From the NCBI RefSeq assembly GCF_007741535.1, contig NZ_CP036525.1:2728001-2792000 (forward strand): DNA of 64,000 nt. The letters are read 5' to 3'. The position numbers and the translations under genes are program-made. The notes below the pieces were generated by a model. That model was not told where the DNA came from. It saw only the letters and a program-made list of their open reading frames with translations, and made no database searches. This document shows positions 1 to 64,000 of this stretch, one piece after another; position 1 is the stretch's first letter; the number at the start of each line of letters is the position of its first letter. Origin of the DNA: Rubripirellula lacrimiformis (GTDB taxonomy: Bacteria > Planctomycetota > Planctomycetia > Pirellulales > Pirellulaceae).

Positions 1-2288
1 GCATTTTGAATTTCGACTGCACCGCCGTAGGTGCCCGCTTCCTGGTACTGCCACCATCGGTAGGTCAGCAGGTCATTGTCCGGGTCGACGGTCTCTTCGG
101 CGTTCATCGGGATCGTCGTCCCAGGCGGCGCCTGGAAGTCCAACGGATTGGTCAACGTAACGACCGGCGGATGGTTGGCACCATCGAACGGTTCGACACA
201 CCAGTCGGCCCGTGCTGCGAAGTCGTTTTGCATCGCTGCGGTCCAACGCCAAATCGGCTTCAAGTATTGCGTCAGCTCGCGGTCATCGGGGATTGCTTGA
301 CGCAGCCGAACACGCCCCCATGCCGAATCGCCATACCATCGGCCTGCGGGATACTCGTACGTTGGATCGGCCACTGGATCCAACCATGTGTTGTCTCGAA
401 CCCGGGTATAGCGACCACCCCAGCCACCCCAGTCGGGAGATTCAAGACTGCGCAACCCTGTGGGGATCGTGTGCAAGAATGCTGGCGAATCGCCTTCGGA
501 TCGGAAGTCGCCATCGACAAAATTGCCTTCGTCCGAATCGCGATTCGCCGTCGTGTGCGATTGGTACAGCGAACACAGTGGGCCGTGATCGGCCAGCACG
601 TTTTGCTTCATCCACTGGCCCGCAAAGTATGTCTGCTGTTCGGCCGGAAGATACTTTTTCCAGTGATAGAAGATGGCGATGAATTGGTCCGAGATGATCG
701 TCGGAATGTTGTACTTGCCCCAGTGCGGACGGATGTAGGACTGGTAAGTCGAATCCTGTTCCCAGATGAAAAAGAACCGCAGTTTTTGCGCCACGTAGGC
801 CATCTTGTCGGGATGGTCGTCTTCGATCGTTTTCAGCGCTCGGGCGATCGTGTTGGTACCACCCCACGCTTGAATCCAGATCGGACGGTCATCGGATTCA
901 TCCAGCAAGACTCGGGCGATGTGCTGGGATCCCGGCGTGATTTCATCCATCTCGCCCTCGGTTTTTACGTTCCCCAGAAACGTTCTTGCTTGCAGGAAAT
1001 CGGCTGTCGGATAGCCACTGTCATGCTGAATCAGGTTGGGGTGAACCGCGGCGTAGGCTTTCAAGTACGGCTGAACCCAATCGTCACCAGCCCATTTATG
1101 CCCATGCCAGTGATACTGAGAACTGGACGTCACGATCCCTTCGATATCCCATTGGTTGGCATACAGCAAGAATCGAACCATCGAGCATTCGTCATCAATC
1201 TCGCCGTCACTGGTAACGATGACACGCGGCTTGTCGGAAGATTTGGATGGATTCGAATCGCGAAGCAATTCAATCTTCGGGATCCAGTCACCGTCGAAGT
1301 TCACAGCGGTCGTGTTACGCGCCTTGAAGATGTTTTCCTTGGTGTATTCGGCCGCTTCTTCGTCGGTCAATTGATGAGTCCAAGGAAGGCGATTGTCGCT
1401 TTGAGACCCCGGTCCGTGGTTTTTGTATTCAGCGTAATACGCGGTTTGGTGGTTGGGGCGGCCTTTCCACGGCGACCATCCTTCGGCTCGGATATGCGAT
1501 CCAAGATCGCAGTTCAAAAAGACGACTCGCGCCGCGTTTCCCCATGGTCGGCCCAGTGCCGCGCGGGTCACATCTTCGTCGGCGTGCTTTTCGATCTTGC
1601 AGTTTTGGAAGACGTACCCAAATTGATTGACGTGCTTGCCGTTTTTTAATTTTTGGCTGTGCGCCGTGATCGTCGAATTTTTGCGACAGACGATCGTGCA
1701 AGCTTCGAACATTGCGATGCCATCGCCGTAAATGAAATCCGTTGTGCCTTCGATCCGGCAATCCTTGTGGTACGACCGGTTGTTGCCACCGGTGTAGTAA
1801 GTGTCTTGGAATCCCATGATTCGGCATTGAAAAAACACCGACCGATCACCATCCATTCGCAATGCTGCCGCCTGTCCTCCATCGATGCCGGATCGACTGT
1901 CGATCGTGTTTTGAAAGGTTACGTTTTCCGCGTAGAAACCATCCGCCATCACTCGAGTGCTGGCGTAGTCGGACGTCTTTCCGCCGTAGTTGTTGAAGGT
2001 CAGGATCGTTGTTTCGGACGATTCGCCCAGCAGTGAAAGGTTGATGGCGTCCGAAGGCACACGAATCTTCTCTTTGTACGTGCCTGGCTGGATGAAGATC
2101 GTCGTGCGTATTGATTGGTTCTTTGGCACTGCGTCGATGGCGTCTTGCACCTTGCGGAAATCGCCACTGCCATCGGCGGCAACGACGAAGTCGGCAGCTT
2201 CAGCAGTGAAACCCATCAAGATGCCAAGCAATGCGAATACGGACAAACCGATCCACGCAAGTTTTCGTTTCAAGTGCGTCATGGTCAT
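1..2288 (-). CDS. Secreted pectinesterase (CE8) fused to Sde182-type DUF1593 domain, 3' end cut by window edge
   Basis: The open frame starts at ATG 2288 (alternative in-frame ATG 2282) and runs off the left edge without a stop. Residues 1 to about 32 form a signal peptide ending near AEAAD. Residues ~33-330 are a pectin methylesterase beta-helix with all canonical motifs: GGQAAALR, the catalytic Asp of GFQDTYY, the second Asp of DFIYGDG, and the LGRPW arginine. At about residue 350 a nucleoside-hydrolase-like DUF1593 domain begins (TSDGEIDDECS, then WDIEGIVTSS), followed by the start of the Ig-like C-terminal domain (Asp-rich TVDPDND). Known: CE8 removes methyl esters from homogalacturonan. 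Inferred: a secreted two-step enzyme. It is the last visible gene of the rbs/DUF1593 cluster, separated from its upstream neighbour by a hexamer microsatellite. No long frame on the other strand here is credible as a gene. Confidence 0.9.
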   Translation of the reverse strand, partial: MTMTHLKRKLAWIGLSVFALLGILMGFTAEAADFVVAADGSGDFRKVQDAIDAVPKNQSIRTTIFIQPGTYKEKIRVPSDAINLSLLGESSETTILTFNNYGGKTSDYASTRVMADGFYAENVTFQNTIDSRSGIDGGQAAALRMDGDRSVFFQCRIMGFQDTYYTGGNNRSYHKDCRIEGTTDFIYGDGIAMFEACTIVCRKNSTITAHSQKLKNGKHVNQFGYVFQNCKIEKHADEDVTRAALGRPWGNAARVVFLNCDLGSHIRAEGWSPWKGRPNHQTAYYAEYKNHGPGSQSDNRLPWTHQLTDEEAAEYTKENIFKARNTTAVNFDGDWIPKIELLRDSNPSKSSDKPRVIVTSDGEIDDECSMVRFLLYANQWDIEGIVTSSSQYHWHGHKWAGDDWVQPYLKAYAAVHPNLIQHDSGYPTADFLQARTFLGNVKTEGEMDEITPGSQHIARVLLDESDDRPIWIQAWGGTNTIARALKTIEDDHPDKMAYVAQKLRFFFIWEQDSTYQSYIRPHWGKYNIPTIISDQFIAIFYHWKKYLPAEQQTYFAGQWMKQNVLADHGPLCSLYQSHTTANRDSDEGNFVDGDFRSEGDSPAFLHTIPTGLRSLESPDWGGWGGRYTRVRDNTWLDPVADPTYEYPAGRWYGDSAWGRVRLRQAIPDDRELTQYLKPIWRWTAAMQNDFAARADWCVEPFDGANHPPVVTLTNPLDFQAPPGTTIPMNAEETVDPDNDLLTYRWWQYQEAGTYGGAVEIQN

Positions 2289-2416
2289 GCGATCCTGGCC
2301 AGTTGGCGTCAGTTTTTTGCTTCTCGGGGGCGAATTTTGGGGCCGCGTTTGAGGCGGGAGGCCGGGAGGGTTAACGAGAAAGAGCGATTCGGTTGGTTTG
2401 GTTCGTTGTGGATGGG

Positions 2417-2606
2417 AAGTTCAAGTTCAAGTTCAAGTTCAAGTTCAAGTTCAAGTTCAAGTTCAAGTTCAAGTTCAAGTTCAAGTTCGAGTTCGAGTTC
2501 GAGTTCGAGTTCGAGTTCAAGTTCAAGTTCAAGTTCGAGTTCAAGTTCGAGTTCAAGTTCGAGTTCAAGTTCGAGTTCGAGTTCAAGTTCAAGTTCGAGT
2601 TCAAGT
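2417..2606. repeat. Hexanucleotide microsatellite (GTTCAA/GTTCGA)n
   Basis: About 32 uninterrupted copies of a 6-bp unit, mixing GTTCAA and GTTCGA with no indels. Because the unit is 6 bp and stop-free, every frame is open through it and gives artefactual poly-Ser, (Lys-Phe)n, (Val-Gln)n or (Asn-Leu)n frames that are not genes. It fills the 457-bp gap between two DUF1593 genes, so a cluster transcript would include it in the 5' region of the pectinesterase fusion. Confidence 0.97.
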
Positions 2607-2622
2607 AGGGATACAGTTCAAA

Positions 2623-2657
2623 AACTTAAACTCGAACTTAAACTCGAACTCGAACTT
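2623..2657. repeat. Inverted complement of the hexamer microsatellite
   Basis: Directly after the hexamer array comes a short stretch built of AACTTA and AACTCG units, the reverse complement of the GTTCGA/GTTTAA register. It can pair with the array, so the transcript could form a slipping hairpin with an arm of up to about 35 nt. The rest of the gap (2658-2745 and 2289-2416) shows no gene. Confidence 0.75.
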
Positions 2658-2745
2658 TCTTCCCCCGCACCCACTCCCGCACCTATCCGCTACCCCGGTC
2701 TACCGGTCTCCCTCGATCACCTCCTTCACCCGTCCCACGTCCGAT

Positions 2746-4182
2746 CTAATCAGTAACATCAACGATCACGCGGCTATACCGCGTCAACGCTGGGGTCCCT
2801 TGGTCGGTCACCGCCAAGATGATGTGCATCGTTCCCGTTTTGGGTTCCATGACCAAGCGATCGGGGACGGTGAACGAAGCCTGGGGCTGATCAAAGTTGT
2901 CGATCGCCAATGGCTGACCCGAGCGCGCCGTTGAAGTCGTGAACGTGCCGACTTCGGGGTAATAGAACCACTGGAACGAAAGTTCATCCCCGTCCGGGTC
3001 CGTGCTGCCAGCGGCGCCAAGTTTGACGACGTCGTCGCGTTTGGCGGTGATGGTCGACGGGTGATCCAGCTTGACGATGGGCGGGTGATTGGCCTGGGCG
3101 TACGGCTGTGTGGTCCAGTCGATGCGGGCGGCGAAGTCATTCTGATAGGCACTTCGCCAACGCCAAATCGTTGCATGGTTGCTGGTGTGCCAGTTACCGT
3201 CAAAGCCTTTCACTTCGTCGACAGTGTTGGTCCATAGCGGCCTCGTTTCGGGTTCCTGGAACCACTTTTGCATTCGCGGTTGGTACAGTTCATAACGACC
3301 GCCCCAACTGCCCCAATCGGGATGTTCTAGGTCGTTGAGTCCATTTTGGACCAGGCCCAGAAAGCTAGGGGTATCGCCTTCCATCAAGTATTCGGTGTGG
3401 GGATGTTGTGCGCCCAACGGGCCGTGGTTTTGGCGGATGTGCTGGTCCAGCCAATCTTTGTCAACGATGCTGAAGTCGGCTCCGGTGAAACGAGCGTGAA
3501 ATTGATCGCCGCTAATGCCGCTCCACGTGGCATAGTGATACGCACCGCCGGCGTGAATGCCGGGACTGGCGATGTAGAACAGGTTCGGAAAGGTTTTGCG
3601 GATCCACGGTCCGCTATTGTCCTGATCCGAGATCGTGTAGACACGCAGTTTGGCAACGAACTTGGCAAGCTGTTCCGGTGTTCGTGTGGATTGAACTTTC
3701 CACAGCGCCTGGGCCAAGACGTTCGGTCCGCCCCATACTGTCACCCATAGCGGCCGCGCGTCGTCGCGATCGACCGCTGCGATCAGCCATTCCGACCCCG
3801 TGGAATCCTGGCCTTCCCCCACCGCGTTCATGCCATAGTCAGGTCGCCCCTGGCGTATCACCGATAACAGTTTGTCGGCCGTCGGGTAGCCCGGTTCATG
3901 CAACAACAGGTTCGCTTGCACATCGCCATAAGCCTTGACGATTTTTCGGATGCGATCCGGTGCCGTGCGTTTCTGTTGATGGATGGACGTGGTGGCGACC
4001 AAACCTTCGATGTCAAATTGATTGGCGTACGTCAGAAAACGCACCATCGATTGAGCGTCGTCGGGTTCATTCTCGATATCCGTCAGAACAAACACGCGAT
4101 GTTTGGACTCCTCGGCATACGAGAATTGGCCCAAGCCCAGAATGATGACGACAAACAGCCAAAAGGTCGAACAAGATTTCAT
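2746..4182 (-). CDS. Secreted Sde182-type DUF1593 protein (nucleoside-hydrolase-like)
   Basis: 478 residues from ATG 4182, chosen because it opens a clear signal peptide (Lys-Ser then a hydrophobic core ending FSYAEES). A frame extension to 4236 adds only non-signal sequence. Residues ~30-330 are the nucleoside-hydrolase-like fold, with a metal-site-like Asp cluster in [13 protein letters not shown] and WDIEGLV-type strands (here [11 protein letters not shown]). Residues ~375-478 form the Ig-like C-terminal domain ([22 protein letters not shown]). Members of this family were first described as cellulose-binding proteins, and catalytic activity is not established. It lies 124 nt downstream of another DUF1593 gene and probably shares its transcript. 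Confidence 0.9.
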
Positions 4183-4306
4183 CGCACGGTAACTCACGTG
4201 ATAGCCGGTGACTGGTAAACGTTTCGCTTGAAGCAATCCGTGCTCTGGGGCAAACTCACAAAATGGATCGCATCGCTTTTCACTGACTTTGCCAGCGAAA
4301 TCAAAT

Positions 4307-5764
4307 TCACTCGGTCGGTTCGAAAATGATTCGGCGATAGCTGGATAGATGGTGATCTCCGTCGTCCGTCACTTCACAGATCACATGGAACGTCTTTCCT
4401 GCCGAACCATGGGGGACTTCGATGGAGGCAACGCTCTTGTCGCCGTTTGTGATTTTGACGTCGCCGGGCAAGGTGCCAGCGGCGGACAACACCCACCAAT
4501 GGAACGTGAGCTTGTCGTCATCGGGATCGGAGGAACCGGATGCGTCCAGGGTGACGGTCGATCCTTGCTTTGGATTCCGGGTCAGGATTTCGATGCCTTC
4601 GCTGTCGTCGATCGTGACGTTTGGATTTCGGTTTCCGGTTCCATCATTGGCCCAGTCCATGCGAGCGGCAAAGTTATTGAACGTGGCCGGATAGAAGTGT
4701 CGGTGCAGTGATGTGCACGTTGCTTTGGCGTCGCCATCGTGGTTCGTATAGCAAAACGTCGTGCCGTCTTCACCTTTGCCCCAGGTGGAATATCCACCCC
4801 AACCGCCTTGATTGGGAACGTTGGGATCGTTCAGCCCAACGGGCATCAGATGCAGAAACGCAGGCGTATCGCCTTCGACTCCGTATTTGTATTTCGGGTA
4901 CACCTTTCCCAGGTTCCCGTGGTTTTGGATGTGCTTGGCGTATTCAGGCCAGTTCTTTTTTCCAGTTCCGTTTTGGAGTTTCCAGGCGCATTCGTCCCAG
5001 ATGAAAAACAGGTCGTCGGCGAATTCCTTTCGTAACCACTGATGCGAACTGTCGGAATACGGGGTGCGTTGTTCGCGATCCTGGTCCGTGATCGTATACA
5101 CGCGAAGCTTGTTTAGAAACTTTTTGAACTCCTCTTCACTGCGGTCTTGCTGGACGCGCCAAACGGCTTGGGCAAGCGTATTGCCGCCACCCCAAACGGT
5201 GATCCAAACCGGGCGGTCGTCATCTTCGTCAGCCAATTCGATGATCAGTTTGCTGCCGGGGGAATCGTTTCCTTCGCCGACATGTTCTGCGCCGCGTTTT
5301 TTACTGCCTAACATCGTGCGGTCACGAAGATACTTTGGACTAGGCCAGTAACCGATTTCTTGCCGCGTTTCGTCTTTCTGGTGCTGGGTTTGGCTGGACC
5401 GTTTTTGGAGATTCGGCAGGTCCTTTTCGTACGCGTTGACCGCGTCATGGATCAGTCCGATGAAGTCATCGCGAGTCTTGTCCAGGCTCCAACCCGTGCT
5501 GAAGACCAGACCTTCGATTTCCAGCATGTCCGCATGAACCATCAACCGAACCAGGGATTCGCTGTCATCGGTTTCCCAGGTGGAAACATCGGTCAACACG
5601 ACCATTCGAGGTTTAGGCGGTGCCGCATCTGACGTCTTGGCTATAGCGAAAAACGCAAACAGGACGGCGAAAGTTGTAACGGCTTTCGGCATCGATCTTA
5701 CCCATCGATATCTCTCAGCGGCTTTCGCTGCGGGGTTCGGTTTCTGGTTGGTCGAAGTCTTCAT
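4307..5764 (-). CDS. Secreted Sde182-type DUF1593 protein, translationally coupled to rbsK
   Basis: 485 residues from ATG 5764. This start overlaps the rbsK stop as ATGA, which argues for it over the in-frame codon at 5776. The N-terminus has a long basic n-region, then a hydrophobic stretch ending AKTSDAAPP, consistent with export. The Asp motif is [14 protein letters not shown], so the DD pair is kept. [25 protein letters not shown] and [11 protein letters not shown] are family landmarks. The C-terminus (residues ~390-485) is the Ig-like module ([16 protein letters not shown]). The four-base overlap with a ribokinase gene is the strongest local evidence that a DUF1593 product is made in step with ribose metabolism. 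The catalytic role is inferred only. Confidence 0.9.
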
Positions 5765-6798
5765 TTGCTGATCCATGGGGTGAGTTCATCGGAAGTGGGA
5801 AATGACGTTTGTGTGCCGATTCGAGTGACGGAAATGGCGGCGACGATGCGGGCGATGCCGGCCGCGTCTCGTAATTCCAGGCCATCTGCCAACGACACGG
5901 CTAAGGCTGCGGTGAAGGCGTCTCCGGCGCCCGTGGTGTCGACCGCGGCTACGCTGATTGCGGGAAGGTGTGTAGGACCAGTGTCGTCCAGCACCAATGC
6001 GCCTCGACTGCCCATCGTCAGGACGACCTGCTGGACGCCTCGCCCTCGCAGACGCTGTGCAGCACCGATCGCATCGTCGAAACCTTCGAGTGTCTGAACC
6101 TCGCGTGACGGTATCTCGGGTGCCTGAATCTCGGGTGCCTGAATCTCGGGTGAAGGGCCGACCCGTTCGGTGTCAGCCGGTTTTGTGGTCGTCTGTGGAC
6201 AATCGGCAAGCACTGCGATCTCCGTCATGTTCGGAACACAAACATCGCAGAGTTCCAGAAGTTCGTCGGTGACGCATCCCACCGGTGCGGGCGTTAGGAC
6301 GGTCGTCACGCCCGCGGCACGCGCGATTCGCATCGCTGCTAGGGATGCTTCGATCGGGGTTTCCATCTGGCACAGAACCAAGTCGGCTTGTTCAATGAAT
6401 GACGCTGCCGCCTGGATGTCGGTGGCAGTTAAGCCGTCGTTGGCACCGGCGACCACGATGATGCAGTTCTCTGCGTGATCATCGACAAGGATCGCGGCGG
6501 TGCCGGTGGGCAGATTGGCATCCTTTTGAACGAAAGATGTGTCGATGCCATCGGCTTGGTAGCCGTGGATCGCCTGATCGCCGAAGACATCGTTTCCGAC
6601 GCGTGCGACGAAGGTGACTTGCGCGCCCAGTCGGGCTGCTGCGACAGCTTGATTGGCACCTTTGCCACCCATTCCCTGATGCAGCGAACGGCCGGCCAAT
6701 GTTTCCCCAGGCAGCGGTAGTCGCGGTGTGCGGAACGTCAGATCAACGTTGGCCGAACCAATGACACAGATACGACTGGATCTCTTGAATTCATTCAT
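5761..6798 (-). CDS. rbsK: Ribokinase (PfkB family)
   Basis: 345 residues. Phosphorylates D-ribose at O5 with ATP in the cytoplasm. The N-terminal substrate motif is present (SANVDLTF, LPGETLAG, GMGGKGANQAVAAARLG), as is the C-terminal PfkB signature with anion hole and catalytic Asp (DTTGAGDAFTAAL). The family is usually about 305 residues. The excess is an insertion at roughly residues 205-235 made of repeats (EIQAP, EIQAP, EIPSR, EVQTL) coded by a 15-bp tandem repeat at about 6113-6160. The start lies 6 nt after the rbsC stop, and the stop overlaps the next gene by four bases, so it belongs to the rbs operon. Confidence 0.93.
   Translation of the reverse strand: MNEFKRSSRICVIGSANVDLTFRTPRLPLPGETLAGRSLHQGMGGKGANQAVAAARLGAQVTFVARVGNDVFGDQAIHGYQADGIDTSFVQKDANLPTGTAAILVDDHAENCIIVVAGANDGLTATDIQAAASFIEQADLVLCQMETPIEASLAAMRIARAAGVTTVLTPAPVGCVTDELLELCDVCVPNMTEIAVLADCPQTTTKPADTERVGPSPEIQAPEIQAPEIPSREVQTLEGFDDAIGAAQRLRGRGVQQVVLTMGSRGALVLDDTGPTHLPAISVAAVDTTGAGDAFTAALAVSLADGLELRDAAGIARIVAAISVTRIGTQTSFPTSDELTPWISK
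6113..6160. repeat. rbsK: 15-bp tandem repeat inside rbsK
   Basis: About three copies of a 15-bp unit (plus-strand core ATCTCGGGTGCCTGA) in frame within rbsK. It encodes the EIQAP-type repeats and keeps the reading frame, so it probably arose by slippage into a surface loop. Confidence 0.85.
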
Positions 6799-6804
6799 GG
6801 GATG

Positions 6805-7776
6805 CTAGTCTTCCTGTTGATTCATTCGGTCAATTGCAACGGCCGCTAGAATCACAAAGCCTTTGACCACTTGTTGCCAGAACGGCGAAACGTTTAGCAG
6901 GAACAGGCCGTTATTCAGGATGCCGATGATCAAACAGCCCAGCACAGTACCGATCACACTGCCACGCCCACCCGAAAGCGAAGTGCCACCAATCACTACC
7001 GCAGCGATCGAATCGAGTTCATAGCCGAGTCCCGCGTTGGGCTGGGCGGAATCGAGTCGGGCGGTGACGATCAATCCGGCGACGGCCGATAGCATCCCGC
7101 CCAGGGTGTAGACGGCGACCTTGACCCGTTGGACCGGCAGTCCCGTCAATCGTGCTGCGCGTTCGTTACCGCCGACGGCATAGATGTATCGGCCGAACCG
7201 CGTCTTGCGTGTCAACACCACAAAGACACCGACCAACGCGGCCGTGATCCAAACCGGTACCGGAATGGAAAACAGGATCCCTGTACCAAGGAAACCGAAG
7301 GACGACCCCAGGCCCGTCACGGGGAACCCGCCAGTCCACAACATCGTCAGACCTCGAGCGATGCTGAACATGCCCAACGTCGCGACGAACGGTGGAAGCT
7401 TGAACCGGGTGATCGCCAATCCGTTGAACAAGCCACAGGCAGCACCGGCCAGTAAGCCCGCGACGATCGATCCGAATACCGTGAAGTCCAACCCCACACC
7501 CAGTGTTGGAATCGCTACACCGTTCTTCAGAAGGCCCGCGGCGATCGCACTGGAAAGTGCCAGGATGGCGCCGACGGAAAGGTCGATTCCACCGGTCAGG
7601 ATGATCAGTGTCATGCCAATGGACAAACACAGATTGACGGAGATCTGGCGAAGAATGTTCAGACCATTGTCGGCCGTCAGGAATCTGTCCGACAGCATGC
7701 TGATGGCAACGACCATTAGCACCAGCGCGATCAGCGACTGGAACTTCATCAGTTGTTCGCGGTTGATCTTCAACAT
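6805..7776 (-). CDS. rbsC: Ribose-type ABC transporter permease
   Basis: 323 residues from ATG 7776. Upstream in-frame codons would add about 66 low-complexity basic residues with no homology, so they are rejected. The polytopic inner-membrane protein has the BPD_transp_2 family core (SVNLCLSIGMTLIILTGGIDLSVGAIL, with the GGIDLSVG signature; later GNERAARLTGLPV, VIGGTSLSGGRGSV). It forms the channel of a carbohydrate uptake (CUT2) importer with RbsA and RbsB. It lies 100 nt after rbsA and 6 nt before rbsK. Sugar specificity cannot be read from the permease; ribose is inferred from rbsD and rbsK. Confidence 0.93.
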   Translation of the reverse strand: MLKINREQLMKFQSLIALVLMVVAISMLSDRFLTADNGLNILRQISVNLCLSIGMTLIILTGGIDLSVGAILALSSAIAAGLLKNGVAIPTLGVGLDFTVFGSIVAGLLAGAACGLFNGLAITRFKLPPFVATLGMFSIARGLTMLWTGGFPVTGLGSSFGFLGTGILFSIPVPVWITAALVGVFVVLTRKTRFGRYIYAVGGNERAARLTGLPVQRVKVAVYTLGGMLSAVAGLIVTARLDSAQPNAGLGYELDSIAAVVIGGTSLSGGRGSVIGTVLGCLIIGILNNGLFLLNVSPFWQQVVKGFVILAAVAIDRMNQQED

Positions 7777-7876
7777 GGCCTGGGGATTGGTAGGGTTCGT
7801 TTTTTGGGGGGGCGAATTTGTTCGACGGTTTCGACGGGGGTGGGGTGAGTGTGGCCGAAATCCGAAGTGATTTTGG

Positions 7877-9454
7877 TTATGGGATTGTGGCTGAACTGCA
7901 TGCCACGGATGGCGGCGGACTGGAACGGTGGCTTCCCGGCAATGCCGCACGCATGATCTTTTCTTCCGTCGCATCTTGGCGGCTGAATTCGCCGCTTACG
8001 CGGCCTTCACAAAGCACCAGAATGCGATCGGAAATCGCCATGACTTCGGGCAGTTCGGAAGAAACCGCCAACACCGTCAAACCTTCGCCGGTCAACTCGT
8101 TGATCAAGGAATAGATTTCGTTTTTGGCTTGGATGTCGATCCCGCGTGTGGGTTCATCCAACATCAACACCTTGGGCTCGGTCGCGAGCCATTTGCCGAG
8201 AATGACTTTCTGTTGGTTCCCGCCGCTTAGATTGCGGATCTTCTGGTGCAGTGACGGCGTCTTTACCCGGAACCGCTGCAGTGATTTTTCAACTTGACGA
8301 AGCTCTTTACGGCGGTTCAAAAATCCGAAACGCTGGGCACCATCAAGGCTAGCCAAGTTGGCGTTTTCGGCGACGGTCATCGGCAAGACCAACCCATCAC
8401 GTTTCCGATCCTCGGGGACCAACGCCAACCCGTGCGCGATCGCGTCGCCCGGCGAACGAATCGAAACGGGATGACCACCGATCAAGATGTCGCCGCTGCA
8501 AGATCGATGGTGCAATCCAAACAAACATTCCAGCAACTCCGTTCGGCCCGCACCCATCAATCCGAAGATGCCTAAGACTTCGCCTTGCTTGACGTTCAAA
8601 CAAACTCGGTTGACTAAGAAATCGCCAGGCCGTGTTGGATGTTTTAGCATCATGTTTTCGACCCGCAAAACCTCCTGGTCCGTCGCTGACGACGTCTGAA
8701 TCGATGTTTTGACATCGCGGCCAGCCATCATTCGTACGATTTCATCGCGACTAATGTCACCGATCGCGGCGGTGCCGATCGTGTGACCATCTCGCATCAC
8801 GGTGACTTCGTCGGCAATGTGATTCAGCTCTTCTAACCGGTGAGTGATATAGACGATGGCGACGCCCTGTTTTTTCAGGTCGGCGATTCGTTGGTACAGC
8901 ACTTCGGTTTCATGTTCCGTGATCGCCGATGTCGGTTCGTCCATGATCAGAATACGGACGTCGCCGGCAAGCGCCCTTGCGATCTCGACAAGCTGCTGTT
9001 GCCCAACTCGCAGACGCCCGACCGGTGTCGTCGGTGACACATCCAAATCCAGACGCTGCAACCATTCCGCGGCATTGCGATTCATGACGCGGTAATCGAT
9101 CATCCCAGTCCGCGCAAGTGGTTCCCGTCCTAGGAAGATGTTCTCTGCCACCGTCAGGTCGGGGACCAGGCTTAGTTCCTGGAAAATCATGGCGATACCG
9201 TGGTCGCGTGCATCACGCGGGGTGGTCAATCGCACAGGGTTTCCGTGAATCAGTAATTCGCCTTGATCCGGTGCCAGTACCCCCGCCATGACATTCATCA
9301 GCGTCGATTTGCCCGCCCCGTTTTCGCCCAACAGAGCTGTCAGTCGACCGCTGCGCAGCGTCAGGTCAACGCCCTCCAGCGCTTTCACACCGGGAAACGA
9401 CTTCGATATCCCGCGCGCCTCGAACACGATATCGCTGATTTCCACGAACGTCAT
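7877..9454 (-). CDS. rbsA: Ribose-type ABC transporter, duplicated ATPase
   Basis: 525 residues from ATG 9454, preceded by a GGAAGA ribosome-binding site. A frame extension to 9532 is possible but less likely. The first nucleotide-binding domain has Walker A GENGAGKST, signature VGQQQLVEIARAL and Walker B ILIMDEPTSA. The second has the degenerate P-loop typical of this subfamily (GLMGAGRTELLE), signature LSGGNQQKV and Walker B VLMLDEPTRGID. It energises pentose uptake with RbsB and RbsC. It lies between the DUF2291 gene and rbsC, with gaps of about 100 nt. Confidence 0.95.
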   Translation of the reverse strand: MTFVEISDIVFEARGISKSFPGVKALEGVDLTLRSGRLTALLGENGAGKSTLMNVMAGVLAPDQGELLIHGNPVRLTTPRDARDHGIAMIFQELSLVPDLTVAENIFLGREPLARTGMIDYRVMNRNAAEWLQRLDLDVSPTTPVGRLRVGQQQLVEIARALAGDVRILIMDEPTSAITEHETEVLYQRIADLKKQGVAIVYITHRLEELNHIADEVTVMRDGHTIGTAAIGDISRDEIVRMMAGRDVKTSIQTSSATDQEVLRVENMMLKHPTRPGDFLVNRVCLNVKQGEVLGIFGLMGAGRTELLECLFGLHHRSCSGDILIGGHPVSIRSPGDAIAHGLALVPEDRKRDGLVLPMTVAENANLASLDGAQRFGFLNRRKELRQVEKSLQRFRVKTPSLHQKIRNLSGGNQQKVILGKWLATEPKVLMLDEPTRGIDIQAKNEIYSLINELTGEGLTVLAVSSELPEVMAISDRILVLCEGRVSGEFSRQDATEEKIMRAALPGSHRSSPPPSVACSSATIP

Positions 9455-9553
9455 TCTTCCGAAATTGAGTGAGGGTGGGTCGTGCCAAATGCCATCACGA
9501 CTCTTGGCGTCTTTGCTGAACCTTTCGGTCAAGCATCCAGCTGGGCCAAACGA

Positions 9554-10210
9554 TCAGCCAGCCTCGATGATGAATGGGACGACACGCAACGGTTTCAAGT
9601 CCGTGTCTTCGTCGGTGATTTCCACGCAGCCAACAAAGCGAAGCTTGACGCCCGGTTTGGCAATCTTGCGAAGTCCGGGCAACACGTTGGTTTCAATGCG
9701 TCCATTGATCTGTGACGATACCGAGTTGAAATCTTGTGAATTGGCGAATCCATTCACGTCTAGTAAACCCGTTCCATCACGGACCGCATTGCCGAAAATG
9801 TTGCCCGTTTCCAACACCAGCGGAATCTGTGTCTGGTCTTCTTGCAGCGACAAACCGATCGAATTCTTGTCGACCGAAACAACGTTGCCCGTACCGGCGA
9901 TGAAATAGTAATAGGTGCTACCCAGTCCCACGCTGTGACCATGCGTCTTGCGAGCCGAGTGGTGATCTTGTTGGATGATCGACACCAATTCCAACGCGTC
10001 CACGGCACCGTCCGATCCAGGAATCAAACGTGTTGTCCAAAATTCATCGACAAACGCAACCGGATCGAAGGTGGCGGCGGCCGACGACTGCTGCGGTGCG
10101 TCGCCGCGCGGGAATGGAACCACGTGGAACAGCGGCATCCAAGACAGCAAACCAGCGGTTCCCGCCGCGATGCCGACACCCCACGCCCAACGACGTCGCG
10201 ACCCTGTCAC
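9554..10210 (-). CDS. DUF2291 family periplasmic protein of the rbs operon
   Basis: 218 residues starting at GTG 10210, which overlaps the rbsB stop (GTGA). An uncleaved anchor or signal segment occupies residues ~9-33 ([18 protein letters not shown]). The rest is a soluble domain with [28 protein letters not shown] and a C-terminal beta-rich segment, matching the DUF2291 family of predicted periplasmic proteins. Members recur beside ribose-type ABC transporters, but no function is established. Coupling to rbsB suggests an accessory role in substrate capture or processing; this is inference. Confidence 0.82.
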
Positions 10211-11172
10211 TCGGAATTCTCCCGGCCATAGTCGCTGTACTTGCTGGCGTTGCCCTGATGGACCAGTTCGACTGCGACAGGAATTTTTTGAGGAAGTGTG
10301 CGGTCGCCATTCAAATATTTGTCCGCGGATTCCGCAGCGGCGCGAGCCATGACTTTGGGGAACTGCATCCCCGTGGCAACGATCTTTCCTTCGGCGATCA
10401 GCTTGACCGCATCGTCCGCCCCATCGAATCCGAACACCTTTACCTGTTTGTCTTTTCCCGCGGCCAGTAGGGCTTGATAAGCTCCCATCGCCATCGCGTC
10501 GTTGCCACAGAAGACAGCGTTGATGGTCGGGTTACCCTGCAACATCGCCTCCATCACCTCCAAAGCCTTCGCGCGATCAAAATCACCGCTCTGTTGAGCG
10601 ACCATTTCCAGTTCGGGGTAACGATCGACAACACTGTGAAATCCCTTGGATCGGTTCCAGGTGTTGTTGTCGCCAACCAGTCCAAGCAGTTCGACGTATT
10701 TTCCGGATTCGCCCACCTCCTTCACGAAATGTCGCCCCAACGCGACGCAGCCAGAGTAATTATCCGAAAGGATTTGCGAGACCGCGGCATCGGTGGCGTT
10801 GATTTCTCGGTCCATGCAAAACACCGGAACGTCGGCCTCTTTGGCGCGGCGGACGTTCGCGACCGAACCATCAGCGTCGGTGGGGTTGAACAGGATGGCA
10901 GAGTATCCCGACGCGATCACGTTATCGAAGTGCGATGTTTCTTTGGCCGGATCGTTCTCGGAATCAAACACGACCGTTTCGTAACCCAGTTCGATCGAAC
11001 GCTGCTTGGCGGATTCGGCCAACACGACAAACCAGGGATTGTTCAGCGTCGAAATGATGACCGCGACTCGTGGCTTTGCATCCGACGTCTCTGTGCTGTT
11101 GTTGCAACCGACCACCGTGATGACCAAGGTCAGCAACAGCGTCACGGGCAGTGAATAGTAGATCGATCTCAT
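10207..11172 (-). CDS. rbsB: Ribose-type ABC transporter substrate-binding lipoprotein
   Basis: 321 residues. A type II signal peptide with a lipobox-like VVGC at residues ~20-23 predicts a lipid-anchored receptor. The mature part is a periplasmic binding protein type 1 of the sugar family: [38 protein letters not shown] (sugar-contacting Arg) and [16 protein letters not shown]. It delivers the sugar to RbsAC. The stop overlaps the DUF2291 start. It lies 107 nt downstream of rbsD. Confidence 0.94.
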
Positions 11173-11279
11173 TCGCGTCGTCTCCGTGTACCGTTGCGAA
11201 AGCCGTCACGACTTTCGGATTGCAAAGGAACTGAAACTCGGTTCGAGTTCTGTGTTCCAAATCAATGAATCATGGTCGT

Positions 11280-11687
11280 CTAGAATACCACGCCCGATTT
11301 CAGCAGGACGTTGGCGTAAGGGGTGCATTCACCAGTTCGCACAATCGCTTCGCTTTGGCATGTCAGTCGCTTGAATTCATCATGCGAAACCTCGGTCACG
11401 CGAGGTGACATCTGATGCGATTTCAGTATCTGGATCATCTCTTGAAACAGTGTGTCATTCTTTTCGTGGATTTCGCTGGCCACCACGATTTCTTCTACCA
11501 TCATCTCGCTAAGCATCGCATCCAGCGTTCGCAAGAAAGATGGATACCCGGATTCAATCGCAAGATCGATGCGTTTCACACCCGCGGGGATTGGCAGACC
11601 GGCATCGCACAGCGTGATCGATGCGGTATGCCCAATCCGACTGATTTCGTAGCTCAATTCGCTGTTCAATAAACGATTGCGTTTCAT
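11280..11687 (-). CDS. rbsD: D-ribose pyranase
   Basis: 135 residues, normal for RbsD/FucU mutarotases. The N-terminal SELSYEISRIGHTASI contains the conserved catalytic His, DAGLPIP is the family signature, and the C-terminus ends TPYANVLLKSGVVF with the conserved Tyr-Ala-Asn. It converts pyranose to furanose forms so that the kinase can use the sugar. It lies 48 nt after the dehydrogenase gene and before rbsB. Its presence favours ribose or a ribose-like pentose as the operon substrate. Confidence 0.92.
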   Translation of the reverse strand: MKRNRLLNSELSYEISRIGHTASITLCDAGLPIPAGVKRIDLAIESGYPSFLRTLDAMLSEMMVEEIVVASEIHEKNDTLFQEMIQILKSHQMSPRVTEVSHDEFKRLTCQSEAIVRTGECTPYANVLLKSGVVF

Positions 11688-11735
11688 CGGTCAGTCGCAT
11701 GCGATTTTTTGGGGGCAACGGCAGGTGTCGTGATC

Positions 11736-12953
11736 TCAATTAGCGTGCGGAACGACTTCGATCTTCACACACTCGTCAAACTTGGTGACCGTTCCGAACT
11801 CTTTGACCAATTGGTCTAGCCCCATGCGGTGCGTGATCAGCGATGCGAAGTCGTAGCGACCGGACTGTTGGTTCAGGACTTTCAGCACAGGCCGCCAATT
11901 GGTCCCACAGTGGAACACCGAATGAATGTGCAGGTTTTTCGAACTGATATGCTTCATCACGTCCAATGCGACCGGTTTGCCAAGATCAACCCAGTTGCCG
12001 ACCTCGATGACCGTACCGCCTTTGCGCACCATCCGCAGGGCTTCGACGAACGCCTCGGGTTCACCTGCCGATTCGATCACCAAGTCGGGGCCGACTCCTT
12101 CGGTCAGATCCTTTATCTGTTCGATCCGCTGTTCCGTTGGCACCCGCGAAGCGTTGATCGTGACGTCGGCATACAGGTCTTTCGCTTTGGAAAGTCGCAG
12201 GTCTGACAGGTCCGTTGCGATGCTCAGCCCGCCACCGTGAATGCGAGTCATGATGCCGTGCAAAATCCCCAGCGGGCCATTGCCCAGCACGGCAACCGAC
12301 ATCCCCGGACCGAATCCTTCGTTCACTGGCGCAAACGGTGCGCAGGCGCGTCCGACCGAGTGAAATGCGACCGCCATTTCCTCGACGAACACCGCCACGT
12401 CGGTCGGCATCTCTTCAGGGATCTTGAACAGATGGGTCCCCGGGACGATGTGCATGTACTCCGAAAAACCACCGCGTAGAAACGGCGCGGTGTCGGCGTT
12501 GGGATGCAGTCCATAGGCCATCACCTGATGATCACAGGTTGTGTTGTTGTATTGATTGCGACAATAAAAACACTCTCCGCAATTCACTTCGACGGCTATC
12601 GCTACTCGGTCGCCGGGCTGCAAAAGTTGGCCGTCATAGTCCATCGTTCGTGCAGCGGTGTCACCGATCTCGACGATCGTTCCAATCACCTCGTGACCAC
12701 CGACATAGGGAAAGATCGACTTGCCCCGCAACATCGGGGCTTCACCCTTGTAGATGTGACGGTCGGTGCCGCAGATGCCCGTCATTTCCACCTTCAAAAT
12801 CGCGGTGTCGTGACTCATCGTCGGGTACGGATACGTCCGCATCTCGGTCTGGCCAGGCGCTGTCATCGCCACGGCCCGGACGGTTTGTGGCTTCGTCTCG
12901 GACACCGAAAGCTGTTGTTTGTCGTGGGACAATGTTGATGACGCGTCGGCCAT
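11736..12953 (-). CDS. Zinc-dependent MDR-family alcohol dehydrogenase
   Basis: 405 residues from ATG 12953; a TTG at 12983 is in frame but less likely. Catalytic zinc ligands are visible as GICGTDRH and GGHEVIG. The structural zinc is bound by the four-Cys lobe CGECFYCRNQYNNTTC. The Rossmann segment is VAVLGNGPLGILHG, and DLVIESAGEPEAF follows. The family oxidises polyols or sugar alcohols with NAD(P). As first gene of the rbs cluster it may oxidise a pentitol or pentose derivative, but the substrate is unknown. An AraC regulator is transcribed divergently from the 126-bp gap upstream. Confidence 0.88.
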   Translation of the reverse strand: MADASSTLSHDKQQLSVSETKPQTVRAVAMTAPGQTEMRTYPYPTMSHDTAILKVEMTGICGTDRHIYKGEAPMLRGKSIFPYVGGHEVIGTIVEIGDTAARTMDYDGQLLQPGDRVAIAVEVNCGECFYCRNQYNNTTCDHQVMAYGLHPNADTAPFLRGGFSEYMHIVPGTHLFKIPEEMPTDVAVFVEEMAVAFHSVGRACAPFAPVNEGFGPGMSVAVLGNGPLGILHGIMTRIHGGGLSIATDLSDLRLSKAKDLYADVTINASRVPTEQRIEQIKDLTEGVGPDLVIESAGEPEAFVEALRMVRKGGTVIEVGNWVDLGKPVALDVMKHISSKNLHIHSVFHCGTNWRPVLKVLNQQSGRYDFASLITHRMGLDQLVKEFGTVTKFDECVKIEVVPHAN

Positions 12954-13079
12954 GCTTCGTGCCTCTGTCAGGAAAGGGGGCAAGCAAATCGCTCGCTGGG
13001 TGTTCAGTCAGTTTTTGAATCTTAGCCTAAGGATTTGCGAAGTTCTTCCTGTTTGGGGCCGTTAACTAACGGTATCCTA
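12954..13079. promoter_or_regulatory. Divergent promoter region between rbs cluster and AraC gene
   Basis: A 126-bp gap between two divergent starts must hold the promoters for both. A perfect inverted repeat, CCGTTA-AC-TAACGG, lies at 13059-13072, eight bases before the AraC start codon. That suits an autoregulatory operator. No confident -35/-10 pair is assigned. Confidence 0.55.
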
Positions 13080-13916
13080 ATGCTTATGAGCCAGATCCAA
13101 ACTTCGCCACCGGAATTCTCTGCTTACGGTTTTACCTGCGAACAGTGGGAACCGGCCCGCATGCAACGCCCGGACCGCCACAACGAAATTGAACTGAACC
13201 TGTTGATGGCGGGCTCGCTGACCTATTTGCTGGGCGGCCGTCGAACGACGATCGAAGCGGGAAAGCTGGCGATTTTCTGGGGCGCGATTCCTCATCAGAT
13301 CGTGGAGTTCGACGGAAACGCACCGTACTTTGTCGTGACGGTGCCGCTGATCGAATTCCTGAGGATGGGGCTGGACCAAAGCGTGGTGAACCCCATTCTG
13401 CTGGGGACAGTGTTGACCGATTCCAAAGGCAACGATCTGGACGATTCCAGGTTCCGGCAATGGGAACGGGAACTACGTGGTCAGGATCTGGCGTGCAAAC
13501 GGGCGACTCGTTTAGAGGTCCAAGCACGATTGCTTCGTTTCGCCAGCGGCACCTCCAACGCGCCCGATCACCATTCGATCCAACTGCTATCGAACGCCGA
13601 CCAGTTGGCTTGTTACATCGCGCGGAACTACCAAGAACCGTTGACGTCGAAGTCGATCGCCGAATCGATCGGTGTTCACCCGAACTATGCAATGAATCTG
13701 TTTCGCCAAACGTTCGGCACGACGATGACGACCTTCATCACCCAGCACCGAATCTCGCACGCCCAACGCCTACTGGTCACGACCAGCGAAGCGATTCTTG
13801 ACATCGCGTTGGAATCAGGTTTCCAGAGTCTCAGCCGTTTCAACGAAGCCTTCAAAGCAACCTGTGGCTGCTCGCCGCGCGACTATCGGAAGTCGCACAA
13901 AGCCAAGCCGGCCTGA
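13080..13916 (+). CDS. AraC family transcriptional regulator
   Basis: 278 residues from ATG 13080; a start at 13086 is also possible. The N-terminal half is a cupin-like sensor (RHNEIELNLLMAGSLTYLLGG, IFWGAIPHQIVEF). The C-terminal half is a double helix-turn-helix: LTSKSIAESIGVHPNYAMNLF, then ILDIALESGFQSLSRFNEAF, ending CGCSPRDYR. The family senses small sugars. Divergent placement against the dehydrogenase/rbs/DUF1593 cluster suggests it controls that cluster. It converges on the DUF1593-GH127 fusion gene. Confidence 0.9.
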   Translation: MLMSQIQTSPPEFSAYGFTCEQWEPARMQRPDRHNEIELNLLMAGSLTYLLGGRRTTIEAGKLAIFWGAIPHQIVEFDGNAPYFVVTVPLIEFLRMGLDQSVVNPILLGTVLTDSKGNDLDDSRFRQWERELRGQDLACKRATRLEVQARLLRFASGTSNAPDHHSIQLLSNADQLACYIARNYQEPLTSKSIAESIGVHPNYAMNLFRQTFGTTMTTFITQHRISHAQRLLVTTSEAILDIALESGFQSLSRFNEAFKATCGCSPRDYRKSHKAKPA

Positions 13917-13956
13917 ATCGGTCACGGCCGCCATGACAGCGTTGCGAAGTTGTCAT

Positions 13957-16900
13957 TCAATTCAGCGGAAGCCAGACGGTCATCTCGCCGCGCTGTCGAT
14001 TGGCCCAGGCGTAATAGGGAACGAACGTTGCCGGCACGGTGGTTACGGGTTTGGGTGAGTACTGGCGATACAGCGTGCCTTTCCAATCACCTTCGGGCCG
14101 CGACGATAGGTTGCCTTCTAGGACCGTGACGCCCTGAAGCAGGTCGGCGTCGAATCGCGGTCGCAACACTACATCGGCTGGCACGCGGATGTCGGCCATC
14201 GACGTTCCATGGGGCAGATCGCTGGACTCTAGGCAATACACCATGGGGCCGCGTTTGACGGCGACGTGATTGCGAGTCTCTTCGACCATCGGATGCGTTT
14301 CGATCAACATCACAGGCATCGGGATTCGTAGGTCAATCGACATCCCCTGACGCAGACTCTGATCAATGGTCGCATAGGAACCTGGAACGGCAGCTTTACC
14401 CGTTGGTACCCCGTCGACATGGATCGTTGCTGAATTTGCCCAACCCGGGATTCGCAGCTTTAGTCCAGCCGAATCTGAATCGCACTGCATCACTGTCAAG
14501 CGAACTTTCCCGTCCCAGGGATAATTCGATTCTTGCTTCAAACGGACACGGCTGCCATCTTCCAGCGTGGTGTCCAGCGTGTTGCTGCCGTACAGATTGA
14601 CCCAAACCGTGTTCGTTGACTGACCATAGGCATAGCCGTTGGTTGCCGCGATGGTCCGAGCCACATTGGGTGGGCAGCAAAATGCCGTCATGAATGGGAC
14701 GCGTGAACGCGACCAACGAAGATCGACGGGGCCGCCATCGTAGTGCCGCAGCGGGTTGGTGTAGAAGAACTCGGTGCCGTCCAGGCTGACGCCCGAAAGA
14801 ACGGAGTTGTAAAGCGTTTGTTCCAGCACATCGATGTATTTCGATTCGCCACTGGCAAGGAACATCCGCCAGTTCCACAGACAGTTTCCGATGTTTGCAC
14901 AGGTTTCGTTGTGAGCGGTGATGTTGGGCAGTTGGTAATTGCGTCCAAACGCTTGGTGGATTCGCGTGATGGATTTTTGGTTGCGAGATCCATCGGGGGA
15001 TGCACCATCAAAAAGAGCACCGCACCCGCCGGTCAGGTACATCTTCTTTTCAACCACGTTCTGCCAGATCGGTGTCAGAGCTGACCACAAGTTCGCATCA
15101 CCGGTTTCAGCGTACAAATCGGCAATCCCGGCGTACAAGTAAGTCGCCCGAACCGCATGCCCCACCGCTTCGTTCTGATCGGTAAACGGAATGCGATCTT
15201 GATTGTCGTCGCCACCATCGACCACCAGATCTCGCATCTGGATCAGCCGCTTTGCGAGTTCCAGATACCGCGGTTCTTTGGTCGTTCGATACAGATCGAT
15301 GATGCCCATGTAGTGCGATGGGCAAATGGCGTGTCGAGCGTTCTCTGGCGTCGGATTTCGAAACGCTTCGTCCAGGAAGTCCGCAGCCTTTCGAGCGATC
15401 GCCAGCAGATCATCCTTGCCGGTGACCTCGTGATGCAGACAGGCCGTCGTCATCAGATGCCCCATGTTGTACATCTCGAAATTGAAACGATCGCCGAACG
15501 GGATGGCGTTGAAGTCTCCGTTGCGAGCCGCCACTAGGACAGGGGTATGGAGATAGCCGTCGGCGCGCTGTGCCTTGCCGATGACCGCAATGATTTCATC
15601 CAATTGCTTGTCCCGGGCTGGATCGGGGTCGACAGCCTGAATCGCACATGCCGCTTCGATCCATTTATAGAAGTCGCCATCATTGAACTGTGCACCGTGG
15701 TACTGACCTTCGGCGAGCCCGGCGGCGATACGAAAGTGTTCTAGGTACGGCTTGTATTTGGTGCCCTTCATGATTTCCCACATGGCGGGAACCAGCTTGT
15801 CGCGGCAGGTCGAATATCGTTGTTGCCAGAATCCGTCCGTCCAATGCACACCGGACAAAGGAACGCGCGCGACCACCGAATTCGGCCGGGGTTTGTTGGT
15901 CTGTACGGTCGCATCTGGTACCACGGCGGCCATGCAGCGATCCATCCGATCGGCAAAGTCGCGAAGGAAATCTTGACGCCATCGATTGACGGTTTTGGCT
16001 CCTGGATGAACGCTCTCGGCCATCGCCGGATCGGGATCGTCAATCCACCAATGGGGGTGCACTTTCGATACAGATCGGGTGCGGGATGGCGGCGGTGCGA
16101 TCGCGGTGACTTTCCCTGACTTGCCGTCAAGTTCCTTGCAATCGCTTTCAACCACATAGGACCAAACCTTGGCGTCGCGTGGTGCGAATCGGAACCGCAA
16201 TGTATCGCCTTCGATCGCAGCGGCGGCGGTGGGTCTGCCCCGATTGAAGACCATTTGGGCAGTGTGGTTGGACGTGAATCCATCCGGACGAGGCAGTCGG
16301 AATTCTGTCACGCCAAAAACTTCGACGGTATCGGACGCGGTGGTCAGTCGATCGAAAATCGTTTTTCGTCCATCCCAAATCGGAACGTACTTTCCGCCCC
16401 AACCGGGTTTCGTTGGATCGTCGGAAACGCCGTTTAGCAAACGCGCAACCGAAGGCGTGTCGCCCATTTTGATGTCGGCTTTGGCGTCGACGAAGACTTT
16501 GCCAAGGTGGCCGTGCCCTGCGATGTGCTTGGCCACAAAGCCCTTGTTTCTCCATTCGCCTTGCTGCTTGCCACCGACGAACCATCCGCGATAGGTCGCG
16601 TTGGCTTCGATGATCCAAAGTTTGGGATGGTTTTGTTCGACGTAGTTGTACGCGTCGACACACCATTTTTTGTTCGGTCCACCGATAAAGTAGACTCGCA
16701 ACTTTGGCAAGATGTCAGGCGCATCGTGCAGTGCTTGCGCCAGATCCTCGATGCCGCCCCAAACCAGCACGTGCAGCGGTCGCGGATCATCCGCTCGGGC
16801 TCGCTGGACGATCCACTGCGAACCTTCGGTTGGTTGTCCCACCCCTGACGCGTCGGGCGTGTCGATCGCGCCTTGTTTGCATATCCCACGCAGCGTATCC

Positions 16901-17238
16901 GGTGTGGGGTAGGTGCCGTCGTGTGAGTGAAGCTGCGGAAAGTCTTTGGCATATGCGTCAATGACGTTCAGGATATCCCGCTTGCGTCCGGGCCCGTACG
17001 GTGACGAAACTAAGCCTTCGATGTCGATGCAGTCGGCATAGACCAGCAGATGCACCATCGACTGGACATCGTCTGGATCCGTGCCACCGATATCGGAAGA
17101 CACCAGCACTCGGTGCCGCACTCCGGTCAGTGCACCGTCGTCGGCCCTGGCTGTCAGTGCGATCGAAATCAGGAGGCAGGTTAACGCGGCGGAGGAGACA
17201 ATACGACGTGCCAGCGGTCCAGGGATGATTCGTTTCAT
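13957..17238 (-). CDS. Secreted DUF1593-GH127 fusion (beta-L-arabinofuranosidase)
   Basis: 1093 residues from ATG 17238, which opens a signal peptide ending LTARADD. Residues ~38-330 are the nucleoside-hydrolase-like DUF1593 domain (SSDIGGTDPDDVQS, IDIEGLVSSPYG, MGDTPSVARLL). A linker region carries WWIDDPDP and the HPGAKTVNRWR motif. From about residue 460 a full GH127 (DUF1680) domain follows (VHWTDGFW...). The GH127 active site looks intact: HNETCANIG supplies the Glu and Cys zinc ligands, and FCCPPNVART supplies the paired cysteines, one of which is the known nucleophile. Known GH127 enzymes remove beta-L-arabinofuranose from glycans or glycoproteins. The tandem architecture suggests both domains act on one furanose-containing polymer. 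That is inference. Confidence 0.92.
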   Translation of the reverse strand: MKRIIPGPLARRIVSSAALTCLLISIALTARADDGALTGVRHRVLVSSDIGGTDPDDVQSMVHLLVYADCIDIEGLVSSPYGPGRKRDILNVIDAYAKDFPQLHSHDGTYPTPDTLRGICKQGAIDTPDASGVGQPTEGSQWIVQRARADDPRPLHVLVWGGIEDLAQALHDAPDILPKLRVYFIGGPNKKWCVDAYNYVEQNHPKLWIIEANATYRGWFVGGKQQGEWRNKGFVAKHIAGHGHLGKVFVDAKADIKMGDTPSVARLLNGVSDDPTKPGWGGKYVPIWDGRKTIFDRLTTASDTVEVFGVTEFRLPRPDGFTSNHTAQMVFNRGRPTAAAAIEGDTLRFRFAPRDAKVWSYVVESDCKELDGKSGKVTAIAPPPSRTRSVSKVHPHWWIDDPDPAMAESVHPGAKTVNRWRQDFLRDFADRMDRCMAAVVPDATVQTNKPRPNSVVARVPLSGVHWTDGFWQQRYSTCRDKLVPAMWEIMKGTKYKPYLEHFRIAAGLAEGQYHGAQFNDGDFYKWIEAACAIQAVDPDPARDKQLDEIIAVIGKAQRADGYLHTPVLVAARNGDFNAIPFGDRFNFEMYNMGHLMTTACLHHEVTGKDDLLAIARKAADFLDEAFRNPTPENARHAICPSHYMGIIDLYRTTKEPRYLELAKRLIQMRDLVVDGGDDNQDRIPFTDQNEAVGHAVRATYLYAGIADLYAETGDANLWSALTPIWQNVVEKKMYLTGGCGALFDGASPDGSRNQKSITRIHQAFGRNYQLPNITAHNETCANIGNCLWNWRMFLASGESKYIDVLEQTLYNSVLSGVSLDGTEFFYTNPLRHYDGGPVDLRWSRSRVPFMTAFCCPPNVARTIAATNGYAYGQSTNTVWVNLYGSNTLDTTLEDGSRVRLKQESNYPWDGKVRLTVMQCDSDSAGLKLRIPGWANSATIHVDGVPTGKAAVPGSYATIDQSLRQGMSIDLRIPMPVMLIETHPMVEETRNHVAVKRGPMVYCLESSDLPHGTSMADIRVPADVVLRPRFDADLLQGVTVLEGNLSSRPEGDWKGTLYRQYSPKPVTTVPATFVPYYAWANRQRGEMTVWLPLN

Positions 17239-18142
17239 GGTCTTGGAGTCGTTCTTGGAAAAGAGGCGGTGGACGCCAGCACTGGAATGCAAGAAACCAT
17301 AGTATCGATTCCCGCTGCCCCACACGTCTTCCTGGATTGGGACGCGAAGTAGCCGTATTCACAGATGCATCGATCGTGCCCGAAGCTCCATGGGGGCCCG
17401 ACCGCGAAGGAAGCGGTGTCCGAGCATTCGGGGCTGACGGAATGCGGGCTGCTGATTTCGTTAACCGTTTAGTCGCTAGCCTCGGTTTCGTTGTTCAGGA
17501 ACTTCGTCATCCCGGAACTGGGGCTCGCGCCCAAACCGCTAACATTCGAATTTCTGAACTGAATGTCCCCCCTCACCCCCGACCCCTCTCCCCCACGTTG
17601 GACACGAGAAGAATTCGTGTCCAACGCGGGGGAGAGGGGAGGCAGTACTCGTGTACTTTCCCCCTCACCCCCGGCGCCTCTGCCCCATGTCGGACACGAG
17701 AAGAATTCGTGTCCAACGCGGGGGAGAGGGGAGGCAGTACTCGTGTACTTTCCCCCTCACCCCCGACCCCTCTCCCCCACGTTGGACACGAGAAGAATTC
17801 GTGTCCAACGCGGGGGAGAGGGGAGGCAGTGCTCGTACTGGTGCACTCTCCGCCCCCACCTCAACCTGTCGCGTCAGCGACAAGCCGGCAGTCCGCCGTT
17901 GCTTCGCGGACTGGCCAGATCGCCCAGCGGTCTCGCTTCCTTGCATCGATTGATTTCTGGTGCATTTGCCTCTGTTACCGCCAGTCTTTAAGAAACTGGC
18001 GATTGCGCCGATAGCGGCCGACCTCCGGTCTGTTCTAGAATCGAGAGCAGCTGATCCGCCGCCTCTTTCCACGTCCAGAGACGTGACCGATTTGGCAACC
18101 AATCCAAGCTCCGACGACCCGACATCCCGAAAGACTGTCCTG
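17239..18142. other. Gene-free intergenic region with tandem palindromic repeat
   Basis: About 900 bp between divergent genes. The centre is the 92-bp repeat listed separately. The flanks (17239-17567 and 17844-18142) have only short frames that lack start context and homology. Promoters for the GH127 fusion and the DUF1254 gene must lie here, but none can be fixed. Confidence 0.7.
17568..17843. repeat. Three tandem copies of a 92-bp palindromic repeat
   Basis: Copies begin at 17568, 17660 and 17752. Each holds a nearly perfect inverted repeat: CCCCTCTCCCCCACGTTGGA pairs with the mirrored CGGGGGAGAGGGG arm around a GAAGAATTC centre. Copy 2 has changes in the left arm (GGCGCCTCTGCCCC), and copy 3 diverges after its right arm. 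The unit would fold into a long GC-rich hairpin. The proline/arginine-rich open frames it creates are artefacts. Confidence 0.93.
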
Positions 18143-19540
18143 ATGAAATCAAAATTAGCGTCCCCTTTGCTCGTACTGGCCCTGACTATGGTTGGGTGCC
18201 CAATCGGTCGAGCGGCGGAGGTGACCCCGGCCGAAGTGACCTCCATTGCGAAAGAGGCCTACATTTATGGCTACCCGTTGGTGGACAGCTATCGCATCCA
18301 GTACGCCTACTTCGTCGATCAAGACAGCCCGTCGTTCAAGGCTCCTTGGAACCAGCTGACCAATATTCCGAACGTCTACACGCCAGCGGACACCGCGATC
18401 CAGACGCCGAACTCGGACACTCCGTATTCATGGGCAGGTTTGGACCTCAGGGCCGAGCCGATCGTGATCTCTGTGCCCAAAATTGAAAAGGATCGCTACT
18501 ACAGCATTCAGTTCATCGACGCGTACACGTTCAACTTCGCCTACGCCGGCAGCCGCACCACCGGCAATGGCGCCGGATCGATTCTTGTCGCAGGGCCAAA
18601 CTGGAACGGGGAAAAGCCTGATGGGATCGAGGAAGTGATTCGCTCGGAAACCGATTTCATTCTGGCGGCCTTTCGTACACAGTTGTTCGATCCAGCCGAT
18701 ATCGACAACGTCAAGAAAATTCAGTCGCAGTACAAAGTTCAGCCGCTGTCGACGTTTCTTGGCACAGCCGCTGCTCCGGCAGCGCCAACGGTTCAGTGGG
18801 TCAAACCGCTGACGACCGAACAACAGAAGACATCTCTGGATTTCTTCAATGTCCTGAACTTTGTGCTGGGCTATTGCCCGGTCGATCCTTCGGAAGTGGA
18901 ACTTCGTCAACGCTTTGCCAAGATCGGCATCGAGGGCGGCAAAGCTTTCGACCCCGCCAAGCTGACACCTGAAATGAAGGCTGCATTCGAACAGGGGCGG
19001 TCCGAAGCGTGGAAGGCTTATGCTCAGGACGCCAAGAAGCTGCAGGAAGGCTTGATCACGTCAGGCGATATTTTCGGCACTCGTCAATTCATGGATGGCA
19101 ATTACCTGGGACGTTGGTTGGCGACGATCGGCATCTATGGCAACTCGAAACAGGAAGCGATGTACCCGGTGTATCAGGTGGATTCCAGCGGCGATCCGTT
19201 GACCGGCGCCGACCGTTACACGTTGACGTTTCAACACGGTCAGTATCCTCCTGTGAAGGCATTCTGGTCGTTGACCATGTACAAGCTGCCGTCCAGCCTG
19301 CTGGTATCCAACCCCATCAATCGCTACCTGATCAACTCGCCGATGTTGCCACAGTTGAAAAAGAACGCCGACGGTGGAGTCACGATTTATGTCCAGAATG
19401 AATCGCCAGGCAAAGATCTGGAATCGAACTGGCTGCCCGCACCCAACGGACCATTTTCGATGTACATGCGACTGTATTGGCCCGCCCAAGCCGCGTTGGA
19501 TGGATCGTGGAAAGCACCCAAGTTGGAAAAGGTGAACTAA
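18143..19540 (+). CDS. Exported DUF1254/DUF1214 protein A
   Basis: 465 residues from ATG 18143, which opens a signal peptide (MKSKLASPLL, then a hydrophobic core, VGC and ending GRAAEV); the VGC could be a lipobox. The N-terminal DUF1254 part shows EAYIYGYPLVDSY and NSDTPYSWAGLDLRAEP. The C-terminal DUF1214 part shows AFWSLTMYKLP, NRYLINSPML and ESNWLPAPNGPF. The family is widespread, and its biochemical role is not established. A close paralogue follows after 74 nt on the same strand, so they are probably co-transcribed. An upstream in-frame extension to 17960 lacks signal character and is rejected. Confidence 0.85.
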   Translation: MKSKLASPLLVLALTMVGCPIGRAAEVTPAEVTSIAKEAYIYGYPLVDSYRIQYAYFVDQDSPSFKAPWNQLTNIPNVYTPADTAIQTPNSDTPYSWAGLDLRAEPIVISVPKIEKDRYYSIQFIDAYTFNFAYAGSRTTGNGAGSILVAGPNWNGEKPDGIEEVIRSETDFILAAFRTQLFDPADIDNVKKIQSQYKVQPLSTFLGTAAAPAAPTVQWVKPLTTEQQKTSLDFFNVLNFVLGYCPVDPSEVELRQRFAKIGIEGGKAFDPAKLTPEMKAAFEQGRSEAWKAYAQDAKKLQEGLITSGDIFGTRQFMDGNYLGRWLATIGIYGNSKQEAMYPVYQVDSSGDPLTGADRYTLTFQHGQYPPVKAFWSLTMYKLPSSLLVSNPINRYLINSPMLPQLKKNADGGVTIYVQNESPGKDLESNWLPAPNGPFSMYMRLYWPAQAALDGSWKAPKLEKVN

Positions 19541-19614
19541 CCGAGTCAACCAATCTGCGGACAGCCATTCCAATCCACACGAATCCTGACAGTAGCACAC
19601 TGGACACAAGCAAT

Positions 19615-21111
19615 ATGAAAACCACTCACCAACGATACGCCCCATGCTTAATCGCGGGCTTCATTACCATGCTGTCGTTGACCGCCTGCGACCAAAAGGG
19701 CGACCCGATCACCGAGGCGGCAAGTGCCGACCAACAGGCGGGCATCGACGCATCAAGCAACGCCATGCCGAGCTTCGGCGAAACCAAGGCGATCGCCGAA
19801 GAAGGCTTCATCTACGGCCTGCCGCTGGTGATGAACTATGCGGTCATGAACGAGTTTTGCGTGGACAAAGAATCCGGACAGTACAAAGCTCCGTTCAACC
19901 AGATACTCAACGAAGCTCGCGTGTTCACCTACAAGGACACCGCGGTGGTCACGGCGAATAGTGATACGCCCTATTCGAGTCTATGGTTGGACCTGCGCGC
20001 CGAACCCATGGTGATCTCTGTGCCGGCGGTCGAGAAAGAACGCTATTATTCGGTTCAGTTGGTGGACGGCAATACCTTCGTCTATGGCTACATCGGCACT
20101 CGCGCAACGGGCGTCGAACCGGGCGACTATCTAGCGGTGGGACCCGATTGGAATGGGGAGACACCGGCGGGGATCAAGAAGGTGTTTCGATCCAGCACTC
20201 CGTTCGGCCTGACCATTTTTCGCACCCAGCTGTTCAGCCCCGACGATATGCCGAACGTGGTGAAGGTGCAGTCGGGCTACAAAGCCCAGCCGCTTTCCGC
20301 CTTTCTCGGTCAACCCGCGCCACCGGCCGCCGCGAAGATCGATTTCGTCCCGGCCACGACGAAGGGGATCAAGGACAACTTTTACGAATACCTAGACGCC
20401 GCACTGCAGTTCGTGCCGGAGACGCCGGAGAACAAGTCCGTCCGGGCAAAGCTTGCCACCATCGGCATCGGACCTGGGAAAACCTTCGACTTCAAAGACC
20501 TTTCACTGGAACACAAAGCAGAAGTGCTGTTGGGCATGAAGGCCGGTTCCGACAAGGTGGACGCCTTTGTTGCCAGCGGTGGCAAGGACCAGAACGGATG
20601 GCAAGTCGGTGGACTCGCGGGCGGAGACGAAGCGTTCTTTGGCGGCAATACTCTGAAGCTTGCAGCGACCGCAAAGGCGGGGATCTACGCCAACGTGCCG
20701 GCCGAAGCCATGTATCCCGCGACCCGCAAAGATATCCATGGCGATGCAATCGAAACCAGCAAACACAACTACACGCTGACCTTCCCCGCCGGACAACTCC
20801 CGCCGGTAAACTCGTTCTGGTCAGTCACGATGTACGATGGCAAAAGCCAGTTGCTGATCCAGAATCCGATCGATCGTTACTTGATCAACGCACCGATGCT
20901 TCCCGACATGAAAAAGAATGCTGACGGATCGCTGACGCTGTACATTCAGAAGGACAGCCCGGGGGCGGAGAAAGAGAGCAATTGGCTCCCGGCGCCCAAC
21001 GGCACTGCTTACCTGGTGATGCGTCTCTATTGGCCCGAGACCAAGGCACCGTCCATCCTGCCGCCTGGTGAAGGCACTTGGTCGCCGCCGGGGATTGTGA
21101 AAGCGAACTAA
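19615..21111 (+). CDS. DUF1254/DUF1214 lipoprotein B
   Basis: 498 residues from ATG 19615. The signal ends in LTAC followed by DQK, a good lipobox, so it is predicted to be membrane-anchored outside the cytoplasm. It parallels protein A throughout: EGFIYGLPLVMNY, NSDTPYSSLWLDLRAEP, SFWSVTMYDGKS, DRYLINAPMLP and ESNWLPAPNG. Tandem duplication of the pair is likely. Function unknown. The genes lie inside the DUF1593 locus, but no direct link to carbohydrate use can be shown. Confidence 0.85.
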   Translation: MKTTHQRYAPCLIAGFITMLSLTACDQKGDPITEAASADQQAGIDASSNAMPSFGETKAIAEEGFIYGLPLVMNYAVMNEFCVDKESGQYKAPFNQILNEARVFTYKDTAVVTANSDTPYSSLWLDLRAEPMVISVPAVEKERYYSVQLVDGNTFVYGYIGTRATGVEPGDYLAVGPDWNGETPAGIKKVFRSSTPFGLTIFRTQLFSPDDMPNVVKVQSGYKAQPLSAFLGQPAPPAAAKIDFVPATTKGIKDNFYEYLDAALQFVPETPENKSVRAKLATIGIGPGKTFDFKDLSLEHKAEVLLGMKAGSDKVDAFVASGGKDQNGWQVGGLAGGDEAFFGGNTLKLAATAKAGIYANVPAEAMYPATRKDIHGDAIETSKHNYTLTFPAGQLPPVNSFWSVTMYDGKSQLLIQNPIDRYLINAPMLPDMKKNADGSLTLYIQKDSPGAEKESNWLPAPNGTAYLVMRLYWPETKAPSILPPGEGTWSPPGIVKAN

Positions 21112-21311
21112 TCGGGCCGCACGTTGGATTGCTGCCGATCTGTTCGAACACGCAGGCAAGTCGCTGCTGGACGATTCCAGTCAAGCTGCCATTCGGAATG
21201 CGGCGTCGCAAACTCGCCGCAAAGTACAGTGATGCTTCAGTGCTTGCCGCCACCGTCCGATCGGGAAGTTCCAACCGTCTAGACGATCTGTCACGATCGA
21301 ACTGATCTCGG

Positions 21312-22304
21312 TTACTGTGAATTCACTCGATCCATTCGCTGTTTCCAGTCTTCCAAGTATTCCCGCCGCCACTGGTTGACCGTTTTGGCACCGGCCCGAT
21401 TGCCGGTGGATAGTTTGCGATCGGGGTTGTCGGTCCAGTAGTGCGTGCCGTGGTCGGTCGCTATGAACGCGCCACCCCAATGCGGCGCTGTGGGGGCGTC
21501 TGGGTTGCCGCGCAGTAAGTACAGGAATGACGGGGTATCGCCCATCTTGATGTCGCGTTTTTTCTGGACGAACAGATCCCCTAGTGATCCGTGTCCCTGG
21601 ATGTTCTGTTCGACGAAACTTTCGTTTCCCCACTCGCCTTGCTGCTGACCGCCCATGTACATCCCGCGAAACGTGGTGTCGTTCTCGATCCACCACAAAT
21701 CCGAATGCTGATGGAATAGGTAGTCCCGTGCAGCGGTGTCCAGTTTGGTGTTCCATGATCCAATCGAATAGACACGAACTTTGCTTTTGATCGACGGGTC
21801 ATCGTGGACTGCCTGTGCCACATCCGTGATGCTTCCCCAAACCAAAATCCACAACGGACGTTCGTCGTCGGCGTGAGCCTGCTGGACAATCCATCGTGAC
21901 CCGTCGGTTGGTTCGCCCCAACCTTCTTGCGGCGCCTTGTCGACGGCCCCTTGCTTTGTGATGCCACGCAGTGCATCCGGACTGGGGTAATCTTTCGAAT
22001 GACGTTTCAGCTGTGAGTGGTCGCTGGCGTAGGCATCAATCACTTCCAAAATGTGCTTTGATCGCCCAGCGTGTGGCGGTGATGAAATCAAGCCTTCCAA
22101 GTCGATCACGTCGGCGTAAAGAAACAGGTGGACCAGCGATTGAAAGTCGTCCGGATCGGATCCGCCCACATCCGATGAAACGATCACACGCGGTCTGTCG
22201 CCGTCTAACGCGCCGCCCGGAGGTGACGCCGAAACCACTCCTCGGTCACCCATCGCGATCACGTATAGGAAAGCAAGCAGGATGGTTTGAGTGATTGGTT
22301 TCAT
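21312..22304 (-). CDS. Secreted stand-alone DUF1593 domain protein
   Basis: 330 residues from ATG 22304 (signal peptide MKPITQTILLAFLYVIAM, processing near VSASPP). It has the SSDVGGSDPDDFQS Asp cluster, IDLEGLISSPPHAG, WILVWGSITDVAQ and KMGDTPSFLYLL. It ends after the AGAKTVNQWRREYLEDW motif and lacks the Ig-like C-terminal domain. It is closest in sequence to the N-terminal half of the GH127 fusion at 13957-17238 and probably represents the same module without its hydrolase partner. It converges with the DUF1254 pair. Confidence 0.9.
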   Translation of the reverse strand: MKPITQTILLAFLYVIAMGDRGVVSASPPGGALDGDRPRVIVSSDVGGSDPDDFQSLVHLFLYADVIDLEGLISSPPHAGRSKHILEVIDAYASDHSQLKRHSKDYPSPDALRGITKQGAVDKAPQEGWGEPTDGSRWIVQQAHADDERPLWILVWGSITDVAQAVHDDPSIKSKVRVYSIGSWNTKLDTAARDYLFHQHSDLWWIENDTTFRGMYMGGQQQGEWGNESFVEQNIQGHGSLGDLFVQKKRDIKMGDTPSFLYLLRGNPDAPTAPHWGGAFIATDHGTHYWTDNPDRKLSTGNRAGAKTVNQWRREYLEDWKQRMDRVNSQ

Positions 22305-22416
22305 GTGGTTGCTTTCGTAAATGGTGGACAGGTTGGATTGCGGAAGGGTCACGCTGGCTACGGTCACGCAATGCGTGGCGATGGAAATGAAAGCGGCGAA
22401 CCGAGGTTCGTGTTTC

Positions 22417-22602
22417 GACGGCCTGGAAAGGCCGTGCTACGGGAATCACAATGTAGGATGGCCTTTCTAGGCCGTCGGTGACTTTTTTTCACACCAAGAC
22501 GGCCTAGAAAGGCCATCCTACGACTGTCACAATGTAGGACGGCCTTTCTAGGCCGTCGACTCATTCATGCACTAAGCTGACGGCCTGGAAAGGCCGTCCT
22601 AC
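22417..22602. repeat. Cluster of five REP-type palindromes upstream of the transposase
   Basis: Five 24-bp elements of the form GTAGGAcGGCCTTTCTAGGCCGTC or its reverse lie at 22417-22440, 22453-22476, 22498-22521, 22534-22557 and 22579-22602, in alternating orientation. Each folds as GGCC-TTTC(T/C)A-GGCC with a conserved GTAGGA tail, the typical layout of REP sequences served by a RAYT. They fill most of the 311-bp gap between the DUF1593 gene and the transposase. Confidence 0.95.
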
Positions 22603-22615
22603 TTGGAGAGGATCG

Positions 22616-23302
22616 ATGACGAATGGCACCTTCAACCTTGAATCGCCTGCCGGGTTTCGGGGGTTACAGCCGGACATCCCGGTCACGATGTATCAGCGCC
22701 ACTTGCCTCACTGGCGACAGAAAGGTGCTACTTATTTCGTCACCTTTCGACTTGCCGATGCCCTGCCCCAATCCAAACAACTGGAACTCAAGCGTTGGCG
22801 TGCCGAATGGGAACGCCAGAATCCGGAGCCTCGCACAGAGCAGCAGTGGGATGACTTTGCACGTCAGCAAGCGATCGATGTAGAGCGGTGGTTGGATGAA
22901 GGGTTCGGTGAATGCGTTTTTGCATCCGCCGAGATCGCAGATGTTTTGTCAGGTGCCATGTTGCACTTTCAGGACCAACGCTGCGTCACCTACGCGTCCG
23001 TTGTGATGCCCAACCATTGCCATGTTGTTGTAAAACCTCGAGGTGAATGGGATCTGGAACAGATACTGGACAGTTGGAAGGGCTTCGTCGGACATGCGGT
23101 GAACCGGCTGCTTGGACGTGCCGGGCGGCTGTGGCAAGAAGAAAGCTATGATCGCATCGTTCGGGATGAAGAGCACCTGTATCGCGTGATCCAGTACATC
23201 GGCAACAATCCGCGAAAAGCAGGCCTGCCGAAAGATGCTTGGTTCCGCTGGATTCATCCGGACTGGGAAGAAGCTGGTTGGGGATTTCGAGATCCGCAGT
23301 GA
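22616..23302 (+). CDS. REP-associated tyrosine transposase (Y1/IS200-like RAYT)
   Basis: 228 residues. The HUH metal motif is in VVMPNHCHVVVKP, and the catalytic Tyr is in the WQEESYDRIVRDEEHLYRVI block. GNNPRKAGLP is the usual RAYT C-terminal signature. RAYTs are single-strand endonucleases that recognise REP hairpins and are thought to disperse them. The gene is bracketed by five REP palindromes upstream and two downstream, so it forms a self-contained REP/transposase unit. A GGAGAGG ribosome-binding site lies just before the ATG, and the gene appears intact. Confidence 0.93.
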   Translation: MTNGTFNLESPAGFRGLQPDIPVTMYQRHLPHWRQKGATYFVTFRLADALPQSKQLELKRWRAEWERQNPEPRTEQQWDDFARQQAIDVERWLDEGFGECVFASAEIADVLSGAMLHFQDQRCVTYASVVMPNHCHVVVKPRGEWDLEQILDSWKGFVGHAVNRLLGRAGRLWQEESYDRIVRDEEHLYRVIQYIGNNPRKAGLPKDAWFRWIHPDWEEAGWGFRDPQ

Positions 23303-23323
23303 ACCACATTTCCGACCCACAAA

Positions 23324-23392
23324 GTAGGACGGCCTTTCCAGGCCGTTGTTGAGTTTTGTCTAGTTCAAGACGGCCTGGAAAGGCCATCCTAC
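23324..23392. repeat. Two REP-type palindromes downstream of the transposase
   Basis: Elements at 23324-23347 (GTAGGACGG, TTTCCA loop) and 23369-23392 (reverse orientation, CCATCCTAC end) match the upstream REP cluster. The second contains the stop codon of the convergent nitrilase-family gene. Confidence 0.95.
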
Positions 23393-24141
23393 GTTATCCA
23401 ACTGCTAATCGACGTCTTGCCGCGCAGAGGGTCACTCGTCCGGTCCGTCGTGAATCGGAAGAGGGATCGGTACGTGTTTCCTGAACTTCTGTGAGCCGAT
23501 GCGATGGTGTTTTTTAGACTGATCCCATGTTGGGGCCAGTCCTGCTTATTGGCTGCCCAGCCGTAGGGAACGAGCAACAACTCTGGTCTCTGTCGCTTCA
23601 TGCGATCGACGACGGACGCGTCAAAGGTGTCTGCACAGATGACCAATCCGATTCGACCATACTTCGTCTCGACGGTTTTGACATCGCTTCCGGGTGTGTA
23701 GGGAGGAGACATCAGATGGTCTAACGTGTTGATCTTGCGATGCTTGAGCGCCTGGTTTCCCTTGTCGTCGATCAGCACGGCAGAGTCGTGCAGGTGATCG
23801 CCTTCTTTTTCGGCCAATCCAATCGATAGATAAACGCCGTATCGCTTTGCGAGAGCTGCAAGAGCGTCGAAGTCTTTGCCAGGGATCGGTTGTGCTCGTT
23901 CGTGGGCTTCAGGATTCACCCATCCGTAGATCGCTGTTTCCGGAAAGCAGACGATCTGAGCCCCTTGTTCGGCAGCCTCGGCGAGCGCATTTTCGATCCG
24001 TACAAGGTTTCCGTCTCGATCGCTATCGATGCAGGAAATTTGTGCGATCGCGACCTTCACAACCACCGTCTCGCCCAGGCAGGTTCCCGTCGTGATCATG
24101 GACAGCAGGCAAACCGTGATCCATCCCCAATGGTTCATCAT
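23389..24141 (-). CDS. Exported carbon-nitrogen hydrolase, C-terminus apparently cut by a REP element
   Basis: 250 residues from ATG 24141, preceded by GGAAG. The signal peptide ends near CLGET. The nitrilase triad is present: Glu in CFPETAIYG, Lys in KHRKIN, Cys in LVICADTFD. The family hydrolyses amides or nitriles. After GWAANKQDWPQHG the sequence becomes poorly typical and stops in the TAG of the downstream REP palindrome. The C-terminal strand region of this superfamily, perhaps 30-50 residues, seems absent. It is either a shortened functional enzyme or a decaying gene. Transcribed toward the transposase. Confidence 0.75.
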   Translation of the reverse strand: MMNHWGWITVCLLSMITTGTCLGETVVVKVAIAQISCIDSDRDGNLVRIENALAEAAEQGAQIVCFPETAIYGWVNPEAHERAQPIPGKDFDALAALAKRYGVYLSIGLAEKEGDHLHDSAVLIDDKGNQALKHRKINTLDHLMSPPYTPGSDVKTVETKYGRIGLVICADTFDASVVDRMKRQRPELLLVPYGWAANKQDWPQHGISLKNTIASAHRSSGNTYRSLFRFTTDRTSDPLRGKTSISSWIT

Positions 24142-24374
24142 CGTCTTCCGTCGAGTAAACATCGTCAGCTTCGATCTCGAAAAAAAGGGTTGCGGTGCGA
24201 TTGATTGGGCAACAGGGAACGATTCAATCAATCCAGATCATTCAGTTCCAAGTGCCAACGTCCTGTCAATGAACGACTTGCCGGACTCATTCTGAACGGC
24301 AAGTCGGTGGTGGATCCCATCCGTCGCGATGGTTGGCAGTCACTTTCGGCTGGAGCGGAAAATTCGTCGCCTGA

Positions 24375-25736
24375 TCAAAGCGTGTAGTATTCTTCCCAAC
24401 CTTTTCTGGGCGGATGCCCCTTTAGCAGTTGGTTGGCTCGTTCGTTGTTAGTGATCTGCTTCTTCTCGGTGTCGAAACTGAGCGTTCCGCCGAGTCGCTG
24501 TGCGATGCAGCCGAGCATGAAGACCTGTGTCAGAGGGCCTGAGACGGCGAACTTCGAGTTGCACTCTTCCTTGCCCATCGCAGCTCGGAGAAAGTTCTGC
24601 ATGTGATTCTGGTGGGTGTCGCCGGCGGGGATTTCCGGCAACTTTTGCTTCGGATCGATCTTCGACAGAATGCCCAGCTGCGCGCTGTGAGTGGCGCCCA
24701 TGAACGTCAAGTCGTCGCTATAGATCACCTTGCCGCACGCTGGTACCGAGTTCTTTCCGCCAAGTTCTTTCGGCTGCGGAGGCTTGTTGTCGACACCATC
24801 GTACCAGTTGATCGACATCGCCGGCATGTCGGGGCCGCGCTCGGCAAATTCGAACGCGATGGTCGTCGCCATTGGGTAGATGAAATCGTTCTGGCCTTCG
24901 AGCTTGTCGGCTCTGATTTCATAAGGCAGTCCCAGTTCTAGAAAGCGATGAATGGTGTCCAGCGTGTGCGGTCCCCAGTCGCCGAAGGCGCCGTTGCCGT
25001 AGTCATACCAACCTCGCCAATTGCCGCCGTCAAGACGTTTGCTGTAGTCGTGCATCGGCGCCGTTGCCGTCCAGACATCCCAGTTCATTTCGGCGGGCAT
25101 CGGTTCCGCAGCGGGAAAGCCGGTGACGTTTCCCCAAGGGTGCCAACGTCGTGGTTTGTTCATGCACGCATCGACCCGACGCACGTTCTTGATGATCCCC
25201 TGATCAACCCAGGTCTTGAATTGCATTCGTTGGGATGATGAGTGTCCTTGGTTCCCCATCTGGCAGATCGCGTTGTGTTTCTTCTCTGCGGCGATCAGCA
25301 GTTCGCATTCTTCGAAGGTATGCGCCAGTGGTTTTTCGACATAAACAGCGACGTTTTCTGCGATTGCACGCATCGTGATCGGAAAGTGGGTGTGATCGGG
25401 CGTGCCTGCGGTACAGGCGTCGATCTTGTCGCCCATTTCATCGAACATCTTTCGGAAATCGTCATAAACCTTGGCCCCGGGATGTCGCTTCTTGAAACCC
25501 GCCGTGCGTGTCGGATTGACATCGCAAAGGGCGACGACATTCACCATCCCTGACTTGATGGCCTCGTTGCCGATGCTTCCACCGCGGCCGCTACAACCGA
25601 TGATCGCCAGGTTCACTTTGTCGCTGGACTCTGCCGCGTTGGCGGTAGGAATGCTGCGGGTGCTGATCGCCGCCGATGCGACGGCGGCAGTCTTTAAAAA
25701 TGATCGACGGTTGGATTGGTTCATCGTGTTGCTCAT
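24375..25736 (-). CDS. Gfo/Idh/MocA family oxidoreductase, Tat-exported type
   Basis: 453 residues from ATG 25736, which has GGAAG eight bases upstream. The N-terminus carries a twin-arginine signal (NRRSFLKTAAVASAA). The nucleotide fold follows: LAIIGCSGRGGSIG, VVALCDVNP and CTAGTPDHTHFPI, with the catalytic-type Lys in VEKPLAHTFEE. The C-terminal part (GGNWRGWYDYGNGAFGDWGPH) is typical of the many planctomycete secreted members. Substrate unknown, presumably a sugar derivative. A 200-bp-plus gap separates it from its neighbours. Confidence 0.9.
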   Translation of the reverse strand: MSNTMNQSNRRSFLKTAAVASAAISTRSIPTANAAESSDKVNLAIIGCSGRGGSIGNEAIKSGMVNVVALCDVNPTRTAGFKKRHPGAKVYDDFRKMFDEMGDKIDACTAGTPDHTHFPITMRAIAENVAVYVEKPLAHTFEECELLIAAEKKHNAICQMGNQGHSSSQRMQFKTWVDQGIIKNVRRVDACMNKPRRWHPWGNVTGFPAAEPMPAEMNWDVWTATAPMHDYSKRLDGGNWRGWYDYGNGAFGDWGPHTLDTIHRFLELGLPYEIRADKLEGQNDFIYPMATTIAFEFAERGPDMPAMSINWYDGVDNKPPQPKELGGKNSVPACGKVIYSDDLTFMGATHSAQLGILSKIDPKQKLPEIPAGDTHQNHMQNFLRAAMGKEECNSKFAVSGPLTQVFMLGCIAQRLGGTLSFDTEKKQITNNERANQLLKGHPPRKGWEEYYTL

Positions 25737-25982
25737 TGCGTGATCTTCCATTCTTGGGGTGGCGACGTTTCGAAAAAAATCGCCAGGTGTGAGGTCTGCT
25801 GTCGATTGATTTAAGGCAGATCATGCTAACCCATCGACCAGCCCAATGGAAAACGTGCCTGTGGACTGGCCCCGAAGGGCCGGTTTTTTCGCTTGGAAGT
25901 GCGCAATCGAGCGTTATTTGCCAGCTGAACATCAATAGCGATGTCAGTTTGTCGATGTCAGTTTGTCGATGTTCGGTGGAAC

Positions 25983-27422
25983 CTAGGAAAGGATCTGTTG
26001 GATCACTTCGCCGGCAACGTCGGTCAATCGGTAGCTGCGGCCGTTGTGGAAGTACGTCAGTCGCTCGTGGTCGAGTCCCAGCAGTTGAAGGATGGTGGCG
26101 TGAAGATCATTCACGCTGACCGGGTTCTCGACAGCCTCGTAGCCGATCTCGTCGGTTTCCCCGTGACTGACACCTCCCTTGATCCCCGCGCCGGCCATCC
26201 ACTGCAGGAACCCTTTTGGATTGTGGTCGCGTCCCTTTCCGTTTTGCGAGATCGGCATGCGGCCAAACTCACCACCCCAAATTACGAGTGTCGAGTCGAG
26301 CAATCCGCGGGCCTCTAGATCGGACAACAGACCGGCCACGGGTGCGTCGGTGGCGGCACAATGATGCGTGTGGTTTTCTTCGAGGTCGTCGTGGGCGTCC
26401 CATTCCCCGTCGCTGTAGACCTGCACAAATCGAACACCACTTTCGACTAATCGTCTTGCCATCAAGCACTTCGACCCAAACGACTTGGACGCCGGGTTGT
26501 CGATCCCGTAAAGGCTTTGCATGGCCTTCGTCTCTTGCGAAAGATCCACCACTTCGGTGGCCTCTTTCTGCATCCGAAACGCAAGTTCGAACGATTGCAT
26601 GCGGTTTGCGAACTCGGCATCACGCGTGTAACTGCGCATGTGTTCGTCGTTCAACTTTGCCATCAAGTCAAGCTGTGCACGTTGGTCTTGCTTGGTAATC
26701 TTCGGTTGCCGGTTCAGATTCAGGACCGGGGCGCCCTGAGATCGGAAAAGGGTTCCTTGGAATGTCGAGGGCAGGAAACCGGCGCCCCAATTGTGCGGAC
26801 CGCCTTTGGCGCCTTGGGTGTTGCCCATCACGACGTAGCCTGGCAGATTCTGGTTTTCGCTGCCCAAGCCATATGTCGCCCAAGCGCCCGCGGTAGGAAA
26901 TCCAGGTCGCGGCAGTCCACTGTTGATTTGGTAGATCGCAGGGACGTGGTCGTTCGATTCGCTGTAGCACGATTTGATGAACGCCATCTTGTCGACGTGC
27001 TTGGCAACGTGGGTGTACTTGTCGCAAACCCACTGTCCGCATTCACCGTATTGTTTGAAAGAAAACGGTGACTTCATCAACGGTCCAGGGTTGCCAAAGA
27101 AGGCCTGGATGTCAGTGGTGTCACCGTCTCGTTTGTCGAGTTCTGTTTTGCGGTCGAACATGTCGACAGCACTGGGGGCACCTTCCATGAACAACCAAAT
27201 GACCGACTTTGCTTTGGCCGGAAAGTGGCTTGGACGCGGAAGCAGTGACGTCACTGGGGCGGATGGGCTTTCCGATGCCGGTGCACCCAACAGATTCTGG
27301 TCTGCCATCAGGCCCGCCAGGCCAATCATCCCTGCTCCCGCACCGGATCGGCAGAGACACTCGCGGCGACTAAGCATGTTGGCGACGCGACCGCAGGGAA
27401 ACGATTGTGATTTTCTAGTCAT
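25983..27422 (-). CDS. DUF1501 domain protein
   Basis: 479 residues. LSRRECLCRSGAGAGMIGL near the start resembles a Tat-type leader. DUF1501 hallmarks are WLFMEGAPSAVDMFDRK, PFSFKQYGECG, SESNDHVPAIYQINSG, VIWGGEFGRMP and GRDHNPKGF. The family belongs to the alkaline-phosphatase/sulfatase-like superfamily, is greatly expanded in planctomycetes, and its function is unproven. It starts 10 nt after the stop of the upstream DUF1549/DUF1553 gene; this two-gene order is the standard planctomycete arrangement and suggests a joint complex. Confidence 0.92.
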   Translation of the reverse strand: MTRKSQSFPCGRVANMLSRRECLCRSGAGAGMIGLAGLMADQNLLGAPASESPSAPVTSLLPRPSHFPAKAKSVIWLFMEGAPSAVDMFDRKTELDKRDGDTTDIQAFFGNPGPLMKSPFSFKQYGECGQWVCDKYTHVAKHVDKMAFIKSCYSESNDHVPAIYQINSGLPRPGFPTAGAWATYGLGSENQNLPGYVVMGNTQGAKGGPHNWGAGFLPSTFQGTLFRSQGAPVLNLNRQPKITKQDQRAQLDLMAKLNDEHMRSYTRDAEFANRMQSFELAFRMQKEATEVVDLSQETKAMQSLYGIDNPASKSFGSKCLMARRLVESGVRFVQVYSDGEWDAHDDLEENHTHHCAATDAPVAGLLSDLEARGLLDSTLVIWGGEFGRMPISQNGKGRDHNPKGFLQWMAGAGIKGGVSHGETDEIGYEAVENPVSVNDLHATILQLLGLDHERLTYFHNGRSYRLTDVAGEVIQQILS

Positions 27423-27432
27423 ATCAGCTCAC

Positions 27433-29799
27433 TCAATCGATGTAGATGAATTCATTGAGTCCGAACAGCGACTGACAAAAGTCAGTCAGTGCTTCGATGG
27501 GTGGATCTTGTTCTGATCGTGCGGTTCGTGCTTTCGTTTGTGCCTCGATGAATTGGATCGAGGTTGCGATTTCACGTTCTGTGGGCCGCCGCGCGAAAGA
27601 GATTTCAAAAGCTTGTTCGATGATCGGCCGAAGATCGGATTTTGCCGAGATCGATTCACCTGGTTGCGTTTTCACCAGCCGATTTGCAAAGTCGCCTGCA
27701 ACGGTGCGGACAAAGCGATCGTTCAGGATCACCATGGCTTGGGGGGCCACCGTCGTGTTTTGCCGGCGATCACAAGTGGTCATCAAGTCCGGGCGATCGA
27801 AAGCCTGGAACATTGGATATGGAATCAGACGCTTGTGGAACATGTAGACGCTGCGTCGCCGGGTGGTCGCGTCGTCCTTTGCGTCTTTGGGATAGCCTTC
27901 GCCCTGGATGTTTCTAGCCAGGTTGGCCTCGGGAGAAATGTAGGGCTTGAATCCGGGACCACCGGCTTGAAGATTCAGCGTATCGCTGACTGCCAACATC
28001 GCATCTCGCATCGCTTCGGCCTCGAGACGCTGTGGGATCATTCGCCACAGCAAATCGTTGGCGGGATCGATTTCGGGGCCCCGTTGGTCGGCGGCATCCT
28101 GCGTGCTGGCCTGCTGCCAAACGGCGCTGGTCAGAATGTTCCGGTGCAGCGATTTGATTTTCCAGCCGCTGTTGATGAAATCGTTTGTCAGGTATTCAAG
28201 CAGTTGAGGATGAGAGGGGGTGTCGCCGTTGACGCCAAAGTCGCTTGTCGTGCGCACCAATCCTTTGCCGAAGTGATGATGCCAAACTCGGTTGACGATC
28301 ACACGAGCCAGCAGGGCTCCACCGCCTTGCTTGGTGTCGGTGATCCAATCGGCCAGGGCGCGACGCTGAAGCGTGCTTCTCGCCTCGCCGATTTCGCCAT
28401 ACGCCTCCTTGGCCTTCTGCCAATAGTCGTCGGCCGCTGGGCCGGACGACAGCATCGCCGGAAACCCGATGCCCACTTCGATCTCCCGATCGTAGAAATC
28501 GCTTCGGCGAAACAACCAAGTGGTCTGACGCTTGGCGTCAAAGTCTTGGAAGAAGAAGCCGTCTTTCCCGCTGGGCAGTTTGGCCGATACGCGGTCGCCG
28601 CTGTGAAAGACGCCCATCAATTGGTAGTACTCTTTCGCCGAAAACGCGTCGTATTTGTGATCGTGACAGCGAGCGCAAGCGACGGTGATCCCTAACAGTC
28701 CGGACCCCAGCGTCGAGATCACGTCGTCCATCTCGTTGTAGCGATTTGCCAGACGCTCGCTTTCTAGGAACGAATCGGGCAACTTGAAGGCAGGCCCCGA
28801 GGTCAGGAATCCAGTGGCCGAAACCGCCACGTCATCGTTCGGTTCGAATTCGTCCCCGGCAATTTGCCAACGCACAAACTTGTCGTACGGCATGTCGTCG
28901 TTGAACGCCTGGATCACGAAATCGCGATAGTGATACGCGTGCGGACGGTCCATGTCGGCTTCTTGTCCGTCGCTGTCGGCGTACCTGGCTACGTCCAGCC
29001 AATGTCTCCCCCAACGCTCGCCATGGCGGGGCGAATCCAACAATTGGTCCACTAGATTCTGCACCGCCTTGTCAGGATCTTTTGAATGCGAGCGGATAAA
29101 TCGAATCGTTTGTTCTGTCGTAGGCGGCAACCCAGTCAGATCAAAATACAATCGCCGTACCAGCTTTCTCGCATCGGCAGGTTGCGATGGTCGAAGCCCC
29201 GCGCCATCGAGTCGCCGTAGCACAAATCGGTCGATCGGCCCCTTTGACCAATTGTCATCGGGCCGCAGCTCAGGTGCTTTCGTCTGTTCGAGTCGTTGAA
29301 ATGCCCAGTGGATTTTGGCACGATCTAGTTTGGGATCCACGACGTTTGCGTCATCGGGCCAATGCGCGCCTTGGTCGATCCAGGCACGAAGCAGGCCGAT
29401 CTGCTGTTCGGTCAGTGGCTTGTTTCCATCCGGCGGCATCATGCGGTCTTCGTCGCCCCCGGATACCAGTTCGATCAGCAGGCTATCGTCGCTGACGCCT
29501 GGCACGATCGCAGCTTCACTGTCTCCGCCCAGGATGGTTTTGGCCTGGATGCCCAGGTTCAGGCCGCCCTCTTCCGTAGTCCCCGCGTGACACTCATAAC
29601 AGTTCTCTCGCAAGATCGGTTGAATCTGCCGTACGAAGTCCACCGGATTCGAACCTGTTGTCGGTGGTTGTGCGGCGGCACTGTTTTCAGCAGTGACGCC
29701 CGTGTCCTGCGCAAAGGCGATGCCGTTAAGCAATCCAAGGCCGATTGCCATCACCGCGATGCGGCGATCAAACGAAAGAATCAAAGGAAGGACCTTCAT
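27433..29799 (-). CDS. PSD1-type planctomycete cytochrome C / DUF1549 / DUF1553 protein
   Basis: 788 residues from ATG 29799 (signal peptide with core VMAIGLGLLNGIAFAQD). A haem-binding CYECH near residue 70 is in the planctomycete cytochrome C domain (PILRENCYECH, then DDRMMPPDG, LRAWIDQGA). DUF1549 follows (PIDRFVLRRLDGAGL, RRLYFDLTGLPPT, ARCHDHK). C-terminal DUF1553 follows (LADWITDTKQGGGALLARVIVNRVWHHHFG, RSVYMFHKR). Probably an exported redox protein acting with the downstream DUF1501 partner. A frame extension to 29943 is not supported. A TGCGCA site lies in its upstream region. Confidence 0.93.
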   Translation of the reverse strand: MKVLPLILSFDRRIAVMAIGLGLLNGIAFAQDTGVTAENSAAAQPPTTGSNPVDFVRQIQPILRENCYECHAGTTEEGGLNLGIQAKTILGGDSEAAIVPGVSDDSLLIELVSGGDEDRMMPPDGNKPLTEQQIGLLRAWIDQGAHWPDDANVVDPKLDRAKIHWAFQRLEQTKAPELRPDDNWSKGPIDRFVLRRLDGAGLRPSQPADARKLVRRLYFDLTGLPPTTEQTIRFIRSHSKDPDKAVQNLVDQLLDSPRHGERWGRHWLDVARYADSDGQEADMDRPHAYHYRDFVIQAFNDDMPYDKFVRWQIAGDEFEPNDDVAVSATGFLTSGPAFKLPDSFLESERLANRYNEMDDVISTLGSGLLGITVACARCHDHKYDAFSAKEYYQLMGVFHSGDRVSAKLPSGKDGFFFQDFDAKRQTTWLFRRSDFYDREIEVGIGFPAMLSSGPAADDYWQKAKEAYGEIGEARSTLQRRALADWITDTKQGGGALLARVIVNRVWHHHFGKGLVRTTSDFGVNGDTPSHPQLLEYLTNDFINSGWKIKSLHRNILTSAVWQQASTQDAADQRGPEIDPANDLLWRMIPQRLEAEAMRDAMLAVSDTLNLQAGGPGFKPYISPEANLARNIQGEGYPKDAKDDATTRRRSVYMFHKRLIPYPMFQAFDRPDLMTTCDRRQNTTVAPQAMVILNDRFVRTVAGDFANRLVKTQPGESISAKSDLRPIIEQAFEISFARRPTEREIATSIQFIEAQTKARTARSEQDPPIEALTDFCQSLFGLNEFIYID

Positions 29800-29952
29800 G
29801 CGTATTCGCTGAGAGGTGGGGAGGAACCAAGGCGGGAGCCAGCGAACCGCATGGGGTTCCGTGGTGAATGTCGCCTTTCCAACATAGGTGAACTGAGCCG
29901 CACAGCAATTCGCAAATGCGCAAATCAATTGCGATTTTTGCACTCCGTCAAC

Positions 29953-31110
29953 TTAAGTCGGCCGGTTGCGTCGTCGGTATTCGCTAGGCGTGGTGCCAAA
30001 ATGCTGGCCAAAGGCTTGGGACAACGACGCACCCGTCGCGAAGCCTGCTTCGGCTGCGATCGACGCGATCGGTTTGTCGGAATCGATCAGCAGTTGGCCA
30101 ACATGGGCCATGCGAATTCGGCGAATTTCTTCGGCCGGGCTGCGATTGAGCTCCGCTCGAAAACGCTGCTCCAACCTTCTGCGAGAGATCGGAAACGTCT
30201 GCAGCAAGTCGGATACCGTCATGCCAAAAGGCGCCCGCTGGCGAATGTACCGCAATACTTCGGCGATTTCGTCGTCTGACATTGCGAGGACATCGGTGGA
30301 AAGCCGGCCCCGAACCTGAAGCGGTGGGATCAGAGTCGCGTGCTTCGCCGTGGCACCACCATTCATCATTCGCTGCAACATCTGTGCTGCGGTTTCACCG
30401 ATCCGATGACTTGCCAGTTCGATCGCCGAAATCTGTGGTGAAGCTACATTGCACAGCAGATCATCATCGTCTCCGGACAGCACAGCCACTTCGCCGGGGA
30501 TACGAATCGATTCTAGCGAACAGATCTCGACAAGTTGTCGTGCCGGGTAAGGATCGGCGGCAAAGATTCCCAATGGTCTCGGCAGAGTCGCCAGCCAACG
30601 ACGCACGTTGGAATAGTTCGTCAACCAACCTGCGGCGTCGTCGCCGGTCGATTCGTACATCGCACATTCGTATCCGCCTGTCGCTACCGCGTCTGCGAAA
30701 GCGGTGGATCGCAGGTCCGAGTAACGGCCGATCGGGGGCGCATAGCACGCAAAGTGGGTGAGCCCACGATCGCGAAGGTGGTCAAAAGCCATTTTGCCGC
30801 GTGCAGCATCGTCGGTCGCGACGCGCGCCAACCAATCATATTTGGGAACCATGATGCCGACATCAACGACCGGTAGATTCAGGTTCTTCACATGACGGAC
30901 CGAAGATGTGGTTCGCAGGGAAGCGATGATGCCGTCGCCGTTCCAAACCTTCGGTAACCGCAAGCGGCCCTGTGAGTCGCGCGGCGCGATTAGATTTGTC
31001 CAACCGCTTGAACGGCCGAACCTACAAACGGCTTCGACGACTTTTCGACCCCAGGAATCGTCGGTCTCGACAAGAATGCCCACATGTTGTGGTCGTTGGG
31101 TGGTCGTCAC
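29953..31110 (-). CDS. XylR-type AraC family transcriptional regulator
   Basis: 385 residues from GTG 31110. Residues ~8-280 are a LacI/periplasmic-binding-like sensor (HVGILVETDDSWGRKVV, LGIFAADPYPARQL, EVAVLSGDDDDLLCN). Residues ~285-385 are an AraC helix-turn-helix pair (MTVSDLLQTFPISRRRLEQRF, PIASIAAEAGFATGASLSQAF, GTTPSEYRRR). The XylR group senses pentoses in other bacteria, but the ligand here is not known. It lies directly upstream of the PSD1/DUF1501 pair and is likely its regulator. Repeated TGCGCA sites lie upstream of both its own start and the PSD1 gene. Confidence 0.92.
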   Translation of the reverse strand: MTTTQRPQHVGILVETDDSWGRKVVEAVCRFGRSSGWTNLIAPRDSQGRLRLPKVWNGDGIIASLRTTSSVRHVKNLNLPVVDVGIMVPKYDWLARVATDDAARGKMAFDHLRDRGLTHFACYAPPIGRYSDLRSTAFADAVATGGYECAMYESTGDDAAGWLTNYSNVRRWLATLPRPLGIFAADPYPARQLVEICSLESIRIPGEVAVLSGDDDDLLCNVASPQISAIELASHRIGETAAQMLQRMMNGGATAKHATLIPPLQVRGRLSTDVLAMSDDEIAEVLRYIRQRAPFGMTVSDLLQTFPISRRRLEQRFRAELNRSPAEEIRRIRMAHVGQLLIDSDKPIASIAAEAGFATGASLSQAFGQHFGTTPSEYRRRNRPT

Positions 31111-31406
31111 GGAGCATGATCCTATCAGAGGTGGTCAATGCGCAATAACGTAACAAAAGTGCGCAGCTGCGCAGGCACGCGGTGGTGAACTTAGGTAAAG
31201 TTCCCTGCAAGTCAGCTGCTGAAAATCTTGCTGATCCACATCGTGCCATTGGTCGATCGACCGAGTCCGAAGTCGTTCAAATTGTTATCGTGAATGTCTG
31301 GCTGGTTCACAAGCCAAACGGTTCTATCCATTGACGGCGCCCGGTTTCGATCCATGAAATCGGAACCGCCGCCAAGCATTGCTATTGGGAAGAGGGGGGG
31401 CTGCCG
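31111..31406. promoter_or_regulatory. Divergent promoter region xylR-like / ltnD with TGCGCA palindrome
   Basis: A 296-bp gap between divergent starts. It carries TGCGCA at 31139-31144 and a perfect 14-bp palindrome TGCGCAGCTGCGCA at 31160-31173, about 50 bp upstream of the regulator's start codon. A further TGCGCA lies at 29917-29922 upstream of the PSD1 gene. These are candidate operators. Nothing else is recognised in the rest of the gap. Confidence 0.45.
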
Positions 31407-32306
31407 ATGACGACTGCCGCACAGATCGCTGTGATTGGATTGGGGGCGATGGGCTATGGGATGGCATCGTCCTGTTTGCGAGCCGGGCATCCCGTGTGGG
31501 GCACCGATCTTGCGCCCGAACCGGTCGAGCGGTTTCGTGCTAGCGGTGGCCAATCGGGGAAAGTCACGGACATCGCAGACACGCTGGATATCGTGGTTGT
31601 TTCGGTCCTGAACGCCGACCAGACAGCGGCGGTTTTGTTCGGGCCGGATGGGGTGGCGCCGTTGATGAAAAAAGGGGCCGTGGTTGTGGCTTGCGCAACC
31701 GTATCGCCCGATTTCGCTCGTGCGATGGCTCGCCAATGCAGTGATCACGGATTGCACTACCTGGACGCGCCGATCTCTGGTGGCGCTGCAAAAGCCGCCA
31801 ACGGTCAACTTTCGATCATGGCGGCCGGCTCGGATGCAGCCTTTGATGCGGCGGCTCCCGCCCTTGATGCGATGGCCGAAACGGTGTTCCGGCTAGGGGA
31901 TGTTGGTGCAGGGTCGGCGATGAAGGCGATCAACCAACTGTTGGCGGGAGTCCACATTGCTGCGATGGCCGAAGCGATCACCTTTGGCATGACCCAGGGG
32001 GTGTCGCCGGAAAAGTTTCTGGAAGTGATCCCGCAATGCGCCGGAACCAGTTGGATGTTGGAAAACCGAGCACCCCATATCGTCGCCGGCGACTATACCC
32101 CGCTAAGCCAGATCAATATCTGGCCCAAGGACCTGGGCATTGTTCTGGACATCGCACGCGATGCCAAATTTGCCGCTCCGCTGACCGCTGCGGCATTGCA
32201 ACAGTTTCTGGCTGCCGCCGGCATGGGAATGGGCGGGATGGATGATGCGGCCGTTGCCAAGGTCTACGCTCGAAGTGCTGGGCTAACCTTGCCGGGGGAA
32301 ATGTGA
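31407..32306 (+). CDS. ltnD: L-threonate dehydrogenase-like (3-hydroxyisobutyrate dehydrogenase family)
   Basis: 299 residues. The dinucleotide-binding start is IAVIGLGAMGYGMASSCLRAG. DAPISGGAAKAANGQLSIM is the substrate-loop signature, and the catalytic Lys is in GSAMKAINQLLAGVH. The length and downstream genes fit LtnD of the L-threonate/D-erythronate pathway, which makes 2-oxo-tetronate; a generic beta-hydroxyacid dehydrogenase is the alternative. The stop overlaps the next start (TGATG), so the three genes 31407-33246 form one tight unit. The block reads like a proteobacterial tetronate module and may have been acquired. Confidence 0.82.
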   Translation: MTTAAQIAVIGLGAMGYGMASSCLRAGHPVWGTDLAPEPVERFRASGGQSGKVTDIADTLDIVVVSVLNADQTAAVLFGPDGVAPLMKKGAVVVACATVSPDFARAMARQCSDHGLHYLDAPISGGAAKAANGQLSIMAAGSDAAFDAAAPALDAMAETVFRLGDVGAGSAMKAINQLLAGVHIAAMAEAITFGMTQGVSPEKFLEVIPQCAGTSWMLENRAPHIVAGDYTPLSQINIWPKDLGIVLDIARDAKFAAPLTAAALQQFLAAAGMGMGGMDDAAVAKVYARSAGLTLPGEM

Positions 32307-32485
32307 TGCTGTTGGGTTGGATCGACGATGATTGGACCGACCGTTCCGATCTGGGCAACACCGTGATTGACGCCTTGGCAAAGTGTGACATGCCAGCGGA
32401 TCGTTGCCGCCACTTTCCCCACGTTGTGGCTGCACAATCGGTTCAGGTCGTTGTCAAAGCCTTTGATCAAGAGTGGATGGCATGA
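32306..32485 (+). pseudogene. Probable remnant of 3-oxo-tetronate kinase (otnK)
   Basis: Only 59 codons remain between ltnD and otnI, overlapping both (TGATG at the start, ATGA at the end). The first 18 residues (MLLGWIDDDWTDRSDLGN) resemble the N-terminus of OtnK-type DUF1537 kinases, whose usual motif is LG-x-I-ADDFTGASD. A later VAAQSVQVVVK could correspond to another N-domain segment. An intact kinase has about 410-430 residues. The simplest reading is in-frame deletion of an ancestral kinase. A genuine small protein cannot be excluded. Confidence 0.5.
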
Positions 32486-33246
32486 CCCGATTTTCCGCCA
32501 ATCTTGGATTCTTGTGGACCGATCGACCTTTGCCCGACGCGATCCGCGCCGCCAAGGCAGCCGGTTTCGACGCAGTGGAATGTCACTGGCCTTATGACAC
32601 CCCCGCAAGCGAGGTGAAGAGGGCGTTGGTGGAAACCGGTCTTCCCATGTTGGGATTGAACACCGTTCGCGGCGATGTTGGTGCGGGCCAGATGGGGCTC
32701 AGTGCCCTGCCCGGCCGTCGCGATGACGCGGTGTCCGCCATCGAACAGGCGGTGTCCTACGCGGACGAAACGGGGACAAAGGCGGTGCATGTCATGGCCG
32801 GCATATCCGAGGGTGCCGAAGCCGAGGCGATCTTCATCGAGAACCTTTCCGTCGCCTGCGATCTGGCGATGCGCCGTAGATTGACCATTTTGATCGAACC
32901 GTTGAACGCCTTCGATGCACCAGGATACTTTCTTCGATGCACCCAGCAGGCGAAGTCTCTGATCGAGCATGTTAACGCGCCGAACCTGAAACTGATGTTC
33001 GATTGTTATCACGTCGGTCGCACCGAAGTCGATGTGCCCACAACGCTGAACAAAATGATGCCGGTGATCGGACATGTTCAATTTGCCGCCGTCCCCGATC
33101 GCGGCCCCCCCGATCACGGTGACGTTGATTACCGACCGATATTTTCCCAGATCGCGGGTCTTGGTTGGGACCAACCCTTGGGCGCCGAATACAAGCCCGG
33201 CGGTGACACCGATGCGTCGCTTGGTTGGATGGTCAAGTTTCGCTGA
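32482..33246 (+). CDS. otnI: 2-oxo-tetronate isomerase / hydroxypyruvate isomerase-like TIM barrel
   Basis: 254 residues from ATG 32482, which overlaps the preceding stop as ATGA. The sugar-isomerase barrel shows [17 protein letters not shown] at the N-terminus, [34 protein letters not shown] (metal Glu), [11 protein letters not shown] (Asp/His) and GAEYKPGG (metal Glu). In tetronate catabolism OtnI interconverts 2-oxo- and 3-oxo-tetronate before the kinase step; hydroxypyruvate isomerase is the alternative. Its 3' end overlaps that of the convergent oxyR gene by 14 bases. Confidence 0.82.
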
Positions 33247-34135
33247 TCGATTGCACGCTTTGTTGTGCATAGGTTTGCAGGCGATCCTTGAAGGCCTCGA
33301 CCAATCGGCTTTGAAACCGATAAGGATTCCAGATCACGGCGATCTTTCGAGTCGGCTTCTTTCCACTCAGCGACCGGTAAACACGTCGGTTGCTGTCATC
33401 AAGGATTCTTGCCATCGCTGGGATCATGGACACACCGTGCGACAGGGATACCAGTTCTTGAACCATGGTCAGCTGACTGGTCCGTTCGACCGCCACGGGT
33501 TGAAACGATCGTTGGCGACAGAAGGTAACGATGTTGTCCGAAAGGCAGTGGGCTTCGCCAAGCAGCACAAATGGCAGCGGCTCGATGTCGCTTAACCGAA
33601 TCTTGGACTTCTGGACCAATGGGTGATCCGGGGGAAGCACCAGTAGTAATTCTTCCTCGAACAGTTCGGCGACTCCCAGATACTTCGTCGAAACCGGCAA
33701 GGCTAGAATCGCTAGATCAATTTCATTTTGCGTACAACTCTTGATCAGTGCGTCGGTCGTGTTTTCTTGCACGATCAAGTGAGCCTTGGGAAACTCGGAC
33801 GAAAACTGCTGCAGCAGGTTGGGCAGAAAGTAGGGAGCGATTGTCGGGATCGCTCCCACCCGCACGCGACCACTTTGGCCATCGTCGGTGATCTCGGCTT
33901 TGGTGTCTTCGATGATCGTCAACACCTGCTGAGCCCGCGACTGCAGCAGGACTCCGGCTTCGGTCAGCGAGACCGATCGGGCCTTGCGTTGAAAGACTGG
34001 CTGGCCGAGCTCTTCTTCCAGCTTCTGAATCGAACGGCTCAGTGCCGGTTGCGAGATGGCTAAGTCCTCCGCTGCCCGCGTGAAGTTGGCTCGTCCGGCA
34101 ACCCGCAGGAAATAACGCAACTGATCGAATTCCAT
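33233..34135 (-). CDS. oxyR: LysR family regulator, OxyR type
   Basis: 300 residues from ATG 34135; an upstream frame extension lacks the conserved start. The helix-turn-helix is [29 protein letters not shown]. The effector domain keeps both OxyR redox cysteines in [12 protein letters not shown], spaced nine residues as in E. coli Cys199/Cys208. Peroxide oxidation to the disulfide activates OxyR. It is divergent from the catalase-peroxidase gene, as expected for its main target. The last bases overlap otnI tail to tail. Confidence 0.9.
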
Positions 34136-36663
<2,528 letters not shown>

Positions 36664-36949
36664 CACAAGAATTTCGCGACGGAGTCTTCAACCCAGTGGG
36701 TCGCCGGTCGGCTCGGCGCCCGATTGGTGGCAACTGGCAACTGGCAACTGGCAACTGGGGCGTCACGATCGGAAATTCGCCGCGAGGATTGGATTGTTCC
36801 GGCGAAGCCAAGGACGGCTTTCGCTATCCGGAATCCAACGTTGTTGAACCTGCCAGCGCATCGGTTGCAAAATTCAGGCTACCGTTGCCACGGAACAAAA
36901 AAAAACAGCCCGCCGCAACTGAATGCGACGAGCTGTTTTTTCGTTCAAG
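36664..36949. other. Intergenic region after katG with 7-bp repeat and terminator
   Basis: The gap contains four exact copies of GGCAACT at 36729-36756 and, at its end, the bidirectional terminator listed separately. No credible gene is seen. Confidence 0.7.
36895..36941 (-). terminator. Rho-independent terminator after tRNA-Pro
   Basis: On the minus strand, stem AACAGCTCGTCGCA pairs with TGCGGCGGGCTGTT (two G-U pairs) around a TTCAGT loop, followed by a run of nine T. It begins about eight bases past the tRNA 3' end. T-runs on both sides make it usable for katG transcription from the other side too. Confidence 0.85.
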
Positions 36950-37024
36950 TCGGGCCGACAGGATTTGAACCTGCGACCTCCACCACCCCAAGGTGGCGCG
37001 CTAGCCAGGCTGCGCTACGGCCCG
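36950..37024 (-). tRNA. tRNA-Pro (anticodon GGG)
   Basis: The cloverleaf is complete: acceptor CGGGCCG with CGGCCCG, D arm GTAGCGCAGCCTGGCTAGCGC, anticodon stem CCACC/GGTGG around the loop TTGGGGT (anticodon GGG, reads CCC and CCU), T arm with GGTTCGAATCC. The discriminator base is A, and the 3' CCA is not encoded. It is followed by a strong terminator. Confidence 0.97.
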
Positions 37025-37199
37025 ATGGAGACCAAGGACGTGAGTCCCGGTCACCGATTGAAGATGCAGATGCTAATGAACGTTGGCTCGCTTGACTAGG
37101 TGACCTTGGACGATGTTTCGAAGCGTTTTAGCATTCGGCTAATTCATCGGCTGCAAACTCCGCAGCGGATGACCTGTTTTCCCCATTTTGGACGTTCAA

Positions 37200-38093
37200 A
37201 TGAGTTTTGCGGATCGATTGGCAGCAGCGGTCAAAGCCACGGGTTCGGTCACTTGTGTCGGATTGGACCCGCGCAAGGCCCAGTTGCCGGCCCCCATCCG
37301 CGACGCTGTTTCCGGGGATTCGCCGGATGCTTGGGCAGCCGCCTACACCCAGTTTTGCAACGAAATCATCGATGTTGTGGCCGGCCGGGTCGCTTGCGTG
37401 AAACCACAGGCGGCCTTTTTTGAACAACTCGGACCCGCCGGCATGGTGGCTCTGGGCGAAGTCATCGCTCACGCCCGCCAGGCTGGGTTGTTGGTCATTA
37501 CCGACGGCAAACGCAACGACATCGGCAGCACGGCCACGGCCTATGCGGACGCCTACCTGGGCCAGCAAAGCCCCTGGGGCAGCGATTCGTTGACGGTCAG
37601 TCCCTATCTGGGCCGCGATTCGCTAGAGCCGTTTGTCGAAGTTTGCGATCAACGCGAAGCCGGCATTTTTGTGCTGGTCAAGACTTCGAATCCTGGTGGC
37701 GGACTGCTGCAGGATCGTAAAACCGATGGCCAGACGGTGTATTCGGCGGTCGCCGAGTTGGTGACGGAGTTCAATTCGACCCGATTGGGGCAAAGTGGAT
37801 ATGGGCCGGTCGGAACCGTGGTCGGGGCAACCTATCCCGAACAATTGGCGGAAATGCGAGCCGAGTTGCCGGGAAGTTGGATCTTGATCCCCGGTTTTGG
37901 GGCTCAGGGAGGCGGTGCAGCCGACGTCCAGGCCGGGTTCGACGAGCGCGGACTCGGAGCGGTCGTCAACAGTTCGCGGCACATCATTTTTGCTCACGCC
38001 CGCCCGGAATTTAAAGACAAATTTGGGGACGCCCAATGGCTCGATGCTGTTTCGGCAGCAACCGACGACATGAACGCCCAGCTGCGGTTTTAA
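37200..38093 (+). CDS. pyrF: Orotidine-5'-phosphate decarboxylase (type 2)
   Basis: 297 residues from ATG 37200; a TTG at 37188 is in frame but unlikely. It catalyses the last step of UMP synthesis. The type 2 family signature is complete: VGLDPRKAQL, VKPQAAFFEQLGPAG, and the catalytic Lys-Asp tetrad in ITDGKRNDIGSTA; VKTSNPGGG and VNSSRHIIFA follow. Longer than the 230-residue type 1 enzymes, as usual for this class. It stands alone between the tRNA and an exported protein of unknown function. Confidence 0.95.
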   Translation: MSFADRLAAAVKATGSVTCVGLDPRKAQLPAPIRDAVSGDSPDAWAAAYTQFCNEIIDVVAGRVACVKPQAAFFEQLGPAGMVALGEVIAHARQAGLLVITDGKRNDIGSTATAYADAYLGQQSPWGSDSLTVSPYLGRDSLEPFVEVCDQREAGIFVLVKTSNPGGGLLQDRKTDGQTVYSAVAELVTEFNSTRLGQSGYGPVGTVVGATYPEQLAEMRAELPGSWILIPGFGAQGGGAADVQAGFDERGLGAVVNSSRHIIFAHARPEFKDKFGDAQWLDAVSAATDDMNAQLRF

Positions 38094-38336
38094 AACCGAC
38101 CCGATCGGGCGGCGATTGGATCTCGATGGCGACTTCTTGAAAGTTGTCGGCAGGCATCGGAATTGGGTTGGAACGCCCATTTTCGTCGACAATTTTCGTC
38201 CTTCTTTAAAATTCCGCTCAAGTTTCGCCGTTGGTGACGCGGCGGAAGTGCCCGATCACTCTTGCCTCACCTTTGGCGTTGTCGGTATAGCCACCCTTGG
38301 TCTCTGTAAGGATCCGATGGTCTAGGAATCGAATCG

Positions 38337-39593
38337 ATGCGTCGTCTTGTCACTTTTCTACTGCTTGCTTTCGTCGTCATGTTGGGCGTCGAATCTTCGC
38401 ACGTCTCTGGTCAGGGGATGGGGCTGCCCGGTGGCACGACTGCCGCGGTCCCACGTACGCCTGACACGCCGCCCAGCATGCAGGGGCAAACACCCAATCC
38501 GAATAACAACAACGCATTTGCCGGGCGTGCAGCTGCCGCTCCGGCAACGTCGGCGATGGCCCCACCGAGTTCCGGCGGCAAACTGCCTCGCACCGCCGGC
38601 CAAGTGCACCGCGTGTACGATCTTCGCCCCTACACGGGCTATCTGACCAAGCACGATCATCCCGAACAAGCGATCATTGACTGGGTGTTGCGAGAGACGG
38701 GGACCGACGTTTGGTTCACCGAACCCTTTGGTTTCTTGAACGCCGACCGCGATTCCGTATCGGTTTATCACACCGACGAAATGCACGAAGTGGTCAATGG
38801 TGTCGTGGACCGATTTGTGGCTGGCGAAAAAGAGCCTCAGGTGATGCACCTGCGGGTCATGACGGTCGGCAACGCCAACTGGCGCAGCCGGGCTCACATG
38901 TTGATGCAGCACGTGTCGGTGGATTCGCCGGGCGTGCAAGCATGGTTGTTGAGCAAGGAAAACGCCGCGTTGGTCTTGAACCTGCTTCGTCAACGCACCG
39001 ATTCGCGCCAAGTCCATGATCTGAACATCGTCACCTACAACGGGCAAACCGAGACGCTGGCTAGCACGCGAGGCCGCAACTATGTCCGGAATGTGCGTCC
39101 GGCCCCTCAGGCATGGCCTCCCTACGAGCCGGAAACCGGCGAAGTCCAAGAGGGATACCGATTGTCGATCAGCCCGCTGCTTAGCACCGATGGTCGAGCG
39201 ATCGATTGCATGATCAAGGCTGAAATCGATCAGGTCGACAAGCTGAACCCGGTCGACTTGGAATTGCCGCTGCCCAACAATCAAGTTCACCGCGCCCGTA
39301 TCGACGTTCCACAAGTGGTCAGTTGGCGTTTGCACGAACGTTTCCGTTGGCCGTCGGACATGGTGCTGTTGCTCTCTTGCGGCGTGGTGGCCAGTCCGGA
39401 ACGCGCCCAGTCGGCGATTCCGATGTTGAATATGAGTGCCTTCACCGGGGCGACGGCCGGTCGCGCCGACGCTCTGATGTTCATCGAATTTCGCGGTCGC
39501 GCATCCGAAAACTTGACCACCGGGCTGACACCATCGTCATCGGTTCCTCAGGTAGCCACCCAACCGGGCGGTGCGAACCGAGGCCGTTACTAG
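38337..39593 (+). CDS. Exported protein with weak secretin-like C-terminal region
   Basis: 418 residues. A signal peptide (MRRLVTFLLLAFVVMLG) ends near VSGQG. A Pro/Ala/Asn-rich linker of about 60 residues (NPNNNNAFAG) follows, then a structured region from ~85. Segments such as VMHLRVMTVG, SVDSPGVQAWLLSKENAALVLNLL and YRLSISPLLSTDGRAIDCMIKAEID faintly recall secretin N-domains and beta-core, but no pore signature is seen. I do not recognise a defined family. The gap upstream (38094-38336) holds only a short frame of no merit. Confidence 0.72.
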   Translation: MRRLVTFLLLAFVVMLGVESSHVSGQGMGLPGGTTAAVPRTPDTPPSMQGQTPNPNNNNAFAGRAAAAPATSAMAPPSSGGKLPRTAGQVHRVYDLRPYTGYLTKHDHPEQAIIDWVLRETGTDVWFTEPFGFLNADRDSVSVYHTDEMHEVVNGVVDRFVAGEKEPQVMHLRVMTVGNANWRSRAHMLMQHVSVDSPGVQAWLLSKENAALVLNLLRQRTDSRQVHDLNIVTYNGQTETLASTRGRNYVRNVRPAPQAWPPYEPETGEVQEGYRLSISPLLSTDGRAIDCMIKAEIDQVDKLNPVDLELPLPNNQVHRARIDVPQVVSWRLHERFRWPSDMVLLLSCGVVASPERAQSAIPMLNMSAFTGATAGRADALMFIEFRGRASENLTTGLTPSSSVPQVATQPGGANRGRY

Positions 39594-39704
39594 GGGATTT
39601 GGTCGGTCGGATGTCGCTCTGACCCTCTTTGGATCAGGCCCCCTCAAAGACGCGGGGTTTGCTGTTTACAATCGCGGTCTCTGCACTTTTCCGCCGCCTC
39701 GAAT

Positions 39705-41039
39705 ATGCGTCAATCGTCCATGGTTACCCCTTCGTCTCGCCGTGTCGTTATCACGGGCATCGGAATCGTCAGCCCCCTTGGCAATGATCCCGACCAAGTG
39801 CTCTCTGCCCTCCGCGACGGCGTCAGCGGCATTCGCCCGTTCACTCAGGTGCCGCAGGGCGTGCTGGGGATCGACCATGGGGCGGAAGCCGTCGAATTCA
39901 CCGGCGACATCAAGGACTACGGTCCGATGGAAAAGACGCTGGCTCGCACGATCCGCAAAGGCAGCAAAGTGATGTGCCGCGAGATCGAAATGGGGGTCGC
40001 GGTGGCTCAATTGGCTCTGAACGATGCTGAACTGAACCAGGAAAATCGTGATCGTGACCGCACCGGGGTCCTGTACGGTTGCGATTACATCATGTCGCTG
40101 CCCGAAGAATTTGCTGGCGGAATCCAAAAGTGTTTGGACGAAGACGGCAACTTTCATTTCGAAGATTGGGGTGCGAAGGGCAAGCCCGAGGTGAACCCGT
40201 TGTGGTTGCTGAAGTACTTGCCCAACATGCCGGCAAGCCACATTGCGATCTACAACGACCTGCGTGGTCCCAACAACTCGATCACGGTCCGCGAAGCGTC
40301 CGCCGGCGCGGCACTGGCCGAAGCATTTTCGACGATCCAACGTGGGCATGCCGACGTTTTGGTTGTCGGTTCCACCGGATCGCGTATCCATACGCTGCGA
40401 ACCCTGCACGCTTCGCTGCAAGAAAAGTTGGCGGCCAACCAAGACGATCCCGCGACGATGTCACGCCCATTCGATAAAACACGCGATGGCAGTGTCGTTG
40501 GCGAAGGCGCCGCGGCCCTGGTTTGCGAAACTCTGGAACATGCGCAGGCACGCGGTGCGACGATCTTAGGCGAAGTCGTCGGTTACGCCAGCAGTGCGGT
40601 GGGCCCGACCGACCAATACAAAGATTCGCACATCCAACAATCGATCGCAAACGTTTTGCGAGGGGCCTTGGGCAGCAGCGAAGCGACGTCCGTTGGACAT
40701 ATCCACGCCCATGGTTTGGGCACGATTGAATCGGACCAGCAAGAAGCACAGGCCATCGCTGCGGTGTTTGGTCCCGCTGAATCACAGCCTCCTGTGACGA
40801 CGGTCAAAGGCCACATGGGGAATCTTGGCGCAGGTGGCGGGATGGTCGAGATCGTGGCCAGCCTACAGTCGCTGGGCGGCAACCTGTTCCCCATCCGGAA
40901 CCTATCCGAGTTGGATTCCGATTGCCCGATCAACGCATGCCAGGATTCCAGCACGCCGGCCGGTGATAGTTTCATCAGCGTCAACGTGACGCCACAGGGC
41001 CAAGCCTCTGCGATCCGCATCGCAGCCTTCACAGCCTAG
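39705..41039 (+). CDS. FabF-like ketosynthase homologue lacking catalytic Cys (chain-length-factor-like)
   Basis: 444 residues with the full thiolase-fold layout of FabF: RRVVITGIGIVSPLGND, RGPNNSITVREASAGAALAE, SRPFDKTRDGSVVGEGAAAL, HIHAHGLGTIESD, KGHMGNLGAGGGMVE. An ungapped alignment by eye of the RGP-to-GHADV block with E. coli FabF puts Glu (in VREAS) where the catalytic Cys sits. The first active-site His is kept (AHG), and the second is Asn (GHMGN rather than TGH). The GFGG gate near the C-terminus is missing. It may be a decarboxylase or a heterodimer partner. No ACP or partner ketosynthase is in the window. Confidence 0.87.
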   Translation: MRQSSMVTPSSRRVVITGIGIVSPLGNDPDQVLSALRDGVSGIRPFTQVPQGVLGIDHGAEAVEFTGDIKDYGPMEKTLARTIRKGSKVMCREIEMGVAVAQLALNDAELNQENRDRDRTGVLYGCDYIMSLPEEFAGGIQKCLDEDGNFHFEDWGAKGKPEVNPLWLLKYLPNMPASHIAIYNDLRGPNNSITVREASAGAALAEAFSTIQRGHADVLVVGSTGSRIHTLRTLHASLQEKLAANQDDPATMSRPFDKTRDGSVVGEGAAALVCETLEHAQARGATILGEVVGYASSAVGPTDQYKDSHIQQSIANVLRGALGSSEATSVGHIHAHGLGTIESDQQEAQAIAAVFGPAESQPPVTTVKGHMGNLGAGGGMVEIVASLQSLGGNLFPIRNLSELDSDCPINACQDSSTPAGDSFISVNVTPQGQASAIRIAAFTA

Positions 41040-42055
41040 CGAGAAGTGGCGTTTGTCGCTCGAAAGTTCTCGTAGCGCAAGTCGCCAAGACTTTCGGCTG
41101 GCGTCGCGTCAGGCGTTCAAGCGTCGAGACACTCGCCAGCGGCGAACGTTTTTGTCGTAGCGCAAGTCGCCAAGACTTTCGGCTGGCGTCACGTCAGGCG
41201 TTCAAGCGTCGAGACACTCGCCAGCGGCGAACGTTTTTGTCGTAGCGCAAGTCGCCAAGACTTTCGGCTGGCGTCACGTCAGGCGTTCAAGCGTCGAGAC
41301 ACTCGCCAGCGGCGAACGTTTTTGTCGTAGCGCAAGTCGCCAAGACTTTCGGCTGGCGTCACGTCAGGCGTTCAAGCGTCGAAACACTCGCCAGCGGCGA
41401 ACGTTTTTGTCGTAGCGCAAGTCGCCAAGACTTTCGGCTGGCGTCACGTCAGGCGTTCAAGCGTCGAGACACTCGCCAGCGGCGAACGTTTTTCTCGTAG
41501 CGCAAGTCGCCAAGACTTTCGGCTGGCGTCACGTCAGGCGTTCAAGCGTCGAAACACTCGCCAGCGGCGAACGTTTTTCTCGTAGCGCAAGTCGCCAAGA
41601 CTTTCGGCTGGCATCGCGTCAGGCGTTCAAGCGTCGAAACACTCGCCAGCGGCGAACGTTTTTGTCGTAGCGCAAGTCGCCAAGACTTTCGGCTGGCGTC
41701 GCGTCAGGCGTTCAAGCGTCGAGACACTCGCCAGCGGCGAACGTTTTTCTCGTAGCGCAAGTCGCCAAGACTTTCGGCTGGCGTCGCGTCAAACGTTCAA
41801 GCGTCGAAACACTCGCCAGCGGCGAACGTTTTTGTCGTAGCGCAAGTCGCCAAGACTTTCGGCTGGCGTCACGTCAGGCGTTCAAGCGTCGAGACACTCG
41901 CCAGCGGCGAACGTTTTTGTCGTAGCGCAAGTCGCCAAGACTTTCGGCTGGCGTCGCGTCAAACGTTCAAGCGTCGAAACACTCGCCAGCGGCGAACGTT
42001 TTTCTCGTAGCGCAAGTCGCCAAGACTTTCGGCTGGCATCGCGTTGCCCGATTGG
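41040..42055. other. Kilobase gap between convergent genes, filled by the 85-bp array
   Basis: The ketosynthase-like gene and the cytochrome-like gene end facing each other. Apart from about 30 bp at the left and 10 bp at the right, the gap is the tandem array. No gene is seen. Confidence 0.9.
41071..42044. repeat. 85-bp tandem repeat array, about 11.5 units
   Basis: Units start at CGTAGCGCAAG on 41071 and at every 85 bases to 42006, giving 11 full copies and one partial. Period is exact with no indels. Variation is confined to a few sites (GTCACGTC/GTCGCGTC/ATCGCGTC, GAGAC/GAAAC, AGGCG/AAACG, final G or C). Each unit contains GGCTGGCG and CTCGCCAGC, which can pair across about 35 bases, plus a TTTTT tract. 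There are no unique spacers, so it is not a CRISPR array. The last unit runs to the stop of the minus-strand gene. Confidence 0.98.
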
Positions 42056-43315
42056 CTACTGTGCGCCGTGGTGGCGGCGATTGAACAGGTCGGGGCTGAA
42101 TGGGTCACTGACACGAGGCAACCGTGCGGGGCCTGTGGGGCTTGGTCCATCGGCTTGGTCTGCCAACGATGGATGTGTGCCCACGCTGGGGCGTTCGGCT
42201 AGGTAGGCGTCGGGTCCATGGGCGTCGGCTCCATCGACCATTTCGTCCAGCGGTTGGCGGATCGTAGTCCCCTGTTCGAAGGCGGCGGTATCCGGCGTGT
42301 CCAATCCAGGGGCAACGTTTTCGGCTGCGCTTCGTTGCGGATCCGCGGGGACTGCTGCGTCATCGCTGGGCGTCGAGGCAGGGTCCGGAGCGGTCGTCAT
42401 CTGCGCCGCAACGGACAGCCACAGCTTCAATGCTTCGATCGATTTGGCGTGTCGTGGATCCAGCGGTGTTTCGGATCCACCGTGCGGCGTCATCGCTTTC
42501 TGCAACAGGGGGCTGTTTTCGGGGTTCGTGCCATCCACGAACTCCAATGCCGCGTTCAGGTTTTCTCGCGTGATCCGGGACGATGCGCGAGTCCCGCGGC
42601 CGGGGACGATCATGGACCAGGGACGCTGAGAATCCTGGCTGTGGCAGTTTCCACAGCGATTGATCAGGGTGGGTTGGACGTGCCCGGCGAAAAAACGCAG
42701 CGTGGGCAGGTCGATTTCGATGGGCTTGGGGACAGGGTCTTGATGGTCGACCAGATGGACGTTGCCGGCGACGTCGTGGTGGTGAGCGGCTGCGACCTGC
42801 GCTTCGCTCGGTTGGGGCGACCTCGCTCGCGCAATCTGAGCTCGAATCGAAGCGGCTTCAGCATTGTTGGGGGCATGCTGACGAATGACTGCCAATTCTT
42901 GGTCGGCCAAGTCAAAGAGGTCGTAACGGACGCACCAACGCGCGTCTCGGAGCCGCGTCGAAAGGTCGTTTCGCGTGCGGTGGTCGACGCGATATCGATA
43001 CAGATCACGAACCGATGGAGCCCAACAGGCGACTTCTTTTCGGGGAAGTCGAACTTCACCGCCCAAGCCGTCTCGGATGACCACGTATTCGCCTACCTGC
43101 TGGGCCAGGCCGAACAGAACATTGTCATTTTGCAGCAAAACACAGGGTTTGGCGGCATGGACGCCATCGGTGGCCGACACCATCGCCGGCCCGTTGGCCT
43201 GGATGGGGGCAGACGTCGACGGTGGCATCTCCGACTGCGCAGACGCCTCAGCGCATGGCACGGATGCAAGCAATAATGCGGCCAAGGCCGTTCTTTGGAT
43301 GGTTTGATTCGCCAT
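42056..43315 (-). CDS. Exported protein with single c-type haem motif
   Basis: 419 residues from ATG 43315; a TTG at 43327 is less likely. The signal peptide ends near AEASAQ. Residues ~55-160 are a domain with CVLLQNDNVLFGLAQQVGEYVV and DLYRYRVDHRTRNDL, seen in planctomycete proteins but without known role. A haem motif CGNCH lies near residue 218 (TLINRCGNCHSQD), in a planctomycete-style cytochrome context (ENSPLLQKAMTPHGG, SIEALKLWL). The C-terminal 120 residues are Asp/Pro/Ala-rich and probably disordered. The methionine axial ligand is plausible in the KAMTPHGG segment. Confidence 0.85.
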   Translation of the reverse strand: MANQTIQRTALAALLLASVPCAEASAQSEMPPSTSAPIQANGPAMVSATDGVHAAKPCVLLQNDNVLFGLAQQVGEYVVIRDGLGGEVRLPRKEVACWAPSVRDLYRYRVDHRTRNDLSTRLRDARWCVRYDLFDLADQELAVIRQHAPNNAEAASIRAQIARARSPQPSEAQVAAAHHHDVAGNVHLVDHQDPVPKPIEIDLPTLRFFAGHVQPTLINRCGNCHSQDSQRPWSMIVPGRGTRASSRITRENLNAALEFVDGTNPENSPLLQKAMTPHGGSETPLDPRHAKSIEALKLWLSVAAQMTTAPDPASTPSDDAAVPADPQRSAAENVAPGLDTPDTAAFEQGTTIRQPLDEMVDGADAHGPDAYLAERPSVGTHPSLADQADGPSPTGPARLPRVSDPFSPDLFNRRHHGAQ

Positions 43316-43447
43316 AATGCGTTGCAACTAGCATTTGGCGGCCCCCGCCGTCAACGGAAAAAAACGCATCGCTCAGCAAATGTGGCAGCGGATTTCGCAG
43401 CGGTGCCCGAGACATGGGGGCTGACCGGCGTACGGTTTGGCAAACGA

Positions 43448-44245
43448 TTAGAGCCGGTCCAGGCCTTCGGGCAGCGTTCCGGCGGCGACTTCGTCATCCC
43501 ATTGGTCCATCAGTGGCCAGCTGTCGGCAAGCGTTCCAAAGTCTGCCATCTTCAAGTATCCGCGAACTCGGTCGATCGTGCGGTTCATGAATTCAGGGTT
43601 GTTCGCGAAGATCGGACCATGGCTCGGTGCCAGCCATTTGACGTCACTGTCACGAATCCGTTCGAGGGACCGCACAAAGTCCTTGATGTCGCTGCCGTGG
43701 TGAGCGTCGATCGCGCCGATGCAACCGTCGCGATAGATATTGTCACCGCTTAGCAGGACGTCTCCGATTCGGAATGCCAATTGGCTGTTGGTGTGACCCG
43801 GCGTGTGCCAAACTTCTAATTCCAGCGATCCGACGGTGATGATGTCGCCGTCGTTGACTTGGTGTTCGATTTGGACAGGCGGCATTTCCAGTTTTAGATT
43901 CTGGGCGGTGATTTCCGCCAACGTGATCAGCGTATCACCGGTTTGCAGAGGCTCGACCGCATTGGGGTGAGCTGTCACCGATGTCTTCAGGATCGATTTG
44001 GCTTTTGCCAGACCTTGGATGTGGTCGACGTCCGCGTGGGTGGCCACCAGCGTTTTGCAGCGTGAAAGCGGAAAGTCCAGTTGCCGAATGATCTCGATAA
44101 AGTCGTCCACGGTTTCTTCGTAGCCGATATCGATCAACAGCCATTCACCGGCGTCGTGGACCAAATATACGTTGCAACCGAGCACTTCCCCCGCTTGGAA
44201 GTTCAGTTCAATGACGCCGGGGAAGATCGGTTTAGGGGTCAACAT
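43448..44245 (-). CDS. Metallo-beta-lactamase fold hydrolase
   Basis: 265 residues from ATG 44245 (MLTPKPIFPGVIEL). An in-frame extension to 44404 is not homologous in character. MBL motifs are THADVDHIQG (the usual HxHxDH has Asp in place of the second His), VWHTPGHTNSQL, LLSGDNIYRDG and the final APSHGPIF. The family covers glyoxalase II-like and other hydrolases. The altered first motif suggests a different metal arrangement. No signal peptide; cytoplasmic. Substrate unknown. Confidence 0.88.
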   Translation of the reverse strand: MLTPKPIFPGVIELNFQAGEVLGCNVYLVHDAGEWLLIDIGYEETVDDFIEIIRQLDFPLSRCKTLVATHADVDHIQGLAKAKSILKTSVTAHPNAVEPLQTGDTLITLAEITAQNLKLEMPPVQIEHQVNDGDIITVGSLELEVWHTPGHTNSQLAFRIGDVLLSGDNIYRDGCIGAIDAHHGSDIKDFVRSLERIRDSDVKWLAPSHGPIFANNPEFMNRTIDRVRGYLKMADFGTLADSWPLMDQWDDEVAAGTLPEGLDRL

Positions 44246-44465
44246 GTGTGGAGTCGTTTTGAAAAGTAGCGATCGGAAGGAGTGGCAGGCATTGTAGGTA
44301 GCAAAGTAGCAATCGGAAGACCCGGCAATTCGCCGCTGGCGACCGGTTTGCCCCGTGATCTCAGTTGCGGGGTTCCAGTTCCCCGTCGTCATCGACTTCG
44401 TCATTCTAAATTTGTTTGATCGCTGGAAGGGATCGGTTCGGTGCCGGCATCGAACCGATGTTGTG

Positions 44466-45332
44466 TTACAGCACCGCCGCCAGACCTTCGCGGTAGGTTG
44501 GAAACGCCAATCGCGAGACCAAGTCGGATTTCATGCGTCGATTCCAGATCCGTTTGTCACTATCGGATCGCATTCGATCGCTGGCCCCGGCAGGCGGCGA
44601 GGTCGAAAAGCTGGGCTCGGCCGCACCCACTTGGCGGGCGATTTGGCGATAGAAATCGGATCGGTGCATCGGTTGATCATCGCTGATCAAATACATTCGG
44701 CGTCGATCCAGGCCGCCGCTGTGGCGATCCCAGTTCTGCACCACGGCCCTGGCACCGTCGGTGACGTGGATCAGGTTCAGGTACCCGTTGCTGGGCAATG
44801 CGATCGGTCGGCCGGCGATCACGTCGGCTGATCGGGGAACGCGGCCCGGGCCATAGATTCCGGAAAATCGCAGCACGGACCAGGGGGAATCAGGCCGCAT
44901 GCGGTGCAGCAGCGATTCGGCCTGCAAATGAACTCGGCCGCCCATCCGGTTGGGATGACAGGGCGATGTTTCGTCCACCCAGCGTCCGTCGGTTTGGTGA
45001 TAAACGCCGGTCGTGCTGATGTAGCAAACGTCGGTGCTAGGCGGCAAAACTTGAAGCAAATTCCGGAGCCCGCCGACTTGGGAATCGTAGCGGCTGTGGG
45101 GGCTGCGGGAATCGTAGCTGACCGATACCAAGACCCGATCGACCTCGGGGAGTCCGCGTAAAGTGCGTCGATCGGTCCAGTCCAGATGCAGTGGCTGGAT
45201 CGGCCCGCCAGACATTTGGCGCATTTTTTGAGCGTTGCGGGTGGTCGCCCAAACCCGATCACCGGCAAGGTCGGCCAGATCCGCAACCTGGCGACCTAGA
45301 AATCCGTAGCCAACAATCAGGGTGCGTTTCAT
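44466..45332 (-). CDS. NAD-dependent epimerase/dehydratase-like SDR
   Basis: 288 residues. It begins TLIVGYGFLGRQVADLA, the GxxGxxG nucleotide loop of an extended short-chain dehydrogenase. YISTTGVYH provides the Ser/Tyr region, though a clear YxxxK is not obvious, so it belongs to the atypical YeeZ-like group. SVLRFSGIYGPGR and YLNLIHVTDGARAV are typical of sugar-nucleotide epimerase relatives. Reaction unknown. It is divergent from an HtrA-like protease across a 340-bp gap. Confidence 0.85.
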   Translation of the reverse strand: MKRTLIVGYGFLGRQVADLADLAGDRVWATTRNAQKMRQMSGGPIQPLHLDWTDRRTLRGLPEVDRVLVSVSYDSRSPHSRYDSQVGGLRNLLQVLPPSTDVCYISTTGVYHQTDGRWVDETSPCHPNRMGGRVHLQAESLLHRMRPDSPWSVLRFSGIYGPGRVPRSADVIAGRPIALPSNGYLNLIHVTDGARAVVQNWDRHSGGLDRRRMYLISDDQPMHRSDFYRQIARQVGAAEPSFSTSPPAGASDRMRSDSDKRIWNRRMKSDLVSRLAFPTYREGLAAVL

Positions 45333-45672
45333 GAAATTACCAGTCGAAAACGAATGAAAGACGGGGAAACAGGCATCTTCGGATACGGTCCAGGGGCCGA
45401 TTCTTTTCTGTCGAGGACGTCGGGAACCGTTTTTTCAATCCATCCGAAACAGGGTACAATGGATCCGCGGCAAGATTGAGCCCCAGCGATCCTGCTAGCC
45501 GCGTTCCAGCGGGGCTGCGATGCCGATGGTTCCGACATCATTGCTGTTTCGCGATGCGGCAAGCATCCTGGTGCGGTGTCCGTTGATCGGCTGACCCGTT
45601 TCGTTGCTGAACCGTTTCGTTGCTGAACCATGTCTGTTGTACCGTCACTTGATTTTCTGAACTGAGTCCGCC
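45333..45672. promoter_or_regulatory. Divergent region SDR / protease with a 16-bp tandem duplication
   Basis: 340 bp with no gene. Two exact tandem copies of CCGTTTCGTTGCTGAA occupy 45596-45627, about 45 bp before the protease start. The rest shows no recognisable element. Confidence 0.5.
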
Positions 45673-47019
45673 GTGCGCCGCGTACCTCTCTACTCGCCGT
45701 CTGCCATTGTGCCCGATTCCGTTGCGGCGATTGTTGGTCATTGGGTCGCGGCGATTTCGGCCTTTGGAATTTGGGGACTTCTAGGTGGCTCGATCGCGTT
45801 GGCCCAGGCCCCGATCGTGTCTGGCAATTTCCCACCGGGTTATTCGTCGCCGCCGATCGTGATCGATCCCCCAGGATCCAGTTTTCAGTCGCCTGGAATT
45901 TCCTCGCCATCCGGTCCGGTACCGTCTGCGGGGGCGCCATCGGCCGGAGTTCCATCGGCCGGAGTTCGGGCTGACCGTCTGTCGCCGAATTCGCTGCCAG
46001 CGGTTCCGTCGTCGCCTGGTCAGCTAGATCGACTCGAATCGACGACTGCCCCTGGAACCGCATCGGGCAGTTTGTCCTCTGGCACACTGGTCACCGTGCC
46101 CAGCGAACTGCAGGCGTTGCTGCGTACCGGTGGTGTGCCGCGTTCGATCGACCATTTGCGTTTGATGGAAACCCAACAGAACAGCGTGTCCAAGGCCGCC
46201 GAATCGTGCACCGTCAGTGTGCAGATCGGCCCAGCCCAGGGCTGTGGAGTGATCATCACCGAAAGCGGTTTTATCCTGACCGCCGCCCACGTTGCGATGC
46301 GTCCGGGGAAGAGCGCGCTGGTGACCCTGTCGACTGGCCGGACCGTGCGAGCACGGACTTTGGGCATGTATCGAAAAGTGGACGCAGGCTTGATGAAGAT
46401 TGATCCCGATCAGAACGGGGGCAATCCCTGGTCGCATGCGTCACTGGGAACCAGCGAAGACTTAATGGCGGGAATGTGGTGCATCGCCACCGGACATCCG
46501 GGTGGGTACGACCCCGATCGTGGCATCGTCACGCGAGTCGGTCGGATTTTGCGAGTTCGCGAAGGTGCGATCGAAACCGATTGTGCCTTGATCGGTGGCG
46601 ATAGCGGTGGACCGCTGTTCGATCTGTCGGGGCGTCTGATCGCTGTCCACAGTCGCATCGGCAACGATGTTTCGGAAAACTTGCACGTTCCGGTCGATTA
46701 CTACGGTAAATATTGGAATCAGATGCGTGACGGAGAAGCGTGGGGGTTCCTGCCCGGCTTTCGTCCCGTGCTTGGCGTGACCGGCAGCCCGAACTCCGAA
46801 CGAGCGATCGTGGACGTGGTTCGGCCGGGGTCACCTGCTGAAGATGCTGGTATCGAACGAGGCGACGTTGTCGAGCAGTTTGGCGATGTACCGATCAAAG
46901 ATTTTGCATCCCTGAAAGCCGCCGTCGACGACACGATGCCAGGGGAACGAGTCGCAATTTGGATCAACCGAGATGGCAGCCGTAAACGAGTCAGCGTCGA
47001 AGTGGGGCGTGCCGACTGA
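45673..47019 (+). CDS. Trypsin-like serine protease with C-terminal PDZ (HtrA-like)
   Basis: 448 residues from GTG 45673. A hydrophobic segment at ~25-48 exports or anchors it, followed by a Pro/Ser/Gly-rich linker (repeats of PSAG) to about residue 150. The catalytic triad is visible: His in LTAAHVAM, Asp in KVDAGLMKID, Ser in GGDSGGPLFD. A PDZ domain occupies the last ~90 residues (VVRPGSPAEDAGIERGDVVEQF). Probably a periplasmic quality-control protease. A sequence-related PDZ protein follows 145 nt downstream on the same strand. Confidence 0.9.
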   Translation: MRRVPLYSPSAIVPDSVAAIVGHWVAAISAFGIWGLLGGSIALAQAPIVSGNFPPGYSSPPIVIDPPGSSFQSPGISSPSGPVPSAGAPSAGVPSAGVRADRLSPNSLPAVPSSPGQLDRLESTTAPGTASGSLSSGTLVTVPSELQALLRTGGVPRSIDHLRLMETQQNSVSKAAESCTVSVQIGPAQGCGVIITESGFILTAAHVAMRPGKSALVTLSTGRTVRARTLGMYRKVDAGLMKIDPDQNGGNPWSHASLGTSEDLMAGMWCIATGHPGGYDPDRGIVTRVGRILRVREGAIETDCALIGGDSGGPLFDLSGRLIAVHSRIGNDVSENLHVPVDYYGKYWNQMRDGEAWGFLPGFRPVLGVTGSPNSERAIVDVVRPGSPAEDAGIERGDVVEQFGDVPIKDFASLKAAVDDTMPGERVAIWINRDGSRKRVSVEVGRAD

Positions 47020-47164
47020 GACATCGTGCTAGAAAAAAGTGTCCGGCACGATTTTTTGCAGCGACGTCGATCGAAAACATCATGCGTCATTATTCATTCC
47101 GGTTCCCTCGCCGCGGATGCATCCCGTCCAATCATCCTTTTTGCTAGTTGCAAAGAACCCAAAC

Positions 47165-48193
47165 ATGAATTCATCCGTTCATCGTAGATTTGCTCGGTCG
47201 GTCGCTCGGGGGCTGGGCATGGTCATCGCAGCCGGATGGATCATGGTGGCTGCCGAAATCGCCGTGGCGGACGAACGCCGTGACAATTCCGAAATGATGC
47301 AGTTGATCCGTCCCTTATCGGATTCGGTTCAGTACTCCGTCGCTCAGGTGCTTTCCGGTGGTCGGCCGGTGGCGTTGGCAACGGTGGTTTCGTCGGACGG
47401 ATATTTGTTGACCAAGCGTAGTGAACTGAGTGGTGATCCGATTCGCATTCGGCTGCACGATGGTCGCTTGTACCCGGCGCGAGTTGCGTCGGTGCGGCGA
47501 CAAAACGATCTGGCTTTGTTGCGTGTTGACGCTGACGTTTCGTTGAAACCACTTCAATTGGTGGATCACAAGCCGTCGATCGCTAGCTTCCTGATCAGCC
47601 CCGGTCGGACCGGCCGCCCGGTCGGGATCGGTGTGATGGGCGTCGGTGCTAGGAAGATCGAACACCAGGGACGTTTGGGAGTGATTCTGAACGACAGTCC
47701 CGACGGTCGTGCGTTGGTCGAAGAGGTGTACCCCAACAGTGGCGCCGATAGCGCGGGGGTGGTTCGGGGGGATTTGATCATCGCCATCAACGGCATTCAC
47801 GAATCCAATAAAACCAGTGTGATCGAGACCTTGCGAGACATGTTTCCCGGTGACGAAGTCCGTTTGACGATCCTGCGTACGAACCGTTCCAGCGGTTTGG
47901 ATACGCTAGAGATGGACGCCCGAATTCGCGACTTTCACTTGATTCGCGAGTCCGAAAATGATTCGCGAGTCAACGGGCCTCGCAGCGATCGGCTCAGCGG
48001 ATTCGATCGCGTGTTTCAGCACGACACGGTCTTGGATCCCGATGAATGCGGCGGTCCGGTGCTGGATACGTCGGGCCGCGTGATTGGCATCAACATCGCG
48101 CGTGCTGGACGCGTCGTTAGCTACGCTCTGCCATCGTCACTGGTGATCAGCGAATTGACCAGCATGTTGCAGGAAGCTCGCGGCGCCGAGTAA
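47165..48193 (+). CDS. HtrA-like pseudoprotease with PDZ (catalytic Ser replaced by Cys)
   Basis: 342 residues from ATG 47165, opening a signal segment ending AVADERR. The trypsin fold is recognisable, but the triad is altered: the His position in ATVVSSDGYLLTKRSEL has no His, Asp survives in NDLALLRVD, and the Ser motif reads DECGGPVLD, with Cys for Ser. The PDZ domain (residues ~175-265) is intact (VYPNSGADSAGVVRGDLIIAINGI). It sits inside the protease fold order, before the CGG motif, an unusual position. Probably a binding or regulatory partner of the active protease encoded just upstream. Confidence 0.83.
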   Translation: MNSSVHRRFARSVARGLGMVIAAGWIMVAAEIAVADERRDNSEMMQLIRPLSDSVQYSVAQVLSGGRPVALATVVSSDGYLLTKRSELSGDPIRIRLHDGRLYPARVASVRRQNDLALLRVDADVSLKPLQLVDHKPSIASFLISPGRTGRPVGIGVMGVGARKIEHQGRLGVILNDSPDGRALVEEVYPNSGADSAGVVRGDLIIAINGIHESNKTSVIETLRDMFPGDEVRLTILRTNRSSGLDTLEMDARIRDFHLIRESENDSRVNGPRSDRLSGFDRVFQHDTVLDPDECGGPVLDTSGRVIGINIARAGRVVSYALPSSLVISELTSMLQEARGAE

Positions 48194-48230
48194 TTTCCGC
48201 GGGCGCGCCGATCGTGTCCGGGAAAGTGCG

Positions 48231-48274
48231 AAAGTGCGAAAGTGGATGGCCGGTGATACCCGGCATCGCACTTT
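48231..48274. terminator. Hairpin between convergent genes
   Basis: AAAGTGCGA (48231-48239) pairs perfectly with TCGCACTTT (48266-48274), enclosing an inner GCCGG/CCGGC stem. It lies between the ends of the pseudoprotease and the TIM-barrel gene. There is no T-run, so it may be a Rho-type or processing hairpin. GAAAGTGC is repeated just upstream. Confidence 0.4.
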
Positions 48275-48292
48275 GGTGTGCCCCTTGGCAGG

Positions 48293-49243
48293 CTAAGCAA
48301 ACGCTTTGCGCAGCATCGCGAGACTCTTGGGGATCGCGGTTTCGTGATCCTGTTTGCCTTCGAATTCTAGGCTGATGTATCCGCGATAGTCGACGTCCCG
48401 CAGGATTTTCGCCACCTTTGGATAGTCGATGTCCAGCGTGTACCAGGTACCGCCGCCATAGTAAGTCTTCGCTTGTACGAACACTGCTTCGGGAGCAAGC
48501 TTCGCGTATTGATCGTACTGGTCTTCCAGGAAATTGCCTGTGTCCATCGTCGCTCGCAGCCAAGGCGAATCGACTTCGCCGATCACACGCAAGACACCAT
48601 CGGCGGTCCGCCCCAGACCCCAGTGGTTTTCCAATCCCATCACGACGCCGCACTTCTCTGCCACCGGCAAACACTTTTCAAATCCTTCGCGAACCCATCC
48701 GAATCCATCGTCGTCGGTGTAGCCTTCCAACCTCGGTTCAATTCCCTTGTTCGCCATCAGTTCATCGAAGTTGCCCGAAGTGCCCCAGCGTCCAGTGTTG
48801 ACCCGGATGGTTGGGATGCCCATCGCGTAAGCCAGTTCGATGCAATGGATGGTGTGGTCGACGTTTTGCTGTCGTTTGGCCGGGTCGGGTGTCACAAAAG
48901 ATTGGTGCGTTGACATCGCGCACAGGTCCATGCCATGGCGAAACGCCCGCTGTTTGATTCGCTGTAGCGTTGCGTTGGATTCGTCTTCCATTTGGACATG
49001 CAACACTTCGACAGCATCGAAACCCGCGTCGCCGGCCAGGTCGACGCATTGTTCGATCGTCAACTTGCTGTCGTCGCGGTAACGCCAATACGAATACGTC
49101 GACACGGCGATCGGGTTGGGTTTTCGCGGTGATGGCGTGGGTTCAACGTCGTCCGCTGAAACGCGGTCCAAATCCAGGCAAGAGGCGGCGGCGATCCCCA
49201 TCAATGATGAGGCGAGCATTTGGCGGCGTGGAAGCGTGGACAT
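48293..49243 (-). CDS. Exported sugar isomerase/epimerase-like TIM barrel
   Basis: 316 residues from ATG 49243. It starts with a Tat-like leader (PRRQMLASSLMGIAAA). The barrel is of the AP-endonuclease 2 / xylose isomerase-like class: GFDAVEVLHVQME, AMSTHQSF, TIRVNTGRWGTSG, MGLENHWGL (metal Glu), ATMDTGNF (Asp) and ISLEFEGKQD (metal Glu). Planctomycetes export many such proteins. Substrate unknown. A small hairpin CCGTGG-ATTCTA-CCACGG lies upstream at 49293-49310. Confidence 0.88.
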   Translation of the reverse strand: MSTLPRRQMLASSLMGIAAASCLDLDRVSADDVEPTPSPRKPNPIAVSTYSYWRYRDDSKLTIEQCVDLAGDAGFDAVEVLHVQMEDESNATLQRIKQRAFRHGMDLCAMSTHQSFVTPDPAKRQQNVDHTIHCIELAYAMGIPTIRVNTGRWGTSGNFDELMANKGIEPRLEGYTDDDGFGWVREGFEKCLPVAEKCGVVMGLENHWGLGRTADGVLRVIGEVDSPWLRATMDTGNFLEDQYDQYAKLAPEAVFVQAKTYYGGGTWYTLDIDYPKVAKILRDVDYRGYISLEFEGKQDHETAIPKSLAMLRKAFA

Positions 49244-49479
49244 GATGGATGGACTCCGCATGGAAACGATACAGAACAGACAGGTCAAGCGACCGTGGAT
49301 TCTACCACGGCATCATCCGCTCGGATTGTCATTCCTATTGGCTGCGTTGGCCTGGGGTGCGCCGAATCACATCTCGAAATTCGGCGGCTTCGGCAACTAC
49401 GAAGTCAAAATGTTTATGGACGCAGGGGTGACTGACGATAGAAAACCGCAACGAGGACACCGATGATGATGGCTGGTCG

Positions 49480-49989
49480 CTACAGGATCTTTTGCAGGAT
49501 CGTCAGATCACACCATTTGCCATCCATGTGACCAATCTCTTTTTGCGTTCCCACCAATTCGAACCCATGGCGGTAGTGAAATTCCAAGCTTCGTTGATTG
49601 GTTGAAATGATGCGCGCGACCAGGTGATGGATTTGGTGTTGGCGGCAACGTTCTTCGACTTGTTGTTGCAGCGACTGGGCCACACCGCGGCCGACAGCGT
49701 CGGGCGACAGATAGATCGCACTTTCAAGACTCAGTCGGAATCCGTGTCGGACACTGAATTGCCGGGCCGATCCCCATCCCAAGATTTTGTCTCCATCGGC
49801 CGACACCAACCAACACTCGGGAACCGTCGTGGGCAACATTTCGGCGATCTGTTTCGCTTTCCACGTTTCGGCATCGAAGGTCGAACCGCCTGCGGTGATG
49901 TAGTGGTTGTAGATTTCCGCGATTGCGGCGGAGTCGTCGACGATCGCGTCGCGGACTAGCGGACGCGTTTCTGGAGGGGAGGCTGACAT
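49480..49989 (-). CDS. GNAT family N-acetyltransferase (phosphinothricin acetyltransferase-like)
   Basis: 169 residues from ATG 49989, which overlaps the hydrolase stop as TGATG; a longer form from 50025 would overlap that gene by 37 bases. Acetyl-CoA motif: YLSPDAVGRGVAQSLQQQV, and NQRSLEFHYRHGFELVG near the C-terminus, as in PAT/YncA acetyltransferases. VRDAIVDDSAAIAEIYNHYI is the usual N-terminal start. The acceptor is unknown. Translation is likely coupled to the upstream alpha/beta hydrolase. Confidence 0.88.
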   Translation of the reverse strand: MSASPPETRPLVRDAIVDDSAAIAEIYNHYITAGGSTFDAETWKAKQIAEMLPTTVPECWLVSADGDKILGWGSARQFSVRHGFRLSLESAIYLSPDAVGRGVAQSLQQQVEERCRQHQIHHLVARIISTNQRSLEFHYRHGFELVGTQKEIGHMDGKWCDLTILQKIL

Positions 49990-50819
49990 CAGATGGTTTC
50001 CGGGTTTGTTTGTTTCCATAGCCATTGGATCGCTGATCGAATCGTTTCGGCTTGTTCGTCGGTTGCGATTCCGTCGTGATCAAGGCCTGCTAGTTTCACC
50101 ACTTGATGGTTGCCCGCGTACCGACGGATGACTTCATTTTGGATCGATGGCGGAACCAGGCTGTCGTTCAGGCATTGCAAGAACACAGCAGGTCGGTCGA
50201 CCATGGGAGCCAACGACAGGGCGTTCATTGAATCCGTCAGGCTTTCAGCGATGGGGCCGACAAGTTTCCCCAGCGGGTACCGCTGGGCGATCCGTTGAAC
50301 GACCGGTATCAAAGGCGGCGGGTTTCGGAGCACCAATCCAACTGGCAGCGAAAGATCGTCCAGCGTGGATGCGACGTGCAGCGCCGTATTGCATCCCAGA
50401 CTGTTTCCCACCAACCACAGGCGTGTGGCGGTCGGGGCGTGCTCGGACAGGACCGTGCGTGCGAAGCCTTCGGCCGATCTTGCGATTTTGGTCAGGCTGG
50501 GCCGGCCGCTGCTGCCGCCATAGCCGGGGGGATTCCAGGTCCAGACCTCGCCGCCCATCGAGTTCACCATCGAAATGGGAAACTCGGACGATCGTTCGGC
50601 GCGGCCAGCGGTTCCGGGGAACTTTAGCACCAACCAATCCGGCGGCTGGTCCCCGATCGATCGACTGTGCACAAAGCACTCGATCTTTTCGCCGTGGACG
50701 TTCAGCACCTCCCGACGCTGCAACCCATGATCCACCAACCCTCGCGATGGGCGCAGCACCATCCTGTCCAATAGATATCGCCGCAGCGATTGAACGGGAT
50801 GGGCTAGCATCGTGATCAT
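49989..50819 (-). CDS. Alpha/beta hydrolase
   Basis: 276 residues. The fold begins with LVLKFPGTAGRAE and WNPPGYGGSSGRP. The nucleophile elbow is VGNSLGCNTALHVA (Ser), the Asp is probably in FLQCLNDSLVPP, and the His is in LAGLDHDGIA. No signal peptide. It resembles esterase/peptidase-like cytoplasmic hydrolases with no defined substrate. Its stop overlaps the start of the GNAT gene. Confidence 0.85.
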   Translation of the reverse strand: MITMLAHPVQSLRRYLLDRMVLRPSRGLVDHGLQRREVLNVHGEKIECFVHSRSIGDQPPDWLVLKFPGTAGRAERSSEFPISMVNSMGGEVWTWNPPGYGGSSGRPSLTKIARSAEGFARTVLSEHAPTATRLWLVGNSLGCNTALHVASTLDDLSLPVGLVLRNPPPLIPVVQRIAQRYPLGKLVGPIAESLTDSMNALSLAPMVDRPAVFLQCLNDSLVPPSIQNEVIRRYAGNHQVVKLAGLDHDGIATDEQAETIRSAIQWLWKQTNPETI

Positions 50820-50870
50820 AGATGACAGCAGCGACAGGGCGCTGCGAAAGCGTCGGAGGTGGAGTCCGGT

Positions 50871-52922
50871 TTAGTGGACGCGCTGTCCAGGAAGGGCCCC
50901 TTCGTCGATCCCCAACACGAATACATCGGCGCCACCTGGCCCGGCTGCCGTGACCATCCCTTCGCTAAGTCCAAACCGCATCTTCCGTGGTTTTAGGTTC
51001 GCGACCATCACGACCAACCGGCCCACCAAGGCTTCGGGTTCGTAGGCAGCCTTGATGCCTGCGAACACTTGACGACGTTCGTCGCCACCTAGGCTAAGCG
51101 TCAGCTTCAATAGTTTGTTGGCTTCGGGAACATGTTCGGCGGCCACCACTCGAGCGACTCGCAAGTCCACCTTGGTGAAATCGTCGATCGTGATCTCGTC
51201 GGCCAACGGTTCGTCCTTGAGCGGTTGATCGCTATCGTTGAACGCGTTGGCAGCTTGGGCTGCGGCATCTTGGGCGGCATCGGCTGCGGAAGCTTCGGCG
51301 CTGTCGTCAATCATCTTTTGCAAATCCTCGGTTTTAAGTCGGTCTAACATGCGCTGGAACTTCGCCACAGGCGTGCCCAGCAAGGGGGTTTTGCTTTGGT
51401 CCCACGCGGTGATCGGATCACCTAGCAGGTCGCCGCATTGATCGGCCAATTCCGGCAGTACCGGGGCCAGGTAAATCGCCAATTGGCGGAATAGGTTCAG
51501 TGCTACGGTGCAGACGTCACGAAGTTCGCCGGTCCGCTCGGGATCTTTTTTCATTTCCCAAGGCTTGGCGTGTTCGACGAACGGGTTGGCCGCATCGGCA
51601 AGTTCCATGATCCTGCGCATCGCCCGGCTGTAGTCGCAGGCTTCGTAGGCAGCCGCGATCTCGTCGCCGGCCGCCGCTGCGGTGGCAAACAGGCCGCCAT
51701 CATCAGGATAGGTTTCCGATAGGCCCGTCTGTCCCGCAAACTTGCCAACTCGGCTGGCCAAGTTGACGACCTTGCCGACCAAGTCACTGTTCACCTTTTC
51801 AGCGAACTCTTCGATCCCTAAGTCCAGGTCTTCGACACGCGGCGATAACTTGGTGGCGTAAAAGTATCGCAGGTACGACGGGTGTGCGTACTTCAGATAG
51901 GTTTCCGCGGCGACCAGAGTGCCATCGCTTTTGGACATCTTCTTTCCGTCGACATTCAAGAAACCGTGAATGTGAACTTTGGTCGGCAAACTGAACCCGG
52001 CGGTCTTCAACATGCCTGGCCAAAACAACGTGTGAAAGTACTGGATGTCTTTGCCGATGAAGTGGTGAATCTCCGTCTGGTCACTTTTCCACCAATCGGC
52101 CAGTGATTCGCCGTTGGCTTGGCACCACTGAGCCGTGCTGGCGATGTATCCGATCGGGGCATCGAACCAGACGTACCAGTAGTTGCCTGGGGCATCGGGA
52201 ATTTCAAAGCCGAAATACGGCGCAGGCCGGCTGATGTCCCAGTCGCGTAAATCGTCGGCCAGGAAGTGACCCTTCAAATAGTTGGCGACTTCGGTCTGCA
52301 AGGCGCCACTGGAATCGACCCATTCGGATAAGAATCCGTGCAACTTTTCCAGTTCGACAAACAGGTGTTTCGCTTCCTTCAGCACCGGCGTCGCACCGCT
52401 CAGCGTGCTCTTCGGATCGATCAGTTCGGTGGGCGAATACGTGTGGCCGTTGTTGCAGTTATCACCGGCTTGGTCGGTCAGTCCGCACTGCGGACAGGTC
52501 CCGCGTACGAACCGGTCGGCCAGGAACGTTTCGGCTTCGGGGTCGAACAGCTGCTCGATCGTCCGTTCGGCGATGAGGTCCGCCTCCCGAAGCGACTTCC
52601 AAAATTCGTGACAGATATCCCGGTTGGCTTCGCTATTGGTGCTGCCGTAGTGATCGAACTGGATTCCGAAACCGGCAAAGTCGCGCTGGTGATCTTCGCT
52701 CATCGCTGCGATCAAAGCTTCTTCGCTGCGCCCTTCTTTTCGAGCGCGAATCATGATCGCCGTGCCGTGAGTGTCGTCGGCACAGATGTAGATGCATCGT
52801 TGGCCGCGCAGTTTCTGGAATCGGACCCAAATGTCGGTCTGGATGTATTCCACCAAATGGCCGATGTGGATCGGCCCGTTGGCATAAGGCAGCGCGCTGG
52901 TGACCAGTAGTTTTCGTGTCAT
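50871..52922 (-). CDS. metG: Methionyl-tRNA synthetase
   Basis: 683 residues from ATG 52922; an in-frame extension to 53189 is low-complexity and rejected. It has HIGH ([10 protein letters not shown]) and KKMSKSDGT for ATP, the zinc knuckle, the anticodon-binding helical domain and a C-terminal tRNA-binding EMAP-like domain ([13 protein letters not shown]). In the knuckle the first pair is CPQC, but the second reads DNCNNGH where E. coli has a CxxC, so one Cys is missing and a His may substitute. An Ala/Asp-rich linker precedes the EMAP domain. Confidence 0.96.
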
Positions 52923-53345
52923 GGTTTCAGTTTCGCTGGATTGGTCGGGCGGTTTGGCTCGCTGGCCGTTTCTGTGGTCGCGGCCGGAATTGTAGTCGCG
53001 ATGGTCCAACTCGACGACGTGTGGTGGATCGGACGACTGGCGATCGGGCCGGCGACGGGTTGGCGGCCGGTCCGGCCTGGAATGTTTTTGCTGTTTTTTG
53101 GCTGTGAAACACGAAAAAAAGTTAAGTTCGCGGCACCTTTGACCGTTTGCACTTGCCTTGCGATAGCCCCTTGCCGCACTATCGCCCACGTCGCTGCCGG
53201 TCGTCAGGAATGTTCAACCGGTGGGGATGGATCGCGAACGTCAGCCCAGCAGGATGCAGGACGGACGATAGCGAGAATCGAAATCAGAGACACTGTCCGA
53301 CGGCGACAGTGGCCCGCAGAGACACTGGTCCATGGAGGGACGCAC
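52923..53345. promoter_or_regulatory. Divergent region metG / thioredoxin-protease gene
   Basis: 423 bp with no credible gene; short frames in it have no homology in character. It must hold promoters for both neighbours. A GGAGGG ribosome-binding site stands at its right end. No other element is recognised. Confidence 0.55.
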
Positions 53346-54839
53346 GTGACACGGCTGATGTTCGCTTGTTTGGCAATGGGATGTTTGGTTGCCAACGCTT
53401 TTTCAGGATTGGCTTCCGCTGCCGATGCCATCTTGATCGAATTTTCGTCCGCTCGGTGCATGCCGTGCCAGGCGATGAAGCCCGTGTTGGCTCAACTGGA
53501 ACGGGCCGGCGTCCCGGTTCGCCATGTTGACGTCAGTGCCGAGTCCGCGGTTGCGGCTCGCTATGGGATCCGCCAGACGCCCACTTTTGTGGTCGTTTCG
53601 GGCGGCAAAGAAGTCACTCGCTTGGTGGGCGTCCAGTCGATCGAGCAGTTGTACACCGCCCTGCGAACCAATCCCGCTGGGCCCCTGTTCGACACCCGCA
53701 GCAAACAACGCGTCGCGGACGCATTCCCCGCTCCCCAGACTCGTTTAGCACCCGTCGGCCGAACCGGATTCGGTGCGGCAAATCAATCCAACCCCGCGAC
53801 ACTGAATCGTCCTCGCGATCCAAATGCGGGCTCCCAATCGCCTTCGCGAACTCTGGTTGCCGCGTCGCCCCCGGCGTTCGACCCACGCGGTGAAGCGATG
53901 CCAAGCATGTCGATGGCGGACGCTGTTCAACGAGCCCAAGGGGCCACCGTTCGTCTGCGAGTCCACGATGGAAACGGATACGGCGCCGGTACCGGCACGA
54001 TCATCGACACCCATGGTGAAGACGCCCTGGTGCTGACCTGTGGCCACCTGTTTCGCGACAATGACGGCAAAGGCAAAGTCGAAGTCGACCTGTTCGTCGG
54101 CGGCGAAGTTCGCACGGTCAGCGGCGAAGTCATCGACTTCGATGCCGATAGCCGCGATATCGCTTTGGTCGCGATCCGCCCCGGATTCGCCGTCCAACCG
54201 GTCAGTGTGATCACCACCGATCAGATGCCTCGCAATGGCCAAACCATGTTCAGTTTCGGCTGCGACCGAGGCGACGATCCATCCCGCCGCGACACTCGCA
54301 TCACCGGAATCAACAAGTACAACCAGCACCTTGGTGCATCGAATATCGAAATCGATGGTGCACCGATCGACGGGCGAAGCGGCGGAGGATTGTTCGACGC
54401 ACAAGGTCGTTTGGTCGGTGTCTGCAACGCGGCCGACTACAAGAATGACGTCGGCATCTACGCCGGGCCGGGATCTGTGCAGTGGCAACTTGACCGCGTG
54501 AACCTGTCGCACCTGTACCAGCCCAAATCGGGATCCGCCGCTATCGCGGCCTCCGCATCGAACGCATCCGCACCCCTGGCGGCACCCCAAAACCAGCCAC
54601 CGGCGGACCGAATGGCCTCGCTTGCACCGAATCCCCCATCTGGGTTTTCGGCCCAGCCATCGGCGATCGCACCGGCGGGATATCAGGAAACCGTTGGTGG
54701 TGCTGGCCAACCTAGCAGCGACCAAGAAGTGATCGTGATCGTCCGAGATCGCAACAACCCGGCTGCGACATCGCAGGTGATGACGCTTCACCAACCGACC
54801 GCGGATCTGATGCAAATGATCCAACGCCACGCTCGATAG
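53346..54839 (+). CDS. Exported thioredoxin-trypsin-like protease fusion
   Basis: 497 residues from GTG 53346, chosen for the GGAGGG six bases upstream and a signal peptide ending GLASAADA; ATG 53358 is the alternative. Residues ~25-115 are a thioredoxin domain with redox motif CMPC (SSARCMPCQAMKPVL) and the cis-Pro loop RQTPTFVV. A Pro/Ser linker follows. Residues ~200-375 are a chymotrypsin-like domain with triad His (LTCGHLF), Asp (SRDIALVAI) and Ser (DGRSGGGLFD). The C-terminus (~375-497) is Ala/Pro-rich with VIVIVRDRNN. The combination is unusual and suggests coupled redox and proteolytic handling of exported proteins. Confidence 0.9.
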   Translation: MTRLMFACLAMGCLVANAFSGLASAADAILIEFSSARCMPCQAMKPVLAQLERAGVPVRHVDVSAESAVAARYGIRQTPTFVVVSGGKEVTRLVGVQSIEQLYTALRTNPAGPLFDTRSKQRVADAFPAPQTRLAPVGRTGFGAANQSNPATLNRPRDPNAGSQSPSRTLVAASPPAFDPRGEAMPSMSMADAVQRAQGATVRLRVHDGNGYGAGTGTIIDTHGEDALVLTCGHLFRDNDGKGKVEVDLFVGGEVRTVSGEVIDFDADSRDIALVAIRPGFAVQPVSVITTDQMPRNGQTMFSFGCDRGDDPSRRDTRITGINKYNQHLGASNIEIDGAPIDGRSGGGLFDAQGRLVGVCNAADYKNDVGIYAGPGSVQWQLDRVNLSHLYQPKSGSAAIAASASNASAPLAAPQNQPPADRMASLAPNPPSGFSAQPSAIAPAGYQETVGGAGQPSSDQEVIVIVRDRNNPAATSQVMTLHQPTADLMQMIQRHAR

Positions 54840-54932
54840 TCGACAGATTTGCTTGGCGGTCTTGCTTTTTGATCGCTGGCGTCGCAAGCTGAGGGGGGCT
54901 GTTATCCCTCCCTTAAATTTTCGAGTGACGTC

Positions 54933-55856
54933 ATGCGATTCGGTTGTTTCTTTGCACTGGTCTTGGTTGGTGTCGTCTCGGTCGCCGATGATTCAGCGGC
55001 AACCAGTGATGCTGGTCCGCCCGAAAGTCATCCGATCATCGCCGATGGGGTTCAACTGCAACTCGCTGGCGATGGCTACTCGTTCACCGAGGGACCCACT
55101 GCCGACGCAGATGGCAACGTCTATTTCACCGATCAGCCCAACGATCGGATCGTCTTCTTTGACTTTGCGACTCGAAAGGCGTCGACCTGGTTGCAGCCGG
55201 CCGGACGCAGCAACGGTCTTTACTTTGTTGCAAAGGACCGAATGATCGCGTGTGCCGACGCCGAGAATCAACTTTGGTCGTTCAATTTGAATGACAAGTC
55301 GCACAAGGTGCTGTTGGAAAACAACAACGGACAGCGGTTCGGCGGACCCAACGATTGCTGGGCCGATCAGGACGGATCGATCTATTTTACGGATCCGATG
55401 TATCAACGCCCCTATTGGAATACACCGTTACCAGCGGACCATCCGCGTGGCGTCTACCGTTTGTCAGCCGGCGGGGAACTGACGCAACTGCTAGACAATT
55501 TGGTACAGCCCAACGGCATCATTGGCGACGCCGAACGACGTCGGTTGTACATTGCCGATATCGGTGACAAGAAAACGTATTCCTACCGCATCGCTCAGGA
55601 CGGATCGTTGATTGATCGCGAATTGTATTGCACATCCGGTAGTGACGGGATGACGATCGATATCAATCGCCGCTTGTACCTGACCGGCAGCGAAGGAGTC
55701 ACGGTTTACAAAGACGATGGTACCTTGGTGGAAACGATCGCGGTCCCCCGAAAATGGACGGCCAACGTTACTTTTGGTGGTCCTGAAAACAAGCACTTGT
55801 TCATCACCGCCGGCGATTCGGTGTTCACGATCGAAACCACCACCGAGGGGCTGTAA
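54933..55856 (+). CDS. SMP-30/gluconolactonase-like beta-propeller protein
   Basis: 307 residues with a signal peptide (MRFGCFFALVLVGVVSVADD). The metal-binding propeller shows YSFTEGPTADADGNVYFTD (Glu), GRSNGLYF, FGGPNDCWADQDGSIYFTDP (Asn/Asp), VQPNGIIGD and SDGMTIDINRRLYLTG (Asp). Family members hydrolyse lactones, often sugar lactones. It stands alone after the thioredoxin-protease gene and converges with the kinase gene. Confidence 0.9.
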   Translation: MRFGCFFALVLVGVVSVADDSAATSDAGPPESHPIIADGVQLQLAGDGYSFTEGPTADADGNVYFTDQPNDRIVFFDFATRKASTWLQPAGRSNGLYFVAKDRMIACADAENQLWSFNLNDKSHKVLLENNNGQRFGGPNDCWADQDGSIYFTDPMYQRPYWNTPLPADHPRGVYRLSAGGELTQLLDNLVQPNGIIGDAERRRLYIADIGDKKTYSYRIAQDGSLIDRELYCTSGSDGMTIDINRRLYLTGSEGVTVYKDDGTLVETIAVPRKWTANVTFGGPENKHLFITAGDSVFTIETTTEGL

Positions 55857-55891
55857 CCGATCCGAAGCTGGCCGGAATTCGCCAAGCCGCG

Positions 55892-57472
55892 TCAACCGTT
55901 GCGGCGGTAGTGATGCCCCAGCACGCATAGGCTGACCAACCATGTGGTGCCGAATATCAACGGGGCGTACAGAGGGCTGAACGCGGCCAGCATTGCGGCG
56001 CCTAGAAAAACAGCGCCCAGGATGGCGGCGCCACCCCAGATGTGCCCGCTCATCGCGATGAAACCAAATCCGCTGAGCACCGCGGCGATCGGAAACAGGT
56101 TGGCTTCGTCGATCTTCCCCGACAGTATCAAGACGTTCATCACCGACAGCGCTGCTAGGTAGCCGATCCAAATCGAATAGACCGGTCGCTCGGCGACGGT
56201 CCGCGGCGTGATGCCGCCGCCGCGAGCGCGCAAGATGATGACCAGGATGCCAACAAGCATCAGCAACCGGGGCGTCCAGAAAGAAATTGAATTTGGCAGT
56301 TCGCACAAATCCATGGCGAACATCGCGACGTGAAACGCAAAAATCGTTGCGCCCAACTTCACCAGAGTTCGCCCCCAATCGACGAAGTGGCTTTGATGCT
56401 GGTCACGTCGGATTTCTCGAGCCACCAGGTCGATCAACCCACTGCCTTCGGCGCTGGTCGTTTCGCCAGTGAGGTATTTGTCCAGGTCGTCTGCCAGCGC
56501 GTCGGCCGTGGCATATCGTTGCTGCGGTTCGAACCGGATTGCCTTCAAGCAGATTTTCTCTAGCACCACTGAAACATCACGACGGTAATGCCGCGGAGCC
56601 TCCGGTTCATCTTGAAGTACGCTTCGCAGCACTTCCGCGGCGCATGTCCCGGCGTGGGGCGGTCGGCCGGTTAGCATCGCGTACAGAATGGCGCCAAGCG
56701 AATAGATGTCGTTGGCCACATCACCATCACCACGCCCACAGGCTTGCTCGGGGCTCATGTAATTCGGTGTGCCAAGGACCTGGCCGGTGCGAGTCAGCAT
56801 GGTGCCTTCGCGGTGCCATTTGGCCAGCCCAAAATCGGTAATCAGAGGGCGTCCATCCTCGCTGATCAGAATGTTATCGGGTTTTAGGTCCCGGTGGACG
56901 ATCCCGCAGCGGTGGGCGTAGGCGACCGCGCGAGCGATGTCGTGGACGACTTTGGCAGCGTTATGATCGTCAAAGTGGTCGGATTCGACTTGTTGCTGCA
57001 AGGTCGGGCCGTCGACCAGCGTCATCGAAAAGTACTCGTACCCTTCCCAGGACCCGATTTCGTGGATCGCGATGATCCCAGGGTGATGCAGACGGGCGGC
57101 TGCTTCCGCTTCGATTCGAAATCGTCGGCGTTCTTCGCGGCTCGCTAGCACCCCGGTGCTGATCAGTTTCAACGCGACCGGGCGATCGAGTCCCTGTTGG
57201 CGAGCCCGGTACACGACGCCCATCCCACCACGGGCAATTTCAGATTCGATTTCGTAGGGGCCAACTCTTTTTCCAGCCAACGATGGCGGGGCCAGCGATG
57301 ATGAATCACCAAACCATTGATGGTTGCGAAAAAAACTGCCCAGATCGTCCGCGAATTGCGGGTACGCACGCAGGTACGCCTCCGGATCGGGCGTTTCACC
57401 CCGCTCGGTCCGTTCCAGGTAGTCCGCCATCACGGACTCAAAATCGGTGAATTCAGAGGGCTCGGTGCTCAT
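55892..57472 (-). CDS. Membrane Ser/Thr protein kinase
   Basis: 526 residues from ATG 57472; an upstream extension to 57865 has no conserved content. Residues ~1-60 are the acidic planctomycete kinase leader (DYLERTERGETPDPEAYLRAYP). The kinase domain (~75-335) is canonical: IARGGMGVVYRAR, VALKLI, HRDLKPDN, DFGLAK, GTPNYMSPEQACG, DIYSLGAILYAMLTG. The C-terminal ~140 residues contain several membrane helices. Anchored by them, it faces the cytoplasm. Divergent, across 123 bp, from the giant membrane protein gene. Confidence 0.93.
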   Translation of the reverse strand: MSTEPSEFTDFESVMADYLERTERGETPDPEAYLRAYPQFADDLGSFFRNHQWFGDSSSLAPPSLAGKRVGPYEIESEIARGGMGVVYRARQQGLDRPVALKLISTGVLASREERRRFRIEAEAAARLHHPGIIAIHEIGSWEGYEYFSMTLVDGPTLQQQVESDHFDDHNAAKVVHDIARAVAYAHRCGIVHRDLKPDNILISEDGRPLITDFGLAKWHREGTMLTRTGQVLGTPNYMSPEQACGRGDGDVANDIYSLGAILYAMLTGRPPHAGTCAAEVLRSVLQDEPEAPRHYRRDVSVVLEKICLKAIRFEPQQRYATADALADDLDKYLTGETTSAEGSGLIDLVAREIRRDQHQSHFVDWGRTLVKLGATIFAFHVAMFAMDLCELPNSISFWTPRLLMLVGILVIILRARGGGITPRTVAERPVYSIWIGYLAALSVMNVLILSGKIDEANLFPIAAVLSGFGFIAMSGHIWGGAAILGAVFLGAAMLAAFSPLYAPLIFGTTWLVSLCVLGHHYRRNG

Positions 57473-57595
57473 CCAGCCAATTATCGCAGATTCAGGCGAA
57501 CTTTGCGCAGTCGATCCCAACGAAAGGGCTCCGTGAAAGGTAGCCTCGCAGTGCTGCCGCCGCTCAATGCCCGCCCCTTTTGACTGATCTGAATC

Positions 57596-60500
57596 ATGGA
57601 TTTCCTGCTGTATGCGATGTTGGTTTGGGGAGTGATCACCGTTCTGGGGCACGGAACTTGGGTCCTGATCCGCAGCATGGTCCAGTTCGTGACGGGCACC
57701 GACAGACCGCCGGCGGGCGACGTGTCCCAGCGTCAAGATCTGGCTGCCGCACGCCGTGTGGTTCAGCGACTGGAATTGCGAGGCGTTCTGGATGCAGCCA
57801 CCGCGACCAAGTTCCAACGTGGAATCCAATCGCTGGAACTCTCCGGTGACGATCGGGCCACTCAATCCGACTCGAGCCCACTTGCCAAAAGAGCGCCGGG
57901 GAATGTCGTCCCACCGCTTCGAAATGCGGCTGCGGGAACAGCCGATCGAGGCATCGCGTACGATTTCTGTGACGACGAAGTCGTCGAAGCAGTGCTGGTC
58001 GAACCACCGGAATCACCGACGACTTCGCAGCAACAGTCGTTGGCCGCTGATCGCCAAACATACGATCGTTTGGATTCAGATCAGCCTGGTGTCGACCATC
58101 CATTCCATGCATCTGAGCAAGAACCCGTCGCGCCGGCGCTTTCAAAAGCAGAGGTGATCGGATCGTTCTTGGCCCGACGCAACATTCGTTGGGGGGAATT
58201 GGTTGCTGGGATGCTGATCGTGATCTGTTCGATCGGGCTGGTGATCAGTTTGTGGAGCACATTGGTGCAAACCCACCGCGCGATCCCTTCATTGATTTTC
58301 CTGGCAGCCAATGCGGCGATCTATGCCAGCGGGTTCTATACCCTAAGTCGATGGAAGCTGCGTCATACCAGTCGAGCGGTTCTGTTGATCGCATCGTTGC
58401 TGGTGCCGCTAAGCGTGTTAGCAGGGATGGCCGCATCCGGAACCGAAGCCAACGCCATTCGGCTCGGCGACCCGGTAACCCTGATCGCGATCGCCGTCGC
58501 AGCGTTGGTGTATGGCACTTTGGTTTATCGGGGCGGTCGGGCGCTGGTGCGTCGGCACTTGGCTTGGCCGTTCACCCTAGCCGTGATCGGGCCGGTGGTG
58601 GTGTTGCCGTTGTTGCCGACTGCGGTCCAGCGAATGGGATTCGATGCCGGATGGATCTTAGCGATTGGTTCCATTGCCGTCGCCGTCGCGGTGGTTTGGG
58701 TGACTCGGGTCGGGATGAAATATTCGGACCGATTCCAGCACCGACTAGGCCAACCCGAATCCGAGCCGCGGTCTTCGGATTGCATCGCTCGCGCTAGTTT
58801 TGCTCACGTTCGATCGCGGATGACTGTGATCGGGTTGGGTGTTTTCTCGCTAGCGGTATCGATTGGGTACGCCGTCTATTCATCGCAGTTGATTGCCCAG
58901 GAAACGTTGGGGCCACAGTTTTTACTGCTGATTGCGATCGCGACGATCCCCGCATGCTTGGCGATCGCCACGGCAGCGCGGTATTTGATGACGACGGCGC
59001 GGGGTGCGTTGGGATCCATGGCGGCAGCGGTGCTGCTAGTGATCGGTGCCGCAGCGCCGATGACGATACTGCCGGCCGCGATGACATCCGAAGCCTGGGT
59101 TTGGACTTGGGCTGTGATTTTTACGATCAGTGCTGTGGTCATCGGAGGCGTCTTGCGTCAATCGTTGATGACCGTGATCGCACTGCTGCCCCTTGGTCTG
59201 GCCGCGACTTTGACATCGCCCAACTGGATGTCTGGATTGGACTGGGCAAACGTATCGATGACGCGGCGGTTGATCGGCGGCGAACCAATGTTGGTCACGC
59301 TGACCTTGGCTACTGTATCCGGCATCATCGCTGCTTGGCCCGGTGCCAATCGTTATCGGCAATGGTTGGCGATCATGGGTTTCGGATGGATTGGTTGGGC
59401 CGCTGTGATGGCGATGGTGTTGTCCGTTTCGCCGCCATCTGCGATGGGGATCGTCCCGGCCGCCGTAGTCACGATCACTCTATTGGCCGGTGCGATCGTT
59501 GGCGTGGTCCTTTCAAGATCGCAGACGCGACTGCATCAGCAGTTGGGATTCACGCTGGGGGCAGCGGCAACGGCCCTGACCTGGGTGTCGATCCTGCGTC
59601 CGTTCCAGTTTGGCCAGGGACCGTTCATGGTCGCAATGGACACGAAGTTGATTTCCACATTGATGCAGGTGATGGCCGGATCAGCCGCGATGGGGATTCT
59701 GTATTGCGAAGGGCTGCGTCATTGGGACCGGCGGCGCGGAATGGCTGCTTCGGGATCCGAATCGGCGTTGGGGATGCCCGTGCCATCGTCGGCTGCCCAT
59801 CGATGGTTGGGGATGTCGGTCAGCGTCTGGGGGATCGTTTCGGTGGTCGCCTGTGCTTCCGTACGATTCAATGCGTCGGTTTCGACTTGGATTTTGGGCG
59901 GGGCGGTGTTGGGGTTGCTGTGGGCAAACAGTATTCGCCAATCAACGACCTGGATTCGGATGACTCAGGTCGTCATGGTGGCGCTAGCGATCTTGATTGG
60001 ATATCGGGCTGATTGGGATGGTCTGTTCGCGGTCCAGCATTGGCAAATGGGACGATCGCCATGGGTTTGGGCGATTGTATTGGCATCGGCTTCGGCCGTA
60101 TGGTCGGTTTGCCGATTGGCAACGGGAGCGATCATTCGTGAACGTTGGCTTGGGCGGCAGGTCGCCGATGGCGTCTGCGGGCGCATCGGATTCGTTGCAT
60201 CCGCAAAGAACCAAAGCAGCGGGATGCCAGTCACCGTGGCGTTTGATGCGGCGGTCGGGTTCGCCGTGCTGGGGGCCGTTTGGCCCTATGCATCGATGCT
60301 GGTTTCGGTCATGGGCAACGCCGTGGTACCGCTGTCTTTGGGATGGCTGCCGATTGTATCGCTGGTGGGATTGTTCGGCGTTCAGTACGTCACCTACGCG
60401 GTCGGAAAGTCGACATCGGATCGCGAACAACCAACTGCCATGGGAAGCCTGTACGGATTGATGATTGCCACGATCGTTTGGTCGGTCGCACAGGGTGTCT

Positions 60501-63500
60501 GGGCATTGTCGTCGGTTGCATCGTTGGCCATGGACGAAGCGCAAACTTTGGTGCTAGCGACGTCTTTGATCGCTGTGATTGCGTGGGTGGTGGGCCGCCG
60601 GCGTGAATCGATTCGCCGGATCCAGTGGGTCGCACCCGTTTCGGTGGCGGTGTCGTCGTTGGTGTTGATGTGGAAATTTTGGTGGTTGCCATTGTCGGTC
60701 AACGAATTGGCCGTCGCGTTTCCCGTTATGTCGGTGGCGGTCTGGTGGATTCTAGGAGCCGTGGTATCGTTGGATGCAAGCTGCAAACGAGACGACGACA
60801 GACTGCCTATGCTGTCCGCCGGATTGTTGGCGGCGGCCATTGGCATCACGGCGTCCACGATGGCTTTGTCACCGGTGATCTGGGTACAGGCGGCGTCGAT
60901 CGGGTTGTTGTGCTGGGCTGTCGGAGTTCACCATGGGGGACCGTGGTTTGGCCGGCCAAACGCAGCAAGCGTGTGTGTGCCAGCGGTCCACGCAGCGATT
61001 GGCCTGGCAACGGTGACCGCGTTGATCACGGCGACCACCGTCACCATCGCAGTCCTGACTGCGATGTCGTCGATGATGGTGTTCGCCAGTCAAACGGGTT
61101 TGTTGTTGTCGGTGTCGACGATCTTGATCACCACTTGGCCACCGCTGCGACCGTTGTTGCCAAGTCGAAAATTGGGATCGATGGATCTCTGGCCGCTGGG
61201 CATTACCTGTGTGGCGGGTCAGTTGGCACATCAGGCCTATGCCATGGGTTGGGTGACGGCGGCGCAGGCGATCCCATTGATGGGAATGCTGTGGACGTTC
61301 GGTTCGGCGGCGGCCTGTGGGCGGTCGATGTTGCGATCATGGCGCGGCAACAAGGTTCGGCATCTGGAACTGGCGCTCAGTGTTCTTGTTACGGTCGGGT
61401 TAACCGCGGTTGCCTGGCAGCATCAAATTTGGAACCTCGGTGGAGCTACCGTCGGCGCCTGGGTCGCATTGATTGCTTTGCTGATCGCCGGTGTCCATGT
61501 GGCAGCGGTTCAGTGGTCCCAACCGAGTGATCGTGCGATGCAGGTCACCTCGCGACAGTTGGGATGGTGGGTCGTCTTGGCTGGCCCCACGATAGTGTGG
61601 ATTTTGGACCTTTTTCCGGCCACCAGACAAGTCTCCGTGACGATCGCCGCGATTTGGGTTTCCAGTTGGTGGGGCATCTGGCGGATCAGCAGCACCCGCG
61701 TATCGGAATTGAAGTTGACGGATGCGAAAATAACGGATCCGAAGTTTCATGAACTGGCCAACGCTGCCCCAGACGCCGGCCTCGTCGGCATCCTGAGCTT
61801 GGCGCTTGTCGGCGAAATCGCGTGGCTGGTTTCGGATGGTGGTGGAACCGGATTCGCCGGGCTTGCCGGTGTCGCAAGCGGGCTGCGATTGTTGACCTAC
61901 GGTGCGATTCCGATCATCGGATGGTTGACTCTTTCGCAACGTGTCCGCAGTGGGAATCTGTTGCTGCTTGCCGTATCCGCCGTCACCCTGGTAGCGGTTC
62001 ATGTGGTCAACCTGTTCGATACAACGATGCAAATTCGCTGGATGGTGGCTGCCCTTTCAACGGGAATCGCGATTGCCATGATGTCCCATTGGTTGCCCTG
62101 GTTGGTCCGAAGCGGCGGCCTCAACGCGTCTTCACCGGACATGCGGGTATTGGCGCAAGAAAGACTCCGGCATTGGTCCTTGGCGGCATTCCGTATCGCA
62201 TCGGCCAATGGATGCTTGGCGATCTTTGCCGCGGTGTTCATGATCGTTTATGAGGTGGCGGACCAACAGACTGCGTGGGTGACTCAGTTGACAATCCTAT
62301 CGGTAGCCATGTCGGGTTGGGCGATCGCGGTGTTGGCTGACCTGACGGATCGGACGCGACTGCGACATGTCGCGGTGGCTTCCGTGATGATCACGGTTGG
62401 GTTATTGGCGAGCGTCGAATCCGTGCAAAGTTCCCACCCAGTGCTGGAAACTTCCATGCGTTGGTTGGTCGCGTCGGTTCTGGCAACCGCGACGTGGCTG
62501 ATTGCGTTTCCCAAATTACTGGGGGATCGAATTGCCGTTCGCTGGTCCGACGCGTTTCGTGGCGGTGCAATCACGGCGGCAGTCGCGGGGATCGCTTCGC
62601 TGATGGTGATGCTGACGATCGAAGCCATCTTGCGATCCGAGGATCGCACGGGCGGGATATCGCAAGTCATGGTGATCGGGGTCGCCGTGACGCTAGCGGT
62701 GATGAGCGGATTGTCTGGATGGATCGGATTGGTCAGTCGACCGGGATCGCACTGGCAAACCAAATGGCAGTTGTCCGATTCGACACGCCGAGGGTTGGTC
62801 GTTGCGGCCCAAGGGATTGCCGCGCTGTGTTGGTTGCACCTGTTTTTGTGTAAATCGCCCTTGGCGGTTTTGGGGCTTCGTCAGTATTGGCCGCTGATTG
62901 TGATGGTGCTGGCCTTTGTCAGTGTCGGTGCGACCGAGTGGGCGAGTCGCCGTGGAGACCAAGTGATCGCCGGTGTGCTAAAGCAATCAGCGCTCTACTT
63001 GCCCCTGATTCCGATCTTCGGATTCTGGATCAGTCTAGGTACCAGCGACCAGTCGGCGTGGAAGTTCATCGGCGACACCGTTCGGTACGATGTGGTGCTG
63101 GTTGTCGGCGCGTTGTACTACGCCGGTTTGTCGACGATCTGGAAAAGTGTCTTCCCACGTATCAGTGCGGTGGTCATGGGGAACGCGGCACTGTGGATGT
63201 TGTTGGCGCAAAAACCGGGATGGGGATTCTTGATGCACCCACAGGCATGGATCATTCCGCCTGCGGTATGCGTTTTGGTCGTCACCCACTTCTATCGAAA
63301 CCGAATCAGCGGCCAAGCCGCCGCTGGCATTCGGTACGCGGCCACCTTGGTCATTTACGTCAGCAGTACAGCCGACATGTTGATCGGACAAATTGGAACG
63401 TCGCTGAGTGGACCGATTGTTCTAGTTGGGTTGGCATTGATAGGCATGATGGCGGGAGTGGTGCTGCGGGTAGGGCCGTTTTTGTACCTGGGTGCGATCT

Positions 63501-63673
63501 TTGTATTCTTGGGATCGGCCAGCATGGTTCGTCACGCCCAGCAATCGATCGATGCCGTCTGGCCTTGGTGGGTGTTCGGGATCACGACCGGGATGTTGCT
63601 GTTGGTCGGATTGACTTTGCTGGAAAAGAACAAGTCCCGATTGCGAAATTACGCTCGGTCATTGAATGGGTAG
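57596..63673 (+). CDS. Giant polytopic membrane protein of unknown function
   Basis: 2025 residues from ATG 57596. One N-terminal membrane segment (LLYAMLVWGVITVLG), then ~150 mostly hydrophilic residues, then from residue ~205 an almost unbroken series of hydrophobic segments to the C-terminus (several dozen). The block SFLARRNIRWGELVAGMLIV and the following segments recall DUF2157/DUF2339-type membrane proteins, which also consist of many helices with unknown role, but the size is far larger and the resemblance is only in style. Short basic loops (RRRESIRR, KNKSRLRNYARS) suggest a positive-inside pattern. No catalytic motif is seen. The gene appears complete with a single frame. Confidence 0.85.
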   Translation: MDFLLYAMLVWGVITVLGHGTWVLIRSMVQFVTGTDRPPAGDVSQRQDLAAARRVVQRLELRGVLDAATATKFQRGIQSLELSGDDRATQSDSSPLAKRAPGNVVPPLRNAAAGTADRGIAYDFCDDEVVEAVLVEPPESPTTSQQQSLAADRQTYDRLDSDQPGVDHPFHASEQEPVAPALSKAEVIGSFLARRNIRWGELVAGMLIVICSIGLVISLWSTLVQTHRAIPSLIFLAANAAIYASGFYTLSRWKLRHTSRAVLLIASLLVPLSVLAGMAASGTEANAIRLGDPVTLIAIAVAALVYGTLVYRGGRALVRRHLAWPFTLAVIGPVVVLPLLPTAVQRMGFDAGWILAIGSIAVAVAVVWVTRVGMKYSDRFQHRLGQPESEPRSSDCIARASFAHVRSRMTVIGLGVFSLAVSIGYAVYSSQLIAQETLGPQFLLLIAIATIPACLAIATAARYLMTTARGALGSMAAAVLLVIGAAAPMTILPAAMTSEAWVWTWAVIFTISAVVIGGVLRQSLMTVIALLPLGLAATLTSPNWMSGLDWANVSMTRRLIGGEPMLVTLTLATVSGIIAAWPGANRYRQWLAIMGFGWIGWAAVMAMVLSVSPPSAMGIVPAAVVTITLLAGAIVGVVLSRSQTRLHQQLGFTLGAAATALTWVSILRPFQFGQGPFMVAMDTKLISTLMQVMAGSAAMGILYCEGLRHWDRRRGMAASGSESALGMPVPSSAAHRWLGMSVSVWGIVSVVACASVRFNASVSTWILGGAVLGLLWANSIRQSTTWIRMTQVVMVALAILIGYRADWDGLFAVQHWQMGRSPWVWAIVLASASAVWSVCRLATGAIIRERWLGRQVADGVCGRIGFVASAKNQSSGMPVTVAFDAAVGFAVLGAVWPYASMLVSVMGNAVVPLSLGWLPIVSLVGLFGVQYVTYAVGKSTSDREQPTAMGSLYGLMIATIVWSVAQGVWALSSVASLAMDEAQTLVLATSLIAVIAWVVGRRRESIRRIQWVAPVSVAVSSLVLMWKFWWLPLSVNELAVAFPVMSVAVWWILGAVVSLDASCKRDDDRLPMLSAGLLAAAIGITASTMALSPVIWVQAASIGLLCWAVGVHHGGPWFGRPNAASVCVPAVHAAIGLATVTALITATTVTIAVLTAMSSMMVFASQTGLLLSVSTILITTWPPLRPLLPSRKLGSMDLWPLGITCVAGQLAHQAYAMGWVTAAQAIPLMGMLWTFGSAAACGRSMLRSWRGNKVRHLELALSVLVTVGLTAVAWQHQIWNLGGATVGAWVALIALLIAGVHVAAVQWSQPSDRAMQVTSRQLGWWVVLAGPTIVWILDLFPATRQVSVTIAAIWVSSWWGIWRISSTRVSELKLTDAKITDPKFHELANAAPDAGLVGILSLALVGEIAWLVSDGGGTGFAGLAGVASGLRLLTYGAIPIIGWLTLSQRVRSGNLLLLAVSAVTLVAVHVVNLFDTTMQIRWMVAALSTGIAIAMMSHWLPWLVRSGGLNASSPDMRVLAQERLRHWSLAAFRIASANGCLAIFAAVFMIVYEVADQQTAWVTQLTILSVAMSGWAIAVLADLTDRTRLRHVAVASVMITVGLLASVESVQSSHPVLETSMRWLVASVLATATWLIAFPKLLGDRIAVRWSDAFRGGAITAAVAGIASLMVMLTIEAILRSEDRTGGISQVMVIGVAVTLAVMSGLSGWIGLVSRPGSHWQTKWQLSDSTRRGLVVAAQGIAALCWLHLFLCKSPLAVLGLRQYWPLIVMVLAFVSVGATEWASRRGDQVIAGVLKQSALYLPLIPIFGFWISLGTSDQSAWKFIGDTVRYDVVLVVGALYYAGLSTIWKSVFPRISAVVMGNAALWMLLAQKPGWGFLMHPQAWIIPPAVCVLVVTHFYRNRISGQAAAGIRYAATLVIYVSSTADMLIGQIGTSLSGPIVLVGLALIGMMAGVVLRVGPFLYLGAIFVFLGSASMVRHAQQSIDAVWPWWVFGITTGMLLLVGLTLLEKNKSRLRNYARSLNG

Positions 63674-63802
63674 ACCAACTTGCCGGGGGGGGCCAGCAAA
63701 ACGTTCGTTGTCGTCATGCTTGGGATTGTACTTCGGTGGATGAGTCATCAGAATTTCCGGTGCACTTTCAACCTGGCACGAAGCTAGCGAGTCCCGACGG
63801 TT

Positions 63803-64000
63803 ATGCTTTCTCGAATCTGTTCCAATGAATTTCTAAGCGGCGACCGCGCTCGTGGTTCGCGTCAGTCGCTTCGAAATCGAATCGACATCACCGAAATTGG
63901 TAGCTTGGGAGCGTTAGCTGTTACCGAAGGGTCTGCCGGTGAAGAATATATCCTGGGTGTCGATTTCCAAAAAATCGACGATGGCCAGTTAGGTGTTTCC
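63803..64000 (+). CDS. Start of a possible gene, cut by right edge
   Basis: From ATG 63803 the frame stays open to the window end (66 codons), while the other two forward frames stop within 40 bases. The last in-frame stop is at 63785-63787. The visible product starts MLSRICSNEF and later has EIGSLGALAVTEGSAGEEY and GVDFQKIDDG. No signal peptide is clear, and I do not recognise the family. It could be the beginning of one of the long surface proteins common in planctomycetes, but that is a guess. Confidence 0.45.
   Translation, partial: MLSRICSNEFLSGDRARGSRQSLRNRIDITEIGSLGALAVTEGSAGEEYILGVDFQKIDDGQLGVS

Follow-up and report, generated by a model that had tools for sequence, protein, structure and literature searches.

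Sde_0182 of Saccharophagus degradans, a DUF1593 protein (PF07632, Sde182_NH-like) whose structure (2YHG) was released in 2011, keeps the capacity to bind Ca2+ and ribofuranose and is inactive on nucleosides; it has been proposed as a furanose-interacting module, a role still called a hypothesis there (PMC8910321). Tested strains carrying a D-apiose cluster of the Escherichia coli SE15 type grow on D-apiose (PMC13001218), and in Thermotoga maritima ribose raises expression of the ribose operon, which includes a transketolase, 14- to 92-fold, with xylose almost as effective (PMC3750489). Here we compare these systems with a locus of Rubripirellula lacrimiformis, contained in a window of 64,000 nucleotides (NZ_CP036525.1, positions 2,728,001 to 2,792,000), for which a preliminary description had proposed that DUF1593 proteins are secreted furanosidases whose pentose product is imported.

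Five DUF1593 proteins beside a transporter gene run

Five PF07632 domains were found within 22 kb, scoring 242.5, 392.2, 269.4, 201.7 and 186.6 bits, all above the Pfam gathering cut-off of 26.8. A whole-genome search (8,542,491 bases, 8.54 Mb) returned exactly these five and thus their clustering is not due to chance. All five genes lie on the minus strand. The first (1..2288) encodes an 807-aa fusion of a CE8 pectin methylesterase (PF01095, 249.5 bits; motifs QDT, DFI and GRPW present), a DUF1593 domain and an Sde0182_C tail, and its final 135 nt fall before the first base of the window. Sde0182_C (PF21027) is also present in two stand-alone DUF1593 proteins, at 2746..4236 (the 392-bit domain, which matches 2YHG) and at 4307..5776. 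A DUF1593-GH127 fusion (13957..17325) keeps the NETC and CCPP motifs in its GH127 part (PF07944, 385.7 bits), and a bare DUF1593 module occupies 21312..22367. The open reading frame of this module begins at 22367, and an in-frame ATG at 22304, read from the sequence, precedes a signal-like stretch; 22304 seems the more plausible start. Hydrophobic N-termini, recognized by eye, suggest that all five proteins are exported. PF13204 (apiosidase-like) gave no match at E <= 0.001 in any of the five. The preliminary description had listed this set of five proteins within 22 kb, comprising a CE8 fusion, a GH127 fusion, stand-alone proteins and a bare module, and the Pfam results bear out both their number and their domain make-up.

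Three of the five DUF1593 genes follow a run, likewise on the minus strand, of the order ADH-rbsD-rbsB-DUF2291-rbsA-rbsC-rbsK. It opens with a zinc alcohol dehydrogenase (11736..12983; Pfam) and continues with rbsD, encoding D-ribose pyranase (11280..11687), an RbsB-type binding protein (10207..11172) with 61% identity to the T. maritima ribose-binding protein, a DUF2291 lipoprotein (9554..10210; Pfam), the CUT2 ATPase gene rbsA with two ABC domains (7877..9532), the CUT2 permease gene rbsC (6805..7974) and the ribokinase gene rbsK (5761..6798), which overlaps the start of the DUF1593 gene at 4307-5776 by 16 nt. The rbsC reading frame overlaps rbsA by 98 nt, and its true start probably lies further in. 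RbsK (TIGR02152, 340 bits against 299.65) and RbsD (172.5 against 93) pass curated NCBIfam cut-offs; RbsB (246.1 against 337), RbsC (331.7 against 398) and RbsA (553.4 against 745) fall below their NCBIfam equivalog cut-offs. DUF2291 often accompanies transporters of this kind and is found in the E. coli apiose cluster too, and the combination of DUF2291 with a CUT2 transporter known from D-apiose catabolic clusters is present here at 6805-11172. An AraC-type regulator (13035..13916, plus strand; Pfam) is divergent from the run, with 51 nt between the reading frames, and has a 67%-identical relative at the DUF1593 locus of another genome (G045). A promoter scan found 1 candidate against 7.7 in shuffled sequences, and an Rfam search returned tRNA only. 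The reported adjacency of the DUF1593 genes to rbsD, rbsBAC and rbsK was found, with DUF2291 as an additional neighbour.

A nucleoside-hydrolase fold with a conserved metal site

A model of one of the five domains (m93e22bb4354e, pLDDT 84) matched 2YHG in Foldseek with an E-value of 6.9e-25, and the other nine matches at E <= 0.001 were all nucleoside hydrolases, the first being RihA with ribose (2.9e-4). Four acids, D7, D13, D14 and D242, which we take to correspond to the metal-site positions of nucleoside hydrolases, are kept in all five window domains. Over the surveyed set, D7 is kept in all 168 domains having a residue there, D13 in 172 of 172, and D14 and D242 each in 171 of 172; since the pattern used to scan for loci itself requires D13-D14, only the conservation of D7 and D242 is free of selection bias. 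The Asp-Asp strings quoted in the preliminary description are present in all five domains, and the calcium-site acids it pointed to, judged by residue and not by geometry, are kept in each. Membership among classical nucleoside hydrolases was rejected: the bare module reached 19.8 bits with PF01156 against a cut-off of 34.2, and the other four proteins gave no match. A profile comparison with RihC found nothing, and shows little since a single RihC sequence was used.

DUF1593 is linked to a sugar importer across phyla

We surveyed 80 DUF1593 loci, 52 of them with full flanks, and 40 control pieces, using a distance of about 10 kb. At 6 of the 80 loci the script-made gene calls did not include the DUF1593 gene, and loci and neighbours were therefore counted by tblastn. 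Of the 80 loci, 31 had a transporter of the same type near DUF1593, as did 23 of the 52 full-flank loci and 1 of the 40 controls. The pairing of DUF1593 with importers of the Rbs type thus recurs across phyla, well above control, and the association anticipated for other genomes exists. At least two apiose-type genes accompanied DUF1593 at 28 of the 80 loci and at 23 of the 52 full-flank ones, against 0 of 40 controls, and DUF1593 stood in one same-strand run with import or apiose-type genes in 28 of 80. Up to six DUF1593 paralogues were present per locus. The surroundings are pectic, with PL10-like proteins in 14, PelZ-like proteins in 17 and PF13204 apiosidase-like proteins in 7 of the 80 loci; GH127 occurred in 5, and GH43 stood beside some. 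The cassette was absent from 25 of the 52 full-flank loci and from all six plasmid loci examined, which counts against the reading we prefer.

Within the window's own family, 25 of 60 genomes carry DUF1593; the sole other genome of its genus does not. RbsD-family genes occur in 19 of these 25 genomes and stand at the DUF1593 locus in two, the window genome and G045, a further point against our reading. The window-type binding protein was found in four of the 60 genomes, all among the 25 with DUF1593 (p 0.026 including the window genome; 3/24 versus 0/35, p about 0.06 by hand, with it left out), and was linked to DUF1593 in two of the four. One genome (G009) holds an ADH-rbsD-rbsB-DUF2291-rbsA run on a contig without DUF1593, and a 12-kb contig of another (G052) carries AptB and the kinase type without DUF1593. 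The phylum survey returned one of 392 genomes, the window's own, which is too rare for a linkage test.

Apiose-type enzymes are the usual companions

The usual companions of DUF1593 are homologues of the E. coli SE15 D-apiose cluster proteins AptA, AptB and AplK. The best 17 AptA matches in 26 genomes share 46-52% identity with E. coli AptA, and 16 of the 17 have DUF1593 no more than about 10 kb away. In a tree, E. coli AptA, on a long branch, grouped with the linked AptA-type proteins with support of 87/87; its 'linked' labels are incomplete, as three loci marked 'other' (L123, L130, L137) have DUF1593 within about 10 kb and most remaining 'other' rows were labelled without reading their surroundings. 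One locus (L077) has AptA, AptB and AplK homologues (52, 39 and 48% identity) near two DUF1593 genes, and in another (L042) a single run holds two DUF1593 genes together with a permease sharing 57% identity with its counterpart in the apiose cluster. All the linked kinases, like AplK itself, are of the glycerol-kinase-like type. Two observations weigh against our reading: in all but L077 the linked kinases are nearer to GlpK than to AplK, and the linked isomerase is placed by PF02952 only and has no solved relative.

A search of the window genome with the AptA type gave only a 33% match, in a 685-aa frame, and no AptA-type split transketolase, which also counts against our reading. A weak search with no positive control did not find the linked-type isomerase there.

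In contrast to these companions and the pectin lyases, RbsK was present at a single locus of the 80 and RbsD at two, both in Planctomycetota only. Because these partners are so rare, ribose was rejected as the family-wide product, and it remains a rival for the window locus. At two loci the transporter and DUF1593 genes are retained while rbsK is reduced to its two ends (L073) or was not found (L070); each of these genomes has another ribokinase-like gene elsewhere.

The binding protein speaks against apiose. At what we take to be the pocket positions, the window protein equals the ribose-binding tmRBP in 12 of 12 and E. coli RbsB in 11 of 12, and in the window and 23 of 24 compared linked loci the pocket is that of tmRBP and not that of the E. 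coli apiose-binding protein. Folded alone, the window protein had a pLDDT of 38, and the structure search was used just for PDB titles (2FN8, ribose bound); 5IBQ, presumably a structure holding apiose, was not counted as evidence.

Proposed function and its rivals

The fold, the retained metal-site acids and an importer link above control make a secreted furanosidase with an imported pentose the best reading; this part of the preliminary proposal was supported, and ribose as the sugar was not. The data show the genes, the fold, the conserved site and a linkage beyond that of the controls, from which catalysis, the bond cleaved and the identity of the sugar are inferred. We put at roughly 55% the probability that DUF1593 proteins are exported pectin O-furanosidases whose pentose product is imported, D-apiose being the likeliest family-wide. 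Apiose is a branched pentose whose furanose form occurs in rhamnogalacturonan II and apiogalacturonan; it is a pectin sugar involved in the borate cross-linking of plant walls, and the pectins of seagrass and duckweed are rich in it. DUF1593 would use its nucleoside-hydrolase fold and four-acid metal site to release a pentose in furanose form from pectic polymers, and the sugar would enter the cell through the co-encoded RbsB/RbsA/RbsC/DUF2291 transporter. In Bacteroidota, Verrucomicrobiota, Acidobacteriota and a gammaproteobacterium, the isomerase, the glycerol-kinase-like kinase and the split transketolase would then break D-apiose down. Since RbsD, RbsK and an alcohol dehydrogenase accompany the window transporter, the sugar released here may be ribose, or else apiose that is metabolized in a different way. 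More tentatively, DUF1593 may form a new glycoside hydrolase family, on the nucleoside-hydrolase fold, of metal-dependent apiofuranosidases that supply a dedicated D-apiose importer in at least five phyla and attack RG-II and apiogalacturonan jointly with pectate lyases and apiosidase-like enzymes.

It is unlikely that the sugar released by DUF1593 is instead D-ribose, derived from ribofuranosyl glycans or from nucleoside-like debris and taken up by a true ribose transporter for phosphorylation by RbsK, as the preliminary description implied. The RbsD and RbsK scores and the tmRBP-like pocket fit such a role, as does the ribose induction of the T. maritima operon (PMC3750489). The scarcity of RbsK and RbsD, the reduced or missing rbsK beside a persisting transporter and DUF1593, and the pectic neighbourhood do not; ribose is not known as a component of pectin, and its use is not known to need AptA, AptB or AplK homologues. 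The family might also be non-catalytic, binding a pectin furanose and directing the enzymes to which it is fused or that are encoded nearby, the role suggested for Sde_0182; we regard this too as doubtful. The catalytic His of nucleoside hydrolases, as we place it, is not at the matching position in DUF1593, and the CE8 and GH127 fusions resemble an enzyme with an accessory module. Sde_0182 itself binds Ca2+ and ribofuranose and is inactive on nucleosides (PMC8910321). Against it stand the many stand-alone copies in enzyme-like runs with import and catabolic genes, site acids almost invariant over 172 domains, and the multiplication of paralogues. Quite improbable, in our judgement, is release of another pectin sugar such as L-arabinofuranose or aceric acid, with apiose and ribose genes merely co-regulated: the window GH127 fusion and the GH127 and GH43 neighbours speak for it, GH127 being named a beta-L-arabinofuranosidase family in Pfam, yet the annotated recurrent neighbour clusters (one representative each, rare clusters left out) include no arabinose isomerase or ribulokinase, and apiose-type enzymes recur there instead.

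The gene neighbourhoods thus offer a small set of substrates worth trying first on DUF1593. If our reading is true, a widespread family annotated as cellulose-binding and of unknown function becomes one of pectin furanosidases, the nucleoside-hydrolase fold is tied to polysaccharide breakdown, apiose release by bacteria of many phyla is accounted for, and some 'ribose transporter' annotations are wrong.

Comparison with known systems

The T. maritima ribose operon (RbsR regulon) resembles the window in its binding protein, ABC transporter and ribokinase, and also holds two extra sugar enzymes and a transketolase; the available part of its account does not mention DUF1593 (PMC3750489). The E. 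coli SE15 cluster (aplK, aptA, aptB, CUT2 transporter, DUF2291) has the transporter type and DUF2291 in common with the window and its AptA, AptB and AplK homologues in the cassette loci, whereas the window has RbsK, RbsD and ADH in place of kinase and transketolase; the annotation of the 49-kb E. coli stretch around it lists no DUF1593 gene. Nucleoside hydrolases (PF01156; E. coli RihA and RihC) have the same fold and an Asp cluster at matching places, whereas DUF1593 proteins are apparently exported and linked to pectin genes, with a PF01156 score in the bare module only. Beta-apiosidase BT1012 of Bacteroides thetaiotaomicron, acting in RG-II degradation, does the job predicted here, removing apiose from pectin, but belongs to a different family, which we take to be GH140, and its PF13204 relatives are neighbours of DUF1593 and not part of the five window proteins. 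Sde_0182 is itself a PF07632 protein (E 1.4e-87 against the 2746-4236 protein), with the nucleoside-hydrolase-like fold and the metal-site acids in common. Its proposal as a furanose-interacting module is already in print (PMC8910321); what differs here is that DUF1593 is tied to the import of a pentose, to catabolism of the apiose type and to enzymes acting on pectin.

DUF1593 genes and an rbs run share one locus

Profile matches placed five PF07632 (DUF1593) domains on the minus strand of the window at 1-22367: a CE8 fusion (1-2288), two stand-alone proteins (2746-4236 and 4307-5776), a GH127 fusion (13957-17325) and a bare module (21312-22367). A search of the whole genome (8,542,491 bases) returned these five and none besides. 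The preliminary description had reported five such proteins or fusions in one locus, all with Asp-Asp strings and beside rbsD, rbsBAC and rbsK. Every quoted string was found, and the linkage was confirmed by a one-strand run of ADH, rbsD, rbsB, DUF2291, rbsA, rbsC, rbsK, two DUF1593 genes and the CE8-DUF1593 fusion, with successive spacers of 48, 107, -4, 21, -98, 6, -16, 70 and 457 nt; the -98 nt rbsA/rbsC overlap arises because an ORF start was probably called too early. An AraC-type regulator (13035-13916) is divergent from the run, and the gene for the CE8-DUF1593 fusion (807 aa) ends 135 nt before the window's first base. In the GH127 fusion the NETC and CCPP motifs are intact, as are QDT, DFI and GRPW in the CE8 fusion; these motifs we take to hold the catalytic residues, and judged by them both fused enzymes seem active. 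On the plus strand within the DUF1593 region (17960-21111) lies a tandem pair of DUF1254/DUF1214 proteins of unassigned role, and a weak IS200-like transposase match (22616-23302; 20.3 bits, cut-off 23) lies just past the bare module. Elsewhere in the window, a 2025-aa open reading frame occupies 57596-63673 on the plus strand.

DUF1593 domains keep a nucleoside-hydrolase fold and metal-site acids

The 2746-4236 domain was modelled with AlphaFold from 26 aligned sequences (five from the window and 21 from its taxonomic family), giving a mean pLDDT of 84. The best PDB match of the model was 2YHG, the solved Sde_0182 (E 6.9e-25); each of the nine further matches at E <= 0.001 was a nucleoside hydrolase, headed by RihA with bound ribose. 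Residues were counted in 172 near-full-length domains of 179 from the window, family loci and the best 80 of at least 572 DUF1593 loci. D7 was kept in 168/168 domains with a residue there and D242 in 171/172; D13 (172/172) and D14 (171/172) were kept partly by construction, as the pattern of the scan that yielded the 80 loci contains D13-D14 and leaves D7 and D242 outside. In the sequence alignment all four acids, which by motif we take to be nucleoside-hydrolase residues 10, 14, 15 and 242, were conserved in 5/5 window domains. The spacing of the first motif is identical to that of nucleoside hydrolases in the CE8 fusion only, and DUF1593 proteins have a glycine where nucleoside hydrolases have a histidine adjoining residue 242. 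Furthermore, DUF1593 subfamilies differ from one another at the position that follows the second strand and in the 158-160 region, as would be expected if their substrates differ. By a crude export test, 112 of the 124 locus-borne DUF1593 genes that encode 300-620 aa show a hydrophobic segment in the N-terminal region. One copy (L016:1501-2349), within a 1214-aa frame, has PDD changed to PDE and GDT to GGT and has apparently lost the metal site.

According to the accessible part of PMC8910321, Ca2+ is retained in the NH-like domain of Sde_0182, which is inactive on nucleosides, both purine and pyrimidine, and is regarded as a furanose-interacting module, for which Hehemann et al. 2011 is cited. 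The accessible part of PMC2386152 states nothing on the function of Sde182/Sde0182/PF07632. In the literature searched, which leaves most subscription papers outside and so makes for a weak absence, 'DUF1593' is unmentioned and no paper was found that joins 'apiose' and 'nucleoside hydrolase'.

DUF1593 loci are linked to an importer and apiose-type genes

Scanning genome contigs with the alignment of DUF1593 domains gave at least 572 relatives. From these we took the 80 most similar to the 2746-4236 domain, with flanks of up to 10 kb each side; neighbours played no part in the choice, and the set leans to one subfamily. By record titles, these best 80 comprise 45 Bacteroidota, 14 Verrucomicrobiota, 8 Acidobacteriota, 5 Planctomycetota, 4 Bacillota and 4 others. 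Forty 20-kb pieces, cut at arbitrary positions from 16 of these genomes, served as controls, and gene presence was scored by tblastn. Two or more genes of the window's transporter type (RbsB-type binding protein, DUF2291, RbsA, RbsC) were present in 31 of the best 80 loci, in 23/52 loci longer than 20 kb and in 1/40 controls; the Fisher p of 2e-6 is too small, since it treats related genomes as independent. Two or more of AptA, AptB, AplK (homologues of the E. coli SE15 D-apiose cluster) and a linked isomerase were present in 28 of the best 80, 23/52 full-flank loci and 0/40 controls. Both sets occurred together in 24 of the best 80, and in 28 a same-strand run joined DUF1593 with transporter or apiose-type genes. 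The common Bacteroidota order is isomerase, split transketolase N and C, DUF1593, binding protein, DUF2291, ATPase, permease and kinase; transporter sets were also found at DUF1593 loci of Verrucomicrobiota, Acidobacteriota, Planctomycetota and one gammaproteobacterium. For 28 of the 80 loci, picked by us to include transporter-bearing and transporter-free ones, the source genomes were searched for the binding protein (E <= 1e-40). It was found in 20, in 19 of them at the given DUF1593 locus by coordinates; in the remaining one it lay elsewhere, and there too a DUF1593 gene directly follows.

Thus, the suggested co-occurrence of DUF1593 with rbs genes held across phyla for the transporter but not for RbsD, present at the DUF1593 locus in 2/25 DUF1593-bearing genomes of the window's family. 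In the one other surveyed genome of the window's genus, no DUF1593 was found. The proposal that DUF1593 proteins are secreted furanosidases feeding ribose import gains from the fold, the metal-site acids and an importer linkage above control, but ribose is not supported family-wide: among the best 80 loci, RbsK was scored once and RbsD twice, each time in Planctomycetota. The best reading is a secreted furanosidase, its catalysis inferred, coupled to pentose import; family-wide D-apiose is the likeliest sugar, and at the window locus the sugar may be apiose or ribose.

D-apiose as the likeliest family-wide sugar

The E. coli SE15 cluster, when fetched, contained an RbsB-type binding protein (annotated ribose), DUF2291, ATPase, permease, FGGY kinase and split transketolases, the same gene set as that around DUF1593. 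The enzyme roles given to aplK, aptA and aptB reportedly originate with Carter et al. The accessible part of PMC13001218 delimits the cluster as ECSF_RS02670-02715, including these three genes, and reports growth on D-apiose for the cluster-bearing strains tested (SE15 not among them) but not for E. coli K-12.

An AptA search of 26 genomes, chosen by us and mostly carrying the cassette, gave 17 matches at 249-277 bits and 46-52% identity, 16 of them, by our reading of coordinates, about 10 kb or less from a DUF1593 gene. The 17th comes from Evansella; the 20 kb read there showed no DUF1593, and the match lies on a different contig from the Evansella DUF1593 locus. Weaker matches (<=231 bits) were split ones at 35-44% or full-length ones at 28-37%; among the split ones, L137 is also DUF1593-linked and L138, in two pieces, reaches 53%. 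In a 32-row tree E. coli AptA groups with cassette AptAs (support 87/87; wider group 97/93), and five rows with no known DUF1593 linkage form a separate clade (100/100). E. coli AplK shares 39% identity with GlpK and 26% with XylB. The cassette kinases also resemble GlpK and, except in L077, are nearer to it than to AplK, so orthology with AplK does not follow. The clearest apiose-type loci are two acidobacterial ones. L077 has AptA (52%), AptB (39%) and AplK (48%), with two DUF1593 genes one gene away on the opposite strand; L042 is a single run of overlapping or abutting genes for a regulator, DUF2291, ATPase (44%), permease (57%), binding protein (42%), isomerase and two DUF1593 proteins.

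The pectin context agrees with the apiose reading. Among the best 80 of at least 572 loci, PL10-like lyase genes occurred in 14, PelZ-like genes in 17 (the one representative annotated falls under the NCBIfam cut-off, 172.7 vs 840), PF13204 apiosidase-like genes in 7 and GH28 genes in 6; in the 52 full-flank loci versus the 40 controls the counts were 7 vs 0, 10 vs 1, 4 vs 0 and 5 vs 1, a weaker contrast than for transporter or apiose-type genes. L041 additionally has a BT_1020-like propeller and GH43. In the accessible part of PMC11229556, one member of the PL1_2 lyases, which include PelZ, is active on apiogalacturonan, a galacturonan bearing beta-D-apiofuranose side groups; that of PMC7939467 describes apiose in RG-II, where BT1012 acts as a beta-apiosidase.

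The linkage is partial: 25/52 full-flank loci have neither the transporter nor the apiose-type set, and an import or catabolic gene directly adjoins 5/33 genes of the GH127-fusion type, 7/22 of the CE8-fusion type and 18/87 of the 2746-4236 type. No transporter or apiose-type set was present at the six plasmid loci read (of 11 records found), whose neighbours were GH65; two GH127 and esterases; pectate lyase and uronate catabolism; GH115; alpha-L-rhamnosidase and GH1; and nothing telling. Plant glycans are the commoner theme there. On Selenomonas ruminantium plasmid pSRC2 (L211:1464-12323), a DUF1593 gene with a signal-like N-terminus lies between a beta-glucoside PTS and GH1, together with an alpha-L-rhamnosidase; this set suggests that plant glycosides, perhaps apiosyl or rhamnosyl glucosides, are broken down.

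Ribose or apiose at the window locus

Several findings speak against apiose here: the window's RbsK and RbsD score above curated cut-offs, the only transketolase match in its genome is of the full-length type, and a search run without a positive control gave no match there to the linked isomerase. Pointing the other way, rbsK at L073 (Rhodopirellula sp. SM50, 4990-5169) is reduced to its first 45 and about its last 15 residues between the permease and DUF1593, and rbsK was not found in the L070 run; both retain the remainder of the transporter/DUF1593 run, and each genome has a second ribokinase-like gene at another site. G045, a genome of another genus in the window's family, carries on one strand PelZ-like, DUF6807, two DUF1593, GH127, RbsK, ADH, RbsD, RbsB, DUF2291, RbsA and RbsC genes, and the planctomycete form is therefore tied to pectin too. 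In another planctomycete genome of this family, L159 has the same transporter with AptB and a GlpK-like kinase and no RbsD, RbsK or ADH. Two catabolic sets thus swap round one importer inside one family.

According to PMC3750489, ribose induces the T. maritima ribose operon, in which a transketolase is also encoded, 14- to 92-fold, and xylose has almost as strong an effect. Transporters of the window's type may therefore accept both ribose and apiose, or lineages may differ in the sugar that they import. The T. maritima ribose-binding protein shares 61% identity and 12/12 pocket residues with the window's binding protein, which also speaks against apiose here; the same pocket is present in 23/24 locus binding proteins longer than 250 aa, L042 being the sole exception. 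To the E. coli apiose binding protein, several of whose pocket positions are unlike those of the T. maritima protein, the window's binding protein is 30% identical.
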